From NCBI RefSeq assembly GCF_019278565.1, contig NZ_CP058988.1, forward strand, positions 3,844,001-3,908,000: DNA of 64,000 nucleotides, read 5' to 3'. This DNA comes from Cellulophaga sp. HaHa_2_95 (GTDB lineage Bacteria; Bacteroidota; Bacteroidia; Flavobacteriales; Flavobacteriaceae). Position 1 is the stretch's first letter. Each line of letters starts with the position of its first letter. Below, one piece after another: positions 1 through 64,000 of the stretch. Under the pieces are notes generated by a model, which did no database searches, had not been told where the DNA came from, and saw only the letters and a program-made list of their open reading frames with translations. A program made the translations under genes and the position numbers.

Positions 1-1217
1 ATTTCATTTGCTTTTTGCAGTTCAACCGCTCTCTTTTCTTCAAGAGACTTTTTCTCTAAGCTATGCTTGCGTCTAATATTCCTAATCAAAAGAAAACTTA
101 AAATTAAAATTGAAAATATCACTACAACTAAAAGCCATGACTTTAGTGTCCAAAGCTTTTCTTCATTTTCTAAGTTGGCTATATGCTGCTCTTTTATAAG
201 CTCTTTTTCTTTTTCTTTTTGAATTCTGTAGCGGTCATTAATTTCAAAAAGATGCTGATTGTTTTTACTTTGCCTACCGAAAATAGATTTATCCAATTGG
301 CTTGCTGCCTCTAAATGAAGAAATGCACTTTTATAATCTTTTGCATTCTTACTTATTAACGCCAAAGCTTCCTGGTCCATTAATTTGTAGTTAGAGTGAT
401 TTGTGTGCTCTTCAGTCAGTGCCAATGAGGTTTTAAAATACTTTCTACTAGTGGTCATATCTCCCATCATATAGTAAACCTCCCCTAATAAATAATTTAT
501 AATAATAAGGTAAGATGGGTTTTCTTTTTCAAAAACAGCTTTGGCGTTATTCAACCGATTTATAGCCAAATCATACTCCATATCAATAGCATCTTGGTAC
601 CCTATTTCAGCATCTAAATAACTAGATTTTGTTTGAAATTTTTTCTGGATAATGACACTACTATCAATATACTTTCGTGCCATTATATTATTACCGTTGG
701 TTCTAAACAAATTAATCAAGGAGAAATAATCAGTAAGTAGGTAATATTCTTTTAATTCGTCTTTAGCAATAAGTTCTCTTTTGAGCTGTATGGAATGATT
801 AAAATATTTTATTGCTTCACTATCTCTTCTATAGAATAAATACAACCAACCTAGCGCTTGATAAATTTCTGCTCGTGCAAAATTATCGTTAATTTTTTCT
901 GACAACAACAGGGCATCCCAGTACCCATCATAAGCATTTCCATAGTCTAAACTATGCGCATACAAATTAGATAATTCACATAAACTCTTAATTAAATGGG
1001 TTGTGTCTTTAGCACTCCTATTATAGGATATACTTTTCTTATACAAAACAATCGCACTATCTGTATCTGTATTCTTTAATAGTTCTGCTTTTTCAAAATA
1101 TATATCAGACTTCGCACCTACTTGAGCGTTAAGTACAAAACTGAAACCATTTAAAACACTTAAAACTATCAGTGTTACAAAATAGCTTTTCTTCATTTTG
1201 AGGAGATAATTCATCAT
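1..1217 (-). CDS. TPR-repeat membrane protein, probable signalling regulator (3' end outside window)
   Basis: An open frame runs from ATG at 1217 (alternative in-frame ATG at 1196) off the left edge without a stop. The first ~30 residues are hydrophobic and end in LNAQ, which looks like a signal peptide. Then come helical repeats with TPR-like spacing (for example ARAEIYQALGWLYLFYR and SYLIIINYLLGEVYYMMGD), and near residue 345 one transmembrane segment (LKSWLLVVVIFSILILSFLL) followed by a basic, coiled-coil-like stretch. This architecture is typical of Bacteroidetes TPR sensors whose C-terminal part is a LuxR/GerE-type helix-turn-helix or a histidine kinase. That deciding domain is beyond the window, so the output is unknown. 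It is transcribed away from the GH2/GH117 genes and may or may not belong to the locus. Confidence 0.75.
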   Translation of the reverse strand, partial: MMNYLLKMKKSYFVTLIVLSVLNGFSFVLNAQVGAKSDIYFEKAELLKNTDTDSAIVLYKKSISYNRSAKDTTHLIKSLCELSNLYAHSLDYGNAYDGYWDALLLSEKINDNFARAEIYQALGWLYLFYRRDSEAIKYFNHSIQLKRELIAKDELKEYYLLTDYFSLINLFRTNGNNIMARKYIDSSVIIQKKFQTKSSYLDAEIGYQDAIDMEYDLAINRLNNAKAVFEKENPSYLIIINYLLGEVYYMMGDMTTSRKYFKTSLALTEEHTNHSNYKLMDQEALALISKNAKDYKSAFLHLEAASQLDKSIFGRQSKNNQHLFEINDRYRIQKEKEKELIKEQHIANLENEEKLWTLKSWLLVVVIFSILILSFLLIRNIRRKHSLEKKSLEEKRAVELQKANE

Positions 1218-1640
1218 AATATACCTGCTGATCGAAATTTTAGATTCAAAAATTGATTGAATATATGCAATGTCTAGTTCAAATGTTTTTAAAACTAGCA
1301 CAAATTAATGTCTGTTGAGTTTTTGTCTAGTTAGATGATATCTTTAAATCCTTTAATAGCTTGATATTTGTGTGATTATCAATGACACATCATTTATAAG
1401 TGTTTATTATGATATTATAATTTTAGCTCCACTATAATTATCAAATACCACTATTTAACAGAAATATGGCACGAGACATTACCTGTAAATTAAAGAGGTA
1501 TTACAAATGTAAAAATCAGATTTAAAACTATAAAAGTAACAATAGTGTAGCACAGGTTAAAAGTTCATGTTTAGTTGGATAACCCCTTATAAAAATAAAG
1601 ATCAATTAAAAAATAGCTAGTAATAACGCACATCAGACCT
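1218..1640. other. Intergenic region between TPR gene and GH2 gene
   Basis: 423 bases without a gene, holding the divergent start regions of the TPR gene and the GH2/GH117 pair. I see no exact TAnnTTTG box and no CATnTG pair at 21-bp spacing. The notable content is a TGTCTAGTT motif present twice (1271-1279 and 1324-1332), the second inside a 14-base word shared with the promoter of the GH16 gene at 15440. Confidence 0.5.
1318..1331 (+). promoter_or_regulatory. Candidate operator word shared with the GH16 promoter
   Basis: The 14-base word AGTTTTTGTCTAGT occurs here, about 310 bases upstream of the GH2 start, and again on the minus strand at 15500-15513, about 60 bases upstream of the agarase-like GH16. 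A shorter copy (TGTCTAGTT) lies at 1271-1279. Both flanked genes are predicted agar-acting lipoproteins, so a common regulator is a reasonable inference, but no regulator is identified. Confidence 0.3.
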
Positions 1641-4166
1641 ATGAAATACATCATCAGTTTTCTTGCCTTAATCTTAATCTTAGTTACAAGTTGCCAATCC
1701 AAAATTGCTCAAAATCATACGACAGATTTTAATTTTGATTGGGAGTTTAAATTAGAAGACACTGTATCCAATACCTACGATACAGCTTACAGAAAAATTA
1801 ATTTACCTCATGATTGGAGCATTGAAACTCCATTAGACTCCGTAAAAGGAGAGGGTGCTACAGGCTATTTTTTAGGAGGTATTGGGCATTACAAAAAGGA
1901 TTTCAATCTGAATCTAAATGACAACCAAGTGGCCTATCTTGTTTTTGACGGAGTATACAATAATGCCACAGTACATTTAAACAATCAGGAGCTAGGAAAG
2001 CATCCTTATGGCTATGCTCCTTTCTATTACGATATCACCAACACATTAAAAAATGAAACCAACACAGTAAATGTTACCGTAGATCGCACAAGATATGCGG
2101 ATAGTAGATGGTATACAGGATCTGGAATTTACAGGAATGTAAATTTAATTACCAAAAATAAATTACATATTCCGGTCTGGGGAACCTTTATTACTACCCC
2201 TAATGCTACAAAAGAATCTGCCACCATACAGATTGAAACCAGTATTAAAAACAACTACGAGGAGTCAAAAGATATAACAGTTACCACTGAAATAATAGAT
2301 GCAGATCAAACTAAAGTTGGCAGCCTAATATCTACTCTCGAGGTAGCAAAAATAAGCATTAAAAAAAATACCGCCGTGCTAACTATAGAACAACCAATGT
2401 TATGGGATATAGAACAACCTAATCTATATACAGCAGTTACCAATGTGATAGAAAATGGTGAAATTATAGATACAGAAGAAACTGTATTTGGTATACGAAG
2501 TATACAATTTGATGCAAGTACCGGATTTTATTTAAACGGTAAAAACAGAAAAATAAAAGGAGTTTGTTTGCACCATGATGGTGGATTGGTTGGTGCTGCA
2601 GTGCCAAAAGATGTATGGAGAAGGCGCTTAGAAAAATTAAAAGAAGCAGGCTGTAATGCCATAAGAATTTCTCATAATCCTGCCTCTAATGAATTCTTAG
2701 ATCTATGTGATGAAATGGGCTTTTTGGTTCAAGATGAATTCTTTGACGAATGGGATAATCCAAAGGATAAACGAAAAAATATGAATGAGCGCAGAGTAGA
2801 TTACATTACGCGCGGTAATGCTGAGCATTTTCAAGAATGGGCAGAAACAGATTTAAAAAACACAATCCTTTCGCACAGAAATCATCCCTCTATCTTTCAA
2901 TGGAGTATAGGGAATGAAATAGAATGGACCTACCCTAGAAATGCAGAAGCTACAGGTTTCTTTAATAACATGGATTGGAGTGGAAATTATTTTTGGTCTG
3001 TACCTCCTAACAATATTGATGAAATAAAGGAAAAAATAAAAACCCTCCCTAAAGAAACGTATGATATTGGCGCTACTGCACAAAAATTAGCAAAATGGAC
3101 CAAAGAATTAGATACCACGCGCTATGTAATTGCTAATTGTATTTTACCTTCTTCTAGTTATGAATCTGGTTATGCCGATGCGTTAGATATTATTGGTTTC
3201 AGCTATCGTAGGGTTATTTATGATTACGGCCATGAAAATTACCCTAACAAGCCTATCATGGGAACTGAAAATTTAGGACAATGGCATGAATGGAAAGCCG
3301 TATTGGACCGGCCATTTATTTCAGGCACTTTTTTATGGACTGGAATTGACTATTTAGGAGAATCTAATGGTGGATGGCCCAAAAAAGGAACGCCAAGCGG
3401 ACTCTTAGATGTTGCAGGCTTTGAGAAACCTTCTTACTATATGTTTAAGTCTTTATGGAGTGATGCCCCGTCTATTTACATTGCGACACAAACAGAAGAA
3501 AAATCAAACTATAAATCTACCCATAACGCAAATCCTATGGAAAAGAAAGAAGGTGCATGGAAAAATGCACTTTGGGTATGGCAAGATGTAAATGAACATT
3601 GGAACTACAAAGATGAACAAGCCACCATTGTGGAAATCTATTCTAATTGTGAAGAAGTAGAACTCTTTTTAAATGAACAATCTTCAGGAATAAAAAAGTT
3701 AACTGAATTTGAAGATCACATCTATAAATGGGCAGTACCTTTTAAACAGGGAATATTAAAAGCTGTTGGCTCTAAAAATGGGCAAAAAGTTGAAACTTTA
3801 ATAAAAACAACATCAAAACCTGAAGCTTTACGTTTAGTTGGAGATAAGAACCAATTAATTGCGGATGGCTATGATACTGCCCATATTGTACTTCAAATAA
3901 CAGATGCTGAGGGGAATCCAATTAAAACTGAAAATCAAAAAATAAACTTTAGTGTTAGTGGTGGCGCTAAATTATTAGGAGTAGATAATGGCGCTATCAC
4001 GAACACTCAAGATTTTAAAAGCGAAGAAATCACCACAGATAAAGGCCGCGCTTTATTAATTATTCAATCTATAAAAAATAGCACGGTTCCCATTCTAATT
4101 AAAGCAAGCTCACCAACACTTACGAGTAACGAAATAGAAATTACAATTAAACCAAACAACAAATAG
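1641..4166 (+). CDS. GH2 glycoside hydrolase, beta-galactosidase-like lipoprotein
   Basis: Predicted exo-acting GH2 enzyme, probably releasing beta-linked D-galactose or a related residue from agar/porphyran oligosaccharides. The N-terminus is a lipoprotein signal (LVTSC, Cys18), so it is probably membrane-anchored facing the periplasm or outside. Domain order is the usual GH2 sandwich ([11 protein letters not shown] near residue 55), immunoglobulin-like domain, TIM barrel, then C-terminal Ig-like domains with an invasin-like end. The acid/base is expected at Glu426 in WSIGNE and the nucleophile at Glu543 in IMGTEN; both are present. At 841 residues it is typical of Bacteroidetes secreted GH2. 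It lies 4 bases upstream of a GH117 gene, so the two are surely co-transcribed and may act in turn on alternating neoagaro-oligosaccharide ends. Exact substrate is inference. Confidence 0.88.
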
Positions 4167-4170
4167 CAAA

Positions 4171-5397
4171 ATGAAAAAAAACAATATAAAATTAGTTGCA
4201 CTAGCGTGTATCTTAGCATTCACAGCATGTGATGAACCTAAAAGCTCTGAAAAAGAAACAGGCATGGAAGAACAAAAAATAACCATTACTGATGCACAAA
4301 TGGACGAATTAGGTATTACCAATAGAGATTCGCTAAGTGCTGCCTCTAAAAGAGCTTTGCAATGGCCAGAAGGTTTAGGTAACGAATGGTTCGTAGAATT
4401 TTCTAAGCTTCAACCTTTAAAAGGAGATTTAGCCTATGAAGAAGGTGTCGTTAGAAGAGATCCTAGTGCCGTAATTAAAGAAAATGGAAAATTTTATGTT
4501 TGGTATAGCAAGAGTACAGGACCCTCTCAAGGTTTTGCTGGGGATATAGAGAACGACAAGGTTTTTCCTTGGGATCGTTGTGATATCTGGTATGCCACTT
4601 CTGAAGATGGAGAGACTTGGAAAGAAGAAGGGTTAGCAGTTCCTAGAGGAGAAAAAGGTGCTTATGATGACCGTTCTGTATTTACTGTAGAAATAATGAA
4701 GTATGAGAACAAATACTACTTATGCTATCAAACCGTAAAATCGCCTTACAATGTACGAGTTAAAAATCAAGTTGGCTTAGCGTGGTCAGAATCGCCAAAC
4801 GGTCCTTGGATAAAAAGCGAGGAACCTATTTTAAGTCCAGCAAATAATGGCATATGGAAAGGGGAAGAACAAAACAGATTTTTAGTAGAGAAAAAAGGAG
4901 ATTTTGATAGTCATAAAGTACATGATCCTTGTATTATTCCTTACAAAGGAAAATTTTATTTATACTATAAGGGAGAGCAAATGGGAGAAAAAATCACTTT
5001 TGGAGGAAGACAAATTCGCCATGGAGTCGCTATTGCAGATAACCCATTAGGACCTTACGTAAAATCGCCTTACAATCCTATTAGCAACAGTGGTCATGAA
5101 ATTTGTGTATGGCCTTATAATGATGGAATTGCAGCCTTAATTACAACAGACGGTCCTGAGAAAAACACGATACAATGGGCGCCAGACGGTGTTAATTTTG
5201 AAATCATGTCAGTCATTCCTGGTGTTTCTGCACATGCCATAGGCTTAAATAGAACGGCAGATAACGAAAAAGAACCTACAGAAATCTTACGATGGGGATT
5301 ATCGCATATTTATAATAATAGTGATTACCAAAGCATCATGAGTTTTACCTCTGCTAGAAAAACTACGCATGCAGCAAAAGGAGAGAAATCTAAATAA
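4171..5397 (+). CDS. ahgA: GH117 alpha-1,3-(3,6-anhydro-L-galactosidase), AhgA-like
   Basis: Releases 3,6-anhydro-L-galactose from the non-reducing end of neoagaro-oligosaccharides. The 408-residue lipoprotein (FTAC, Cys20) is a five-bladed propeller protein that, as I remember it, closely resembles Zobellia galactanivorans AhgA. The known key positions fall at the same numbers here: Asp97 (RRDPSA), Asp252 (VHDPC) and Glu310 in SGHE, with the adjacent His309. The family is dimeric and uses an inverting mechanism. Its product is the substrate of the catabolic operon starting at 6516, which makes functional linkage strong. The gene is co-transcribed with the upstream GH2 and is followed by a rho-independent terminator at 5417-5453. 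Confidence 0.93.
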
Positions 5398-5416
5398 CTT
5401 CAAGCATTAGTAAATT

Positions 5417-5453
5417 AAGAGGAACAAATTTAACAGTGTTCCTCTTTTTTTTT
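5417..5453 (+). terminator. Rho-independent terminator after GH2-GH117 pair
   Basis: A perfect 10-bp stem (AAGAGGAACA / TGTTCCTCTT) with a 10-base loop runs straight into a run of nine T. It lies 20 bases after the GH117 stop and ends just before the IclR promoter. Confidence 0.9.
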
Positions 5454-5459
5454 GACGCC

Positions 5460-5488
5460 TTGTAATTAGCTAAATAATAGTAGTTTTG
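5460..5488 (+). promoter_or_regulatory. Promoter of the IclR-type regulator
   Basis: TTG at 5460-5462, an 18-base gap, then TAGTTTTG at 5481-5488, matching the Bacteroidetes TTG / TAnnTTTG consensus. Because the -7 box overlaps an upstream in-frame ATG at 5486, the real start must be the next ATG at 5507. Confidence 0.6.
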
Positions 5489-5506
5489 TATTTCAAATGT
5501 TTCTCT

Positions 5507-6298
5507 ATGAATAAGCCTAAGACCGATTTAAAATCTGAATACAATGTTCCTAATTTAGAAAGAGGACTGATGGTTATCGAATTATTAGCCACTAAAAAAA
5601 ACGGATTGACCTTAGCGGAGATTACAGAAACCTTAGCACTGACAAAGACATCTGCGTTTAGAGTGGTAAGTACGCTTATTTTTAAAAATTACCTTCAGAA
5701 AAACGAGACCACAAAAAAGATTACTCTTTCTCGGAAAATGCTCACCTTGGGTATTTCTGCAATGACAGAACAAAGCATTGTTGAAATGTCTATCGATGTA
5801 ATGCGCGCCCTGAGAGATGAATTAAAAGAATCTGTAATGCTAGGTATATTGCTAGATGATAAAGGCACAATTCTAGAACAAGTCTCTTCATCTTATCCCG
5901 TAAAATTATTTGTAGAACAAGGCACCCAATTTAGTCTACATAGTTCTGTTGGTGGAAAATCTATACTAGCCAACATGCCTCAAGAAGATTGTAATGATAT
6001 TCTCAAGAAAATAACACTTACAAAATTCACCAAAAACACAATTACCTCAAAAAAAGAGTTTAAAAAAACCTTACTGGATGTAAGACAAAAAGGCTACGCT
6101 ATTGATAATGGCGAGGACATTCAAGGTATTCATTGTATTGGAGCCCCGATATATAATGAATCTGGTTACCCTGTTGCTGCACTTTGGATAACCGCTCCTC
6201 ATGGTAGATTACCTCATGAAGAATTTGATTCGAAAGGAAAAATCATAGCGCAATATGCTTTAGATATCTCTACCAAATTGGGCTATATCTCTCAATAA
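5507..6298 (+). CDS. IclR-family transcriptional regulator, KdgR-like
   Basis: A 263-residue DNA-binding protein with an N-terminal winged helix (residues ~15-75, LTLAEITETLALTKTSAFRV) and a C-terminal IclR effector domain (~85-255, with GGKSILA and APIYNESGYPVAALWI). Family members such as KdgR repress sugar-acid genes and release DNA when bound to a keto-deoxy sugar acid. Start chosen at 5507 because a -7 box covers the upstream ATG at 5486. It sits directly before the 3,6-anhydro-L-galactose operon, whose promoter carries a GTTTCA/TGAAAC palindrome resembling the KdgR box. I infer that it controls that operon and senses KDG or a related intermediate. Activator or repressor cannot be decided, though the operator position over the -7 box favours repression. 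Confidence 0.88.
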   Translation: MNKPKTDLKSEYNVPNLERGLMVIELLATKKNGLTLAEITETLALTKTSAFRVVSTLIFKNYLQKNETTKKITLSRKMLTLGISAMTEQSIVEMSIDVMRALRDELKESVMLGILLDDKGTILEQVSSSYPVKLFVEQGTQFSLHSSVGGKSILANMPQEDCNDILKKITLTKFTKNTITSKKEFKKTLLDVRQKGYAIDNGEDIQGIHCIGAPIYNESGYPVAALWITAPHGRLPHEEFDSKGKIIAQYALDISTKLGYISQ

Positions 6299-6309
6299 AC
6301 AAACTTCTT

Positions 6310-6334
6310 AAGCCAAACTTATTGGCTCTTATTT
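6310..6334 (+). terminator. Weak terminator candidate after IclR gene
   Basis: Six-bp stem AGCCAA / TTGGCT with a 5-base loop followed by CTTATTTT. Short and weak. Confidence 0.3.
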
Positions 6335-6464
6335 TCAAAATGTACTCTTTTTAAATCAGTTTTATCTTAAAGCTGTTTAAAAGGCCTGACAACATCATCC
6401 TAAATTTTAACAATTTAGCTACGATCTAGGCATTTTTATACGCCTGTTGTTTTATAAATAATTG

Positions 6465-6507
6465 TATATTTGTTTCAAATATGAAACTAGTTTATTATTT
6501 GAAACAA
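6465..6507 (+). promoter_or_regulatory. AHG operon promoter with nested KdgR-like operator
   Basis: TATATTTG at 6465-6472 matches the TAnnTTTG -7 box. Overlapping its last base is a perfect palindrome GTTTCA-AATA-TGAAAC (6472-6487). A larger perfect 11-bp inverted repeat, TTGTTTCAAAT (6470-6480) with ATTTGAAACAA (6497-6507), encloses an internal AAACTAGTTT palindrome. TGAAAC/GTTTCA arms are the core of the enterobacterial KdgR box, and an IclR-type gene lies just upstream. Binding is inferred. Confidence 0.65.
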
Positions 6508-6515
6508 TAAATTTA

Positions 6516-7532
6516 ATGAAAGCAACCATATACGAAGGCAATAAAACCTTTACAGTTATAGACAAAGAAATTGAACAACCTAGCAATGGTGAAGTTCGAA
6601 TTAAAGTAGCGTATTCAGGTGTTTGTGGTACGGATGTGCACATCTACCATGGTATGATGGATAAGCGTGTTGCCATGCCTCAAACTATTGGTCATGAGAT
6701 GTCTGGTACTATTGATGCAGTAGGTACAGGTGTTACTGGCTTTTCCGTTGGGGAAAAAGTAGTGGTACGCCCCTTAGATGATAGAAAAGTAAAGGCTTCT
6801 GATAAAGGTTTTAATCACATCTGTGAAGAATTAAAATTTATTGGAATAGATAGCCCAGGATCTATGCAGCAGTATTGGAACGTTCCTGCTTTTGTACTTC
6901 ACAAATTAAAAGCGGAGACCGATTTGAAATTAGCAGCCTTAATAGAACCCCTATCTGTTGCAACACATGATGTGCGTAGAAGTGGTTTAGTAAAAGGAGA
7001 AACTGCAGTAGTTTTAGGCGGCGGTCCTATTGGCTTATTAGTGGCAATGGTCGCTAAAGAAGTAGGTGCACAAGTAATAATATCTGAAGTAAATCCTAAA
7101 CGTATTGCAAAAGCAAAAGAACTAGGATTTGATGCCGTGAGTCCGCTTGAATTAGATTTAGTCGAATATGTAAAAAGCAAAACAGAAAATAGACGTGCAG
7201 ATGTGGTCTTTGAAGTAGCTGGTGTGCTGCCTGCCTTAGATGTGATGTGTGAAGTAGCAGGTATTCGAGGAAGAATTTTAATGGTAGCCATCCATGGAGA
7301 GAAAAAACCAGTAGATCTATTTAAATTTTTCTGGAAAGAGCTAAGCTTAATAGGGGCTCGTGTATACGAAAAAGAAGATTATGAAAAAGCCATTGAACTG
7401 ATTACTGCAAATGAATTGCCATTTGAACAAATGATTACAGATGTGCAGCCTTTAACGAACATTCAACAAGTTTTTGAAAACATAGATAACAATCCTGACG
7501 GCCTAAAAGTATTAATGGATTGCCAATTATAA
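6516..7532 (+). CDS. Zinc-type alcohol dehydrogenase, probable 2-keto-3-deoxy-L-galactonate 5-dehydrogenase
   Basis: MDR-superfamily dehydrogenase of 338 residues with a GroES-like domain (catalytic zinc residues Cys37 in GVCGTD and His60-Glu61 in IGHE) and a Rossmann domain (VVLGGGPIGLLVA). First gene of the operon; ATG at 6516 was preferred over 6462 because the promoter and operator lie between them. In agar-degrading bacteria, L-KDGal made from 3,6-anhydro-L-galactonate is oxidised at C5 to 2,5-diketo-3-deoxygluconate by an enzyme of this type; the neighbours below (cycloisomerase, AHG dehydrogenase, KduD-like reductase) support that role. Oddity: the lobe that normally holds four structural-zinc cysteines has only one Cys (HICEEL), unlike the paralogue at 22182-23192. 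The exact substrate is inference. Confidence 0.8.
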   Translation: MKATIYEGNKTFTVIDKEIEQPSNGEVRIKVAYSGVCGTDVHIYHGMMDKRVAMPQTIGHEMSGTIDAVGTGVTGFSVGEKVVVRPLDDRKVKASDKGFNHICEELKFIGIDSPGSMQQYWNVPAFVLHKLKAETDLKLAALIEPLSVATHDVRRSGLVKGETAVVLGGGPIGLLVAMVAKEVGAQVIISEVNPKRIAKAKELGFDAVSPLELDLVEYVKSKTENRRADVVFEVAGVLPALDVMCEVAGIRGRILMVAIHGEKKPVDLFKFFWKELSLIGARVYEKEDYEKAIELITANELPFEQMITDVQPLTNIQQVFENIDNNPDGLKVLMDCQL

Positions 7533-7542
7533 CACACAAACA

Positions 7543-8313
7543 ATGAGCATATTAGATAGTTTTAGCCTAAAAGGCAAAGTAGCCCTTGTAACGGGTTGTA
7601 AAAGAGGAATTGGAAAAGGAATGGCTTTAGCGCTTGCAGAAGCAGGTGCAGATATTATTGGGGTCTCGGCGTCATTAGAAGCTAGTGGTAGTGCCGTAGA
7701 GAAAGAAGTTAGTGCACTAGGACGAAAATTTAGCGCCTACCAATGCGATTTTTCAGATAGAAAAGCCCTTTATAATTTTATAGCGAAGGTAAAAGAAAAC
7801 CATCCTACCATAGATATTTTGATCAACAATGCAGGTACTATCTTAAGAACTCCTGCCGCTGAACACCCAGATGATATGTGGGATAAAGTTATTGAAGTTA
7901 ACCAGAACGCTCAATTTATTTTAACTCGGGAAATAGGTAAAGACATGATAGCTCGTGGTTCTGGAAAAATAGTATTCACGGCCTCATTATTAACCTACCA
8001 AGGGGGTATTACCGTACCTGGATATGCCGCGAGTAAAGGTGCCATTGGTCAAATGATTATGGCATTCGCTAACGAATGGGCTAGCAAAGGTGTCAATGTT
8101 AATGGCATTGCCCCAGGATATATTTCTACAGACAATACAGAAGCATTACGTAATGATCCTGAACGCTCTAAATCTATCTTATCTCGTATACCAGCAGGTA
8201 GATGGGGAGAACCTAAAGATTTTGCAGGACCTATAGTTTTCTTGTGCTCTAAAGCATCAGACTACATGCATGGATCAATTACCCTTGTAGACGGGGGTTG
8301 GATGGGTAGATAA
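7543..8313 (+). CDS. kduD: KduD-like SDR, probable 2,5-diketo-3-deoxygluconate reductase forming KDG
   Basis: Classical short-chain dehydrogenase/reductase of 256 residues: cofactor motif TGCKRGIG near the N-terminus, NNAG, and active-site Y-x3-K in GYAASKGA. The sequence reads as 2-deoxy-D-gluconate 3-dehydrogenase/KduD. In pectin metabolism KduD reduces 2,5-diketo-3-deoxygluconate to KDG; the same reaction closes the L-KDGal to KDG route in agar metabolism. It starts 10 bases after the dehydrogenase that would make its substrate. It has no signal peptide and is cytosolic. Confidence 0.85.
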
Positions 8314-8333
8314 ATTCAAAAAAAAGGTATACA

Positions 8334-9737
8334 ATGCATCATCGGTACATAAAAATAATAATAATTCTGCTAGGCTTTTTTAAGGTGAGTTTTTTAACTG
8401 CTCAGCAGCAACCAAATATTGTGTTTATTTTATCCGATGATGCGGGCTATGCTGATTTTGGCTTTCAAGGAAGCAAAGAATTTAAAACACCTGAATTAGA
8501 CAAGCTTGCTAAAAAAAGTATTAAATTTTCTCAAGCGTATGTAAGTGCTGCTGTTTGCGGCCCTTCCAGAGCCGGAATATTAACCGGGAAATACCAACAA
8601 AAATTCGGTTTTGAAGAAAACAATGTTCCTGGATATATGAGTACTTCTGGTATCATAGGCGATGAAATGGGTTTGCCTTTAGACCAAATTACGATTGCCG
8701 ATTATCTGCAAGATTTAGGTTATAAAACAGCTCTTTTTGGAAAATGGCATCAAGGGAATGCAGATCGTTTTCATCCCACAAAACGTGGCTTTGATGAATT
8801 CTATGGATTTAGAGGTGGTGCTCGCAGTTATATGCCTTATGATGATTTTAATCTTTTAAGCAGAAACGAAGACCGACTAGAACGAGGGTTTGGTAACTTC
8901 TTTGAACATGAAGGGTATCTTACAGATGAACTGGCTCATGAAGCTATTTCATTCATCAACAGAAATAAAGAAAATCCATTTTTTATCTATTTATCTTTTA
9001 ATGCAGTGCATACTCCTATGGAAGCTACTGCTGAAGATTTAGAACAGTTTCCTCATTTAAAAGGAAAACGGAAAACATTGGCAGCAATGACCTTAGCCAT
9101 GGATCGTGCTATTGGTACAGTCCTAAAAGAACTGGACAAACAAGGGCTTTCAAAAAATACATTGATTGTTTTTACCAATGACAATGGCGGACCATCAGAC
9201 GCTAATGATTCTGACAATAGTCCGTTAAGTGGTACTAAAGCAAATCATTTAGAAGGCGGAATTAGAGTGCCTTTTTTAATGTCTTGGCCTAAACAATTAC
9301 AAAAAAATAAAAATTACAACTACCCTATTAGCACCTTAGATCTTTTCCCTACTTTTTTATCCGCTGCAAGCGGAAATAATAGTGACATTGAAGGATTAGA
9401 CGGCGTAAATCTCTTACCATATTTAAAAGGAGAAAACGCAGAAAGTCCACACGAGTTTCTCTACTGGAAAAAAGAAAACAGAGGAGCCATTAGAAATCAG
9501 GATTGGAAACTACTACGCTTTCCAGACAGACCTGCAGAATTGTACAACTTAAAAGAAGACGAATCAGAAATCAATGATTTGGCAGGCCAATATCCTGAAA
9601 AAGTAAAAGAACTTTACAAACAGTTATTTTCTTGGGAACTAACCCTAGAAAGACCTCTTTGGCAATTACGGAGAGAATTTGAAGGAAAAGCTGCCGACCG
9701 GATGGATGCTTATAGAAAAACGAATACAAAACAATAA
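8334..9737 (+). CDS. S1-family sulfatase (secreted), embedded in the AHG operon
   Basis: Formylglycine-dependent sulfatase of 467 residues. It has a signal peptide (cleavage near LTAQ), metal-binding Asp35-Asp36 in LSDDAG, the modification motif CGPSR with Cys75, and FGKWH, FTNDNGG and GTKANH motifs of the alkaline-phosphatase fold. The Cys form needs an anaerobic-type or FGE-type maturase, not seen here. It would act in the periplasm, yet it lies between two cytosolic catabolic genes with 20- and 11-base gaps, so it is co-expressed with AHG breakdown. A plausible role is desulfating porphyran or agar oligosaccharides. Regiospecificity cannot be read from sequence. Confidence 0.9.
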
Positions 9738-9748
9738 TACCATATACT

Positions 9749-11203
9749 ATGTCATCAATAAAAGAATACAAGCTTTTTATAAACGGGGAATGGAGAACCT
9801 CAACATCAGGAGAAACTATAGATATCATTAGCCCTTCCAATGGAGAGATTGTAGCACGTGTGCAAAACGGTACTGCCGAAGAAGCTATAGAAACACTTCA
9901 ATTTGCAGATAAAGCTCAAAAAGAATGGAAAAAATTACCTGCTAGAACCAGAGCAGATTTGTTATATAAGCTAGCCGATGAAATTGATGCAAATACAGAA
10001 TATTTAGCAGAATTGTTAACTAAAGAACAAGGAAAGCTTTTGAAAGTAGCTCGGTTTGAAGTAGCTGTTACAGCTTCATTTATCAGATATGCTTGCGAAG
10101 GTGCACGTAGAATTGAAGGAGATATTATTCCTTCTGATAATCCGAACGAACAAATATGGATTCAAAAAGTTCCTCGTGGAGTCGTAGTTGCTATTACGGC
10201 TTGGAATTTCCCACTGGCATTAGCAGGTCGTAAATTGGGACCCGCTTTAGTTGCCGGAAATGCGATTGTAATTAAACCAACTTCTGAAACGCCTTTGGCA
10301 ACTTTAGAGTTAGGAAATTTAGCAAATAAGGTAGGTATCCCTGCAGGAGTTATCAATATTCTTACAGGACCAGGTAGAGCCATGGGGAATGCCTTAGTAG
10401 AAAGTCCTATTTGCAAAATGGTCACCATGACTGGCTCTACACCGGTTGGCCAACAAATAGCACGTAATGCTGCTCAAAACTTAACACATGTTCAATTAGA
10501 GTTAGGAGGTAAAGCACCTTTTATCGTTTTTGAAGATGCCGATATTGATGCTGCTGTAGATGCCGCTTTACATTCTCGTTTTGATAATTGCGGACAAGTA
10601 TGCACCTGTAATGAAAGAATGTATTTACATGAAGGCATCTATGATGTGTTTATGGAAAAATTCATAGCCAAAACAAAAGCTATAAAAGTTGGCGATCCTA
10701 TGTTGGAAGATACAGATATGGGACCTAAAGTAAATGCTGCAGAATTAAAGCATATGGAGCACCTAGTAGCGGTAAGTATTCAAGAAGGTGCAACAGTTGC
10801 CACAGGAGGAAAAAGACCGGAAGGTGCCGAGTTTGAAAAAGGGTTTTGGTTTGAACCTACCGTTTTAACGAATGTGACTCAAGAAATGACTATTGTTCAC
10901 GAAGAATCATTTGGGCCTATTCTACCGGTTTTAAAATTCAAAACTTTTGACGAAGTCATTGGGTATGCCAACGACTGTGAATATGGTTTGGCGGCAATGG
11001 TTTTTACCAATGATATGAATACCATCATGAAGTGTAATGATGAATTAGAATATGGTGAAATCTATGTAAACCGTGGCCATGGAGAGCAGCATCAAGGGTT
11101 CCATAATGGATATAAATTATCGGGTTCTGGTGGTGAAGATGGCAAGTATGGTTTTGAACAATACATGGAAAAGAAAACTTTTTACATTAGACATAAAGCT
11201 TAG
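9749..11203 (+). CDS. NAD(P)-dependent aldehyde dehydrogenase, probable 3,6-anhydro-L-galactose dehydrogenase
   Basis: ALDH-superfamily enzyme of 484 residues, closest in memory to AldA (lactaldehyde dehydrogenase). Visible motifs are the cofactor region AWNFPLALAGRKLGPAL, the general base in LELGGKAP, the catalytic Cys in NCGQVCTC, and HEESFGPILPV. In agar metabolism an AldA-like enzyme oxidises 3,6-anhydro-L-galactose to 3,6-anhydro-L-galactonate. The next gene is the cycloisomerase that uses exactly this product, which is the main reason for the call. Lactaldehyde dehydrogenase is the alternative but no lactaldehyde-forming enzyme is visible in the window. Confidence 0.87.
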   Translation: MSSIKEYKLFINGEWRTSTSGETIDIISPSNGEIVARVQNGTAEEAIETLQFADKAQKEWKKLPARTRADLLYKLADEIDANTEYLAELLTKEQGKLLKVARFEVAVTASFIRYACEGARRIEGDIIPSDNPNEQIWIQKVPRGVVVAITAWNFPLALAGRKLGPALVAGNAIVIKPTSETPLATLELGNLANKVGIPAGVINILTGPGRAMGNALVESPICKMVTMTGSTPVGQQIARNAAQNLTHVQLELGGKAPFIVFEDADIDAAVDAALHSRFDNCGQVCTCNERMYLHEGIYDVFMEKFIAKTKAIKVGDPMLEDTDMGPKVNAAELKHMEHLVAVSIQEGATVATGGKRPEGAEFEKGFWFEPTVLTNVTQEMTIVHEESFGPILPVLKFKTFDEVIGYANDCEYGLAAMVFTNDMNTIMKCNDELEYGEIYVNRGHGEQHQGFHNGYKLSGSGGEDGKYGFEQYMEKKTFYIRHKA

Positions 11204-11235
11204 CTAGTAATCACTTGTATTTATAGACCTAAAAA

Positions 11236-12327
11236 ATGAGCACAGCAATAAAGAGTATCATTTCAAAACTATTTAAAGTACCCCTACCGGAAGTATTGAA
11301 TGACGCAAAACATGGTGACCATACCCATTTCGAATTAATTACCACCACCATTACTTTGGAAGATGGTAGTGAAGGAACCGGCTATACGTATACCGGAGGA
11401 AAAGGTGGTCATGCCATTAAAGCAATGATAGATCATGATTTCGCCGGGGTTCTTCTAGGTAAAGATGGTACAGATATAGACGGTATCTATGATTTTATGG
11501 AGTGGCATATTCACTACGTTGGTCGTGGAGGGATAGCGTCTTTTGCCATATCTACTATTGATATTGCGCTTTGGGATATTAAATGTAAAAAAGCAGTACT
11601 TCCGCTATGGAAAATGGCTGGTGGTGCAGATAATACGTGTAAAGCATATTGTGGAGGAATAGATTTACAATTCCCGATACCTAAGCTTTTAAATAATATG
11701 AAAACCTATTTAGCAAATGGCTTTAACGCTGTTAAAATAAAAATAGGAAGAGAAAATTTAGAGGAAGATCTAGAACGCATAAAAGCGGTACGAGAATTTA
11801 TTGGTCCAGAAGTAACATTCATGGTAGATGCCAATTATTCTATGTCTATTGAAAAAGCAATTAGGGCCATTGAAGGTTTTAAAAAATACAATATCACTTG
11901 GTTTGAAGAACCTATTATACCAGATGATTATAAAGGGTTTGCAGAAATAGCAGAGAAAACGGGATTCCCATTAGCTATGGGGGAAAACCTGCATACTATT
12001 CATGAATTTGAATATGCTTTTGATCAAGCAAAATTATCCTTTATTCAGCCAGATGCTTCTAATTGTGGCGGAGTTACGGGTTGGCTTAAAGCCGCACGTT
12101 TAGCAGATAATCACGGCATACCGGCATGCTCTCATGGTATGCAAGAACTACATGTAAGTTTAGTTTCTGCACAACCAAATGCGGGATGGTTGGAAGTTCA
12201 TAGTTTCCCTATTGATGCATATACCACCAGACCACTCGTAGTAGAAAATTACCGTGCAGTAGCCTCTAACGAGCCTGGAACAGGGGTGGTTTTTAATTGG
12301 GAAAAACTAGCACCATATCAACAATAA
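11236..12327 (+). CDS. 3,6-anhydro-L-galactonate cycloisomerase (enolase superfamily)
   Basis: Opens the anhydro ring of 3,6-anhydro-L-galactonate to give 2-keto-3-deoxy-L-galactonate. The 363-residue protein has the enolase-superfamily capping domain and barrel, with the KxK motif (VKIKIG) and successive metal ligands in FMVDAN, FEEP and MGEN, then the [10 protein letters not shown] segment. From memory it is strikingly like the characterised Vibrio sp. EJY3 enzyme, including [18 protein letters not shown] and [12 protein letters not shown]. This is the diagnostic gene of the operon and marks the organism as an agar/porphyran user. Cytosolic, 32 bases after the AHG dehydrogenase. Confidence 0.93.
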
Positions 12328-12336
12328 AACAATCGT

Positions 12337-13377
12337 ATGAACGTGATAAAAAGTGATTTCGGAGTTATAGAAGATAAGAAAGTAGCATTATTTACTTTAA
12401 AAAATGCTAAAGGTATGGTAGTGAAAATTACCAATTACGGAGCTACTATCACCTCCATACAACTACCCGATGCTCAAGGGGCACTGAAAGAAATTGTTTG
12501 TGGTTTTGATTCCTTAGAAGGCTATTTCTCTGATGCATATAAAAATAACTCCCCTTATTTTGGAGCTACGGTGGGCCGATATTGCTCTCAAATAAAAGAT
12601 GCGAAGTTTAGTCTAAATGGTAAAACCTACGATTTAGCAGATAATTGTGGACTTAACAATTTACATGGTGGCGTTGTTGGTTTTGATAAAAGAATTTGGA
12701 GTGTTACCACCAAGGATGCGGATGCAGCTTCTATTACTATGTCTCTACAAAGTAAAGCTATGGAAGAAGGCTTTCCTGGGAACGTAAAATTAAGTGTTTC
12801 CTTTACGTTGACCGATCATAATGAGCTAAAAATTCAATACTTAGCCACCCCAGATGAAGATACTCCGTTATCGCTCACTAATCATACCTATTTTAATTTA
12901 TCTGGCTTTTCTGAGAGTGTAGAAAGTCATACTGCACAAGTGCATACCAACAAGCGCTTAGCATTAGATGAAACTGGCGCCGCTACTGGAAAAATAATCA
13001 ATATAGAAGGGCAACCTGATGATTTACGAGAAGAAAAACGTATTGGAGCTATTCACGAAGCCCTAAATGATGGCTTTGAACATTTTTATGTTTTTGATGA
13101 AGAGGAAGTCCCAAAGAAAGTAGCTTCAATTGCTGATAGTCAGAAACTAGTACGTTTAGATGTTTATTCTACAGAGCCCTGTATGCTTTTGTATACGGGA
13201 AAATATACTTCAGATGATTTGAAAAGAGAAAACGGAATTCAATATGGAAAATATAGAGGATTCTGTTGCGAAACACATCGATATCCTAATGGGCCTAATA
13301 TTGAAGGTTCTCCTAATTCGATTACTAAAGCTGGTGAAAATTTCACGAGCACGACAGTGTTCAAATTTTCATTTTAA
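12337..13377 (+). CDS. galM: Aldose 1-epimerase (mutarotase)
   Basis: GalM-type mutarotase of 346 residues without a signal peptide. Family motifs are NLHGG (residues ~108), SLTNHTYFNLSG holding the catalytic His, and CCETHRYPNGPN with the catalytic Glu near the C-terminus. It would interconvert anomers of D-galactose or another aldose entering the cell. It starts 9 bases after the cycloisomerase, so sugar released with AHG is the likely substrate. Confidence 0.9.
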   Translation: MNVIKSDFGVIEDKKVALFTLKNAKGMVVKITNYGATITSIQLPDAQGALKEIVCGFDSLEGYFSDAYKNNSPYFGATVGRYCSQIKDAKFSLNGKTYDLADNCGLNNLHGGVVGFDKRIWSVTTKDADAASITMSLQSKAMEEGFPGNVKLSVSFTLTDHNELKIQYLATPDEDTPLSLTNHTYFNLSGFSESVESHTAQVHTNKRLALDETGAATGKIINIEGQPDDLREEKRIGAIHEALNDGFEHFYVFDEEEVPKKVASIADSQKLVRLDVYSTEPCMLLYTGKYTSDDLKRENGIQYGKYRGFCCETHRYPNGPNIEGSPNSITKAGENFTSTTVFKFSF

Positions 13378-13409
13378 CGATAATTAATTAACTCAAAAAA
13401 TAACCAATT

Positions 13410-14423
13410 ATGACAGAAGGAGTTTTACTGGCAATTTTTGCCGGACTAATGCTTGGGCTTTATGCCTTACCTGAAAAGTTTACCAAGGGCTTTAAATATG
13501 AAAACACTTGGAGTTTATTCTTTTTACTCACCATGTTTGTGGTACCCATCATTGCGTCGGTTACTTTAATTGATGGGTTTGCTTCCATATTTGGCAATAT
13601 GCCTACAGATATTTGGATAAAAATGGGTCTTACTAGTTTTCTATGGGGCGTTGGGGTTATGATGTGGAGTAAAGCCATTAATCATATTGGTCTTTCTTTA
13701 GGTTTTTCCCTTTTTATCGGTACCATAATATTAGTAGGTTCCGTCTTACCATTTATTGAAGATGGCTTACCTCCTACCAACAAACTAACAACCATTCTAC
13801 TAGGACTCTTTGTTGTTTTAATAGGAATATTTGCTAATGGAAAAGCAGGCTTTATTCGTGAAAAAGTTGAAAAGGCCAATCATGAAAATAAGGAACAAAA
13901 AGGTTCTATGGCTACAGGTATTTTAATTGCAGTTATCGGAGGTCTACTCGCCACCGGATTCAGTTATGCCAATGCAGCGGGTAGACCTTATTTACATGAA
14001 GCTAGTCAGGCTGCAGGAAATGCTGAATGGATAACAGCCGTTGCGGTAATGTTTCCTATTTTTATTAGTGGTGGTCTAGTAATGACAGCCTATTTTCTTT
14101 GGCAACTGACTACAAAAAAGGCCTGGGGAGATTTTAAAACACCTGCTTTTGGTAAAAACTTTGTACTTATACTCGTCATGGCTTTCTTTCATTATGCCGC
14201 ATCTGCCCTATTCGCATTTGCAGCCTATAAATTAGGTGCATCAGGAAATACCGTTGGTTACGCCATATTTAATACTTCTTGTGTGGTAACAGCTATCATA
14301 AGTGGTATAATTACTAAGGAATGGGTCAAAGCATCGCCAAAAGCGCGCAAACTCTTATATGTTGGTTTAAGCTGTATGGTAATAGGTATCGTCATTGTTG
14401 CTTACAGCAATAGTTTAGCATAA
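13410..14423 (+). CDS. RhaT-like sugar permease (DMT superfamily)
   Basis: A 337-residue membrane protein with about ten transmembrane segments. It resembles the L-rhamnose:H+ symporter RhaT in its start (GVLLAIFAGLMLGLYALPEKF), the WGVGVMMWSKAINHIGLSLG region and the end. As last gene of the AHG operon it is the natural candidate for uptake of 3,6-anhydro-L-galactose, a 6-deoxy-like hydrophobic L-sugar. No such transporter specificity is known to me, so the substrate is inference. It is followed by a strong bidirectional terminator. Confidence 0.8.
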   Translation: MTEGVLLAIFAGLMLGLYALPEKFTKGFKYENTWSLFFLLTMFVVPIIASVTLIDGFASIFGNMPTDIWIKMGLTSFLWGVGVMMWSKAINHIGLSLGFSLFIGTIILVGSVLPFIEDGLPPTNKLTTILLGLFVVLIGIFANGKAGFIREKVEKANHENKEQKGSMATGILIAVIGGLLATGFSYANAAGRPYLHEASQAAGNAEWITAVAVMFPIFISGGLVMTAYFLWQLTTKKAWGDFKTPAFGKNFVLILVMAFFHYAASALFAFAAYKLGASGNTVGYAIFNTSCVVTAIISGIITKEWVKASPKARKLLYVGLSCMVIGIVIVAYSNSLA

Positions 14424-14447
14424 TCCTACCTTAAAAAACATTATTTT

Positions 14448-14482
14448 AAGAAAGCCAAATCATTTTTGATTTGGCTTTCTTA
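14448..14482. terminator. Bidirectional terminator between AHG operon and GH16
   Basis: Perfect 15-bp stem (AAGAAAGCCAAATCA with TGATTTGGCTTTCTT) and a 4-base loop, located between the convergent RhaT-like gene and GH16 gene, 8 bases from the latter's stop. Confidence 0.9.
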
Positions 14483-14489
14483 TTGCTTC

Positions 14490-15440
14490 TTATTCCGGTT
14501 TGTAAACCCGAATCCAATCGACTTTCATGACTGTTTTTTCTTCATTAGTTACCGTAGGGTCTGTTAAAAAATTTATTCCTTGAGTTTCTCTCCAGGACTG
14601 TGCTGCGGCGCTAATAATCATATGCATCGGCTTAGTAAAACCTACTCCATTAGTATAATTTTCAGGATCTATTTCTGCAATGGGAGTTTTTCGAACTAAA
14701 ACACCATCTACGTAATACGATAAATTCCAAGGGTCTTCCCATAGCACCCCATACTTATGATAATCTGCTGACCAAATGGTATTATTACCATCCGCATACC
14801 AAGTTTCAGGACCTGTTGGTTGATAATCTTGAAACGGTTCTCGAATAAATACATGATGACTCAAATGCAATCGTTTTGAGAAATAATCATTGCTTTTAGC
14901 TCCAAAGGCTTCTAAATTATCTATCTCCTCTGTAGAATCATCACTGAGCATCCATACCGCAGAAGAAAGAACAGATTCGCTGAGCTTAACACCTACCTCC
15001 ATATATAAAGGATAAGTCGCCTTTGCTTTAGACGTAATACAACCGGTTTTGATAATTCCGTTATCAATAGTTGCCTTAAATAGTAATTCCCCATGTTCTA
15101 TTGATGATTGTGCTGCGGTATACTTTGTTATACCTGGACCTGTCCAACCATTAAAAAATCCGTCATGCCAATCTCTAGAAAACTTTTCGGACTGCTTCCC
15201 TTCTGTATCATTAAACTCGTTAGACACCTTAGCTTGTATAGTCCATTGTTTTCCTGCTCCTGCATTTGGTAAAAATGCTACATCAGTACTTTCAGGAGCA
15301 CTTAGATCATCCAATCCTGTTTTTTCCTCACCTAAAGGCTCGTTAGATACACTTTGATGTTGGCTAGAGCAACTCCCCAGAAATATACTTATCATCAAAA
15401 CTCTAAAAGCATTGCCCATCGTGATTATTTTATTTTTCAT
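14490..15440 (-). CDS. GH16 beta-agarase/porphyranase-like lipoprotein
   Basis: Endo-acting GH16 jelly-roll enzyme of 316 residues, anchored as a lipoprotein (LGSC, Cys24). The catalytic signature is EIDNLE with nucleophile Glu172, Asp174 and acid/base Glu177. The surrounding WMLSDDST, HHVFIREPFQDYQP and KVDWIRVYKP are features I associate with GH16 beta-agarases and porphyranases of Zobellia. It would cut internal beta-1,4 bonds and leave products for the GH2/GH117 enzymes. The gene is monocistronic: a terminator on each side and its own upstream region, which contains a 14-base word shared with the GH2 promoter. Agarase versus porphyranase cannot be settled by eye. Confidence 0.88.
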   Translation of the reverse strand: MKNKIITMGNAFRVLMISIFLGSCSSQHQSVSNEPLGEEKTGLDDLSAPESTDVAFLPNAGAGKQWTIQAKVSNEFNDTEGKQSEKFSRDWHDGFFNGWTGPGITKYTAAQSSIEHGELLFKATIDNGIIKTGCITSKAKATYPLYMEVGVKLSESVLSSAVWMLSDDSTEEIDNLEAFGAKSNDYFSKRLHLSHHVFIREPFQDYQPTGPETWYADGNNTIWSADYHKYGVLWEDPWNLSYYVDGVLVRKTPIAEIDPENYTNGVGFTKPMHMIISAAAQSWRETQGINFLTDPTVTNEEKTVMKVDWIRVYKPE

Positions 15441-15499
15441 CGCTAAAATTTTATAATAACTGAAGATCTCAAAAAATAAATCATACCGCGAACGGCACC

Positions 15500-15513
15500 A
15501 CTAGACAAAAACT
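15500..15513 (-). promoter_or_regulatory. Candidate operator word upstream of GH16
   Basis: Reverse complement reads AGTTTTTGTCTAGT, identical over 14 bases to 1318-1331 in front of the GH2/GH117 pair. It lies between the terminator of the L-galactose operon and the GH16 start. Confidence 0.3.
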
Positions 15514-15517
15514 GAAC

Positions 15518-15562
15518 TAAAAAAAAAGAGTTTAGGCGTTTTATATAAAACTCCTAAACTCT
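15518..15562 (-). terminator. Terminator of the L-galactose operon
   Basis: On the minus strand AGAGTTTAGG pairs with CCTAAACTCT, with one internal mismatch then GTTTT/AAAAC continuing the stem, followed by an eight-T tract. It lies 31 bases beyond the mutarotase stop. Confidence 0.9.
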
Positions 15563-15592
15563 AAACTATCTAACACTAAAACTAACTATATC

Positions 15593-15934
15593 TTACAACT
15601 GAAAAATCTTCTCTAATGCAATCCATTTTTCCCCTTTTTCTGCCCATGGTAATTCTTGCTGGTAGTCCCACATGAGATTTTCCCATTCTTGCACTTTTGG
15701 ATTTTGAGCATCCAATGCTGCTTTTTTATCAGGATTAAAAGTTTCATTTACTTCCATAATCATAAACATTCTATTACCTGTTAAATAGATTTGCATGTCT
15801 ACGATACCAGCATCTTTTATACTCTTTGTAATTTCTGGCCAAGCTTTTCCTTCCGCATGATAGGCTTTATATTCCGCTATTAATTTAGAATCATCTTTTA
15901 GATCGCAAGAATAACAATATCTCTTTATACTCAT
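15593..15934 (-). CDS. RhaM/FucU-type sugar mutarotase (DUF718)
   Basis: A 113-residue protein of the L-rhamnose mutarotase family, with the conserved YHAEGKAWPEI (catalytic His) and WENLMWDYQQELP. Family members interconvert anomers of L-rhamnose or L-fucose. Here it is the last gene of an operon with a FucP-like symporter and an L-fucose-dehydrogenase-like SDR; L-galactose or L-fucose is the likely sugar. It starts 5 bases after the transporter stop. Confidence 0.85.
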   Translation of the reverse strand: MSIKRYCYSCDLKDDSKLIAEYKAYHAEGKAWPEITKSIKDAGIVDMQIYLTGNRMFMIMEVNETFNPDKKAALDAQNPKVQEWENLMWDYQQELPWAEKGEKWIALEKIFQL

Positions 15935-15939
15935 TGGTT

Positions 15940-17277
15940 CTATTTTTTTGATGTATTAAAAGTTACATAACCATAGATTGTCACAACAATCAAGCAAATG
16001 AGTGGTAAAATAAAAGAAAAATTAATTTCAGGAATAAAACCTAAAACCTGCACATCTGAAAAACCAGGGCCACCCCAATCTAATATACCACCTTGCAAAA
16101 CAGGCATTAATGCCCCCCCTACAATAGCCATAACCAAACCCGCTGAGCCAATCTTTGCTTCATCGCCCATATCTTTTAAGGCGATACCGTAAATGGTTGG
16201 GAACATTATGGACATAAATAAGGAGATTCCTACTAAAGAATACAAGCCTATTTCTCCTGGCAATAAAATAGCTCCTGCAGAAAAAACAACTCCCCCTAGT
16301 CCAAATAACATTAGAACCTTAGACGGGTTCATGGTTTTCATTAAAGCTGTACCTATCCATCTACCCGATAAAAATATAATCATAGCTGCTACATTATACC
16401 ACGTTGCTGTTAATGCTTGATCTTCCGGTAAACTTTCGTTGATATTGTCTACATATTGAAAAATATAAGTCCAACACATAATTTGGGCCCCTACATAAAA
16501 TGCTTGTGCTACAACTCCAAAAACGTAATTTTTATTGGAGAATAATTTTTGAAACGACGCTGAGAGCGACATCTTATCAGCATCTACTGTTTTAGGTATT
16601 TTAGTAAATAAGATAACTCCCATAATAACCAAAACCACTAAACCTAAAATGATATAAGGAACACTAATTATGCTTAGGTCATTTTCTCTTACTACAGCTT
16701 TCGCACTAATAGATAGGGTATCGTACACCAATTCTCCTGCTTCATTTTTATCATCGGAACGCAATGCAGAAATAACAAACTGTTGCGCAACAATCATTCC
16801 TATTAAAGAGCCTATAGGATTAAAAGCCTGGGCTAAATTTAAACGTTGCGTTGCTGTTTCTTTATCTCCTAAGGATAAAATTAAGGGATTAGAAGTTGTT
16901 TCTAAAAATGCTAACCCGCAGGTAATCACCCAAAGCGATATTAAAAAATAATTAAATTCTTGAAGAGCTGCCGCTGGATAAAACAAGAAAGCGCCAATAG
17001 CATATAATGTTAAGCCTAAAATTATTCCGGCTTTATAACTGTATTTTCTGATAAATAACGCTGCTGGTAATGCCATAAAAAAGTATCCAAAATAAAATGC
17101 AAATTGTACTAAAGAAGCTTGCATATTAGATAGTTCAGGCATTACTTTTTTAAATGCAGAAACCATAGGGTTAGTTAAATCATTGGCAATACCCCATAAT
17201 GCAAATAAAGAAGTGATAATAATAAAAGGAAATAATAACTCTCGTTTTACAACTGGGGTATTTTTAGACTGACTCAT
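15940..17277 (-). CDS. fucP: FucP-type L-fucose/L-galactose:H+ symporter (MFS)
   Basis: A 445-residue MFS carrier with about twelve transmembrane segments and the FucP-family start LFALWGIANDLTNPM. ATG at 17277 (MSQSK) is preferred over 17319, which would add 14 residues before the first cytoplasmic segment. E. coli FucP is known to transport L-galactose and D-arabinose as well as L-fucose, so the carrier fits uptake of L-galactose released from porphyran. The rest of the operon (UxaA, UxaB, LgoD-like) fits L-galactose better than L-fucose. Substrate is inferred. Confidence 0.85.
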   Translation of the reverse strand: MSQSKNTPVVKRELLFPFIIITSLFALWGIANDLTNPMVSAFKKVMPELSNMQASLVQFAFYFGYFFMALPAALFIRKYSYKAGIILGLTLYAIGAFLFYPAAALQEFNYFLISLWVITCGLAFLETTSNPLILSLGDKETATQRLNLAQAFNPIGSLIGMIVAQQFVISALRSDDKNEAGELVYDTLSISAKAVVRENDLSIISVPYIILGLVVLVIMGVILFTKIPKTVDADKMSLSASFQKLFSNKNYVFGVVAQAFYVGAQIMCWTYIFQYVDNINESLPEDQALTATWYNVAAMIIFLSGRWIGTALMKTMNPSKVLMLFGLGGVVFSAGAILLPGEIGLYSLVGISLFMSIMFPTIYGIALKDMGDEAKIGSAGLVMAIVGGALMPVLQGGILDWGGPGFSDVQVLGFIPEINFSFILPLICLIVVTIYGYVTFNTSKK

Positions 17278-17372
17278 ATGTGGGTTGATTAATTTTAAGA
17301 TCAAAAATAGAAATGACAAGGGTGCTTCAAGGCGATAAGCGTCTTAAATAATAACACAAATGTCTTTTAATC

Positions 17373-18164
17373 TTATTCTGTGAGTAGTGATCTATCCAAA
17401 TGAACGTATCCGCCATCTACGGTTATAAATTGTCCTGTAGTATGTGATGATTTCTCTGAGATGGTAAACAAACATTGATCTGCGATTTCCGCAGGCATTG
17501 TCATTCTATTTTCTAAAGGAATTTTCTTTACAATAGCATTCAATTTCTCTTCGCCGTTTTCTAAGGTTTTTATCCAAGCATCATAGGCGGGAGTCCAACT
17601 TTCTGCAATAACTATGGCATTAGACCGAATTCCAAATTTTATTAAATCTACAGCCCACTCACGAGTTAGACCAAAAACACCTCCTTTAGAAGCTGCATAG
17701 CCAGACGTTCCTCCTTGCCCCGTAAGCGCAACTTTAGAACCTATATTTAGAATATTTCCATTTGTTTTTTTCAACATTGGAAGGCAGTATTTAGTCATGG
17801 CAAAATAACTTACCATATTTAGCTTTAAAGAGTACATAAAATCATCAATAGAAGCATCTAAACCAGCACCATCATTTACACCTACATTATTAATTAGCGC
17901 ATCGATTTTACCGTATTTATTTTCTATTTTTTTAACTGCTGCTTCAATCTGAACGACATCTGATAAATCTGTTTTCACAAACAACGCATCAATTCCTTTG
18001 TCTTGTAATTCTTTCTCGTAGCCAAACCCTCTATCATTACGACAAACAATAACCGGAATTGCTCCTTCTGCAGCTAAATGTTGAACAATGGTTTCTCCAA
18101 TGCTACCTTTTATACCTGCAGCACCAGTGACTACAATGATCTTATCTTTTAACTTTAAATCCAT
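17373..18164 (-). CDS. SDR, L-fucose/L-galactose 1-dehydrogenase-like
   Basis: A 263-residue short-chain dehydrogenase with cofactor loop TGAAGIKGSIG, NNVG and Y-x3-K in GYAASKGG. From memory it is close to the Burkholderia multivorans L-fucose dehydrogenase (shared NDGAGLDAS, ALTGQGGTSGYAASKG, ITVDGGYVHLDR). Such enzymes accept L-fucose, L-galactose and D-arabinose and give the 1,5-lactone. It lies 10 bases after the lactonase gene, which would hydrolyse the product. In this operon L-galactose is the more likely physiological substrate. Confidence 0.87.
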   Translation of the reverse strand: MDLKLKDKIIVVTGAAGIKGSIGETIVQHLAAEGAIPVIVCRNDRGFGYEKELQDKGIDALFVKTDLSDVVQIEAAVKKIENKYGKIDALINNVGVNDGAGLDASIDDFMYSLKLNMVSYFAMTKYCLPMLKKTNGNILNIGSKVALTGQGGTSGYAASKGGVFGLTREWAVDLIKFGIRSNAIVIAESWTPAYDAWIKTLENGEEKLNAIVKKIPLENRMTMPAEIADQCLFTISEKSSHTTGQFITVDGGYVHLDRSLLTE

Positions 18165-18174
18165 CTGCTATATT

Positions 18175-19002
18175 TTATAAATTGTAAAACTTTATGGCAT
18201 TCAAGCCCATAATTTTGGTCTGATCATCCTGTGGTAATTGCGCAATAAAATTGGTCACTATTTCTTTTACCCTTTGATAATTTCCTGCTACCAAACATAC
18301 CGGCCAATCAGAGCCAAAAAGTAACTTATCCGCTCCAAAAGCATCTAACACCCATTGCATATAGGGTTGCAGTTGTTCTGGCTTCCATGTATTATAATCT
18401 GCTTCCGTAATCATCCCTGAGAGTTTACAAAACACATTAGGCTCTTTTCCGATAGCCTCCATAAGCACAGCCCAGCCTTCAAAAAAACCATCCTTGATAT
18501 ACGGCTTTGCAATATGATCTATCACAAAATTGATTTTCGGAAACTTTTTCACAAACTCTAAAACAGCGCCTAATTGATGCGGAAATACAAGAATATCATA
18601 CGTAAAATTATATGGCTCTAATTTTGAAATTCCGTTTAAAAAATCGGGTCTCAATAAAAAATTATGATCTGCCTCTCCTTGAACTACATGGCGAAAACCT
18701 TTAACGATAGGAAACTGATGGTAATGTTTTAACACCTCTTCAATATCATCGGCTCTAAAGTCTACCCAACCTACAATTCCTTTTATAAAATCGTTCTTAG
18801 AAGCCAAATCCATTAGAAAATCGGTTTCCATGGTACTTTGGTTTGCTTCAACTGCCACACAGCCCGCTATACCGTTTTCAAAATAGGTTTTCTTAAGACT
18901 TGCTGGCATAAAATCTTTTCTGATTACGGCCATGTCTTCGTCTATCCAACTATGTTTGTTTGGTTCGTATTTCCAAAAATGTTGATGTGAATCTATAATC
19001 AT
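18175..19002 (-). CDS. Amidohydrolase, L-fucono/L-galactono-lactonase-like
   Basis: Amidohydrolase-2 family protein of 275 residues starting MIIDSHQHFWKY, with the HxH metal motif (His6, His8), VIDHIAKP and the terminal GSDWPVC. Characterised relatives hydrolyse L-fucono-1,4-lactone and L-galactono-lactone. Placement between the SDR and uxaB fits step two of an L-galactose route: lactone to L-galactonate. Cytosolic, no signal peptide. Confidence 0.87.
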   Translation of the reverse strand: MIIDSHQHFWKYEPNKHSWIDEDMAVIRKDFMPASLKKTYFENGIAGCVAVEANQSTMETDFLMDLASKNDFIKGIVGWVDFRADDIEEVLKHYHQFPIVKGFRHVVQGEADHNFLLRPDFLNGISKLEPYNFTYDILVFPHQLGAVLEFVKKFPKINFVIDHIAKPYIKDGFFEGWAVLMEAIGKEPNVFCKLSGMITEADYNTWKPEQLQPYMQWVLDAFGADKLLFGSDWPVCLVAGNYQRVKEIVTNFIAQLPQDDQTKIMGLNAIKFYNL

Positions 19003-19011
19003 ATTTACAAC

Positions 19012-20463
19012 TTACAAAGTGCTTAAACACGCTTTAACTCCTTTTTTATCTATTGCCAATAAGGCTTCTGAAATATACTTTACCAAACCAGGATACTGGC
19101 TCAAATCTGTTCCCACAATAGCACTATTAGAAAGTGCATTCTGCACTAAATCATCTATAGTTTGTTCCTCTTTAGTAACTTTCCCCCATTCTTGACTAAA
19201 GAAGTCTAGAACCTTTACATCATCATTCACTGCTATTTTATCGCCCTTAAAATCTCCTTTATAAAAGCGTATCATACAGGCTAAAGAAAAGGCTATTCTT
19301 TTTGGAAAAACACCCTTCAGTTGCGTGTACTCTATAAACGCAGGTAGCAAACGCGCTTGAAATTTAGAAGTACTATTCAGCGAAATTGCAATAAGGAAAT
19401 GTTTTAATGTTGGGTTCTTAAAACGATCTATAACGGCATTTATAAATGCATCTATTTCTGCTGTAGAAAAATTATTAAGTGTAGGTTTTATTTCGGTGGA
19501 AAGTACTTGCATCACATGATTACAAACCGCCGTATCATCCATGCTCTCTTTTACTGTACGTAAGCCTGCTAAGTAACCTACAGGCACCAAAGAAGTATGT
19601 GCTCCGTTTAAAATACGGACTTTCATTTCTCTATATGCTGATAAATCTTCTACAAACTGTACGTTTAAATTTGTTTGCGCAAAAGGGAGTTCTGCCTTTA
19701 CCAAAGACGGTGCTTTGATAACCCAACTATGGTACTCTTCACCAGCTACCAGTAACTCATCTTTAAAACCTATTTGTTCTTCAATAGCTTCTTTACGATC
19801 TTCGGGAAAACCAGAAACAATTCTATCTACTAAAGTGCTACAGAAATAATTGTACTTTTCTATCCAAGCCGCAAACTCTTTTTCTAAATTCCAATGTTCT
19901 GCATATTGAAGAATCGTACTTTTTAATGCCTCTCCATTGTTTTCAATGAGTTCACAAGGTAATAAAATACAGCCTTTATCTACCGCACCATTAAAAAAAT
20001 TAAATCGGTGGTACAGCCATAGTGTTAATTTTGCTGGGAACTCATGCGGAGGAAAATCAGTTTGCTTATCATGCTCCGAAAATTTGATTCCTGCCTCTGT
20101 TGTATTAGAAATAATAAACCGCATTTCTGGTTGCTCTGCTAATTGCAAGTATTTATCCCATTCTGTATAAGGTTGAATAACATCACTCACAGATTCTACT
20201 AGGGTTACTTCTGAAACTAATGTACCGTTACGAACTCCATCTAGCGCTACATGGAATAATCCATCTTGAGCTCTTAGCGCCGTGTAATCACCACGTTCTG
20301 TGGGCTTAATCACCACAATACTCCCATTAAAATCCGTCGTTTTATTTAACACATCAAACATCCAATCACAAAAGGCTCTTAAAAAATTTCCGCCTCCAAA
20401 TTGCAATATCCTAGCTGGATGAACAATTGGTTTATTTGCTGTAGATCTATCTAATATTTTCAT
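19012..20463 (-). CDS. uxaB: Tagaturonate reductase (altronate oxidoreductase)
   Basis: Mannitol-dehydrogenase-family enzyme of 483 residues reducing D-tagaturonate to D-altronate. It has the N-terminal cofactor motif ILQFGGGNFLRAF and the polyol-dehydrogenase catalytic K-x4-N-x2-H in KVRILNGAH. ATG at 20463 (MKILDR) is preferred: it puts the cofactor motif at the usual distance and leaves a 61-base gap to uxaA, while an upstream in-frame ATG at 20592 would overlap uxaA by 68 bases; ATG at 20490 is also possible. No glucuronate/galacturonate isomerase (UxaC) is in the operon, so the tagaturonate must come from elsewhere, most simply from L-galactonate via the LgoD-like gene. Confidence 0.9.
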   Translation of the reverse strand: MKILDRSTANKPIVHPARILQFGGGNFLRAFCDWMFDVLNKTTDFNGSIVVIKPTERGDYTALRAQDGLFHVALDGVRNGTLVSEVTLVESVSDVIQPYTEWDKYLQLAEQPEMRFIISNTTEAGIKFSEHDKQTDFPPHEFPAKLTLWLYHRFNFFNGAVDKGCILLPCELIENNGEALKSTILQYAEHWNLEKEFAAWIEKYNYFCSTLVDRIVSGFPEDRKEAIEEQIGFKDELLVAGEEYHSWVIKAPSLVKAELPFAQTNLNVQFVEDLSAYREMKVRILNGAHTSLVPVGYLAGLRTVKESMDDTAVCNHVMQVLSTEIKPTLNNFSTAEIDAFINAVIDRFKNPTLKHFLIAISLNSTSKFQARLLPAFIEYTQLKGVFPKRIAFSLACMIRFYKGDFKGDKIAVNDDVKVLDFFSQEWGKVTKEEQTIDDLVQNALSNSAIVGTDLSQYPGLVKYISEALLAIDKKGVKACLSTL

Positions 20464-20524
20464 TTTCACTGCCTTTTTTTCCACTATCATCGTGCGTTTA
20501 CTTTTCTTTAAATTGAAAAATAAT

Positions 20525-22177
20525 TTATAAAGAGACTCCTCTTTTCCAAGGAATAAAGTCGTTATTCCCATGTAGTACGGCTTTTGACGCAAGCTCTCCG
20601 CTTGCTACTTTTATAATATGTTCTAATATTTTTTCACCCATAGTCGCTATGGTATCTTCTCCACTAATTACAGTACCTGCGTTGATATCAATAATATCAT
20701 TCATACGTTCGTACAATTTTGTATTACTAGACATTTTTAAGACAGGCGCTACGGGGTTACCCGTTGGTGTCCCTAAACCTGTAGTAAATACTACAATATT
20801 GCATCCAGACCCTACTAAACCAGTAGTAGACTCCACATCATTGCCCGGAGTACACAGTAAATTTAATCCTGGTTTGGTCACCTGTTCCGTATAATCTAAA
20901 ACCGCCACAACAGGAGAAGTTCCTCCTTTTTTAGCTGCTCCGGCAGATTTCATGGCATCGGTTATCAAGCCATCTTTTATATTTCCTGGCGATGGATTAT
21001 TTTCAAAACCAGAACCAACCGCTATTGCAGCAGCCGAATAGGCACGCATTAAGTTATAGAACTTTTTCGCGTCTTTTTCTGTGGCACAACGGTTAATCAT
21101 TTCTTGTTCTACCCCATTCAGTTCTGGGAACTCTGCCAATACAGGACTACCGCCTAAGGCTACCAATAAATCTGAAGCATACCCTAAGGCTGGATTAGCA
21201 GATATTCCTGAAAAACCATCAGAACCACCACACTCTAATCCTAGCACCAACTTACTTAACGGCGCTGGTTTTCGTACGATCTCATTGGCTTCTATCAACC
21301 CTAAAAAAGTAACTTTTAAGGCTTCTTCTATAAAATGTCTTTCACTTAAACTTCCTTGTTGCTCTAAATAATGTACGGGCTTATCACCATCTACATTCAA
21401 CGTTTTTAACGCATTATGCAACATGGATATTTGTGCATTTTGGCATCCAAGACTTAAAATTGTAGCCCCGGCAACATTCGGATTCGCAATATATCCGGCT
21501 AATAGCTTGCAAAGCGTTTCAGAGTCTTGTCTAATGCCGCCACAACCACCGTCATGCTTTAAAAATTTTATCCCATCTACATTTGGAAACACTCTGTTCT
21601 TAGCCATTTCCTCATGAGTAGCTATGATTGGAGTCTTTAAAAGTTTCTCTCTAGATGCACCAGCCTTATAATTTCGGATTAAAGCATCGGTATCTACAGC
21701 AAAATCTTTTTTAGTTTGATATCCTAGTTTCTCAGAAAGTGCTGCCTCGAGAACATCTATATTTCTATTTTCACAAAAAGTTAATGGAATTACTAACCAG
21801 TAATTGGCGGTACCTACTTTAGCATCTTTTCTATGGTACCCATTAAAGGTGCTATTCTTAAATTTAGTAACATCTGGAGCTTTCCAAACGAACTGCTCTT
21901 TAGTATCACTAAATGATGCCGATGCATGTTTAACATTATCAACGGTAATAGCGGTGCCAGAAAGAATTTCTTTGGTTGCTTTACCAATTAAAACACCGTA
22001 CATAAATAGCTTATCGCCTATGCTAAAATCATGAAGGGCAAATTTATGTTTCTGCTTAATAAGTTCTTTTAAAGTGACTTCTGTTCCTGCTACGGAAGCT
22101 ACTAAGCCTTTTTCTAGGTTAGTAATCGCAACAATAATATTGTCTTTTGAGTCTATTTGAACATAGCTTTTTTGCAT
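20525..22177 (-). CDS. uxaA: Altronate dehydratase
   Basis: Full-length 550-residue UxaA/GarD-family dehydratase converting D-altronate to KDG. It has an N-terminal SAF-like domain (residues ~10-100, HKFALHDFSIGD) and a large C-terminal domain with HDGGCGGIRQDSETL and the cysteine-bearing LECGGSDGFSGISANPALG. It begins 4 bases after the LgoD-like dehydrogenase stop and precedes uxaB. Together the three genes give L-galactonate to tagaturonate to altronate to KDG. Confidence 0.92.
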   Translation of the reverse strand: MQKSYVQIDSKDNIIVAITNLEKGLVASVAGTEVTLKELIKQKHKFALHDFSIGDKLFMYGVLIGKATKEILSGTAITVDNVKHASASFSDTKEQFVWKAPDVTKFKNSTFNGYHRKDAKVGTANYWLVIPLTFCENRNIDVLEAALSEKLGYQTKKDFAVDTDALIRNYKAGASREKLLKTPIIATHEEMAKNRVFPNVDGIKFLKHDGGCGGIRQDSETLCKLLAGYIANPNVAGATILSLGCQNAQISMLHNALKTLNVDGDKPVHYLEQQGSLSERHFIEEALKVTFLGLIEANEIVRKPAPLSKLVLGLECGGSDGFSGISANPALGYASDLLVALGGSPVLAEFPELNGVEQEMINRCATEKDAKKFYNLMRAYSAAAIAVGSGFENNPSPGNIKDGLITDAMKSAGAAKKGGTSPVVAVLDYTEQVTKPGLNLLCTPGNDVESTTGLVGSGCNIVVFTTGLGTPTGNPVAPVLKMSSNTKLYERMNDIIDINAGTVISGEDTIATMGEKILEHIIKVASGELASKAVLHGNNDFIPWKRGVSL

Positions 22178-22181
22178 CTAT

Positions 22182-23192
22182 TTAACTAAAATTTACAGTG
22201 GCTTTAATTACGCCTGTTTCTGGTTTTAACCAGCTATCAAAATTTTCAATCATTTCTGTAAAGGGAACCGAATGTGTTATAAATGATGCTGTTGGAAATT
22301 GGTCTAAAACATTGATAACATGTTCAAAATCTTCGGTTGTTGCATTTCTACTACACATTAGGGTCATTTCTTTTGCATGTATTGCGGGGTGTGTATAGGT
22401 AAGTTCTCCTTTAGATAAACCTACTAAAATAAACCGACCTCCGTGAGACATGTACGACGGACACATTTCTAAGGCTCCTTTATGACCCGAAGCATCAAAA
22501 ACTGCCGTACATAAATCTCCATTTGTAATTTCGGTGATTTTTGATACAGGATCATTTGCAACATTTACCACATAATCTACGCCAATTTTATCTTTAGCAT
22601 ATTGTAAACGTTGTTCGTTCATATCTAGCGCAATTACTTTTGCTCCGGCAATCTGTGCTAATTTCATAATCCCAATTCCTATTGGTCCGCAACCAACTAC
22701 GACCACTGTTTCTCCTGGAATTATTTGAGCTCTTCGTATTGCGTGCGCTCCAATAGCCAAAGGTTCTACGATAGCCATTTGATCATCTGATAAATTATTT
22801 GCTAGCAATAAGATATTGGTAGGAACTGTAATCATCTCTTGCATTCCTCCATCACTATGCACCCCCAACACACGTATATTTGTACAGCAATTTGTTTTAT
22901 CGTTACGGCACGCTATACATTTTCCACAACTGATATAAGGCATTACTACCACCTTATCTCCTGCTTTAATTCCACGGTCGTTTGCGCCAATCTCCACTAC
23001 TTCTGAAGCCAACTCATGGCCTAAAATTCGCGGGTACGTAAAAAAAGCCTGATTACCTCCATAAGCATGTAAATCTGTACCACAAATTCCTACTTTTTTT
23101 ATTTTAAGCAAGGCTTCATTCTCTTTTCTAACAGGTACTTCTTTTTCTTTTAAAAGAAATTCTCCTGGTTTTTCACAAACGATATATTTCAT
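22182..23192 (-). CDS. lgoD: Zinc-type alcohol dehydrogenase, probable L-galactonate 5-dehydrogenase (LgoD-like)
   Basis: MDR enzyme of 336 residues with catalytic zinc residues Cys37 (GICGTD) and His59-Glu60, a complete structural-zinc lobe (CGKCIACRNDKTNCC, Cys89/92/95/103) and Rossmann motif VVVGCGPIGIG. ATG at 23192 (MKYIVCEKPG) matches the family N-terminus better than 23258. E. coli LgoD (YjjN) of this family oxidises L-galactonate to D-tagaturonate, and the next genes are uxaA and uxaB, so this is the most economical role. L-fuconate cannot feed this branch because its C6 is a methyl group. First gene of the operon, preceded by a candidate HTCS site. Confidence 0.83.
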   Translation of the reverse strand: MKYIVCEKPGEFLLKEKEVPVRKENEALLKIKKVGICGTDLHAYGGNQAFFTYPRILGHELASEVVEIGANDRGIKAGDKVVVMPYISCGKCIACRNDKTNCCTNIRVLGVHSDGGMQEMITVPTNILLLANNLSDDQMAIVEPLAIGAHAIRRAQIIPGETVVVVGCGPIGIGIMKLAQIAGAKVIALDMNEQRLQYAKDKIGVDYVVNVANDPVSKITEITNGDLCTAVFDASGHKGALEMCPSYMSHGGRFILVGLSKGELTYTHPAIHAKEMTLMCSRNATTEDFEHVINVLDQFPTASFITHSVPFTEMIENFDSWLKPETGVIKATVNFS

Positions 23193-23229
23193 TAATTCGG
23201 AATTATGGGTGATTGAAATTACTCTAAAG

Positions 23230-23259
23230 CTTGTTAATTCCACGTTCAGATTTAACAAG
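23230..23259. promoter_or_regulatory. Inverted repeat in the L-galactose operon leader
   Basis: CTTGTTAA (23230-23237) and TTAACAAG (23252-23259), a perfect 8-bp inverted repeat with a 14-base gap, 40-70 bases upstream of the lgoD-like start and just downstream of the predicted -7 position. Could be a repressor site. Confidence 0.4.
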
Positions 23260-23261
23260 TG

Positions 23262-23322
23262 TAAAGTTCGATAATATCCGATTTTCTGAAGATAGCAAAT
23301 GATTTAAAAGCTAGAACATATG
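23262..23322 (-). promoter_or_regulatory. Candidate HTCS-controlled promoter of the L-galactose operon
   Basis: On the minus strand half-site CATATGTTC begins at 23322 and CATTTG begins 21 bases later at 23301. After the same 26-base gap seen at other sites, GAACTTTA (23269-23262) occupies the -7 position, a poor match to TAnnTTTG (A and TTT kept). Confidence 0.5.
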
Positions 23323-23438
23323 TATAGATTCTTAATCCTACACAGGGCCAATAAAATCTCAACACACTAATAAACAAGTGTTTAAAAATTAAGTCTATCA
23401 ATGCACTTAAAAATTAACAGAAAGTCTTTATTTGTATT

Positions 23439-24467
23439 TTATTTTAAAGCAACTTTTAAGATATAATCATCGGCGGTTAAGAATAATTGAGACTCATCTG
23501 TAGCCAGAGCACAATTCGCAGTTAATAATCCAGTATGGATTCTAGCGATTACAACTCCATCAGGATTAAAAATCCAAACACCATCTGGGCCAGTAGCAAA
23601 CAGATATCCTTCTTGATTTGTTTTCATCCCATCTGGCAATCCTTTATGTTTTTTATCACGATCTAGAGCAGTAACATCATAAAATATTTTTTTTTCAGTC
23701 ACTATTCCCGGCTGCACAACAGTATAAGAATACCAAGCTGCCTTTTCAGGGTCAGAAGCCGCTACATAAAGTGTTTTCTGATCAGGTGATAGTGTAATTC
23801 CATTAGGATACTTTATGTCTCTATCAAGTACTATTAGTTTTCCAGAAGCCAACAAACAATAAACACCCTGAAAATCTAACTCTTTTGTAACATCGTTTAT
23901 TCCATTAGGCAAACCATAAGGAGGGTCTGTAAAATAAAGGTTCCCGTGGGCATCAAATACTCCGTCATTAGGACTATTTAATTTTTTGCCCTCAAACCTA
24001 TCAATAATCATTTCATAACGCTCTTTTGGAGCATTCATAGGTGCCTTCATTCTAGCAATTCGTCTTTCCCCCTGTTGCATCAAAATCAGTTCATCCTTAT
24101 AATACATCAACGCATTAGAACCGGCTTCTTTTCCTGTATAATTCTTTACATCACTTCCTGACGGATGCAAATAAACATGCGTTTTTCCTTGAGCATCAAT
24201 CTTAAAAACTTTACTATTTGGAATATCTGAAAACAAAAGATAATCTCCATTTTCTATATACAATGGCCCCTCCGTCCACGTAAAACCACCTGCCAGAATT
24301 TCTATACTACTGTGTTTATCTATAACCAAATTACCTTCCTCGGTTAAGATTTCTATAGAGAAATTAGCGGCTAACACACTTTTGTAACCAACTACGGCTT
24401 CTTTTTTAATTTTACAACTAGAAAGGATGATAAAGACAATAACTACACTTATACTTTTAGGAAACAC
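23439..24467 (-). CDS. SMP-30/gluconolactonase-family lipoprotein
   Basis: A 342-residue six-bladed propeller lactonase with lipoprotein signal (LSSC, Cys18), so it acts outside the cytoplasm. Family motifs include EGPLYIENGDYLLFSDIPNSKVF (metal-binding Glu near the start of the domain), LNSPNDG and YPNGITLSPD. Likely hydrolyses an aldonolactone such as D-galactonolactone. It is 29 bases downstream of a galactonate-dehydratase-like gene and the pair is joined to a galactonate/hexuronate-type transporter, suggesting that sugar acid is made outside, imported and dehydrated. Substrate unproven. Confidence 0.83.
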   Translation of the reverse strand: MFPKSISVVIVFIILSSCKIKKEAVVGYKSVLAANFSIEILTEEGNLVIDKHSSIEILAGGFTWTEGPLYIENGDYLLFSDIPNSKVFKIDAQGKTHVYLHPSGSDVKNYTGKEAGSNALMYYKDELILMQQGERRIARMKAPMNAPKERYEMIIDRFEGKKLNSPNDGVFDAHGNLYFTDPPYGLPNGINDVTKELDFQGVYCLLASGKLIVLDRDIKYPNGITLSPDQKTLYVAASDPEKAAWYSYTVVQPGIVTEKKIFYDVTALDRDKKHKGLPDGMKTNQEGYLFATGPDGVWIFNPDGVVIARIHTGLLTANCALATDESQLFLTADDYILKVALK

Positions 24468-24496
24468 TTGATTTATTTTGAGTTATATTTTCTGTT

Positions 24497-25657
24497 TTAC
24501 CAATTTGTGAAAGAACCATCACTACAGTGTAGTCTAGGAATTTCTACCGGAACAAACTCTGATTGCGCCGCCAAATCTTCATTGAATTCTACACCTAAAC
24601 CGGGCATATCTAGAACTTTATACCGAGACCCTTCTAATGTGTGTTGTAATGGATAGTACTCCGGAGCATTAGTACCCATGTATTGTGCTGGCGTATTTAC
24701 CTCTTCTAACCAACTAAAATTAGAGCATGCTGCCCCCAAATGAATGGATGCTGCCGTACAAATAGGCCCTAACGGGTTATGTGGCATTAGATCAATATAG
24801 TGAGACTCTGCCATTGCCGCCACTTTCATTGCTTCCGTTATTCCGCCGACATTGCAAATATCAAGGCGTACATATTGTGTAATATTCTTCTCTATAAAAG
24901 GTACAAATTGCCATTTGCTTGAAAATTCTTCACCTATAGTGAAAGGTACTGTTGTGAGCTTACGGAGACTTTCATAAGCCTCTGGGCTCTCATCTCTAAT
25001 AGGTTCTTCTATAAAATCTATTGTTCCCACTGGCATCTTGCTGATAAATGAATACGTCTCTGCTGCATTTAAGCGTGTATGATAATCAATACCTAAAGTA
25101 ATTTGAGAACCAATCTCTTTTCTTAAATCGATAAGCCAATCTGATAATAAGGCTATTGATTTTCTAGCTTCAAAAAGACCTTTATCTTCTTGTGATTCAA
25201 ACTCTGCAGGTGCCAACCGAAGCATTGTCCACCCTTCTTTAACCAATAACAGTGAGTAATCAAATAACTCTTCTCTCGTGGTAAAACGTACGGATGCAAA
25301 ACAGTCTACATAATCGCGTTGTTTTCCTCCTAATAATTCATAAACAGGAACCCCTAAAGCTTTACCTTTAATATCATATAAAGCAATATCTATTGCCGAT
25401 ATAGCAGCAGCCAATACACGACCGCCTTCAAAATACTGACCTCTATACATCTCTTGCCAAAGTGCTCCAATTTGCCTCGCATCCTTACCAATTAAAAAAG
25501 GTTTAAAATGCTGAATAGCTCCCACAACAGCAAGTTCACGCCCTGATAATCCAGAAGCACCCCAGCCATATATACCTGAATCTGTCTCCACCTTTACTAC
25601 CAATTGGCTCCCAGACCCGACATTTATGGGGTAGGTTTTTATATCTTTTATTTTCAT
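24497..25657 (-). CDS. dgoD: Enolase-superfamily sugar-acid dehydratase, D-galactonate dehydratase-like
   Basis: A 386-residue mandelate-racemase-group enzyme. Metal ligands are in LGIDYHTRL, IDFIEEP and TIGEE, and MPHNPLGPICTAASIHL provides the C-terminal catalytic His, a pattern of the galactonate dehydratase group. It would convert D-galactonate to 2-keto-3-deoxy-D-galactonate in the cytosol. It lies 12 bases after a DgoT/ExuT-like MFS gene and upstream of a secreted lactonase. Other aldonates (L-fuconate, gluconate) remain possible; it is clearly a different subgroup from the cycloisomerase at 11236. Confidence 0.8.
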   Translation of the reverse strand: MKIKDIKTYPINVGSGSQLVVKVETDSGIYGWGASGLSGRELAVVGAIQHFKPFLIGKDARQIGALWQEMYRGQYFEGGRVLAAAISAIDIALYDIKGKALGVPVYELLGGKQRDYVDCFASVRFTTREELFDYSLLLVKEGWTMLRLAPAEFESQEDKGLFEARKSIALLSDWLIDLRKEIGSQITLGIDYHTRLNAAETYSFISKMPVGTIDFIEEPIRDESPEAYESLRKLTTVPFTIGEEFSSKWQFVPFIEKNITQYVRLDICNVGGITEAMKVAAMAESHYIDLMPHNPLGPICTAASIHLGAACSNFSWLEEVNTPAQYMGTNAPEYYPLQHTLEGSRYKVLDMPGLGVEFNEDLAAQSEFVPVEIPRLHCSDGSFTNW

Positions 25658-25669
25658 AACTGTAAATTC

Positions 25670-26980
25670 TTAATTCTTTGGTCTAGAAACAATACGTTCT
25701 ACCTTGCCTACTATAAAAGTGTAACTTATGAAACCTAGCAAAGCTATAGCTCCGATAAAAAACAAAGCAGGTTTAAAATCTCCATCCTTAACTAAGTATC
25801 CTATAATAACAGGCACAACAATACCTGCCAAACCACCTATAAAATTAAACGCACCACCCGTAAGACCTATAAGTTTTTTAGGTGCCATTAAGGAGATAAA
25901 TACCCAGGCAATACTGGCCAAACCATTTCCAAAAAATGCAATGGATAAAAATAAGATCACTAGAAACGTATCATCCGTATAGTTTGCCCCTATAATTGCT
26001 GTAGAAAGCAACATACCACATATGATAGGCAGCTTACGCGCTATCTCAACGGTATAGCCTCTTTTTATTAAAAAATCTGAAGTAAACCCAGATAATAACA
26101 CGCCAAAAAATGCTGCTAAAAAAGGAATAGATGCCAAAAACCCTGACTCAAGAAAATCTAGACCTCTATATTTTACCAAATACGTTGGAAACCAGGTTAA
26201 AAAAAATATGATAATAGTTCCTAAGCAGAATTGCCCAATATATAACCCCCATAGCTTCCGATAGGAAAACACTTCTCTTAAATCTGACCAACTAAACTTT
26301 TCTACTTTCTCCTTTTTGTCAGTGTCGGGCACTCCGTCTATCAACCCACCTCCTTCAGCGATATAGTCTATTTCTTCTTGATTCATGGTTGCATGCTCTT
26401 TAGGATCTCTATATAAAACATACCACAAAATAGCCCAAACCAAACCAACAGCTCCTGAAACATAAAATAATCCCCGCCAACCTAGATACGTCTGAATAGC
26501 CGTCAAAACTGGTGTTAGAAATGCAAGCCCCAAAAATTGACCTGAAGTATAAATTGCAATGGCAGACGCGCGCTCTTTTTCAGGAAACCAGCGGGTAACA
26601 ATAACATTGTTCGTTGGATAAGAAGGTGCCTCAAAAACACCTATAGTAGCCCTTAACCCTAACAAGCTTACAAAAGAATTAGCCATTCCCTGAACCAAAG
26701 TAGCTATAGACCATAATGCCATAATCACCGAGTACAAAACTCTTGTCTTTATTTTATCTGCCATAAATCCTCCAGGAATTTGTAAAATAGCATAGGTCCA
26801 TGCAAAAGCAGAAAAGATAAACCCCATTTGAACAGATGATAAATCTAAATCTTCACTTAATGCAAAAGCTGCTACAGAAATATTACTCCTATCTAAATAA
26901 TTTATTACCACCGTTAAAAAAACCATAGCTAAAATGCCATATCTTTTATTCGTTTTCTTGGTGTTTTGCTCTTTTTGCAT
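25670..26980 (-). CDS. MFS sugar-acid:H+ symporter (DgoT/ExuT/GudP type)
   Basis: A 436-residue anion:cation symporter-type MFS carrier with twelve predicted segments. It has the family's first segment VVINYLDRSNISVAAFAL, QIPGGFMADKIKTR and RWFPEKERASAIAIY. Relatives import D-galactonate, hexuronates or glucarate. First gene of a three-gene unit with the dehydratase and the secreted lactonase, so a galactonate-like acid is the likely cargo. Shares a 313-base divergent region with the HTCS gene. Confidence 0.87.
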   Translation of the reverse strand: MQKEQNTKKTNKRYGILAMVFLTVVINYLDRSNISVAAFALSEDLDLSSVQMGFIFSAFAWTYAILQIPGGFMADKIKTRVLYSVIMALWSIATLVQGMANSFVSLLGLRATIGVFEAPSYPTNNVIVTRWFPEKERASAIAIYTSGQFLGLAFLTPVLTAIQTYLGWRGLFYVSGAVGLVWAILWYVLYRDPKEHATMNQEEIDYIAEGGGLIDGVPDTDKKEKVEKFSWSDLREVFSYRKLWGLYIGQFCLGTIIIFFLTWFPTYLVKYRGLDFLESGFLASIPFLAAFFGVLLSGFTSDFLIKRGYTVEIARKLPIICGMLLSTAIIGANYTDDTFLVILFLSIAFFGNGLASIAWVFISLMAPKKLIGLTGGAFNFIGGLAGIVVPVIIGYLVKDGDFKPALFFIGAIALLGFISYTFIVGKVERIVSRPKN

Positions 26981-27293
26981 CTGTTCTTTAGTATTGCTGC
27001 GCAGACCACTAAAACTTTGAAAAGTAATGAATTAGCTATCCGTAAAAATGATTTTTAATAAGTGGAAGTACAGAGGTAAGAAAAAAAATATCTAGTTTGT
27101 AGCAAACTATTTTTTAGGGACGCAACATATGTTCAAAAGACTACAACATATGGAACAAAGAAATAGAACCACCTTATTAATTCTATTTTAAAATACTAAT
27201 AATCAGCAATCTAAGTTCATAATTATAAATAGTTCGTGAACCCAAAAAATGATATAGATACATATATATCCGCAATTTGATATATTTGTTAGT
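26981..27293. other. Divergent control region between MFS and HTCS genes
   Basis: 313 bases. Contains the best-matching HTCS repeat (27123-27152), a perfect palindrome TAGTTTG-TAG-CAAACTA (27093-27109), and TATATTTG (27281-27288) immediately before the HTCS start. If the last is the real -7 box, the HTCS transcript would start at or next to its ATG (leaderless or nearly so). Confidence 0.55.
27123..27152. promoter_or_regulatory. Candidate HTCS operator, two CAACATATG half-sites
   Basis: CAACATATG at 27123-27131 and again at 27144-27152, exactly 21 bp (two helical turns) apart. The first copy sits in a perfect AACATATGTT palindrome, so the site fits the consensus in both directions, in keeping with its position midway between divergent genes. 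Confidence 0.6.
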
Positions 27294-30200
27294 ATGAGCT
27301 ACCCCCTTAATAATGCAAACACAAAACAAAGTATTGTCTATTTAATATGGAGTCTTTTGGTATTCATATCCCCTGCTTGTTTTGCGCAAAATTCATTAAA
27401 ATTTGAGCATTTAAATACCGAGAATGGATTATCACAAAGTGATGTAAATACCATTTTTCAAGATGACAATGGTTTTATGTGGTTTGGTACTCATGACGGA
27501 TTAAATAGATACGACGGTTATAATTTTACCGTTTTTAAACCTAATCCAGAAAATTCTCATAGTATAAGTAGCAATTTAATTTGGAAGATAATTGATGATG
27601 ACCAGGGTAATTTATGGATTGGGACTACTGGAGGTGGCCTAAATTATTTTGATAAAAAAACAGAAAAGTTCAAGAGTTTTAAGCACGATTCTAAAAATGA
27701 ATTTAGCATTATAAGTGATTATATCACCTTACTTTTTAAAGACAGTAACAACAGATTATGGGTAGGTACATCAAAAGGCATTGATATGGCCGATTTATCT
27801 AAGTCTACTGATTCGTTAAAATTTGAGCATTTTAACTTATATCAAAATAGTAAAACCCCAACAAGAAACAGTAATAACGTTAGTACTTTTTATGAAGATA
27901 GTATGCACCAAGTATGGATTGGTGGTATTAACGGACTTTCAAAATTATCCAGAGATAGCAATGGAGATATATACTTTCAAGAAGTTAACAAGCAAATAAA
28001 TTTACCCAACATTCAAGTAAGGTCTATCGTTGAAGATAGTTACGGTCATTTAATACTAGCGACAAATAATGGCCTATATCGCTACGCACCTAATGAAAAA
28101 GAAAATCAACTTCAATTTATATACAAGGGTACATTCAATACCGTTTCTATAAATAATTTTCATATTTGGGCAGGTTCAGACGACGGTCTATTAGAATTCT
28201 CCAATCTAGCAGAAGATAAAATACCTAAGTTAGTTGGCTTATATAAGTATGACCCAGAAAATCCTACCAATAGTTTAAGCAAGAACGCTGTAAAATCTCT
28301 TCACATAGACCACACCGGTATTGTCTGGGTAGGCGTTAATGGTGGCGGCATCAATAAATTTGATCCTCAAAGAAAGCAGTTTTCACATATTAAAAAAAAT
28401 CTTGAGCTAGGCAGTTTAAGCAACGATAAAATTAGAGCAATACATGAAGATAGTAATGACAATCTATGGATTGGAACAGAAGGCGGCGGACTAAATTTAC
28501 TAGGTAAAACCAATGCCACGAGTAATTTTAATGAATTTCAGCATTTTACAAAAATTAATAAAGTATTTGCTATTGAAGAGATAAAGCTCAAGAGTTCTAC
28601 CAAATTATTTGTGGGTGGCGAAAATGCACCCGGATTATTTGAAATACAATTAAATACGCATAAAAAAATCACGGATAAAGACCTCAAAGAAATCCCAGAA
28701 GTTCCTAGTAGTGTCTTTTCGATTTTACAAGACAAAGACCGGAATGTTTGGTTAGGATCATACAATGGAGGCATACAACGTTGGTTAATCAACGCAGATG
28801 GAGATAGTTTTACAAAAGATGATTTAAAACATAACCCAACTATTGAGACTAGCATTCCCAACAATATTATTAGAGATATCTATCAAGACAATAAGGGTAA
28901 CATTTGGTTTGCAACAGGTAATGGCTTAGCTAAATTACCTGTTGATCAAATTACCTCTAAGAATCCAAAATTTGTTATTTATAAGAATGTTCCTAATGAT
29001 GCGCGTACTATAAGTCATAATTATATTCTGACCGTTTTTGAAAGCAAATCTGGAGTTATCTGGGCCGGAACATTTGGTGGCGGATTAAACAAATTAATTC
29101 CCGCAACTAAAGATACGCCAGAACACTTTAAAACCTATGCTGAAAAAGATGGGCTACCCAACAATGTTATCAAAGGTATACTAGAAGATGACCATGGGAA
29201 CCTTTGGCTATCTACCAATAAAGGCCTATCAAAATTTGATATTCAACGAGAGAGTATTCAAAATTATGACGTAAATGATGGGTTACAAAGCAATGAATTT
29301 AGTGAATTAGCAGCTTTTAAAACTAAAGATGGGTTAATGCTTTTTGGTGGTATTAATGGCTTTACTGCGTTCTATCCAGAGGAGATTATTAGCAATAAAG
29401 TTATGGCTGAAACTGTTTTAACAAACTTTTCCATCTTTAATAAACCCGTTGCTATAGGTGCAAAAATTAATGGTCGCATTATATTAGATCAAGCTATAAA
29501 TTCTATTGATGATATTGAATTGAAATACAGTGAGAATAGTTTTTCTTTCGAATTTGCAGCCTTACATTATGCGGCGTCTAATAAAAACAAATATGCTTAT
29601 AAACTAGATGGTTTTGATAAAGATTGGATTTATACTACTGCAGATAACAGGTTTGCTACCTACACCAACCTTGAACCAGGTTCCTACATTTTACGCGTAA
29701 AAGCGTCAAATAATGATAATATTTGGGATGAAACCCCAGTAGAACTAGAAATAAATGTTACACCTCCTTGGTGGCGTACTACTTTTGCTAAAATTATTTA
29801 TGTCCTAATGGCCATTGGACTACTACATGCCTTTAGACGATTTACAATTATTAGATCTGCAGAGAAGCATCAGCTAGAATTGGAGCATTTAGAAAATGAC
29901 AAAAATGAAGAAATTCACCGTTTAAAATTGGAGTTTTTCACCAATATCTCCCATGAGTTTAGAACTCCATTGACGCTTATTAAAGGTCCTTTAGATTACT
30001 TAATCAAAAAAGGATCAGAAATGAGCCCCAAAGAAGCAAGAGATCAATATGGTTTAATGCGTAAAAATACAAACTACCTCTTACGCCTTGTAGATCAGTT
30101 ATTGGACTTCAGAAAAATGGATCATGGAAAAATGAACCTTAATCTAAGTAAGAGTGATATTGTTGGATTTTTAAAGGAAGTGGGTGAACCTTTTCAGTTT

Positions 30201-31577
30201 TTAAGCAGAAAAAAAGAAATTAATTTTCAAATTGAAACTTCCAAGGATGCTATTGTTTCTTGGTTTGATCCTGATGCGGTTGAAAAAATTATCAATAATT
30301 TATTATCAAACGCCTTTAAGTTCACCCCTGAAAATGGAACCATCCTATTAAACATTTTTGACGGTACAGATTTTAGAAAACCAGATGATATCGCAGTAGA
30401 TATAGATCAAGACAAATACATTGTTATACAAGTAAAAGACTCTGGACCCGGAATTCCTGCGCATAGATTACAACATATTTTTGAGCGTTTCTACACAGAG
30501 ATTGGATTAACCACTCATGTAAATACGAAGGGGACAGGTATTGGACTATCTTTTACTAAAAACTTAGTAGAGCTACATCAAGGAATTATAAAAGTAAAAA
30601 GTGATTCTGAAAATGGCTCTACCTTCTTTGTATGGCTTCCTAAAGAAAAAGAAACCTTTGAAGCTAGTAAAGAAATAAACTTTCATGAAGTTTTTGAGCC
30701 CAATACCTTCATAAGTAAAGTTGATGCTGATTCCCACGCTATTAGCTTTATGGATGATATTATAGACCAAAACATGACAAGATCTAGGTCCAAGCTACCA
30801 TTACTATTAATTGTAGACGATAATCCAGACATTAGGTCTTTTATTAAGAGAGGTCTAGGAGAAAGCTATTATATCTATGAGGCAGAGAATGGTGAAAAGG
30901 GCTTAGAATTGGCAAACAAATTTATGCCCAATATCATAATCACAGATCTTATGATGCCTGTCATGGACGGAATAGAACTTTGCAATAAACTTAAAAGTGC
31001 CAAAGAAACGAGTCATATTCCTGTTGTTATGTTAACAGCAAAGACATCACAAGAAAAGGAAATTGAAGGACTAAAAACAGGCGCAGATGCCTATATTAGA
31101 AAACCTTTTGATCTAGAGTTATTGGAACTAAAACTTTCCAATATTTTAAAAGATCGTGAAGAGTTGCGTAAAAAATTCAACAGAGAGATTACATTACAAC
31201 CAAATGAAGTAACCGTAACCTCATCTGATGAGAGCTTTTTACAAAATGCCATTGAGATTGTAGAAAAGCATATGATGAATTCAGAATTTAGTGTTGAAAT
31301 GCTAGTCAAAGAAATGAGTATGAGTAGAAGTAACTTATATTTAAAAATAAAAGAATTAACCGGACTCTCTTCTAGTGAATTTATAAGAAATATCAGATTA
31401 AAAAGAGCCGTACAACTTTTTGAAAAAAGCGATCTATCTGTAAAAGAAATTATGTACATGACTGGTTTTAATACCGCATCATACTTTTCTAAATGTTTTA
31501 AAAAACAATTTGGTGTCATCCCAAGCAAGTACATAAGACTTACCAACAATGAGGAAGGTACTACTGAGGAATCGTAA
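27294..31577 (+). CDS. Hybrid two-component system sensor/regulator (HTCS)
   Basis: A 1427-residue one-protein signalling system of the Bacteroidetes type. In order: signal peptide (ACFAQ); periplasmic propeller repeats (~30-730, repeated NGFMWFGTHDGLNRYD / GNLWIGTTGGGLN); Y_Y_Y domain (~745-825); one transmembrane segment (~826-848); HisKA with His887 in SHEFRTPLTLIKG; HATPase with NNLLSNAFKFTP and GTGIGLSFTKNL; receiver domain with Asp1218 in ITDLMMP; AraC-type helix-turn-helix (~1325-1420). Such proteins bind an oligosaccharide in the periplasm and activate the neighbouring polysaccharide locus. AraC-type domains bind direct repeats with ~21-bp spacing, which fits the CATnTG repeats found here. 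Confidence 0.95.
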   Translation: MSYPLNNANTKQSIVYLIWSLLVFISPACFAQNSLKFEHLNTENGLSQSDVNTIFQDDNGFMWFGTHDGLNRYDGYNFTVFKPNPENSHSISSNLIWKIIDDDQGNLWIGTTGGGLNYFDKKTEKFKSFKHDSKNEFSIISDYITLLFKDSNNRLWVGTSKGIDMADLSKSTDSLKFEHFNLYQNSKTPTRNSNNVSTFYEDSMHQVWIGGINGLSKLSRDSNGDIYFQEVNKQINLPNIQVRSIVEDSYGHLILATNNGLYRYAPNEKENQLQFIYKGTFNTVSINNFHIWAGSDDGLLEFSNLAEDKIPKLVGLYKYDPENPTNSLSKNAVKSLHIDHTGIVWVGVNGGGINKFDPQRKQFSHIKKNLELGSLSNDKIRAIHEDSNDNLWIGTEGGGLNLLGKTNATSNFNEFQHFTKINKVFAIEEIKLKSSTKLFVGGENAPGLFEIQLNTHKKITDKDLKEIPEVPSSVFSILQDKDRNVWLGSYNGGIQRWLINADGDSFTKDDLKHNPTIETSIPNNIIRDIYQDNKGNIWFATGNGLAKLPVDQITSKNPKFVIYKNVPNDARTISHNYILTVFESKSGVIWAGTFGGGLNKLIPATKDTPEHFKTYAEKDGLPNNVIKGILEDDHGNLWLSTNKGLSKFDIQRESIQNYDVNDGLQSNEFSELAAFKTKDGLMLFGGINGFTAFYPEEIISNKVMAETVLTNFSIFNKPVAIGAKINGRIILDQAINSIDDIELKYSENSFSFEFAALHYAASNKNKYAYKLDGFDKDWIYTTADNRFATYTNLEPGSYILRVKASNNDNIWDETPVELEINVTPPWWRTTFAKIIYVLMAIGLLHAFRRFTIIRSAEKHQLELEHLENDKNEEIHRLKLEFFTNISHEFRTPLTLIKGPLDYLIKKGSEMSPKEARDQYGLMRKNTNYLLRLVDQLLDFRKMDHGKMNLNLSKSDIVGFLKEVGEPFQFLSRKKEINFQIETSKDAIVSWFDPDAVEKIINNLLSNAFKFTPENGTILLNIFDGTDFRKPDDIAVDIDQDKYIVIQVKDSGPGIPAHRLQHIFERFYTEIGLTTHVNTKGTGIGLSFTKNLVELHQGIIKVKSDSENGSTFFVWLPKEKETFEASKEINFHEVFEPNTFISKVDADSHAISFMDDIIDQNMTRSRSKLPLLLIVDDNPDIRSFIKRGLGESYYIYEAENGEKGLELANKFMPNIIITDLMMPVMDGIELCNKLKSAKETSHIPVVMLTAKTSQEKEIEGLKTGADAYIRKPFDLELLELKLSNILKDREELRKKFNREITLQPNEVTVTSSDESFLQNAIEIVEKHMMNSEFSVEMLVKEMSMSRSNLYLKIKELTGLSSSEFIRNIRLKRAVQLFEKSDLSVKEIMYMTGFNTASYFSKCFKKQFGVIPSKYIRLTNNEEGTTEES

Positions 31578-31585
31578 ACTTAAAA

Positions 31586-31646
31586 CATTTGTTTTATTAT
31601 AAAAACCATCTGTGATTCTTAACTAAGAATAGAAATCTCAATTTTG
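31586..31646 (+). promoter_or_regulatory. Candidate HTCS-controlled promoter of the sulfatase/GH2 operon
   Basis: Half-sites CATTTGTT at 31586 and CATCTG at 31607 (21-bp spacing), then a 26-base gap to CAATTTTG (31639-31646), one mismatch from TAnnTTTG. Confidence 0.55.
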
Positions 31647-31694
31647 CTTTATAGTGATTTTTAGTACATAAGTAATTTATTGAGTTAATTATTT

Positions 31695-31727
31695 AATGCT
31701 CACTTTAACCGGTGGGCATTATTTTTT
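31695..31727 (+). terminator. Terminator-like hairpin 15 bases before a sulfatase start
   Basis: AATGCTCAC pairs with GTGGGCATT (one G-U), 8-base loop, then ATTTTTT. It can end the HTCS transcript, but it also lies inside the leader of the operon that starts at 31742, so it may act as an attenuator or be read through. Confidence 0.6.
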
Positions 31728-31741
31728 AAGAATGCCTGCAC

Positions 31742-33259
31742 ATGAAAACAAAAGTTTACTTATTTGTAGCTACAAGCTTTTTTCTTGCTTGCAATAGCAA
31801 ACCAAAACAAAACCCAGCACCTAAGAAACCGAACATCGTTTTCATTTTCACAGACGATCAAACCTATTCTTCCATACATGCTTTAGGGAACTCAGAAATC
31901 ATTACTCCCAACATGGATGCCATGGTTCACGAAGGCACCACATTTACAAATGCATATAATATGGGTTCATGGAGTGGCGCCGTTTGCGCTGCCTCAAGAG
32001 CTATGCTAATTTCCGGAAGATCCGTATGGAGAGCTAATAATTTTAGGCAACATTGGATTAAAAACGATTCTATGGATAAAACTTGGGGTAACTTACTTCA
32101 AAATAATGGCTACGAGACTTACATGACTGGGAAATGGCATGTAGATGCTCCGGCGCATAAGGTTTTTGAACACACCACGCATATTAGACCAGGCATGCCA
32201 AAGGATGCTTGGGACCATGCTACTATGGTCGCTAAATTTGATTCGCTTTCGAAAATTCCGAATGCTAAATCGCAAGATATTATGCCTAATGGCTATAACC
32301 GCCCGCTTTCATTGAATGATACCACATGGAAGCCAACAGATACTTCTAAAGGCGGATTCTGGCAAGGTGGGCAGCACTGGAGTGAAGTGTTAAAAGACGA
32401 TGCCATTGGATTTATAAATACGGCTAAATCTAGTGAAAAGCCTTTTTTCATGTACCTAGCTTTTAATGCTCCGCATGACCCTAGACAAGCGCCGCAGGAA
32501 TACCAAGACCTTTATGCTGTAGAGAATATGAGCGTTCCTGAAAGTTATATGCCTGAATATACTTACAGACATGCTATTGCCAATGGTGATAATTTAAGAG
32601 ATGAGGCACTGGCGCCATTTCCAAGAACAGCATTGGCTGTAAAAACCCATAAAAAAGAATATTATGCAAGCATCTCTCATGTAGATGCTCAAATTGGCAA
32701 AATCATTGAGGCACTAAAAAACTCTGGCAAGATGGACAATACCTACATCATCTTTACGGCAGATCATGGCTTAGCAATGGGCAGACACGGCTTATTAGGA
32801 AAGCAGAGTTTATTTGATCACAGCATTAGACCCCCAATGATTATTTTAGGTCCTGATATCCCTAAAAACAAAAAAACAAATGTAGATGTGTACTTGCAAG
32901 ATGCCATGGCTACCTCATTAGATCTTGCGGGTATAGACAAACCAAAATACATTGAATATAATAGCTTCTTAAACATTGCAAAAGGAAAAGAATCCAAAAG
33001 CAGCTATGATGCTATTTATGGAGCATATTTAGATGTACAACGAATGATTCGTAAAGATGGCTATAAATTAATGGTCTTTCCGAAAATTAAAAAAATACTC
33101 CTTTTTAACTTAAACAATGACCCTGAAGAGATGAATGATATTTCAAAACTTCCAGAGGAACAAAAAAGAATAAAAACATTGTTTCTAGACTTACAAAAAC
33201 TACAAAAGGAAATGGACGATCCTCTTGATATCAGTGACTGTATTGTCGCCATACACTAA
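31742..33259 (+). CDS. S1-family sulfatase lipoprotein with CxASR motif
   Basis: A 505-residue sulfatase with lipoprotein signal (FLAC, Cys17), metal site FTDDQ (Asp38-Asp39), modification motif CAASR (Cys82) instead of CxPSR, TGKWH, and ADHGLAMGRHGLLGKQ, a C-terminal part like choline-sulfatase/iduronate-sulfatase-type S1 members. The Ala at the Pro position is tolerated in some S1 subfamilies. First gene of a four-gene run with a GH2 and two more sulfatases. Confidence 0.9.
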   Translation: MKTKVYLFVATSFFLACNSKPKQNPAPKKPNIVFIFTDDQTYSSIHALGNSEIITPNMDAMVHEGTTFTNAYNMGSWSGAVCAASRAMLISGRSVWRANNFRQHWIKNDSMDKTWGNLLQNNGYETYMTGKWHVDAPAHKVFEHTTHIRPGMPKDAWDHATMVAKFDSLSKIPNAKSQDIMPNGYNRPLSLNDTTWKPTDTSKGGFWQGGQHWSEVLKDDAIGFINTAKSSEKPFFMYLAFNAPHDPRQAPQEYQDLYAVENMSVPESYMPEYTYRHAIANGDNLRDEALAPFPRTALAVKTHKKEYYASISHVDAQIGKIIEALKNSGKMDNTYIIFTADHGLAMGRHGLLGKQSLFDHSIRPPMIILGPDIPKNKKTNVDVYLQDAMATSLDLAGIDKPKYIEYNSFLNIAKGKESKSSYDAIYGAYLDVQRMIRKDGYKLMVFPKIKKILLFNLNNDPEEMNDISKLPEEQKRIKTLFLDLQKLQKEMDDPLDISDCIVAIH

Positions 33260-33288
33260 AACAACTCTGCTAAAACCAAACAAAACGC

Positions 33289-35766
33289 ATGAAAGCTTTA
33301 AAACTTACCCCATTGATCATTTTGTTCATATCTATTTTTATATCTTCCTGCCAAGAGAAGGCCATAGAAGTTATAGCCGATCAAGAATTTAATAAAGATT
33401 GGCTTTTTTTAAAAGATACCGTACCAAATGGTGAAGCCATAAATTTAGATGATAGTACCTGGCGAAAACTAGACGTACCTCATGACTGGGCTATAGAAGG
33501 TCCTTTTAATAATAAAAATAATGCCCGAAATGGCGGGTTACCTATAGATGGTATTGCATGGTACAGAAAACACTTTACCCTTGAAGCTAAAAATAAAAAT
33601 AAGCAAGTAGCCATTGAATTTGATGGGGTCATGGATAATTCTAAAATATATGTAAATGGAAATTTTGTGGGTGAACGTCACTATGGGTATAGTGGTTTTG
33701 AGTTTGACATCACTCCATATATAAAATTTGGTGAAGACAATATTATTGCTGTACAGCTTGCTCCTGAAGTTTTATCAGAAAGATGGTATCCTGGAGCCGG
33801 TATTTATCGAAACGTACGCTTAAAATTAAATGAGAAAGTACATATCCCACAATGGGGAACATTTATTTCTACTCCAGAAGTTACTTCAGAAAAAGCAACC
33901 GTAACGATTAAAACAACGTTGAAAAATGCTACCGATAAACCTCAAGAGATCTTTCTAGAAACTACGATTGTTGATGCTTCCAATAAAACTATGGGCATAT
34001 CAACCGAAACCATTGAAGTAGCAAATGATTCTGAAAAGCAATTAACACAAAACATGACGGTTGTAAACCCAAGCCTTTGGGATATTGGCAAGCCTAATTT
34101 ATATAAAGCCATAAGCCGCGTAAAAATAAAAGATCAAATTGTGGATGAATTTGAAACGGAATTTGGAATTAGAACTATCGAATTTAAAAAAGAAGGTTTC
34201 TTTTTAAATGGAAAAGCGGTGGAACTTAATGGCGTTTGTATGCATCACGATTTAGGCCCTTTAGGAGCTGCTGTAAATTACAGAGCAACAGAGCGCCAGA
34301 TGCAAATTATGCAAGAGATGGGAGCCAATGCATTACGTACCAGTCACAATCCTCCATCACCAGAAATGCTACAAGTATGTGATAGATTAGGTATTGTGGT
34401 TATCGACGAAGCTTTTGATGAGTGGAAAGAACCAAAAGTTCCTAATGGCTATAGCAAATATTTTGACCAATGGGCAGAAAAAGATTTGCGTGATATGATT
34501 AAGAGAGATCGCAACCACCCTTCAGTAATTATGTGGAGTATAGGTAATGAAATCTTAGAACAAGGCAAAAAAGACGGTTGGAAAATTGCCAAAATGCTGA
34601 ATGATATTTGTCATGATGAGGATGATTCTAGACCCACAACTGCTGGTTTTAATTATTACCCAGCTTCTTTCGTAAATCAATTAGCCGCTCAGATAGATGT
34701 TGTTGGAGTTAATTACAAACCAGCATATTATGAAGAAATCAGGGAACAGAATCCTGATATGATTTTTTATGGATCAGAAACATCGTCACAAACATCTACA
34801 AGAGGTTTTTATGAAGTTCCTCAAGATTTCCATGTCAATAAAGAAACCAACCAAGTTTCTAGTTATGATGTAACTGTTGGTCCGCCTTGGGCCTATGCGC
34901 CAGATATTGAGTTTGAAGCTCAAGAAAAAAACCCACATTCTTTAGGAGAGTTTATATGGACAGGCTTTGACTATTTAGGAGAACCTACGCCTTATGGTGG
35001 TAGAGACAATTCTACGAATGGTTATTGGAATGATGATTGGCCCTCTCATGCCTCTTACTTTGCTCCTGTTGATTTAGTTGGTTTTCCTAAAGACCGTTTT
35101 TATTTATACCAAAGTCAATGGACAACCGAACCTATGGTTCATGTTCTACCACATTGGAATTGGGAAGGCAGAGAAGGGCAAACCATACCTGTTTATGCCT
35201 ATACCAATGCAGATGAAGTGGAGTTATTCGTAAACGGAATATCTTTTGGAAAAAAAGTAAAAGGTAAAGATCTAACAGACGTTTTTACAGAATATAATGG
35301 CTTTGAGAAAGGCATTTACAAATCTAAATACAGACTATCTTGGCAGGTGCCATACCAACCTGGGAGCTTAAAAGTGGTGGCATACACCAATGGAAATCAA
35401 GTAGCTTCTAAAGAACTAAAAACGGCGGGAAAACCTGCTAAAATTTCATTAGTAGCCGATAGAACTAAAATTAAGGCAGATGGTAAAGACCTATCGTTTA
35501 TCACGGTACGTATTGAAGACGAAGAGGGTAATTTATGCCCTGCATCGGATAATTTGATTAAGTTTAAAGTGGAAGGATCTGGTAATTTAGCAGCGGTTGG
35601 AAATGGTAATTCTGCGTCACTAGAATCTTTTCAGGAAAACTACATCAAATCATTTTTCGGTAAAAGTTTAGCCATTATAAAAGGTACTGAAAACAAAGGG
35701 GAGATTACTATTACGGCAACCGGAGAACATTTAACTACAGCAACATTAACCATTAAAACAGAGTAA
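33289..35766 (+). CDS. GH2 glycoside hydrolase, beta-galactosidase-like lipoprotein
   Basis: An 825-residue GH2 enzyme with lipoprotein signal (ISSC, Cys21) and the standard sandwich, Ig, barrel, Ig order plus a C-terminal invasin-like module. Acid/base Glu421 (MWSIGNEI) and nucleophile Glu497 (YGSETS) are both present. It is a close relative of the GH2 genes at 46485 and, less so, 1641. Lies between sulfatases in an HTCS-type operon, so it probably removes beta-D-galactose after desulfation. Confidence 0.9.
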   Translation: MKALKLTPLIILFISIFISSCQEKAIEVIADQEFNKDWLFLKDTVPNGEAINLDDSTWRKLDVPHDWAIEGPFNNKNNARNGGLPIDGIAWYRKHFTLEAKNKNKQVAIEFDGVMDNSKIYVNGNFVGERHYGYSGFEFDITPYIKFGEDNIIAVQLAPEVLSERWYPGAGIYRNVRLKLNEKVHIPQWGTFISTPEVTSEKATVTIKTTLKNATDKPQEIFLETTIVDASNKTMGISTETIEVANDSEKQLTQNMTVVNPSLWDIGKPNLYKAISRVKIKDQIVDEFETEFGIRTIEFKKEGFFLNGKAVELNGVCMHHDLGPLGAAVNYRATERQMQIMQEMGANALRTSHNPPSPEMLQVCDRLGIVVIDEAFDEWKEPKVPNGYSKYFDQWAEKDLRDMIKRDRNHPSVIMWSIGNEILEQGKKDGWKIAKMLNDICHDEDDSRPTTAGFNYYPASFVNQLAAQIDVVGVNYKPAYYEEIREQNPDMIFYGSETSSQTSTRGFYEVPQDFHVNKETNQVSSYDVTVGPPWAYAPDIEFEAQEKNPHSLGEFIWTGFDYLGEPTPYGGRDNSTNGYWNDDWPSHASYFAPVDLVGFPKDRFYLYQSQWTTEPMVHVLPHWNWEGREGQTIPVYAYTNADEVELFVNGISFGKKVKGKDLTDVFTEYNGFEKGIYKSKYRLSWQVPYQPGSLKVVAYTNGNQVASKELKTAGKPAKISLVADRTKIKADGKDLSFITVRIEDEEGNLCPASDNLIKFKVEGSGNLAAVGNGNSASLESFQENYIKSFFGKSLAIIKGTENKGEITITATGEHLTTATLTIKTE

Positions 35767-35767
35767 A

Positions 35768-37159
35768 ATGATATCCTACAAAAAAATTATATTGCTATGT
35801 GCTGTACTCAGTTTTTTCCTGAAGACCAATGGGCAAGAACAACCTAATATTATAGTGATTCTCACAGATGATCAAGGATGGGCAGATGTTGGTTTTAACG
35901 GAGCCACAGATATACCTACACCAAATTTAGACAGAATAGCTTCTGAAGGTGTTATTTTTTCTAACGGATATGTATCACATCCTTATTGTAGTCCTTCGCG
36001 AGCAGGATTATTAACGGGCCGTTACCAAGCACGTTTTGGCCATGATTGTAATATGCCTTATGATGGAAAAAATGATGCTACTGTAGGCACACCTCTATCA
36101 GAAAAAATGATTTCCGAAGCATTGAAAGAGCAAGGATATAGGACCAGTGCAATTGGAAAATGGCATTTGGGAGACCATCCAGATTTATATCCACCAGCAC
36201 AAGGTTTTGATCACTGGTTTGGTTTTCCTGGAGGCGGTATGAATTATTGGGGCGAATCTAAAAATGAAATTCAGACAATCTATAGAAATAGAAAGGTGGT
36301 ACCCGAAGAGGAGTTAACCTATTTGACTGATGACTTCACAACTGAAGCCATTAGTTTTATTACCAAAAAAGATAAGAAACCTTTTTTCATGTACCTTGCC
36401 TATAATGCACCTCATGCCCCAGATCAAGCAACAAAAGAATACCTTGAAAAAACCAAACATATAGAATATGCTGGTAGAAGTGTATATGCTGCTATGGTTA
36501 ATGCTGTAGATGCTAATGTTGGTAAAATAGATTCTACATTAAGTGCTAACGGTTTAAAAGAAAACACCATTCTGGTATTTTTAAGTGATAATGGAGGGAG
36601 AATAGAACATGCCGATAATAAACCTTATAGAGGCCATAAAGGCATGCTATTTGAAGGCGGAATTAAAGTGCCATTCTTTATCACTTGGCCTAAAAAAATA
36701 AAAGAAAAATACACCTATAATAAACCAATATCTTCCTTAGATTTATTCCCTACATTTTTAAATGCAGCTGGCGGTAAAGCAAAAAAAGAAAGTCAATTAG
36801 ACGGAGTAGACTTACTTCCTTTCATTCTACAGAAAACACAAGAAACTCCTCATGAAACCTTGTTCTGGAGATCATCAGGAAACTTTGAATATGCCGTTAG
36901 AAAAGGCAATTACAAGCTCTATAAGAGTGCTTACAAGAACAAAACCTTACTTTTTGATCTTGAAAAAGATCATTTGGAACGTTATGATATTTCAAATAAA
37001 AACCCTGAAATTATAGCCGCCTTAGAAAAATCCTACAAAAAATGGGATGCCAAAAACATAGCTCCAGGCTGGTTAGATCCACATGCAGAAAATGTCTTTA
37101 AAGAAGACAAAAAATGGCAAGAGGACAGAAACAAATCACTAAACAAAAAAATAAAATAA
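35768..37159 (+). CDS. S1-family sulfatase (secreted)
   Basis: A 463-residue arylsulfatase-A-like enzyme with signal peptide (TNGQ), LTDDQGWADVG, CSPSR (Cys74) and the hallmark LTGRY, IGKWHLG and LSDNGG. The start codon is one base after the GH2 stop, indicating tight co-expression. It resembles the sulfatase at 8334 in length and ends, and may be a paralogue. Confidence 0.9.
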   Translation: MISYKKIILLCAVLSFFLKTNGQEQPNIIVILTDDQGWADVGFNGATDIPTPNLDRIASEGVIFSNGYVSHPYCSPSRAGLLTGRYQARFGHDCNMPYDGKNDATVGTPLSEKMISEALKEQGYRTSAIGKWHLGDHPDLYPPAQGFDHWFGFPGGGMNYWGESKNEIQTIYRNRKVVPEEELTYLTDDFTTEAISFITKKDKKPFFMYLAYNAPHAPDQATKEYLEKTKHIEYAGRSVYAAMVNAVDANVGKIDSTLSANGLKENTILVFLSDNGGRIEHADNKPYRGHKGMLFEGGIKVPFFITWPKKIKEKYTYNKPISSLDLFPTFLNAAGGKAKKESQLDGVDLLPFILQKTQETPHETLFWRSSGNFEYAVRKGNYKLYKSAYKNKTLLFDLEKDHLERYDISNKNPEIIAALEKSYKKWDAKNIAPGWLDPHAENVFKEDKKWQEDRNKSLNKKIK

Positions 37160-37166
37160 CAGACCA

Positions 37167-38756
37167 ATGACATCACATTCAATCTCTAAAAACATTTTTT
37201 TAAAACTTGGTTTATTGCTTTTAATCGTCTGTACCTTTAGCTGCAAACAAGAGAATAAAAAAAAGGAAACAGCTACTACCGAAGTAAAAGAGGCTTCTTC
37301 AAAACCTAATATTGTGGTAATTTACTTAGATGACTTAGGTTATGGTGATATCAGTGCTAATGGCGCAACAGAAATTAGTACTCCTAATATAGATAAACTT
37401 GCACATGGCGGAGTGCGTTTCACCAATGGCTATGCTACCTCGGCAACCTGTACTCCTAGCCGATACGGTATTTTAACAGGAGTGTATCCTTGGAGAAACA
37501 AAGATGCTCAAATATTACCTGGTACGGCCCCATTAATTATAAGTACAGAACAAACTACCGTTCCCAAAATGTTAAAACAACAAGGCTATACTACCGGCAT
37601 TGTAGGTAAATGGCATCTTGGTCTAGGAACAGGTCACGTGAATTGGAATGAGCGGGTATCTCCTGGTCCTAATGAAGTTGGTTTTGACTATTCTTACATC
37701 ATGGCAGCAACACAAGATCGAGTTCCTACCGTATACATTAAAGATGGTCATGTAGATGGTTTAGATCCTAATGATCCTATCGAAGTAGATTATGCGCAGA
37801 ATTATGAAGGGCAACCTACAGGAAAAGATAATCCCGAGTTATTAAAAATGAAGTGGCATCATGGTCATAATAATAGTATTGTAAATGGTATCCCCAGAAT
37901 TGGATTTATGAAAGGTGGTGAAACCGCTAAATGGAAAGATGTTGATATGGCCGATCACTTTCTAGAAAAAGCAAAAGACTATGTCAAGAATCATAAAAAA
38001 GAACCTTTCTTTTTATACTATGCCTTACAACAACCACATGTACCGCGTACTCCTCACCCACGCTTTGTAGGCGCATCTGGTATGGGACCACGTGGCGATG
38101 TAATTCTTGAAGCTGACTGGGTTATCGGAGAATTTATAAAAACATTAGAAGACGAAAAAATATTGGAAAACACTTTAATTGTTTTTACGAGTGATAATGG
38201 CCCTGTTTTAAATGATGGTTATTTTGATGATGCTGTAGAAAAATTAGGCAACCATACTCCTGCTGGCGGTTTAAGAGGAGGAAAATATAGCTTGTTTGAT
38301 GCAGGAACGCATGTACCCTTTATTACGTATTGGAAAGGCACCATTACACCAAGTGTTTCTGACGCTCTTGTTTGCCAAGTAGATTTATTGAACTCTTTAG
38401 CGAAACTTGCGGGCAGTGACATCACAACAGGCGATAGTGAAGAGCTAATGGATGTACTATTAGGAAAATCTAAAATAGGAAGAACAAACCTAGTACTAGA
38501 AGCCGGTCAAAAAACAGCCCTAAGAAGTGGCGACTGGATATTAATTCCGCCTTATACAGGCAATCCAATAAACACCCAAGTAAATATAGAATTAGGGATA
38601 GCAGATACATACCAACTCTACAATCTCAAAACAGATAGCAAGCAGGAAACTAATTTAGCCGCTACGCATGCAGAAAAACTTAAAGAGATGATTGCGACCT
38701 ATGAAGAATTAAGAGGAGAAACAACTATAGAAATAAAAGAATTAGAACTAAAATAA
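37167..38756 (+). CDS. S1-family sulfatase lipoprotein
   Basis: A 529-residue arylsulfatase with lipoprotein signal (TFSC, Cys26), YLDDLGYGD, CTPSRYGILTGVYPWR (Cys95), VGKWHLGLG and TSDNGP. The CTPSRYGILTG-YPWR form is typical of one large S1 arylsulfatase group. Last gene before a terminator at 38779. Confidence 0.9.
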   Translation: MTSHSISKNIFLKLGLLLLIVCTFSCKQENKKKETATTEVKEASSKPNIVVIYLDDLGYGDISANGATEISTPNIDKLAHGGVRFTNGYATSATCTPSRYGILTGVYPWRNKDAQILPGTAPLIISTEQTTVPKMLKQQGYTTGIVGKWHLGLGTGHVNWNERVSPGPNEVGFDYSYIMAATQDRVPTVYIKDGHVDGLDPNDPIEVDYAQNYEGQPTGKDNPELLKMKWHHGHNNSIVNGIPRIGFMKGGETAKWKDVDMADHFLEKAKDYVKNHKKEPFFLYYALQQPHVPRTPHPRFVGASGMGPRGDVILEADWVIGEFIKTLEDEKILENTLIVFTSDNGPVLNDGYFDDAVEKLGNHTPAGGLRGGKYSLFDAGTHVPFITYWKGTITPSVSDALVCQVDLLNSLAKLAGSDITTGDSEELMDVLLGKSKIGRTNLVLEAGQKTALRSGDWILIPPYTGNPINTQVNIELGIADTYQLYNLKTDSKQETNLAATHAEKLKEMIATYEELRGETTIEIKELELK

Positions 38757-38778
38757 GTTATGCTAATTTAAATAAGAG

Positions 38779-38820
38779 AAGAAGACTTTGGAATGAATTT
38801 CAAAGTCTTCTTTGTTTTTA
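38779..38820 (+). terminator. Rho-independent terminator
   Basis: 12-bp stem AAGAAGACTTTG / CAAAGTCTTCTT, 10-base loop, then TGTTTTTA. Ends the operon that starts at 31742. Confidence 0.85.
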
Positions 38821-38894
38821 CACTAGATTCTGAATTTTCCAAGCCAAAACAAACTAAAATATTCAAGATTACGAGGTATCTAACCACAATAAAC

Positions 38895-38955
38895 CATATG
38901 TGGTAAGTTTACAAACATCTCTACTGACCTACCTTTTTAAGAATAAATAATTTTA
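38895..38955 (+). promoter_or_regulatory. Candidate HTCS-controlled promoter of the second GH2/sulfatase operon
   Basis: CATATGTGG at 38895 and CATCTC at 38916 (21-bp spacing), 26-base gap, then TAATTTTA at 38948-38955, one mismatch from TAnnTTTG. The GH2 start is 26 bases further. Confidence 0.55.
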
Positions 38956-38981
38956 TTACCACAAAACTCACATACCTTAAA

Positions 38982-41858
38982 ATGAAACTAAACTATTTAT
39001 TTTTCTGCTTATTGCTTAGCGGCATGGCCTTTGCTCAAAAAACAACATTACCTCAAGGGTTTGAAGCGGGTGATCGAACAAAAACAAACTTAAACATCGG
39101 ATGGAAATTTCATTTAGGAGACCTGAAGGAGGCTCCTGTTGCCGTAGCTTTTGATGATAGCGCTTGGAAAGAGGTTTCCGTTCCTCATACCACACAATTA
39201 GTCTCTTATGAAATGGATAGTATTAAAGAAACGTGGGTACAAGAAAAATTCTTACGGGATATTAGCTGGTATCGGAAAAAGATAAAAATTGATGCAAAAC
39301 CATCTAGCAAAATTTATTTAGAATTTGAGGCGGTTCATAATGCTACAGCACTATGGATTAATGGAAAAAAAGTAGGGAAGTATGCGGTGAATGGATATGT
39401 ACCATTCCATTTTGATATAACCGATTTTGTTACCTTAGGGAAAGAAAATACTATAGCGATAAAAGCAGATAATAGCTATAACCAAACCATTGCTCCTGAT
39501 CCGCATAGAACAGATTATGTGAAATTTGGAGGATTGTATAGAGATGTGTATTTAGTCACTACAAACCCATTACAGGTAACCTTTAATTGGGAAGACTATG
39601 ATGCTGGTGTTCATATTACCACGCCTACGGTAAATAAACATAATGGTACCGTAACCATTAAAACCACGGTAAAAAATGATCATGCGACAGATAAGAAAAC
39701 AAAGATTATTACAAATATTATTACGAAAGAAGGTTTGGTCCTTAAAAAAATAGTATCTGAAACCACTCTAAAAGCATATACTACTCACACATTTAGACAA
39801 TCGGTTACTGTTGAAGATGATTACCATTTATGGTCTCCAGACAGTCCTTATTTATATCGCGTAAATTCCGTCATCTATGATAATGAAACACCAGTAGATT
39901 TTGTTGAAAACACTTTTGGTTTCAGAAAGTTTGCCTTAGAAAAAGGAAAAGGATTTGTATTAAACGGAGAACCCTTATTTCTAGTTGGAGCAAACCGTCA
40001 TCAAAGTTATCCTAATATTGGTGATGCCGTTCCAAACTCGTTTCATTACAACGAAGCTTTACAATACAAAAAAGCCGGTATGAATATCTTAAGGCTTTCT
40101 CATTACACACAAGATGATGCTTTTATAAAAGCTTGTGATGAATTAGGAATCTTTATTTATGAAGAGCCATCTACCTGGATAGAATGGGGCGGCGATACTT
40201 GGTTTGAAAATTTAGAAAAAGCAACAAGAACTATGATTCGTAACCATAGAAATCACCCTTCTATAATTGTTTGGGGAGCTGGTATTAATCATAGAGGTCC
40301 TGTGCCTAGAATGCAAACCGTGGCAAAAGAAGAAGATCCTTTTAGGTTAACCGCCTCTGCCTCTGCCCCATGGGACGGACCAAAAAATGAAGGCATTACC
40401 GACGTACATGCTACTATGGATTATAGAAGAACAGAATTTCCAGAGAGTGCTTTTACCATGGTAATGGAACATGGCAGTTCTCCAAATTCAGAAGTAAATC
40501 AATTTCATATATCAAGATACAAAGGCAATAAAAATAATTTTGCCGCAATTACATGGTTGGGTGCAGATTACAACCATTTACAGCCCGATATCGTAGATGA
40601 CCAATGGTCACGAGATTTTATGACCACGTACGGTGTTCTATCACCATACAGAGTACCAAAACCTGTGTATTATTGGTATCAATCAGAACTGGTGGCAAAG
40701 CCTATTGTTCACATTGCTGATGAAACGGCTTCTAAAGATGGAAAAGTTCGTGTATTCAGCAATTGTCAAGAAGTTGCCTTATACCACAACGGTAATTTAG
40801 TGGCGAGACAAGTACCGGATAATGACATAACCAAAATCAATCTAAATCATCCGTCTTTTACTTTCAAGTACCATTGGAAAGAAGGGACTTTAAAAGCCGT
40901 TGGTTATACCAATGGAGAAAAAGTAACGGAATTTACACGACAGAAAGAAGGTAAACCACACCATCTAAAAGTTGCGTATAATATCACTGATCAACCTTTC
41001 TATGCAGGTGGATCAGATGTAAGATTGGTCTACGCTTCTATTTTAGATGAAAATGGAGAAGTTGTAACCAGTTCAGAAAACGAAGTTAAGTTTTCGGTTT
41101 CTGGCGCTGGAGAATTAATAGACAATGGTAAAATTTATGCAAATCCTGCACCAGCATATAATGGTGTTGCAGCTATCTATGTGAAAGGAACCAACAACTC
41201 TGGCACTATTACGGTTACGGCAAAAGCAACAGGTATAAAGTCTGGTAAAGCAACAATTAGTACCGCGAAATTTAATACCGATGAAATTGCCAGTACTGCA
41301 AAACCGATATACGATTTTCCCATTACCAGGGTAGATATTGGTGGAGAAAAACAATTGGTACAATTTGAATGGGAAGAATGGACAGGAATTACCAATAATG
41401 ATTTAAACTATACCATTAAAGAAACAAATACCCAAGTAGAAATAAGCGCCAACGAAAAAATAAATTGGTTAGGGAATGGGACAAGTATGCTCGGGGATTT
41501 AAGTTTCGTAGGTACAGACGGCCTATTTGTTGAGAAAGGAGAAATTCATTTTAAATTAAGCAATTTAAAAGCCGGCTCATATGTTCTAGAAACATTTCAT
41601 CATGCTAGAAAATTGGATATTAAATCAACCAATGAAATAGAAGTTACTGTAAATGATGCAGATGGTAGTTTCACGAGAACATCAGACGATCATATTGTAA
41701 ATTACTACGATAATAATAGTAGCGGTGAGCGTCAACCGATTACTATTAACTCAACCTTGGTGTCAGATGGTTCCAATCCTGTTATTTTAAAATTTAAAAA
41801 TAAAATCGAAAAAGGAAGCCTTTGGCTAAATGGTTTCGTTTTAAAACAAATAAAATAA
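38982..41858 (+). CDS. GH2-family protein lacking the usual acid/base glutamate
   Basis: A 958-residue GH2 member with signal peptide (AFAQ). It has the GH2 sandwich, Ig and barrel regions and extra C-terminal Ig-like and carbohydrate-binding-like domains (end ~760-958). The barrel motif normally written WSxGNE reads WGAGIN with Asn436 at the glutamate position (codon AAT, 40287-40289), followed by His437. A nucleophile candidate is Glu496 in VMEHGSS. So it either uses another acid, acts on an unusual substrate, or is not a hydrolase. The frame is intact and the gene is first in its operon, so it is not decaying. Some GH2 subgroups may share this substitution; I could not check. Confidence 0.85.
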   Translation: MKLNYLFFCLLLSGMAFAQKTTLPQGFEAGDRTKTNLNIGWKFHLGDLKEAPVAVAFDDSAWKEVSVPHTTQLVSYEMDSIKETWVQEKFLRDISWYRKKIKIDAKPSSKIYLEFEAVHNATALWINGKKVGKYAVNGYVPFHFDITDFVTLGKENTIAIKADNSYNQTIAPDPHRTDYVKFGGLYRDVYLVTTNPLQVTFNWEDYDAGVHITTPTVNKHNGTVTIKTTVKNDHATDKKTKIITNIITKEGLVLKKIVSETTLKAYTTHTFRQSVTVEDDYHLWSPDSPYLYRVNSVIYDNETPVDFVENTFGFRKFALEKGKGFVLNGEPLFLVGANRHQSYPNIGDAVPNSFHYNEALQYKKAGMNILRLSHYTQDDAFIKACDELGIFIYEEPSTWIEWGGDTWFENLEKATRTMIRNHRNHPSIIVWGAGINHRGPVPRMQTVAKEEDPFRLTASASAPWDGPKNEGITDVHATMDYRRTEFPESAFTMVMEHGSSPNSEVNQFHISRYKGNKNNFAAITWLGADYNHLQPDIVDDQWSRDFMTTYGVLSPYRVPKPVYYWYQSELVAKPIVHIADETASKDGKVRVFSNCQEVALYHNGNLVARQVPDNDITKINLNHPSFTFKYHWKEGTLKAVGYTNGEKVTEFTRQKEGKPHHLKVAYNITDQPFYAGGSDVRLVYASILDENGEVVTSSENEVKFSVSGAGELIDNGKIYANPAPAYNGVAAIYVKGTNNSGTITVTAKATGIKSGKATISTAKFNTDEIASTAKPIYDFPITRVDIGGEKQLVQFEWEEWTGITNNDLNYTIKETNTQVEISANEKINWLGNGTSMLGDLSFVGTDGLFVEKGEIHFKLSNLKAGSYVLETFHHARKLDIKSTNEIEVTVNDADGSFTRTSDDHIVNYYDNNSSGERQPITINSTLVSDGSNPVILKFKNKIEKGSLWLNGFVLKQIK

Positions 41859-41876
41859 ATCAACTAAACTTTAAAA

Positions 41877-43715
41877 ATGAGGTGTTCTAAAGTAAAATCA
41901 ACTCTCTTTGTAATTTTAAGCTTTATTTTTATGACAGGTTGTTCCAATAAAAAACAGCTCAAAAAAGATAAAGAAGAAAAATTAAAACCCAATGTAATTA
42001 TTGTAATTACCGATGATCAAGGATATGGAGATCTAGGTGTTCATGGTAATTCAATTATAAAAACTCCAAACATAGATTCTTTTTATACAGAGAGCTCACA
42101 TTTAACTAATTTCCATGTAGGACCTACATGCGCACCTACACGTGCAGGGTTAATGACGGGTAGATACGCCAATAGTACAGGGGTTTGGCATACTGTTGGT
42201 GGATGGTCCCTATTGCGTGAAAATGAAAAAACGTTGGCCAATATGTTTGCCGAGGCTGGTTATAAAACGGGCGGGTTTGGAAAATGGCATTTAGGAGATA
42301 ACTATCCGTTTAGACCAGAAGATCGTGGTTTCCAAGAAACGGTAATGCATGGCGGTGGTGGCGTACAACAAACTCCTGATTATTGGAATAACACCTACTT
42401 TAATGACACCTATTTTCATAATGGAAAACCAGAAAAATACGAAGGGTATTGTACCGATGTGTTTTTTGACGAAGCTATTAAATTTATTGAAACGAATAAG
42501 GATGAGCCATTTTTCTGTTATCTAGCGCCCAACGCTCCACACGGTCCTTATAATGTACCTACAGAATATTATAACTTGTATAAAGATCTAGATGAGGCCG
42601 TTTTAGCAGATACGCAAAAGCGTTTTTATGGGATGATTACCAATATTGATGATAATTTTGGAACACTACGAACCAAATTAAAAGAACTCAATATTGCTGA
42701 TAATACCATCTTAATTTTTATGACGGATAATGGTACCGCCGCAGGATATTACAATAAAAAAGGAAAGGTTACCGGTTATAATGCGGGCATGCGTGGTCAT
42801 AAAGGAAGTGAATATGAAGGTGGTCATAGAGTTCCTTTCTTTATTCACTGGAAAGACGGCAAAATTAATACGCCGAAAGATATTAATACGCTTACAGCTC
42901 AAATTGATATACTACCTACACTTGCAGACCTCTGTGGTATCGCATTACCTAAAGATCATTTAGTACTGGACGGCCAGAGTATTGCCCCACTATTAAAAGG
43001 AAAAGATACCCTAAACAATAGAATGCTAATTACGGATTCTCAACGGGTACAAAATCCTAGAAAATGGAAGAATTCTGCCGTAATGCAAGCTAATTGGCGC
43101 TTAATTAATGGAAAAGAACTGTATGATGTTTCCGAAGATATAGGTCAGGTTACCAATATTGCTGCTGATAACCCCGAGAAGGTTAATGAAATGAAAGCGT
43201 TCTATGAGCAATGGTGGACTCAAGTTTCGAAAGATTTTAATGAAGAAATTTACTTTAAAATAGGGTCAGAAAATGAAAATCCTATTACGCTTACCGCTCA
43301 TGACACTCATGGTAAAGAAACGATGCAACCTTGGAATCAAATTCAAATAAGAGAAGGTAAGATGGGTAGTGGGTATTGGAGTGTTGATATTCTGGAAGAA
43401 GGCACGTACGAAGTAGCACTTAGAAGATACCCGATAGAAGCTGACCTAAGCATCAATACCACCACACCAAAAATAACAACCACAGAAATGCCTGGGTTAG
43501 AAAAAAACATACCTGAAGGAAAAAATATGCAGTATACCAAAGCTGTTATAGAATTTGAACATCAATTAAAATTAGAAACTGAAGTTCGAAAAGATGCTAG
43601 CTCAGCAGATTTCGTGGTAAACTTAAAAGCGGGTAAAACTAAATTTTTTGGAAATTTTGTTGACACTCAAAATCGATCAAATATTGCCTATTACGTTTAC
43701 ATAAAAAAAATATAA
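41877..43715 (+). CDS. S1-family sulfatase lipoprotein with CAPTR motif and C-terminal extension
   Basis: A 612-residue sulfatase with lipoprotein signal (MTGC, Cys22), ITDDQGYGD, modification motif CAPTR (Cys85) with Thr in place of Ser, FGKWHLGDNYP, and MTDNGTA. About 130 residues after the sulfatase fold form a beta-rich module (GSGYWSVDILEEGTYEVALRRYP on). The same layout is found in the sulfatase at 50765, a clear paralogue. Confidence 0.9.
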   Translation: MRCSKVKSTLFVILSFIFMTGCSNKKQLKKDKEEKLKPNVIIVITDDQGYGDLGVHGNSIIKTPNIDSFYTESSHLTNFHVGPTCAPTRAGLMTGRYANSTGVWHTVGGWSLLRENEKTLANMFAEAGYKTGGFGKWHLGDNYPFRPEDRGFQETVMHGGGGVQQTPDYWNNTYFNDTYFHNGKPEKYEGYCTDVFFDEAIKFIETNKDEPFFCYLAPNAPHGPYNVPTEYYNLYKDLDEAVLADTQKRFYGMITNIDDNFGTLRTKLKELNIADNTILIFMTDNGTAAGYYNKKGKVTGYNAGMRGHKGSEYEGGHRVPFFIHWKDGKINTPKDINTLTAQIDILPTLADLCGIALPKDHLVLDGQSIAPLLKGKDTLNNRMLITDSQRVQNPRKWKNSAVMQANWRLINGKELYDVSEDIGQVTNIAADNPEKVNEMKAFYEQWWTQVSKDFNEEIYFKIGSENENPITLTAHDTHGKETMQPWNQIQIREGKMGSGYWSVDILEEGTYEVALRRYPIEADLSINTTTPKITTTEMPGLEKNIPEGKNMQYTKAVIEFEHQLKLETEVRKDASSADFVVNLKAGKTKFFGNFVDTQNRSNIAYYVYIKKI

Positions 43716-43718
43716 ACC

Positions 43719-45362
43719 ATGAAATATATATTTGTAATTCTTTTTCTCTTTGTTACGCTACTAAAAGCACAAGAACGTCCCAATATTGTTTTTATTCTAA
43801 CGGATGATCAATCCTATGATTTGTTAGGGTGCACAGGCAATGCTGTAGTTCAAACCCCTAACATTGATAAAATAGCTCAAGAAGGTATTTTATTTACCAA
43901 TGCCCATGTCACGAGTGCTATTTGTACACCTAGTAGAATATCTATCTTATTAAGCCAATACGAACGCAAACACGGCGTAAATTTTAATTCCGGCACAAGT
44001 GTTTCCGATACTGCATGGGAAAATTCATATCCTGTGATACTACGGAATAACGGCTATTATACGGGCTGGGTAGGAAAGAACCATGCTCCCATTGGCAAAG
44101 GAGGATACGATAGCGGACTCATGGAACAAAGTTTTGATTATTGGTATGCAGGCCACGGACATTTAGGGTTTTACCCGAAAGACAACCATCGTATTTTTAA
44201 CGATGCTATAGCCTTCACGCAGCCCGAAATTATCAATGAGGGGGTAGATGAATTCTTAGATCCTAATGCTAGAAAATTAAAAGGAGCACTACATTTTTTA
44301 GAAAACAGACCTGCAGACAAGCCTTTTATGCTATCTATTAATTTTAATTTACCACATGGTGCGGGTACCCGTTCTATGAAATTAAAAGAAGATGACGATG
44401 CTATCTATAAAACCATGTATCGAGACTTAGAGTTGCCCCTACCTGAAAATTATATCGCAAAAAAAGATATTAGAAGTCCTAAACTTCCTGCAGATTTACT
44501 CAAAGCAGAAGATCGACAAGAAGGGTATAATTATGTTGATACACCAGAAGGATTAAAAGAACGCTACATACGAGAATTAGAGGCAATGACAGGTATTGAC
44601 CGACTGGTGGGAAATCTAAGAAAAAAACTGAAAGATCTAAAACTAGATAAAAATACGATTATTGTTTTCACCTCTGATCACGGCTTATTTGGGGGGCAAC
44701 AAGGTTTAGGAGGTAAAGCTCTTTGTTATGAACAAACTACCCATGTGCCTATTATTGTATTTAACCCTAAAGCACCTAAAAAGCAAAAAGGCTTGAAGAG
44801 TGATGCCTTAGTGCAAACCATAGATATTGCGCCTACTATGCTCGCTATGGCTGGAGTTACTCCTCCAAGCACTTTTCAAGGTAAAAATATCTCATCGTTA
44901 ATCACAGGTTCTACAACAGAAGTACGAGATTACGTCTACACAGAAAATCTCTGGTCTACGCATTTTGGAAATCCTAGATGTGAGGCGATACAAAATAAAG
45001 AATGGAAATATATTCGGTATTACAAAAACAACAACTTCTCTGCCTCAAAAGAAATTAAGTATGCGAAAGAAATAGGTATTCCAATCAATGAAATGCTATA
45101 TAGCATGCACGATCCTCAGGTTGCCATTTACCGAGATTATATTGAAGCGCCTTTACATGGGGAAAAACCTGTATATGAAGAATTATATAATTTAAAAAAC
45201 GACCCCAATGAGCTTTCTAATTTAGCAAACAATCCACGACAATCAGAGGTGCTCGCTAACTTAAAAAAACAATGGAAAGTAGAAATTACAAATGCTAGAG
45301 GCACTGGTAAGGCTGAGGTTTACAGGTATACAAATGACCTTTACCCAGATGGCAAACATTAA
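43719..45362 (+). CDS. S1-family sulfatase (secreted), N-sulfatase/heparan-sulfatase-like group
   Basis: A 547-residue sulfatase with signal peptide (LLKAQ), LTDDQSYD, CTPSR (Cys69) and TSDHGLFGGQQGLGGKAL. The stretch after the motif reads LLSQYERKHG where most relatives have LTGxYxxxxG, so Gly is replaced by Ser. WVGKNHAP replaces the common GKWHLG, so the usual Lys-Trp-His has become Lys-Asn-His. It starts 3 bases after the previous stop, in the same operon. Confidence 0.88.
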   Translation: MKYIFVILFLFVTLLKAQERPNIVFILTDDQSYDLLGCTGNAVVQTPNIDKIAQEGILFTNAHVTSAICTPSRISILLSQYERKHGVNFNSGTSVSDTAWENSYPVILRNNGYYTGWVGKNHAPIGKGGYDSGLMEQSFDYWYAGHGHLGFYPKDNHRIFNDAIAFTQPEIINEGVDEFLDPNARKLKGALHFLENRPADKPFMLSINFNLPHGAGTRSMKLKEDDDAIYKTMYRDLELPLPENYIAKKDIRSPKLPADLLKAEDRQEGYNYVDTPEGLKERYIRELEAMTGIDRLVGNLRKKLKDLKLDKNTIIVFTSDHGLFGGQQGLGGKALCYEQTTHVPIIVFNPKAPKKQKGLKSDALVQTIDIAPTMLAMAGVTPPSTFQGKNISSLITGSTTEVRDYVYTENLWSTHFGNPRCEAIQNKEWKYIRYYKNNNFSASKEIKYAKEIGIPINEMLYSMHDPQVAIYRDYIEAPLHGEKPVYEELYNLKNDPNELSNLANNPRQSEVLANLKKQWKVEITNARGTGKAEVYRYTNDLYPDGKH

Positions 45363-45583
45363 AATACCTGAACTTAATGTATAAAGCCAGTTGTTGATGT
45401 CATTAAATCATAACATAACAATCAGCCTCTAAACCATGACGTATGGTTATACAATAGAAGTATACAAAGCCTAGCTCATATTATAATTTTAAGATGTTAT
45501 GCTTTTTGCATAGCAATTATTCTAGTGAGAATAAAACTAGTAATTCTCTCGGTAAATTGACTTATCAAACAAACTATTTCAAA

Positions 45584-46450
45584 ATGAAAAAAATATATGT
45601 TGCCTTAATCTTTTGCGTTGTTTTCAACATCCCTTTAGCGGCACAAATAGATGCTCCCACAGGTAAAAAATGGATAAAAATCGATCAGCTTTCAGATGAT
45701 TTTGAAGGAGAAAAATTGAACACCAAAAAATGGGAAGCTGATCCTGAGGGTCATCCTGATTTTGGATGGATAGGACGCCCTCCTGCTCTTTTCAAAGAAA
45801 ATGCTATTACACTCAATGATGGTTTTATGGAAATTGAGGTGGGTAAATTAGAAAAAACCTTCACTAGTTTAAAATACAATACACCATCTATATACAACTA
45901 TTACGGTGGTATTGTTAGAGCTCTTCAGCCCATATCTTACGGCCATTATTTCGAATCTAGATTTAAAATGAGCAAAACTGAAATGGGAGGTGGTTTTTGG
46001 TTAATGTCTAGAAACACTTGTGGAAAAAAACATGAAATAGACATAACAGAATCTGTAGGAAGTGTATCACCTTTAGCCCAAGAGTGGGGCAAAGTTTGGG
46101 ATAAAATCATGCACTCTAATACTATATTCCGAAAAACTGATTGTAATGAAGCCACTAGAAGTCAAAATATGATGCTTCCAGAAGTTAATAATTCAGAAAA
46201 ATTTTACACGTATGGGTGTTGGTGGAAAAGTCCAACTGAACTCTTGTTTTACCTTGATGGAAAACATGTATACACCATAAAGCCACCTGTAGCCTTTGAT
46301 CAGCAACTGTTCATTCACTTCTCTATTGAAAGTTATGATTGGAATCCAATACCTGAAAATGGCGGTAAGGTTCTAAGTGCTAGCAAAGAGGATAGAACTG
46401 CATTTATTGATTATATAAGAACCTACAAATTAGTAACCAAAAAAGACTAA
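45584..46450 (+). CDS. GH16 endo-galactanase-like enzyme
   Basis: A 288-residue secreted protein (signal peptide ending PLAAQ); ATG at 45584 gives a clean signal peptide, whereas 45494 would add 30 polar residues. GH16 signature HEIDITE: Glu151, Asp153, Glu156. The rest of the fold is visible in YGHYFESRFKMSK and TPTELLFYLDGKHVYTI-like strands. Endo-hydrolase of a red-algal galactan is likely given the neighbours, but EIDITE with CGKKH does not let me name agarase, porphyranase or carrageenase. It follows a 222-base gap and may have its own promoter. Confidence 0.82.
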   Translation: MKKIYVALIFCVVFNIPLAAQIDAPTGKKWIKIDQLSDDFEGEKLNTKKWEADPEGHPDFGWIGRPPALFKENAITLNDGFMEIEVGKLEKTFTSLKYNTPSIYNYYGGIVRALQPISYGHYFESRFKMSKTEMGGGFWLMSRNTCGKKHEIDITESVGSVSPLAQEWGKVWDKIMHSNTIFRKTDCNEATRSQNMMLPEVNNSEKFYTYGCWWKSPTELLFYLDGKHVYTIKPPVAFDQQLFIHFSIESYDWNPIPENGGKVLSASKEDRTAFIDYIRTYKLVTKKD

Positions 46451-46484
46451 TTCAAAATAAGGTCTCAACACTATTTTATAAACT

Positions 46485-48986
46485 ATGAAAAAATACACAT
46501 CAGTAATACTCCTAATTTGTTCCCTGCACTTTTTAGCGGCACAACATAGCAGCGTAGACATTTTAAGAGATTGGAAGTTTAGTAATTATGATCACGGAGC
46601 TGCCTTTCAAGAAAATTTTAATGATGCCGATTGGGAGCATGTCACTGTACCTCATGATTGGGCGGTTAAAGAAGATTTCAACTTCACTCATGACATTCAA
46701 TTAACCATGGTAATTCAAGATGGTGAAACAACTCCAAAATACAGAACCGGACGTACAGGAGCTTTGCCTTATGTTGGTATTGGCTGGTATCGAACAAATT
46801 ATACGGTTTCTGCTACAGAATTAGAAGAAAATATAGAACTACTCTTCGATGGTGCTATGAGTAATGCTAAAGTTTACGTAAACGGTGCTTATGTTGGAGC
46901 AAGACCCTTTGGTTACATTTCTTTTCATTTTGATATTACCAAATTCTTAAAAGCTGGAGAGAACACTATCGCTGTACGACTAGAGAACTTTAATAGTCAA
47001 TCACGCTGGTATCCTGGAGCTGGTTTATATAGAAAAGTCTCTGTAAAAAAGAGAAATAAAACCCATGTTAAAACTTGGGGAACTTTTGTTTCTACTCCTC
47101 AAATTACAAATAAGAAAGCCTTAGTTCATTTAGATTTAGAAGTCGTAGGTGAAGGAAAGTGTACGATATTTAACGAGATAATAGCGCCTGATGGAAAAAA
47201 AATAGCTCAAAATTCAAAAGATATTTCTTTAAGTGGAGAAGCAAAACTATCTGAAAATTTTAAAATTCTAAAACCTCAGCTTTGGGATATTAAAACACCT
47301 CAACTTTATACTTTAAAAACTTCCATTTTAAAAAATGGAACGGTCGTAGATACCTACACGACCACCTTTGGAGTTAGAAGTATTCGATTTGAACTGGATG
47401 GGTTTTATTTAAACGATGAAAAAATACGGTTTAAAGGCGTAAACATGCACCATGATTTTGGCCCTGTAGGTGCTGCTTTTCATAAAGAACTATTTATCCG
47501 ACAAATGAAAAAAATGAAGGAGATGGGCGTTAATGCAATTCGGTTTTCTCATAATCCACCCGCGCCAGAAGCGCTCGATATTTGCGACGAAATGGGCATT
47601 TTAGCTATTGATGAAGCCTTTGATGAATGGCAATTAGGAAAAGTTTTAAACGGATATTCTAAACATTTTGATTTGTGGGCTAAGGAAGACCTTAGTGATA
47701 TGATTTTAAGAGACAGAAACCACCCTAGTATTATTATGTGGAGTATTGGAAATGAAATTATGGAACAGTATCAACATGATCCTAACAAAATTACTTCCTA
47801 CCTAAATACTATTGTAAAATCTTTAGATACTACTCGAGCAACCACCGCAGGCTTTAATTCAGCTAACAATGCCTTAGAAAGTGGTATGGCTGCCACCGTA
47901 GATGTGGCGGGGTTTAACTATAAACCAGGAATTTACCATAAAATAAGAGAACACTATCCAACTATAAAATTCTACGCTAGTGAAACAGGAGGCTCTTTGA
48001 GCACCCGAAATTCTTATAAATTCCCTGTTGTTTTTGATACGTTGCAAAATCAAAGAGGAACATCTGTACATACAGAGCTATATGCAGACGGGCAACCAGG
48101 AAATTATGAGAACACGAACGTTCCATGGGGTTACGCCCCATATAAAGAGTTTGCATCACAAGAGTATAATGATTTTGTTTATGGCGAATTTGTATGGACG
48201 GGCTATGATTATTTAGGCGAACCTTCTCCATACCATACGGCAAAATCAAGAAGTTCTTATTTTGCCCCTGTGGATATGGTAGGGTTGGAAAAGGATAAAT
48301 TTTACTTGTACAAAAGCGAATGGAACGAAGATACAGAGGTGTTACATTTCTTTCCGCATTGGTCTTTACCGGAAATGAAAGGTAAAAAAATCCCTGTGGT
48401 ATGTTTTACGACATATGATAAAGCAGAATTGTTTGTAAACGGTAAGAGCTATGGTATAAAAACCAAAAATAAACCAGCAATACCAGAATTTCTAGCAACA
48501 GACATAAAAAAAGAAGCCTCCGGAGGTACAACTATGGCTCAGCTAGAAGCGTATGCTTTAGTTTGGGAACAGGTAATTTATGAACCGGGGGAAGCCAAAA
48601 TTATTGCGTATGACAAGAAAGGTAAAAAAGTAGCAGAAACCAGGCGTGTTACTGCTGGGAAACCTCATCATATCAGCGTAAAAAATGAAACGCAAATAAT
48701 TCAAGAGGGCGAAGTAGCTGTATACGTTGTTTCCGTAGTGGATAAAGATGGAAATTTATATCCGCACTATAATAAAAACATGAAGATTGAAGTCAGCGGA
48801 GCTGCTCAATTTTTAGCTTCGGGAAATGGAGATCCTACTAATGTACAAAACCTATCAAAACCTACTAGAGCCTTTTTCAACGGTCAAGCCGTGATCTATG
48901 TTCAATCTATTGCTAAAGGAACCATCGTATTAAAAACGAATTCTGAAGATTTTGAAGGTACAAACACTACGGTAATTGTAAAGTAA
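46485..48986 (+). CDS. GH2 glycoside hydrolase, beta-galactosidase-like
   Basis: An 833-residue secreted GH2 enzyme (signal peptide HFLAAQ). Acid/base Glu424 in MWSIGNEI and nucleophile Glu500 in YASETGG are both present, and the sequence runs parallel to the GH2 at 33289 throughout (GxGPVGAAFHKELF, FDEWQLGKVLNGYSKHFD). It follows the GH16 gene by 34 bases and ends at a strong bidirectional terminator. Confidence 0.9.
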   Translation: MKKYTSVILLICSLHFLAAQHSSVDILRDWKFSNYDHGAAFQENFNDADWEHVTVPHDWAVKEDFNFTHDIQLTMVIQDGETTPKYRTGRTGALPYVGIGWYRTNYTVSATELEENIELLFDGAMSNAKVYVNGAYVGARPFGYISFHFDITKFLKAGENTIAVRLENFNSQSRWYPGAGLYRKVSVKKRNKTHVKTWGTFVSTPQITNKKALVHLDLEVVGEGKCTIFNEIIAPDGKKIAQNSKDISLSGEAKLSENFKILKPQLWDIKTPQLYTLKTSILKNGTVVDTYTTTFGVRSIRFELDGFYLNDEKIRFKGVNMHHDFGPVGAAFHKELFIRQMKKMKEMGVNAIRFSHNPPAPEALDICDEMGILAIDEAFDEWQLGKVLNGYSKHFDLWAKEDLSDMILRDRNHPSIIMWSIGNEIMEQYQHDPNKITSYLNTIVKSLDTTRATTAGFNSANNALESGMAATVDVAGFNYKPGIYHKIREHYPTIKFYASETGGSLSTRNSYKFPVVFDTLQNQRGTSVHTELYADGQPGNYENTNVPWGYAPYKEFASQEYNDFVYGEFVWTGYDYLGEPSPYHTAKSRSSYFAPVDMVGLEKDKFYLYKSEWNEDTEVLHFFPHWSLPEMKGKKIPVVCFTTYDKAELFVNGKSYGIKTKNKPAIPEFLATDIKKEASGGTTMAQLEAYALVWEQVIYEPGEAKIIAYDKKGKKVAETRRVTAGKPHHISVKNETQIIQEGEVAVYVVSVVDKDGNLYPHYNKNMKIEVSGAAQFLASGNGDPTNVQNLSKPTRAFFNGQAVIYVQSIAKGTIVLKTNSEDFEGTNTTVIVK

Positions 48987-49019
48987 ATAGGGCTTCTTAG
49001 CTTACATAATACGGATAAT

Positions 49020-49060
49020 AATAAACTCCGCTTAGATTAGGATGCTAAGCGGAGTTTATT
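49020..49060. terminator. Bidirectional terminator between GH2 and the split sulfatase
   Basis: Perfect stem AATAAACTCCGCTTAG / CTAAGCGGAGTTTATT of 15-16 bp with a 9-base loop between convergent genes. Confidence 0.9.
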
Positions 49061-49127
49061 TTATTGAAATATGAGGCCTTAAAATTTAACTACCAGAGAG
49101 CTCATCACTCAGATTTATATTAAGCCT

Positions 49128-50743
49128 TTACTCTTTTCTTGCAATTACGTTTAATGGTTCTGGGGTTTCTGTTCTATTGATTGATGCATCATGCTCGGTC
49201 TCATGCAGATTAAATCTAGGAAGTACTTTATTTAATTCATCCCTTTCTTTTCTATGTGCTTCAGAAACTTCATTCCAATCCTTTATTTTCTTAAAACTGA
49301 TTAAATCATCGGGATTCTCACCAACGTCCCACCAATCATTTTTGCCATCTTTTAAAACAAAATCACCTCGAATAATCTGCATGTCTTTATGATAGCCATA
49401 GATCCATTCCCGATGTTTTTGTTTATCCGTAGTTAAAAAAGGCAGTAAACTCTCTCCATTAACCTCATAACTATCTGGTATTTTTACGGATGCAATTTCT
49501 GCTATCGTTGGTAACATATCAGACATATTTACTAATATATCTTGCAAGCCTTTTTTGGTCATGTTCATTCCTGGAGCGTAAATAATTAAAGGTACATGGG
49601 TTCCTTTTTGAGAAACGGGACTCCCCTTTCCATAGCCGCTTGTACCATTATCTGCACAAAAAATAAAGATAGTATTATTAGCTACCCCCATTTCCTTTAA
49701 TTTATTCATGTAACGCCAAACCTGATAATCTAAATAATTAACATGATGGTGAATACCACTTTCAGTAATGGTACCGTGGGTATCATAAACTCCCTTATCA
49801 CCCGTTACGTTTGGCTGTATTCTTGTATACGCTTTTCCATCCCAACTAATCTTTGGTGTGCCGGGCCATTTATTTTTACTATTGGGATTTAAAAAATCCA
49901 TTGCATCATGACCTAAATGACTGGTATGGTAAATAAAAAAAGGTTTTTTCTCCTTTTGTTTGCGCTCCATAAAATCGAAAATAAAATCTAATTCCACATC
50001 CGGTCCAAATGTATTTAACCCAAAAGTGTCTTTTGCCGCTTTATTATTGGGCCACCATTCTAAAGACTCAGAAGCCTTGGGGTGATTTAATAATTGCACA
50101 TGGGGTTTCCAATACCAACCAGATTGCACATAAGACGTCACTTCTACATCAGTATCTGCATTAACTATTTTTTTGACACCGTTGACTTTTCTAGTTTCCA
50201 GTCTAAAATCTGTAGTTGCTATAGGCGTATTATAAGATCCTTCACCAGGGGTAAAACAACCCTCATCAAAATTAAAACCTTCAATTTTCATTTGTGTTTT
50301 CCCTGCCCAGTAGGTCGCATACCCCCTTTATTAGCAATATCTTCTAGTGTATAGGCAGCGCTATCGTACAGGTTCCAGCTTCCTTTTTGGTCAGGTGCTT
50401 TTCCTTTATCGCTATTATGCCACCACTTGTGCTGGTGTGCATACCTGCCCGTCATCATCATAGCTCTACTCGGAGAACATATGGTAGCAGCCCAAGCTGT
50501 TTTTACATAGATTCCTTCTTCTGCCAAATGATTTAAAACAGGAGTTTGGGCTCGGTATTGCATATCTGAAGTATCGCCCCCTTTAGGTACGCTCCATACT
50601 GAGGAGCCATAAATAGGTAATTCTCTAGCACTAATATCATCGGCATAGAGTAAAATAATATTAGGCTTCTCTTGAGCAATACTCTGTTGTACAATCACTA
50701 AAAAAAATCCAAAAATGGCACTTCTAATAATTTCTAGTTTCAT
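49128..50743 (-). pseudogene. S1-family sulfatase interrupted by a frameshift
   Basis: The first part (50743 to ~50326, 139 residues) has a signal peptide (SIAQ), YADDIS and an intact CSPSR (Cys89), and ends in DIANKGG. Shifting by one base at the run of five C at 50322-50326 continues as [21 protein letters not shown] and joins the second frame (from ATG 50291) with CADNGTSG and a full C-terminal half. One missing base in that homopolymer accounts for the break; adding one C restores a ~538-residue sulfatase. All key motifs are present, so the gene is either recently broken or affected by a sequencing error. The domain carries an unusual insertion with [14 protein letters not shown]. Downstream of the sulfatase at 50765. 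Confidence 0.85.
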
Positions 50744-50764
50744 AGGTTCAAAAATGATGATGCG

Positions 50765-52561
50765 TTAATCTATTTGCGTTATATAAGTATAGTAAACACC
50801 GTATGATGTCTCATTTTCAATAAAATCATTAATTAGAAAAGTTTTGCCTTTTTGTAAATGCACTGTAAAAACTACTTCTTCTTCTTGAGGTTTGATGCCT
50901 TTTTCGAGTATTTGATTGGCTATAGATATCTTCGCCTTTGTTGGTGTAATTCTTTTATATTGAAATAAGTTCTTTGGGTTTTCGTGGGGCACATCCCAAA
51001 TAGCTCCAGGGCATTCTTTGGGCCACCTACGAAGGGATATTAAATAATCACCTTCTTGTTCAACATATATTGCATGAGTATTGTTGGTATTTTTCATTCC
51101 CTCTGCCACCTGTTCACATTTCCAAATACCCTCATCCTCGCCAATAGCATGTTGAATTGTAAGTTTAAGTTCTAGCTGCTCTTTAGATCCTATATGATTC
51201 AAAGGCAATTCAAAATAGGTTTTATTTGTTTTTACAGAATCTAAGAATACTTTATTTTCCTTTAGTAATTGCACAATTATTTCTGGATACTTGTCTGCTA
51301 AATTTTGGTGTTGTTGGGGGTCTTTGGTTACATCATACAATGCCGTACCATTAATCAATCGCCATTGATTTTTCATAATACATGTGCCATCTTCATCATA
51401 AGGTGGTCTCCAATCTTGACGATTGTGTAGAAAAATAGTGCGATTAGAAGCTAAGGACTCTTTGGACAAAATGGATGATGAAAAATCAAGTCCGTCTAAT
51501 GGTGTGCTTTCAGGTACATTTAAATGACATAATGCAGCCAATGTGGGTATTAAATCTACATGCGCAGCAATTGTATTTACATCTCTTCCCCCTGCTATCT
51601 TACCCTCAGGCCAACGAATAAAAAACGGTACACGGTGGCCACCTTCTTCTTTATCACCTTTTATACCCCTGTAGCCTTTGTTATAGCCAAACTTACCGTC
51701 TCTACTATATCCAAATCTAGTACCATTATCACTCATAAAGATAAGAATGGTATTTTCTAACAAATTTTGTTCCTCTAAATACTGGTGGAATTTGCCAAAA
51801 TTTTCATCTATACTGGCGATCATACCATAAAGATTTGCACTACTAATTTCTTTACCTTCTAATTTCTTATAAGGCTCTGCATATTTTTCTGCAACAATTA
51901 AAGGGTCATGTGGTGCATTTAAAGGCAAGTAAACAAAAAATGGGTTCTCTTTATTTTGACCAATAAAACGTGTCGCTTCTTCAAACCATACATCTGTACA
52001 ATAGCCTTCAAATTGTTTTGGCTGATTATTTACATAATACACATCATCAAAATAACTATTACCCCAATAATCTGACAATTCTCCAATACCACCGGCAAGA
52101 TGGTGTATAGCCGTATCAAAACCAGTGTCTGTAGGTCTTGACGGAAAGTTATCGCCTAAGTGCCATTTTCCAAATAAGCCTGTTTTATACCCATTCGCCT
52201 TAAAAATATCAGCTATAGTAATAGCATCTTCAGACAAGGCATCTCTTCCTTTAAACGTTGCCCAAGTCCCATTATTAATAGGATACTGCCCTGTCATTAG
52301 TGCGGCTCTCGTTGGGGTGCATAACGGACTCACATGAAAATCGGTCATGCGTACAGCTTCCTTATAAAAAGCGTCTATTTTCGGTGTTTTTAGCCACGGA
52401 TTACCCTGACACCCTAAATCTCCAATACCTAAATCATCTGCTAAAATTAGAATGACATTAGGAGGATTCTCTTTATTTTTTTGCATCGAAAACCCCGAAA
52501 AAAAAGTTATAAAGATTAGTAGTCCCATTAATTTATGGCTCATATCTATTTTAAATTTCAT
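50765..52561 (-). CDS. S1-family sulfatase with CTPTR motif and C-terminal extension
   Basis: A 598-residue secreted sulfatase with ADDLGIGD, CTPTR (Cys81), FGKWHLGDNFP and MSDNGT, plus a C-terminal beta-rich module (GDYLISLRRWP). It shares architecture and motif variants with the sulfatase at 41877 and is a paralogue. It starts 6 bases after the BNR-protein stop, hence one transcription unit with it. Confidence 0.9.
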   Translation of the reverse strand: MKFKIDMSHKLMGLLIFITFFSGFSMQKNKENPPNVILILADDLGIGDLGCQGNPWLKTPKIDAFYKEAVRMTDFHVSPLCTPTRAALMTGQYPINNGTWATFKGRDALSEDAITIADIFKANGYKTGLFGKWHLGDNFPSRPTDTGFDTAIHHLAGGIGELSDYWGNSYFDDVYYVNNQPKQFEGYCTDVWFEEATRFIGQNKENPFFVYLPLNAPHDPLIVAEKYAEPYKKLEGKEISSANLYGMIASIDENFGKFHQYLEEQNLLENTILIFMSDNGTRFGYSRDGKFGYNKGYRGIKGDKEEGGHRVPFFIRWPEGKIAGGRDVNTIAAHVDLIPTLAALCHLNVPESTPLDGLDFSSSILSKESLASNRTIFLHNRQDWRPPYDEDGTCIMKNQWRLINGTALYDVTKDPQQHQNLADKYPEIIVQLLKENKVFLDSVKTNKTYFELPLNHIGSKEQLELKLTIQHAIGEDEGIWKCEQVAEGMKNTNNTHAIYVEQEGDYLISLRRWPKECPGAIWDVPHENPKNLFQYKRITPTKAKISIANQILEKGIKPQEEEVVFTVHLQKGKTFLINDFIENETSYGVYYTYITQID

Positions 52562-52567
52562 TGAGTG

Positions 52568-55195
52568 TTACTCGTTCAACCAAGGTTCTTTACTTTCATT
52601 TAAATAGGTAATGAACCAACCACTACCCCAGCCTGCTGCCCAAAGCACATTTTCATTATAGGGATCTGGTTTTACATCTACCATTTTATCGGGTTGCCCT
52701 AGACCCTTATTTATTTTATTCCAATTTTTACCTGCATCCGTCGAAAGATAAATCCCCGGATTCTTAAAATTATCTGCCATAGATATTGGTTGACTTGCGA
52801 CACTTATCACTAATAACTCTGGTTTAACAGGTGATGATTCTACCTGCCACACAAAAGGAGCTTTAAACAGCTGCTGCCATTTCTTTCCTTTATTTTTACT
52901 TCGCCATACACCGCCTTCTTCATAACTACCCGTACGGCGCCCCGTAGCGATGTAGAAATATCCATTATGGCGGTCAATAAAAATAGAATTGACGGCTTTT
53001 ATTTCTGAAGGGAGTGTCATTTTCTTCCAAGTACTGCCTTTATCGGTAGTGCTGTAGAGTCCGCCATTAGCATCGTTCACAGCAGCATATAAGTTATTCG
53101 AATTTTGTGGATCCATTGTTATTCTGCGCACACTAGCATTTTTATGAAAACCTGTATTATTTAATTCCCAAGTATATCCTCCATCAAAAGAACGATAAAA
53201 TCCATAGCCTCCTTTGGTTAATTTAGGTGCTTTACTACCTACTTCTGAAATAGGACTTTTAACCGTACAGAAATACATGTTCTCAGGATTTTCAGGATCT
53301 ATAGTTAACGAGTATTGGGTAGCTAGACCTTCCCAAGAGTTATTCGCGGCATCAAAAATAGTAGCTATATTTTCCCATGTCTTGCCAGCATCTTTACTTC
53401 TTCGAAATTTACCTCTGTGTTCTTGGCGCCACGCTAAAGAATATATTGTATTTGGATCTTTGGGGTGTACTGCAACGGTAGCGGTGGAATGTTGCCCATG
53501 ATTGCCACCATAATCCTGTACTTGACCATCTAGCTGCGTAACTGCTACTGCTTGTTTGTCTGGCCAATCTTCTAAATCTGTAGTTTGCCATAAACCATGT
53601 TCACCGCTTGCCAATAATCGTCTTTCATTAATTCCGGTTTCCAATAACATAAATCTACCAGGTAAATTACTACCTCCACGGCCTATCCATTTATTACTTC
53701 CTACAGAAGTTTCGTAATCATCTATCTGCTGCCATGTTTTACCATGATCTGATGATTTAAGGGTCTGTTGGTCTATACCGATAAATACTTCTCCTAAGGA
53801 ATTAATATTCATCATACGATTCCCTGAACGTTCCATTTCATGGTCCATATAGGTTTGCAAATGCGCAAATTCAACATTGGCACCTATAGGATTGTTTCTC
53901 CCTTGCCAATAGGCTTTATCTTTTTCACTAAGCCAATAAGATCCCTGTCTAGCGCAAGCAAACCAAGACGCACCTCCATTTTCTGTTTTCCAAACATCGC
54001 CAGCTCCAAAACTAAAATCATGCTTTTTATTGAAGGACACATAAATTTCGTCAGAATTTATGGGATTCACCACCAAACGATTGAATACCGGCAGGATCTC
54101 TGATGGTAAGTTAGTATATGTCTCTCTGGCTTCATTTTTAGAAAGATTAAACCAAAAACCAATAGTTTTATAATACCGATCTATCTCCGCCGAAAAATTA
54201 ATTTTAGTTAAATCGATTGCAAGGTTACTGGTAATATTCTCCCAAGATTTTCCGTAGTCTGTACTCTTATACACCCCTCCTATTGAGCCTACTGTATCTC
54301 CGATGGCACGATACCTTGTTTGCTCAACCAAATACAATATAAAGGTGCCTGTTTTTTCATTATAATAAGACGTAAGGTCTCTAGGTAAATTGTTGGGCAA
54401 ACCTTCATGGCTCTCATGCCAATCTACACCGCCATTAGTACTGGTATAAAACCCGTAATTTGTGGCTATAAAAATGGTCCTTGGATTTGTTGGGTGATAG
54501 ATAATTCTGCCCACATCTAAGTCTTTTGAAATATCTGAGGCTATTTTAGACCAGGTTTTTCCGGCATCAACTGTTTTTAAAATATAGCCATAACTAGCGC
54601 GGTCATTAAGAGTTCCGTGAGGATTAGCTAAACTTCTATGATTATCTTTAATATTCCAAAAATCTCCCGCACCAATTAACCATTCATCATCATTTTTAGG
54701 ATGGATAGCTATTTTGGTATGCGCATTACTAGGATGTTTGCCTTCTATTCTTGGAATCTGATAAATTGAATGCCAATTTCTTCCTCGATCCTTAGACGTA
54801 TATACCACTCCACGACGTTCTATAGCTACGCCAAAATCAGGGTTTTGCTTAGAAAAAACAATATCCAACACGCGTTCCATATCAAAACCACTCCCGTCAG
54901 AATCTTTTAAGGTATGCCAAGACTTTGCTCCGTCCCAGGTGCCATAACTTACGTGCATATCTGGTCCCATAAACATGGTTTCTGGATCTGAAGGATGTGT
55001 CCAAAACTCTTCATTGTAACCAGACATTCCTGGTCCAAAATTTTTCCAAACTACCGTTGAATCCGATATAACCTTTTCTGTTTTTATCTGTTCAAAAAAA
55101 GATTTATTAGTAGCAGATTTGCTCTGTTGTGAGTTTGTAAAATTACTTGCTAAAAGCGCCATAGTGATGCAAGAAAATTTGGCAAATTTTTTCAT
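52568..55195 (-). CDS. Large BNR/Asp-box propeller protein of unknown activity
   Basis: An 875-residue secreted protein (signal peptide, SNFTNSQ) composed of Asp-box repeats: at least ten SxDxGxxW-type motifs, for example TVDAGKTW, STNGGVDW, STDYGKSW, TENGGASW, SSDHGKTW, SKDAGKTW, SFDGGYTW, STDKGSTW and STDAGKNW. Two seven-bladed propellers, as in GH74 and sortilin-like proteins, would account for the length. No GH74 or sialidase catalytic set could be confirmed by eye. It is first in an operon with sulfatases and has a well-formed HTCS-type promoter, so it is probably a real part of galactan degradation, possibly a lyase, hydrolase or binding protein. Confidence 0.8.
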   Translation of the reverse strand: MKKFAKFSCITMALLASNFTNSQQSKSATNKSFFEQIKTEKVISDSTVVWKNFGPGMSGYNEEFWTHPSDPETMFMGPDMHVSYGTWDGAKSWHTLKDSDGSGFDMERVLDIVFSKQNPDFGVAIERRGVVYTSKDRGRNWHSIYQIPRIEGKHPSNAHTKIAIHPKNDDEWLIGAGDFWNIKDNHRSLANPHGTLNDRASYGYILKTVDAGKTWSKIASDISKDLDVGRIIYHPTNPRTIFIATNYGFYTSTNGGVDWHESHEGLPNNLPRDLTSYYNEKTGTFILYLVEQTRYRAIGDTVGSIGGVYKSTDYGKSWENITSNLAIDLTKINFSAEIDRYYKTIGFWFNLSKNEARETYTNLPSEILPVFNRLVVNPINSDEIYVSFNKKHDFSFGAGDVWKTENGGASWFACARQGSYWLSEKDKAYWQGRNNPIGANVEFAHLQTYMDHEMERSGNRMMNINSLGEVFIGIDQQTLKSSDHGKTWQQIDDYETSVGSNKWIGRGGSNLPGRFMLLETGINERRLLASGEHGLWQTTDLEDWPDKQAVAVTQLDGQVQDYGGNHGQHSTATVAVHPKDPNTIYSLAWRQEHRGKFRRSKDAGKTWENIATIFDAANNSWEGLATQYSLTIDPENPENMYFCTVKSPISEVGSKAPKLTKGGYGFYRSFDGGYTWELNNTGFHKNASVRRITMDPQNSNNLYAAVNDANGGLYSTTDKGSTWKKMTLPSEIKAVNSIFIDRHNGYFYIATGRRTGSYEEGGVWRSKNKGKKWQQLFKAPFVWQVESSPVKPELLVISVASQPISMADNFKNPGIYLSTDAGKNWNKINKGLGQPDKMVDVKPDPYNENVLWAAGWGSGWFITYLNESKEPWLNE

Positions 55196-55219
55196 TTACT
55201 TTGAGACTATTTAATAGCT

Positions 55220-55280
55220 CAAAACTACTTAAGTTATTACCTATAGCCCTACTCATATGTTTTTTCCAATAGAACGTATG
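55220..55280 (-). promoter_or_regulatory. Candidate HTCS-controlled promoter of the BNR/sulfatase operon
   Basis: On the minus strand CATACGTTC begins at 55280 and CATATG begins at 55259 (21-bp spacing); after 26 bases comes TAGTTTTG (55227-55220), a perfect TAnnTTTG box, 24 bases before the BNR start codon. Confidence 0.6.
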
Positions 55281-55370
55281 CTTTATTTCGCCTCGATTTC
55301 TTTTTTCAGCAAGCCATAGAAGAATCGCTCACCCTAATTTAAAACAAGATATAAGGAGATTCTGGCATAA

Positions 55371-56675
55371 TTATTCATCTTTTTTAATACCTCTGCCTTC
55401 GGGGTGTTGGTTTATAGTACCCATACCCTGTGAAAAATAAACTTCGGGCTTATGCCAAATACCGGTACTCTTAAAAGCTGGTTCATCATAATCTAAACTC
55501 AAATCGCAATCAAATCTTCCTAAAATTGTATATCCTTTTCCTGGACTACCCGCGTTTACAAAATGAGATAAGCCCCAAGTAAAACCTCTGCCATCTTTAG
55601 TGTCCGTAAATGCGTCTGGAGCAAAAGGTGCTGCCGCTGTGGGAGTTAAGGAAACACTCGATGCCATTTTAAAATTTACGCCATCCTCAGCATATTGTAT
55701 GGTTTCACGCTCGTTACCATCCTTAATAGCTAAGGTAGCTACACCACCTTTATAGGGCCAGTATGTGGTCTCATGAACTGATTGCATCACTGGATTTAAA
55801 GAATGCTTTTTATAAGGCCCTAAAGGATCTTCTGCTATTGCCAAACCATGCCCTACAGCATAGTTACTTCTATTATCGGGCCATTTGTTATATGCTGCTT
55901 TGTAATACACATAAATTTTTCCGTCATGTACCAGAGGCTGTGGATCATGCGTAGCTTTATGGTCCCATTCTCCTTCTTTACCAAACGGAATTACTTTATC
56001 TCCGCCATGGGTCCAAGGGCCATTGGGCGAATCAGCATAGGAAATAGATACAGGACACAAATCTCCCCTTAACCCACTCGGTTCATCAAAAGCTTGGTAG
56101 TACAAATAGTATTTGTTTTTCCATACCAAAATATCGGGCGTAGCCACAGAACGCCATCCTGATTTTGGTTTTTCTGGACGTGAAATTGCCACCCCTTGTT
56201 CTTCCCATTTAATTCCGTCTTTACTGGTAGCATACCAAATATCACATAAATCCCAATCGGTAGAAGGTATTTCATCCGTAGCTTCTGCCGCACGATTCCA
56301 TCCAATAGGAGGCACTACCGTATGCCTTTTGGTGTACCATACATAATATTTACCGTCAACTAAAATAGGTCTTGAAGAGTCTCTTCTCGAGATAGTCCCA
56401 TCACCATTATTATAGTCAAAACCATTTAAACGCGTATACTTAAATTGAGAGAAAAGTTCGTTGTCCTGTACTCGTGGTGCGGGATAATCAAACATTCTTT
56501 CTGAAGAAGCACTAAGCGGAATATTTGGTTTTTCCGTAGGCATTTTAAAAGGAAAAATTTTTGAAGATTCAATTTCAATACTCTCTTTTACCGCTGTCTC
56601 TTTTTGCTCACACGAAATGGCGGACACCACCAAAAATAATAAGATGATCTGTCTAATATTGCTTAGTAACTTCAT
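55371..56675 (-). CDS. GH117-family enzyme, duplicate copy A (active-site-neighbour changes)
   Basis: A 434-residue lipoprotein (AISC, Cys22) of GH117, a clade different from the AhgA-like protein at 4171. ATG at 56675 gives exactly the length of copy B. Predicted active-site residues are Asp99, Asp244 (ATHDP) and His301-Glu302. Compared with copy B it has Ser100 for Pro directly after Asp99 (RRDSSRP) and Val300 for Gly directly before His301 (QSVHE). The AhgA-like gene has Pro and Gly at both places, so copy A is the changed one. It may have altered or lost activity. The N-terminal signal peptide is unrelated to copy B, so the duplication covers only the mature part. Confidence 0.88.
   Translation of the reverse strand: MKLLSNIRQIILLFLVVSAISCEQKETAVKESIEIESSKIFPFKMPTEKPNIPLSASSERMFDYPAPRVQDNELFSQFKYTRLNGFDYNNGDGTISRRDSSRPILVDGKYYVWYTKRHTVVPPIGWNRAAEATDEIPSTDWDLCDIWYATSKDGIKWEEQGVAISRPEKPKSGWRSVATPDILVWKNKYYLYYQAFDEPSGLRGDLCPVSISYADSPNGPWTHGGDKVIPFGKEGEWDHKATHDPQPLVHDGKIYVYYKAAYNKWPDNRSNYAVGHGLAIAEDPLGPYKKHSLNPVMQSVHETTYWPYKGGVATLAIKDGNERETIQYAEDGVNFKMASSVSLTPTAAAPFAPDAFTDTKDGRGFTWGLSHFVNAGSPGKGYTILGRFDCDLSLDYDEPAFKSTGIWHKPEVYFSQGMGTINQHPEGRGIKKDE
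55393..56632 (-). repeat. Direct repeat, copy A (GH117)
   Basis: About 1240 bases nearly identical to 58217-59456 with a constant offset of 2824 bases and no indel seen. Similarity stops inside the signal peptide at one end and near the stop codon at the other, with one GH16 gene between the copies. Confidence 0.9.
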
Positions 56676-56811
56676 AATTATTCGTAATATATTTATGTTG
56701 AATTTATCTTGATTTGAAGGACAAAATGTATAAACCCCCAATGGTTCTTATAGTAAACCTAAAGATCTACTATAAGAACCTGACTAAAATGAGCTTTGGG
56801 AATTTTATATG

Positions 56812-58167
56812 TTATTGCTTTCTTCTAAAATACTTTACGTAATCTATTTTCATGCTTGTACCATCTATGGCATCGGTTACTTCTCCTGCATGATCTAATA
56901 TCGCTAAACTTAAATAGATATTTAATTCTTCATTACATAGGTTATTTGGAATGGTACGAATTAATTTATTATCAAAATAAAATTTAATTTCATTGGCACT
57001 CCATTCCATTCCATAAAGGTGATAATCGTTTGCATAGTTATATTCCTTTTTCACATCATTACTCCCTATTTCTACCCATTGATTATTTACGTAAGCCTCA
57101 ATTTTATAATCTGAGATTAAAGCATTCCAATTTGCACCACTTTTCCAACCGTTAACAAATTGTATATGTCCTATATTTTTTTCTGATGGCCAATTGAATT
57201 CCAACCACTTCTCTCCGTTTTTCTGAGAAACCCAGCTCGTAGTAGTGCTACCATCTGCAATATCAGAAACATCATAGGTATCATTTAAAACGCCGCTAGA
57301 TGTAATGGTAACCTGACTATCTTTTGAAAGGTTATTTAAACCTGCAACAGCAGTATCTGCAGTATCTGATTGAATATCTAATGGAAAACTACAATCAGAT
57401 TTTGCCTCGTAAATACGAAACTCTCTAATATGAAAATGACTGGCATTACTTGACGAAAAGCGAATACGTTTCGTTTTTACAGATTCTTTTAGTGTATGTG
57501 CATATCCTGGAGATAACCCTTCTGTATACGCTAATTGATTGCTTTCTGACGATCCATTTTCCCAATGATGACGATTGGTGTTTATTTCATTAGGGAAGTG
57601 TCCTTCATTAACATCTAATTCACAGGTAACTCCAGCGCTATTATTCCCAACTCCTTTTTCATTTGAAAACAACCAAAAAGAGTTATTCGTACCACTTGCA
57701 CCCGCATATTTATATTTGGCTTCATAATACCCATAAGAAAAGGTTTCTTTCGTCCAAATATTTCCACAGGTCCAATCTTGCCCCCCACGTTGTTCTTTTT
57801 TGGCTTGTAATTCTAGCACTCCATTTGCTACCACTGCGTTTTCTCTCCAACGGCTACATAAAATATGACCACTTGAATTATTTTGAGAAGTCCATTTATT
57901 TTCTAATGCTGCATCTGGATAATCAAATTCATCACCCCAAACTAAATCCCATTGAGCGCTATCAAATTTTTCTGTTGGACTAGACAAAACCGTATGGTAC
58001 GTATCTGTAGCACAGGCTATTCCCTTTGCTGTTTGTTCTGCATTTTCAAGCTCTTCTTGCTTTGGTTCTTCGAGGTCATTTGAGGAGGAAGCACAGCTTT
58101 CTAAGCTAATACCTAAAATTAGTAAGGCGGGCACAAGAACTGCTAAATTTAATTTCATTTTTTTCAT
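56812..58167 (-). CDS. GH16 enzyme with an inserted discoidin/CBM-like domain
   Basis: A 451-residue lipoprotein (LESC, Cys25). The GH16 fold starts at ~70 (WDLVWGDEFDYPD) and carries the signature ELDVNE (Glu183, Asp185, Glu188). From ~205 to ~372 the sequence leaves GH16 and reads as an F5/8-type C (discoidin) or CBM32-like beta-sandwich (ADGSTTTSWVSQKNGEKW, HIQFVNGWKSG). It then returns to the GH16 C-terminal strands (YHLYGMEWSANEIKFYFDN, KIDYVKYFRR). The domain is thus nested in the catalytic jelly roll, not appended. Target polysaccharide unknown; flanking GH117 genes suggest agar-type galactan. Confidence 0.83.
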   Translation of the reverse strand: MKKMKLNLAVLVPALLILGISLESCASSSNDLEEPKQEELENAEQTAKGIACATDTYHTVLSSPTEKFDSAQWDLVWGDEFDYPDAALENKWTSQNNSSGHILCSRWRENAVVANGVLELQAKKEQRGGQDWTCGNIWTKETFSYGYYEAKYKYAGASGTNNSFWLFSNEKGVGNNSAGVTCELDVNEGHFPNEINTNRHHWENGSSESNQLAYTEGLSPGYAHTLKESVKTKRIRFSSSNASHFHIREFRIYEAKSDCSFPLDIQSDTADTAVAGLNNLSKDSQVTITSSGVLNDTYDVSDIADGSTTTSWVSQKNGEKWLEFNWPSEKNIGHIQFVNGWKSGANWNALISDYKIEAYVNNQWVEIGSNDVKKEYNYANDYHLYGMEWSANEIKFYFDNKLIRTIPNNLCNEELNIYLSLAILDHAGEVTDAIDGTSMKIDYVKYFRRKQ

Positions 58168-58194
58168 TATTTTTTACTTTAAGACGATTAATTT

Positions 58195-59499
58195 TTATTT
58201 CTCTTTTTTAATGTTTCTGCCTTCGGGGTGTTGATTTATAGAACCCATACCTTGTGCAAAATAAACTTCGGGCTTATGCCAAATACCGGTACTCTTAAAA
58301 GCTGGTTCATCATAATCTAAACTCAAATCGCAATCAAATCTTCCTAAAATTGTATATCCTTTTCCTGGACTACCCGCGTTTACAAAATGAGATAAGCCCC
58401 AAGTAAAACCTCTGCCATCTTTAGTGTCCGTAAATGCGTCTGGAGCAAAAGGTGCTGCCGCTGTGGGAGTTAAGGAAACACTCGATGCCATTTTAAAATT
58501 TACGCCATCCTCAGCATATTGTATGGTTTCACGCTCGTTACCATCCTTAATAGCTAAGGTAGCTACACCACCTTTATAGGGCCAGTATGTGGTCTCATGA
58601 CCTGATTGCATCACTGGATTTAAAGAATGCTTTTTATAAGGCCCTAAAGGATCTTCTGCTATTGCCAAACCATGCCCTACAGCATAGTTACTTCTATTAT
58701 CGGGCCATTTGTTATATGCTGCTTTGTAATACACATAAATTTTTCCGTCATGTACCAGAGGCTGTGGATCATGCGTAGCTTTATGGTCCCATTCTCCTTC
58801 TTTACCAAACGGAATTACTTTATCTCCGCCATGGGTCCAAGGGCCATTGGGCGAATCAGCATAGGAAATAGATACAGGACACAAATCTCCCCTTAACCCA
58901 CTCGGTTCATCAAAAGCTTGGTAGTACAAATAGTATTTGTTTTTCCATACCAAAATATCGGGCGTAGCCACAGAACGCCATCCTGATTTTGGTTTTTCTG
59001 GACGTGAAATTGCCACCCCTTGTTCTTCCCATTTAATTCCGTCTTTACTGGTAGCATACCAAATATCACATAAATCCCAATCGGTAGAAGGAATTTCATC
59101 CGTAGCTTCTGCCGCACGATTCCATCCAATAGGAGGTACTACTGTATGCCTTTTGGTGTACCAAACATAATATTTACCGTCAACTAAAATAGGCCTAGAA
59201 GGGTCTCTTCTCGAGATAGTCCCATCTCCATTATTATAGTCAAAACCATTTAAACGCGTATACTTAAATTGAGAGAAAAGTTCATTGTCTTGTACTCGTG
59301 GTGCGGGATAATCAAACATTCTTTCTGAAGAAGCACTAAGCGGAATATTTGGTTTTTCCGTAGGCATTTTAAAAGGAAAAATTTTTGAAGATTCAATTTC
59401 AATACTCTCTTTTACCGCTGTCTCTTTTTGCTCACACGAAATGGCGGACACCACCATATACAGCATTGCAATTTTTTTAAAATTATATAGAATCTTCAT
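58195..59499 (-). CDS. GH117-family enzyme, duplicate copy B
   Basis: A 434-residue lipoprotein (AISC, Cys22), predicted alpha-1,3-(3,6-anhydro)-L-galactosidase or related exo-enzyme. Active-site candidates: Asp99 (RRDPSRP), Asp244 (ATHDP), His301-Glu302 (SGHETTYWP). The motif neighbourhood agrees with the AhgA-like protein at 4171, so this is taken as the unaltered copy. Lies 13 bases after the GH16 at 59513-60469 in transcription order and before the nested-domain GH16, in one operon. Several GH117 of this second clade have no known activity, so its substrate may differ from neoagarobiose. Confidence 0.9.
   Translation of the reverse strand: MKILYNFKKIAMLYMVVSAISCEQKETAVKESIEIESSKIFPFKMPTEKPNIPLSASSERMFDYPAPRVQDNELFSQFKYTRLNGFDYNNGDGTISRRDPSRPILVDGKYYVWYTKRHTVVPPIGWNRAAEATDEIPSTDWDLCDIWYATSKDGIKWEEQGVAISRPEKPKSGWRSVATPDILVWKNKYYLYYQAFDEPSGLRGDLCPVSISYADSPNGPWTHGGDKVIPFGKEGEWDHKATHDPQPLVHDGKIYVYYKAAYNKWPDNRSNYAVGHGLAIAEDPLGPYKKHSLNPVMQSGHETTYWPYKGGVATLAIKDGNERETIQYAEDGVNFKMASSVSLTPTAAAPFAPDAFTDTKDGRGFTWGLSHFVNAGSPGKGYTILGRFDCDLSLDYDEPAFKSTGIWHKPEVYFAQGMGSINQHPEGRNIKKEK
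58217..59456 (-). repeat. Direct repeat, copy B (GH117)
   Basis: Partner of 55393-56632. The few differences seen include silent changes and the two substitutions next to catalytic residues. Confidence 0.9.
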
Positions 59500-59512
59500 A
59501 GTATAAATTTTG

Positions 59513-60469
59513 TTATTTTAAACTTTTCTTTTTGATAGGATGGTAATGAAACCAATCTACCTCAAATGTAGAATTTGTAATCTGATCTTCTCTAATAGGT
59601 GTTTTGCCATATGAAAAAAACAAACTTCCTACATACCAATATAATGGTTTAACTGCTTTTCTAGGAACCGTTCTTAAAGTTGGAGGAATTGTATTATCTG
59701 TAAACGTAACTTTATTTCCTATTCTTACCCAAGTGTCTTTATCTAGTTTCCACATTTGCATATAATCTGGGTGATACTCCATTGCTAAGGTCTGCCAATC
59801 TCCATGCCCTTTTGCTCCAATAACCTCTTCCTTATACTTATCTGTTTTTCCGTCAATCATTATGGCTTTTTTCCAGCTAAAAGAAGGTCCTGGTTCTATA
59901 TTCACTTTAACTTTTTGTTTTAAAGAATCTACCCATAAGTAGGCTGGTGCATCTGAACTCCAATCTGTATGCTCTCCGCCACCAGTAGAAAATTCCATAA
60001 TATCTATTTCCATCCAATTACTTTCTTTCCCAGTGGTTCCAGGAACATTATTTCCATGAGTATCATCCAAAGACCCCCAAACGGAAGGATGCCAAGCATT
60101 TCTTTTATTATGATATATTCCCGTTGTTTTCCATTTAAATGCATACCAACCAAATTGAAAATAATCATTAGAGACTAGAGCTCCAGATTTACGCTGGTCT
60201 TTGAGTCCAAAACAAATTAATTTTCCGTCTTTTTCCTGTACAAATTCAGGCCCCTGACCCAAACCGTCTTTTGTAGAAGCTCTGTAGTGCCATTTTTTAA
60301 CATCAAAAATATTGTTGTTTCTGTGTCCATTAAATTCATCAGAAAACTTATTAGAAGGTTTAGACGTATAAACTCCCATTAGTTCTTTTGGTATATCTTG
60401 AGCTTTCAGGATAAAAGCTGTGAACAATAGTGTAGCTCCTATTATATATTTTAACTTTTTCTTCATCAT
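59513..60469 (-). CDS. GH16 beta-agarase/porphyranase-like enzyme
   Basis: A 318-residue secreted protein (signal peptide, FILKAQ). GH16 signature MEIDIME with Glu154, Asp156 and Glu159, followed by FSTGGGEHTDW. Conserved strands FQFGWYAFKWKTTG and HPSVWGS are present. EIDIME with this layout is common in red-algal galactanases. Placed directly before a GH117, it probably supplies its oligosaccharides. Confidence 0.85.
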   Translation of the reverse strand: MMKKKLKYIIGATLLFTAFILKAQDIPKELMGVYTSKPSNKFSDEFNGHRNNNIFDVKKWHYRASTKDGLGQGPEFVQEKDGKLICFGLKDQRKSGALVSNDYFQFGWYAFKWKTTGIYHNKRNAWHPSVWGSLDDTHGNNVPGTTGKESNWMEIDIMEFSTGGGEHTDWSSDAPAYLWVDSLKQKVKVNIEPGPSFSWKKAIMIDGKTDKYKEEVIGAKGHGDWQTLAMEYHPDYMQMWKLDKDTWVRIGNKVTFTDNTIPPTLRTVPRKAVKPLYWYVGSLFFSYGKTPIREDQITNSTFEVDWFHYHPIKKKSLK

Positions 60470-60472
60470 ATT

Positions 60473-62212
60473 TTATTCTTTCCAATATTTATAAATCTCC
60501 TTTAATTGATAGTAGGCTTTCTTTTTATTTCGATGCTCATCTACTATTCCCCATTCTCTAAAGCCCGAAGCGGGTGTACCTTTATAATTACTACGGTAAT
60601 CGTTATAGCTCCAAAGAGAAACGCCTGTTATCCAAGGGTACTTTTTCAATTCTCTTAAATACTCCACCATGTCTTCACTTAAAAACCCATCTGGCGCTGG
60701 TCCTATTTGACCTATTCCTATTTCAGAAATAAAAATGGGTTTTCCTGGGAATTTCTTATGTGTTTTTTCTGCCAGTACAGGTGCATTTCCGTAGCTATTC
60801 ATCGATATAAAATCTACCTTCTCATAAGGCTCCGTTCCTATTTCCCCTTTTCTATACGTGGTTATACTCACATAAGTTTTTAGCCGCGTACTATCTAATA
60901 TTGCCACATAATCTAACATAGCATCTACGTAACCATACTGCCCTTTGGTTAAGGCCTTATCATCCCAATCATCCCCAGGATTTCTCAATTCATTCCCTAC
61001 ACTCCAAGCAACTACAGAAGGATGGTTAAAATCTCTCTCAATCATTGTTTTCATCCATTGTTTGGTTAAAGGATTATCTGGAAAAGAATTAGGGTCTTCA
61101 TCTCCCCAAACGGGAATTTCTTCCACTAATAAGAATCCGTTTTTATCACAAAAATCTAATAGATTTTCAGATAAAGGGGCATGCATTAGTCTTGAAAAAT
61201 TACATCCCAAAGACTTTATATCCAAGATATCTTGTGCTATTAACTGATCTGGTTCTGTATTGCCATAGGCCGGATGATCGTGTACACGATTGACACCGTT
61301 CATACGTACGGCACTATTATTTAAATAAAACTGTTCCCCTCTAACTTCAAATTTTCTAATCCCGAAATTATCAACTGTTTGATCCTGCAACATACCATCT
61401 ACTGCTACATCTGTAGCTAATTGATATAAGTTTGGCGTATCAAAATGCCACAAATCAAAATCCGATAACTTTCTCGTAAATGTTACGATGACTTCTTCTA
61501 CCTTTCCTGCGTTTATAGTTAATGCAGTTTCAGGCAACATTTCTTTGCCTTTAATTGTTGATTTTATAGCAACATTCATTGGCGATTTTCCATTGTTTTC
61601 TATTTTATACGTGATGCTGAAATTCACAACTTCATTATCAAAATCGGGTACCGAACTAATATGCTGGTATACCAAGCGCACAGGTTCATGAGCCTCTAAA
61701 ACCACGGCTCTACTTATACCGCCCCACGCCCACCAAGCACCGCGTTTAATGGTATTATCTGCCATTACCACCAAATTGTTTGTTCCTGTTTTATGTATAT
61801 AAGGGGTTATATCAAAATCAAAAGGCAAATAGCCTCCTACGTTTGTTCCTAAAAACTCACCATTTAACCAAACCTTTGCCGTTTGATAAACGGCTCCAAA
61901 TTTTAATCTAATGTGCTTGTCTCCCCAATTTTCAGGAAGTGTGAAGCTTTTTTTATAATACCCTTTACCAACATATGTGGCGTATTTTTCTCTAGTATCC
62001 CAATTGCCAGGTACGGAAATGGTATCCCAAACAATATTATTTTCTGCAATCACATTCGTTTCGTCTATTTCATTAGATGCTAAGAAATGCCACGATCCAT
62101 CTAATGATAGTTCGGTAGCGGTGTTATTTTCTGATTTACTACTACAAGAAAAAAGTAGCGTTAGTTCAACTAAAAAGAATAGAATGCTATGTATAATAAG
62201 TTTACGCTTCAT
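60473..62212 (-). CDS. GH2 glycoside hydrolase, short form (lipoprotein)
   Basis: A 579-residue GH2 enzyme comprising just sandwich, Ig and barrel domains, without the C-terminal modules of the other GH2 here. ATG at 62212 gives a clear lipoprotein signal (LFSC). Acid/base Glu408 (AWSVGNEL) and nucleophile Glu497 (FISEIG) are both present. The layout resembles beta-glucuronidase or beta-galactosidase of the short type; the residue cleaved is not known. The GH16 start is 3 bases downstream of its stop. Confidence 0.88.
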   Translation of the reverse strand: MKRKLIIHSILFFLVELTLLFSCSSKSENNTATELSLDGSWHFLASNEIDETNVIAENNIVWDTISVPGNWDTREKYATYVGKGYYKKSFTLPENWGDKHIRLKFGAVYQTAKVWLNGEFLGTNVGGYLPFDFDITPYIHKTGTNNLVVMADNTIKRGAWWAWGGISRAVVLEAHEPVRLVYQHISSVPDFDNEVVNFSITYKIENNGKSPMNVAIKSTIKGKEMLPETALTINAGKVEEVIVTFTRKLSDFDLWHFDTPNLYQLATDVAVDGMLQDQTVDNFGIRKFEVRGEQFYLNNSAVRMNGVNRVHDHPAYGNTEPDQLIAQDILDIKSLGCNFSRLMHAPLSENLLDFCDKNGFLLVEEIPVWGDEDPNSFPDNPLTKQWMKTMIERDFNHPSVVAWSVGNELRNPGDDWDDKALTKGQYGYVDAMLDYVAILDSTRLKTYVSITTYRKGEIGTEPYEKVDFISMNSYGNAPVLAEKTHKKFPGKPIFISEIGIGQIGPAPDGFLSEDMVEYLRELKKYPWITGVSLWSYNDYRSNYKGTPASGFREWGIVDEHRNKKKAYYQLKEIYKYWKE

Positions 62213-62226
62213 GATACTATGTTCTT

Positions 62227-63669
62227 TTACTTTAATAATTCCTGCTCCCAAGCTTTTAAGATAGTTTCATCTGTTGCATCTGGTGGCAAACCTTTTTTAA
62301 GCATTCCATTAATAAAGTAAGCTTCAGAACTTTCTTTGGCTTTCTGAATTGCGCCTAGAGATTCCGCAATCATATTTTTCTCGGTCCTATTCAACAAAGC
62401 GTTTAGTTTTGAGAATAACTTTTTCTTTGTCTTTTGAAATTCAACATCTAAAGCGAGATTACTAAATTCACTAGGATCATTTTGTAAGTCATACAATTCA
62501 AATTCCGGTCGCTTATCAACCATTAAAGCATCATATGGCGCTTGTAATTCTCCCTTTTTATACAAGACATTGTATAGCGTAAATGCTGGATATTGCAACT
62601 TTTTATAGGATGATACTTGCATATATGGCAGCTCTGGTCTACGATTCCAAATTAATTTATAGCGCCCATCTGATATGGAACGAATATCGTCAACCGCATC
62701 ACCACAACGTTGACGAAAGCCATATACATATTTCCTTTTTTCGCCATTTAACACCGTTTTTCCATCTATATATTTAGGAATTTTGATACCTGATAATTTT
62801 AAGGAACTTGCTGCAACGTCTACCAAACTAATCAACTCTTTTCGTTCTCCTACTTTGTTATATTTCTTTGGATAGCGTACAATTAACGGAATTGCCAAAC
62901 CCCCTTCATACAGCCATTGCTTATCGCGAAGATGTGGACGCCCATGATCTCCGAATAAAATTACAATGGTATTATCTGACAAGCCATCTTCGTCTAGCCG
63001 TTTTAATATTTGCCCTACACTTTTATCTGCTTTTTGTATGCTCTCTAAATACAAAGCCCAATCGGCTCTAAGTACAGGATAATCTGGATAACACGCTGGG
63101 AGGGTAACACTATCTGGATGAATAGGATTAGCTTTATCTCGTACAAAAACACGATGTGGTTCATGAATTTGAACTTGCGCAAAAAATGGTTGACCATTTT
63201 CTCTTTGTTTCCAATCGGTGCCATCAAAAAAGTTGTTTCCCAAGAAATTATAATCTTCTTTACCGGGCTTTGACATATCATGAGCCCATCCGTTCGAACA
63301 GAAATAATCGGCATCTTTGAATAGTTCCATAATTGTATGAACCTCTTCTGGCAAATTTTGCATTTCAATGGTTCTATGGTTGAGTGCGTTTATAGTATTA
63401 GGGTATACTCCTGTTATTATTGATGACCTGCTTGCAGAACAAACAGGTGTGTTGGCATAAGCATTTAGATAAGTGACGCCCTGCGAAGCGAATTTATCTA
63501 TATTCGGAGTTTTTACATCATTGTTACCATAACACCCTATTTCTCTTCCTAAATCATCACAATTAATCCAAAGTATATTCGGACGATCCTGAGATTGGGT
63601 CCAAGAAAAACATATCAGAAATAAATATATAATTACATTTTTAAAAAAAAAGCGGCTTAATAGATCCAT
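62227..63669 (-). CDS. S1-family sulfatase with CSASR motif
   Basis: A 480-residue secreted sulfatase (signal peptide, SWTQSQ). Metal site NCDDLGREIGCYG, modification motif CSASR (Cys77), and LFGDHGRPHLRDKQWLYEGG. This belongs to the CxASR type often grouped with heparan/N-sulfoglucosamine-sulfatase-like S1 enzymes, but in a red-algal galactan context. It is 14 bases upstream of the short GH2. Confidence 0.9.
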   Translation of the reverse strand: MDLLSRFFFKNVIIYLFLICFSWTQSQDRPNILWINCDDLGREIGCYGNNDVKTPNIDKFASQGVTYLNAYANTPVCSASRSSIITGVYPNTINALNHRTIEMQNLPEEVHTIMELFKDADYFCSNGWAHDMSKPGKEDYNFLGNNFFDGTDWKQRENGQPFFAQVQIHEPHRVFVRDKANPIHPDSVTLPACYPDYPVLRADWALYLESIQKADKSVGQILKRLDEDGLSDNTIVILFGDHGRPHLRDKQWLYEGGLAIPLIVRYPKKYNKVGERKELISLVDVAASSLKLSGIKIPKYIDGKTVLNGEKRKYVYGFRQRCGDAVDDIRSISDGRYKLIWNRRPELPYMQVSSYKKLQYPAFTLYNVLYKKGELQAPYDALMVDKRPEFELYDLQNDPSEFSNLALDVEFQKTKKKLFSKLNALLNRTEKNMIAESLGAIQKAKESSEAYFINGMLKKGLPPDATDETILKAWEQELLK

Positions 63670-63767
63670 CTTATTTGTATTATTATAAAGTATAAGTAAC
63701 TATCATGTTGTTTACAATTCCTTAAATAGTTTGTAAAAACAATATTATAGGAGTTTATTCTTTGCTT

Positions 63768-64000
63768 TTATTCTTTGGTAATCTGTAATGGAATTTGAAT
63801 ATTAAAGGAATGCCTCACATTATTTGCATCTATAGTATCCGCAGCACATAACAGAGCAACAGGAGCTCCATTTTCTATAAACACTTGCGGACGCTCTAAA
63901 TGATCAAACTTGGTACTAGTGCCATCTTCCCATGTGACAGATCTATCTGAGATTTCAAAATATTTTGCTTCATCCCATTTAATTCCATCATCGGAATCAT
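63768..64000 (-). CDS. 3' end of a propeller-type glycosidase-like protein (5' end outside window)
   Basis: Only the last 77 codons are present, ending at TAA 63768-63770. The tail reads SDDGIKWDEAKYFEISDR and DHLERPQVFIENGAPVALLCAAD, then SFNIQIPLQI. SDDG-KW and ERPQV with a GxPVALLCAAD strand are typical of five-bladed propeller (GH43/GH32/GH117-like) proteins. It would be the gene upstream of the sulfatase on the same strand, 98 bases away. Confidence 0.6.
   Translation of the reverse strand, partial: DSDDGIKWDEAKYFEISDRSVTWEDGTSTKFDHLERPQVFIENGAPVALLCAADTIDANNVRHSFNIQIPLQITKE

Follow-up and report, generated by a model that had tools for sequence, protein, structure and literature searches.

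The window analysed here, a 64,000-nucleotide stretch of the Cellulophaga sp. HaHa_2_95 chromosome, carries a gene for a hybrid two-component system (HTCS) among sulfatase and glycoside hydrolase operons, and an earlier note on this DNA had described similar hexamer pairs, 21 bp apart, at five of its loci. The locus raises the question of whether these pairs form a shared operator and, if so, which protein reads it.

The element is a 27-bp direct repeat of CATNYG half-sites in a 21-bp register, found at ten promoter positions across 102 kb of the chromosome, with one weak candidate in addition; seven of these eleven sites lie inside the window (Table 1). All five previously noted sites proved real, each with the place, strand and 21-bp register that had been given, but their number was an undercount by roughly half. 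The additional promoter sites comprise one in the window (1280–1306, minus strand) and four at genome positions 3932943, 3935619, 3939090 and 3946900, all outside it. The half-site had been described as CATnTG, which holds strictly for both members of the pair at 23322 (minus), 27126 and 31586 but not at 38895 or 55280 (minus); because these two carry CATCTC and CATACG, respectively, we prefer CATNYG as the hexamer. The operator ending at 23322 is identical at 27/27 positions in two Maribacter loci, and the 27126 core is likewise unchanged (27/27) in two other genomes (G013 and G016). The weak candidate at 17336–17362 was detected only when a promoter box was demanded, and its gap of 26 is therefore no evidence for a promoter phase; one relative (L078) has a better site before an ORF similar in size and place, and another (L077) has a site at a similar position.

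Table 1. Repeat sites, promoter boxes and the proposed regulator in the window (window coordinates).
Feature	Position	Strand	Remarks
Operator before TPR-protein gene (start ~1217, minus), then SusC/SusD-like pair	1280..1306	-	Absent from the earlier note; box gap 25
Weak candidate before MFS gene 15940-17319	17336..17362	-	Second half CGCTTA; matrix score 10.4; TATTTTTG at gap 26
-7-like box GAACTTTA	23262..23269	-	Gap 26
Operator, L-galactose-type catabolic operon (ADH, UxaA-like, mannitol-DH-like, amidohydrolase, SDR)	23296..23322	-	Pattern search
Operator-like pair between HTCS gene and divergent MFS gene	27126..27152	.	Near-symmetric
HTCS, proposed operator reader	27294..31577	+	Pfam; PDB relatives 4a2l, 12aw
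Operator, sulfatase/GH2/sulfatase/sulfatase operon beginning 31742	31586..31612	+	Pattern search, Pfam
-7-like box CAATTTTG	31639..31646	+	Gap 26
Operator, GH2/sulfatase operon beginning 38982	38895..38921	+	Second half CATCTC
-7-like box TAATTTTA	38948..38955	+	Gap 26
-7 box TAGTTTTG	55220..55227	-	Gap 26
Operator, BNR-repeat/sulfatase operon, first gene 52568-55195	55254..55280	-	First half CATACG

A search of the 4.54-Mb genome with a pattern built from the noted sites (CATNTGTTCTA-N6-AAAACATNTG, at most three mismatches) returned 17 distinct places, ten of them in the 101.6 kb around the HTCS gene (binomial P 5e-13); the site at 38895 has four mismatches and hence lies outside these ten, and one of the ten (3926133, inside an ORF) is probably a chance match. 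When the four noted sites that the search finds were removed, six of the remaining 13 matches still fell in the region (P 2e-7), and the reversed control pattern gave three matches. Five of the seven outside matches overlap ORFs of at least 80 aa (4443061, 1485590, 3295672, 4069571 and 4396411). The match at 1577004 stands before a SusC-like gene, has a box 25 bp past the repeat and could be a genuine target at a distance; that at 3146617, which precedes an integrase/IS-type gene and is probably due to chance, was rejected as one. In the genome-wide pair count that the earlier note had called for, the loose pair alone (CATNTG-N15-CATNTG) is unspecific, with 28 occurrences against 10 for the control. 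All five exact matches in the genome to the composite of repeat plus box fall in this region, three of them at noted sites. Six one-mismatch matches lie outside the cluster, four of which overlap ORFs, the others preceding an ORF without a Pfam match (3242089) and a DUF1565 protein (3540832); at two mismatches there are 36 places against 18 for the control.

For four of the noted sites a gap of 26 bases to a -7-like box had been reported, and it was found again at each. The ten promoter sites were located with no use of the box, and at eight of them a sigma-A-like -7 box begins exactly 26 bp past the repeat; at one the distance is 25 bp, and at 27126 no box stands at gap 26 in either direction. 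Across 52 loci of HTCS relatives, TTT[GA] occupies the phased position at 29 of 45 repeat hits (obtained with a matrix that did not include the box), against a background of 2.5%. A -33 TTTG was not found, with G at no more than 7 of 29 at operator positions 28–40. The operator lies against the -33 position or takes its place, at a fixed distance from TAnnTTTG, the arrangement of a class-II-type activator promoter of Bacteroidota; the position of the box, -12 to -5, is taken from the available portion of work on F. psychrophilum (PMC9723704).

The spacing was tested in turn. With the left half and the box fixed and the right half left free, CATNYG appeared at +21 in 27 of 103 cores, compared with 5 of 398 in total for seven other box distances. 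When both halves and the box were required, 27 cores were recovered at 21-bp spacing (six from this genome and 21 only in relatives, with 22 of 52 loci holding one) and none at any of 11 other spacings; considering only the loci of HTCS relatives, there were 22 distinct cores at 21 bp and none at another spacing between 15 and 26. A matrix scan gave 90 hits in 59 loci, against a mean of 8.1 and a maximum of 17 for column-permuted matrices. Only 18 of 46 relatives have a hit scoring at least 16 within 600 bp of the HTCS gene, and the whole-locus scan gave no hit scoring at least 13 in six of the 46 (L062, L067, L079, L081, L086 and L098). One of 11 distant loci was positive (L102, from Mucilaginibacter, score 19.1). 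The repeat is confirmed as a real element, beyond chance.

The HTCS encoded among these operons is a single polypeptide of 1427 aa in which Pfam recognizes Reg_prop, Y_Y_Y, HisKA, HATPase_c, Response_reg and AraC-type HTH_18 domains, so that sensor, histidine kinase, receiver and AraC-type HTH, the defining parts of the class, are joined in one chain. Its DNA-binding domain (DBD) is conserved well beyond its sensor (median identity 85% versus 53% over 46 HTCS relatives), and three further large HTH_18 proteins in this genome, regarded as HTCSs, have DBDs only 33–45% identical to this one. Within the genus, seven genomes that carry the HTCS (at least 77% identity) have 9–15 operator matches and ten without a listed HTCS have 0–6. 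Outside the genus such counts are noisy, with seven matches in each of three genomes without a listed HTCS (G038, G050 and G066) and one to five in some that have one. In several genera, operators stand next to the HTCS gene. The proposal that the AraC-type domain of the HTCS reads the shared operator is therefore well supported by direct orientation, adjacency, genus distribution and DBD conservation, and we consider it very probable that this HTCS uses the repeat as its activator operator in a sulfated-galactan regulon. Binding by the HTCS, activation, the ligand and the transcription starts are what we infer from features read in the sequence (operator, spacing, phase, distribution, conservation and domain make-up). 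Autoregulation from 27126 is a different matter: because that site, beside the HTCS gene, lacks a phased promoter on either strand, it is unsupported. Relatives have 25 sites close to HTCS genes, of which only two (L070 and L083) are upstream of the HTCS gene and aimed at it.

The strongest competitor for the role of reader, though an improbable one, is a separate AraC-family protein at the cluster edge (genome 3955956–3957086). This protein carries HTH_18 and is encoded some 9 kb from the last operator, and relatives of it occur in all seven genus genomes with a close HTCS. Genomes with a relative of this protein but no listed HTCS, however, have 0, 0 and 2 operator matches (G007, G035 and G067), while those with an HTCS but no listed relative have 6, 5, 10 and 6 (G006, G053, G078 and G089), a comparison in which only G078 and the two zeros are clear because background genomes reach 7. 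Operators also stand directly beside HTCS genes in 18 of 46 loci. Stops seen in relatives of the AraC-family protein may fall in an over-called N-terminal extension and were not counted against it.

We regard as still less likely an inverted-repeat reading, CATATGTTCTA-N5-TAGAACATATG, in which a protein that recognizes palindromes would bind, for instance the LacI (genome 3915983–3916993) or IclR (5486–6298) protein encoded nearby. This reading draws on the self-complementarity of CATATG, which makes the orientation of any single site less certain, on inner flanks (TTCTA and TAAAA) that are roughly complementary, and on the site at 3932943, which is nearly palindromic. Over the collected cores the orientation is nevertheless direct: when the right half was left unconstrained, the direct arrangement alone suited 18 cores, the inverted alone one, and both suited nine. 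In direct reading the variable base is the fourth of each half and the T/C position the fifth, and the flanks beyond the 27 bp correlate best at a shift of 21 among shifts of 15–27 (r 0.77 upstream, 0.47 downstream).

The motif might alternatively have spread by promoter duplication within the cluster, with no single regulator acting on it today. The cluster is large and rearranged, and a three-gene unit here parts the HTCS gene from the L-galactose-type operon, the ORFs of matching size and order directly adjoining the HTCS in a Maribacter locus (L058). Such copying is very unlikely to be the whole account, as the 26-bp gaps differ in sequence between sites while the position of the box is constant. 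Across 17 orthologous promoter pairs, moreover, identity is 85% in the core and 89% in the box, compared with 52% in the gap, 36% upstream and 41% downstream, which suggests present selection; these sites are related by descent and were picked by matrix, a bias that favours the core but not the box. Finally, chance similarity of AT-rich DNA, to which the control counts for the loose pair and the two-mismatch composite lend some colour, can be dismissed almost entirely in view of the regional clustering, the permuted-matrix scan, the spacing and phase tests and the conservation in orthologs.

If the HTCS is the reader, its propeller sensor, probably periplasmic, would detect an oligosaccharide, most likely a fragment of a red-algal galactan of agar or porphyran type that is sulfated and contains L-galactose. 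The kinase would then phosphorylate the fused receiver and free the AraC-type domain, and two monomers would bind head to tail, one per CATNYG half-site and two helical turns apart. The promoter-proximal half-site would lie at about -44 to -39, with an extension to about -34, the place expected of a -33 element; the bound dimer would therefore bring sigma-A RNA polymerase to the -7 box, which begins 26 bp beyond the repeat. The response would take in at least nine transcription units, spread over 102 kb and activated jointly, with the MFS transporter as a weaker tenth. The proposed regulon would comprise a cytoplasmic L-galactose-type pathway, two units containing SusC/D-like genes, a BNR-repeat protein, and genes for GH2, GH29 and sulfatases. 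The cluster holds SusC/D genes and relatives of anhydro-alpha-L-galactosidase, exo-alpha-L-galactosidase and alpha-L-fucosidase. No operator was detected for several cluster units, among them window 1641–14423, genome 3917211–3926864 and the minus-strand unit ending at 55371, and the GH16 and GH117-like genes of the last were therefore dropped from the regulon; the GH16 gene product (56812–58167) gave weak matches only, to laminarinases and one kappa-carrageenase.

Joint switching of uptake, depolymerisation, desulfation and L-galactose-type catabolism over about 100 kb is suggested. The analysis also yields a testable rule, CATNYG-N15-CATNYG-N26 followed by a TAnnTTTG-type box, for an HTCS regulon of marine algae-degrading flavobacteria, by which regulon members can be read from the sequence, including one firm and one weak window site that had been missed. 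In this HTCS clade, spread over many flavobacterial genera, the DBD is nearly constant and so, wherever one was found, is the phased operator, whereas sensors have diverged; paralogs within one genome follow the same pattern (DBD versus sensor identity 86% versus 60% in Zobellia uliginosa C3R17 and 82% versus 49% in Tamlana fucoidanivorans). We tentatively raise the idea, at present the less probable one, that the operator is a family-wide dialect through which several sensors would feed one common set of algal-polysaccharide promoters. If true, this would amount to signal integration, unlike the one-HTCS-one-PUL insulation that is usually assumed.

The geometry of the element resembles that of E. 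coli AraC at araI1-I2, where two AraC-type DBDs occupy half-sites 21 bp apart and the proximal one abuts the -35 region. In the present system the DBD instead forms the output end of a probable membrane hybrid kinase, and the promoters are those with the -7 (TAnnTTTG) box of Bacteroidota. In the literature that we searched, the HTCS binding motifs that came up belonged to gut Bacteroides, with no flavobacterial one among them; the operator type is already known from gut bacteria, and the present large marine example was not found in searchable papers. The carrageenan regulon of Zobellia galactanivorans, described in the accessible part of PMC5698469 as complex, likewise serves a red-algal galactan in a marine flavobacterium, but a different galactan. 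The receiver-DBD constructs of BT4124 and BT4663, which in the portion of PMC11253607 at hand were used in EMSAs on PUL promoters with predicted sites and in which receiver contact inhibits the DBD, have the same receiver plus AraC-type output layout, although these are other HTCSs acting on other promoters in gut Bacteroides. The closest parallel is provided by the HTCS operators predicted for Bacteroides thetaiotaomicron by Ravcheev et al. 2013 (PMC3878776), which, in the text available, are direct repeats with an average distance of 21 bp. Like them, the element here is a direct repeat of two conserved sites about 21 bp apart, probably for an AraC-type HTCS, lies before operons of an HTCS-encoding PUL, is kept with HTCS orthologs and would define a multi-operon regulon, which in Bacteroides includes distant genes. 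The likeness drawn here concerns layout and spacing, and the available text holds no mention of a fixed phase such as the 26 bp to the -7 box seen here. The present case differs in its host, a marine member of the Flavobacteriaceae, in its proposed extent (nine or more transcription units along 102 kb) and in its inclusion of a cytoplasmic monosaccharide pathway, whereas, as far as that text goes, only two of the reconstructed Bacteroides regulons include inner-membrane transporters and cytoplasmic kinases.

An earlier note had described a repeat with a 21-bp spacing upstream of five loci, and all five repeats were found again on re-reading the sequence. CATNTG half-sites, as first proposed, are present at three of them; the other two require a looser hexamer (the second half is CATCTC at 38895, and the first is CATACG at 55280). 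We scanned the genome (4.54 Mb, a single contig, of which the window covers bases 3844001–3908000) with a pattern derived from the earlier core, CATNTGTTCTA-N6-AAAACATNTG, allowing up to three mismatches. This gave 17 distinct places, 10 of them within genome positions 3845280–3946926 (binomial P 5e-13), against 3 for the reversed control pattern. Since the pattern was derived from the noted sites, we recounted without the four that it detects, and 6 of 13 remained (P 2e-7) in the cluster, the ∼102-kb region carrying operators around the gene of a hybrid two-component system (HTCS). Nine of the ten cluster matches stand before genes; the match at genome position 3926133 lies within an ORF, is probably due to chance and was excluded as an operator. 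Adding site 38895, which has four mismatches to the pattern, brings the set to ten promoter-located sites and thus extends the sharing of the repeat among promoters beyond the five originally noted.

Predicted operators of the cluster and other features discussed (window coordinates unless marked genome)
Feature	Coordinates	Strand	Genes behind operator, or description
Operator	1280		TPR gene, then SusC/D-like genes
Operator	23322	-	L-galactose-type pathway
Operator	27126		
Operators	31586 and 38895		sulfatases and GH2
Operator	55280	-	BNR-repeat protein and sulfatases
Operator	genome 3932943		279-aa protein, no Pfam match
Operator	genome 3935619		GH29
Operator	genome 3939090		sulfatase, then apiosidase-like gene
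Operator	genome 3946900		SusC/D-like genes
Weak eleventh candidate	17336-17362		second half CGCTTA; matrix score 10.4
Distant operator-like site	genome 1577004-1577030	+	SusC-like gene
HTCS gene	27294-31577	+	
AraC-family ORF	genome 3955956-3957086	+	376 aa; edge of cluster
Intervening unit	23439-26980	-	MFS, enolase-like and gluconolactonase; three genes
Inverted repeat	27093-27109		TAGTTTG-TAG-CAAACTA, perfect
Split sulfatase	49128-50743	-	ORFs of 151 and 387 aa, 4-base overlap
318-aa protein	45494-46450	+	no Pfam match
318-aa protein	59513-60469	-	no Pfam match

Because CATATG is its own reverse complement, the orientation of the repeat was tested with one half left free. Fixing the left hexamer and the promoter box (a sigma-A-like -7 element, TAnnTTTG) gave 103 distinct cores from this region and 52 loci of HTCS relatives, and 27 of these carry CATNYG at +21; the same test at seven other box distances gave 5 of 398 in total. 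When both hexamers and the box were required, 27 cores were recovered at a spacing of 21 (6 present in this genome and 21 in relatives only, with at least one in 22 of the 52 loci) and none at any other spacing from 15 to 26, as was likewise the case for the relatives alone. Eighteen of the 27 match the direct form only and nine also match the inverted form; one core matches the inverted form only. The flanks outside the scoring matrix, compared at shifts of 15–27, correlate most highly at 21 (0.77 upstream, 0.47 downstream), and the extended half-site approximates AAAACATNTGTTNTA. By these sequence comparisons, the operator is a direct and not an inverted repeat.

At eight of the ten sites, exactly 26 bp separate the 27-bp core from the start of the box (one of these boxes, GAATTTCG at 3935619, being imperfect), and at window position 1280 the gap is 25 bp; site 27126 has no box at the phased distance. 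Genome-wide, the composite of repeat and box is matched exactly at five places, each of which falls in the cluster and three of which are originally noted sites. A further eight places have one mismatch (two in the cluster) and 23 have two (four in the cluster), for a total of 36 against 18 for a control. A matrix trained on the ten sites of this genome, with the box left out, gave 45 matches scoring at least 16 in the 52 loci, and TTT[GA] occupies the phased position in 29 of them, against a background of 2.5% at other positions. PMC9723704 places the F. psychrophilum sigma-A box at -12 to -5; on that scale the operator would span -65 to -39, with one hexamer at -65 to -60 and the other at -44 to -39. 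A -33 TTTG element is not visible: among 29 sites that, this genome's own excepted, were picked for having the box, no position from 28 to 40 has G in more than 7. Since F. johnsoniae likewise lacks it (PMC7366714), its absence is a weaker sign of activator dependence here than in Bacteroides.

The weak eleventh candidate surfaced only in a search requiring the box; it has a stronger counterpart in C. fucicola (L078), upstream of an ORF comparable in size and place, and another in C. omnivescoria (L077), where the position is likewise similar. An operator-like site some 2.3 Mb away (locus L017), with TGAATTTG at a gap of 25, is a possible distant regulon member.

We compared 17 orthologous promoter pairs (sites 23322, 31586 and 38895 against Maribacter, Algibacter, Tamlana, Lutibacter and other Cellulophaga). 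Identical bases numbered 391/459 for the core, which is favoured by the choice of sites with the matrix. The box (121/136), the gap (232/442) and the sequences upstream (183/510) and downstream (278/680) were not under that selection; gap length was constant throughout. In two Maribacter strains, all 27 positions of the operator preceding the L-galactose-type operon are as in this genome, and of the 26 gap bases each strain shares only 12. Maribacter L058 carries, directly divergent from the HTCS, ORFs that correspond to this operon in order and, approximately, in size (the criterion used). Here a three-gene unit separates operon and HTCS; by ORF layout it is missing from that place in L058 and C. 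fucicola L078, and the operator stayed beside the L-galactose-type operon. A perfect inverted repeat in the interval between the MFS and HTCS genes, at a distance of 16 bp from the 27126 operator, differs by one base in the G016 copy (L031) and is possibly another regulator's operator.

The HTCS contains the complete domain set of such proteins and is 98% identical in Cellulophaga baltica DSM 24729, the closest named relative listed. Relatives occur in 16 of 149 genomes (E up to 1e-300) and in 78 named loci, some distant. Across 59 of these loci, including the near-identical C. baltica locus, the matrix has 90 matches scoring at least 13; 20 column-permuted matrices averaged 8.1 and never exceeded 17. 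Of 46 relatives, 18 have a match of at least 16 no more than 600 bp from the HTCS gene, and six have no match of at least 13 anywhere in the locus; of 11 distant loci (at most 35% identity), only Mucilaginibacter L102 has a match (score 19.1) and ten have none. Within the genus, the pattern is matched 9–15 times in each of seven genomes with a close HTCS, 6 times in one with a 57% relative and 0–6 times in ten without a listed HTCS (Mann-Whitney P 3e-4 for the seven against the ten, these being related genomes with symmetric sites counted on both strands); across the family beyond the genus, counts are noisy.

An AraC-family protein encoded at the edge of the cluster, with relatives in 15 of 149 genomes, might instead read the operator. 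Genomes with such a relative and no listed HTCS have 0, 0 and 2 operator matches, whereas those with the HTCS and no listed AraC relative have 6, 5, 10 and 6; as background genomes reach 7, only G078 (10) and the two zero-match genomes speak clearly. Operators, moreover, adjoin HTCS genes in the 18 relatives mentioned. Genome distribution and operator position together favour the HTCS, and the earlier proposal that it reads a shared operator is supported as a prediction, amended in that there are about twice as many sites as noted and that the one next to the HTCS gene lacks the phased box. The AraC-family ORF runs into the first part of a divergent ORF of 1084 aa; because relatives in several genomes have stops in the aligned frame, and stop-free ones align from about residue 85 only, its N-terminal part is probably over-called.

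The DNA-binding domain (AraC-type, HTH_18) of the 46 relatives has a median identity of 85% to that of this HTCS (minimum 75), and median identities of the other parts are 53% (sensor), 58.5% (kinase) and 69.5% (receiver). The DNA-binding domains of the three other large HTH_18 proteins of this genome, counted as HTCSs by size, are 33, 41 and 45% identical. We regard it as possible, if rather doubtful, that many HTCSs whose sensors differ, including ones encoded in the same genome, share one operator dialect. In Zobellia russellii (L119, 10001–10438), a 75% identity match is limited to HTCS residues 1276–1421, apparently a similar DNA-binding domain on a different or shorter upstream part.

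The likely target of the cluster is an agar/porphyran-type galactan containing L-galactose. The GH29 is close to the exo-alpha-L-galactosidase 7ljj (E 5e-124), with the alpha-L-fucosidase chain 7snk matching marginally better. No operator was detected for several cluster units, including window 1641–14423, the minus unit ending at 55371 and genome 3917211–3926864. In the minus unit just named, the gene at 55371–56741 has a close match in the conserved lipoprotein 4u6b (E 1e-223) and a more distant relative in the anhydro-alpha-L-galactosidase 4ak5 (E 1e-59; family GH117); the GH16 at 56812–58167 has weak matches only, to laminarinases and kappa-carrageenase. One sulfatase is apparently split into two ORFs, one aligning with the N-terminal part of the Pfam sulfatase model and the other with a later part, and appears to be a frameshift or a decayed gene. 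The two 318-aa proteins, encoded in CAZyme/sulfatase units, are candidate new families.

Direct-repeat HTCS operators are of a known kind. The motifs that Ravcheev et al. 2013 (PMC3878776) predicted for 16 HTCSs of B. thetaiotaomicron are without exception direct repeats; their distance averages 21 bp, a spacing that the Cellulophaga operator shares. According to PMC11253607, two HTCS receiver–DNA-binding domain proteins were later examined by EMSA with promoters containing predicted sites. A search of open-access articles by title and opening lines returned no HTCS operator for any flavobacterium, Cellulophaga and Zobellia included. Apparently new are the marine setting and the size of this example, its extension to monosaccharide catabolism and the exact phasing of the operator to the -7 box.
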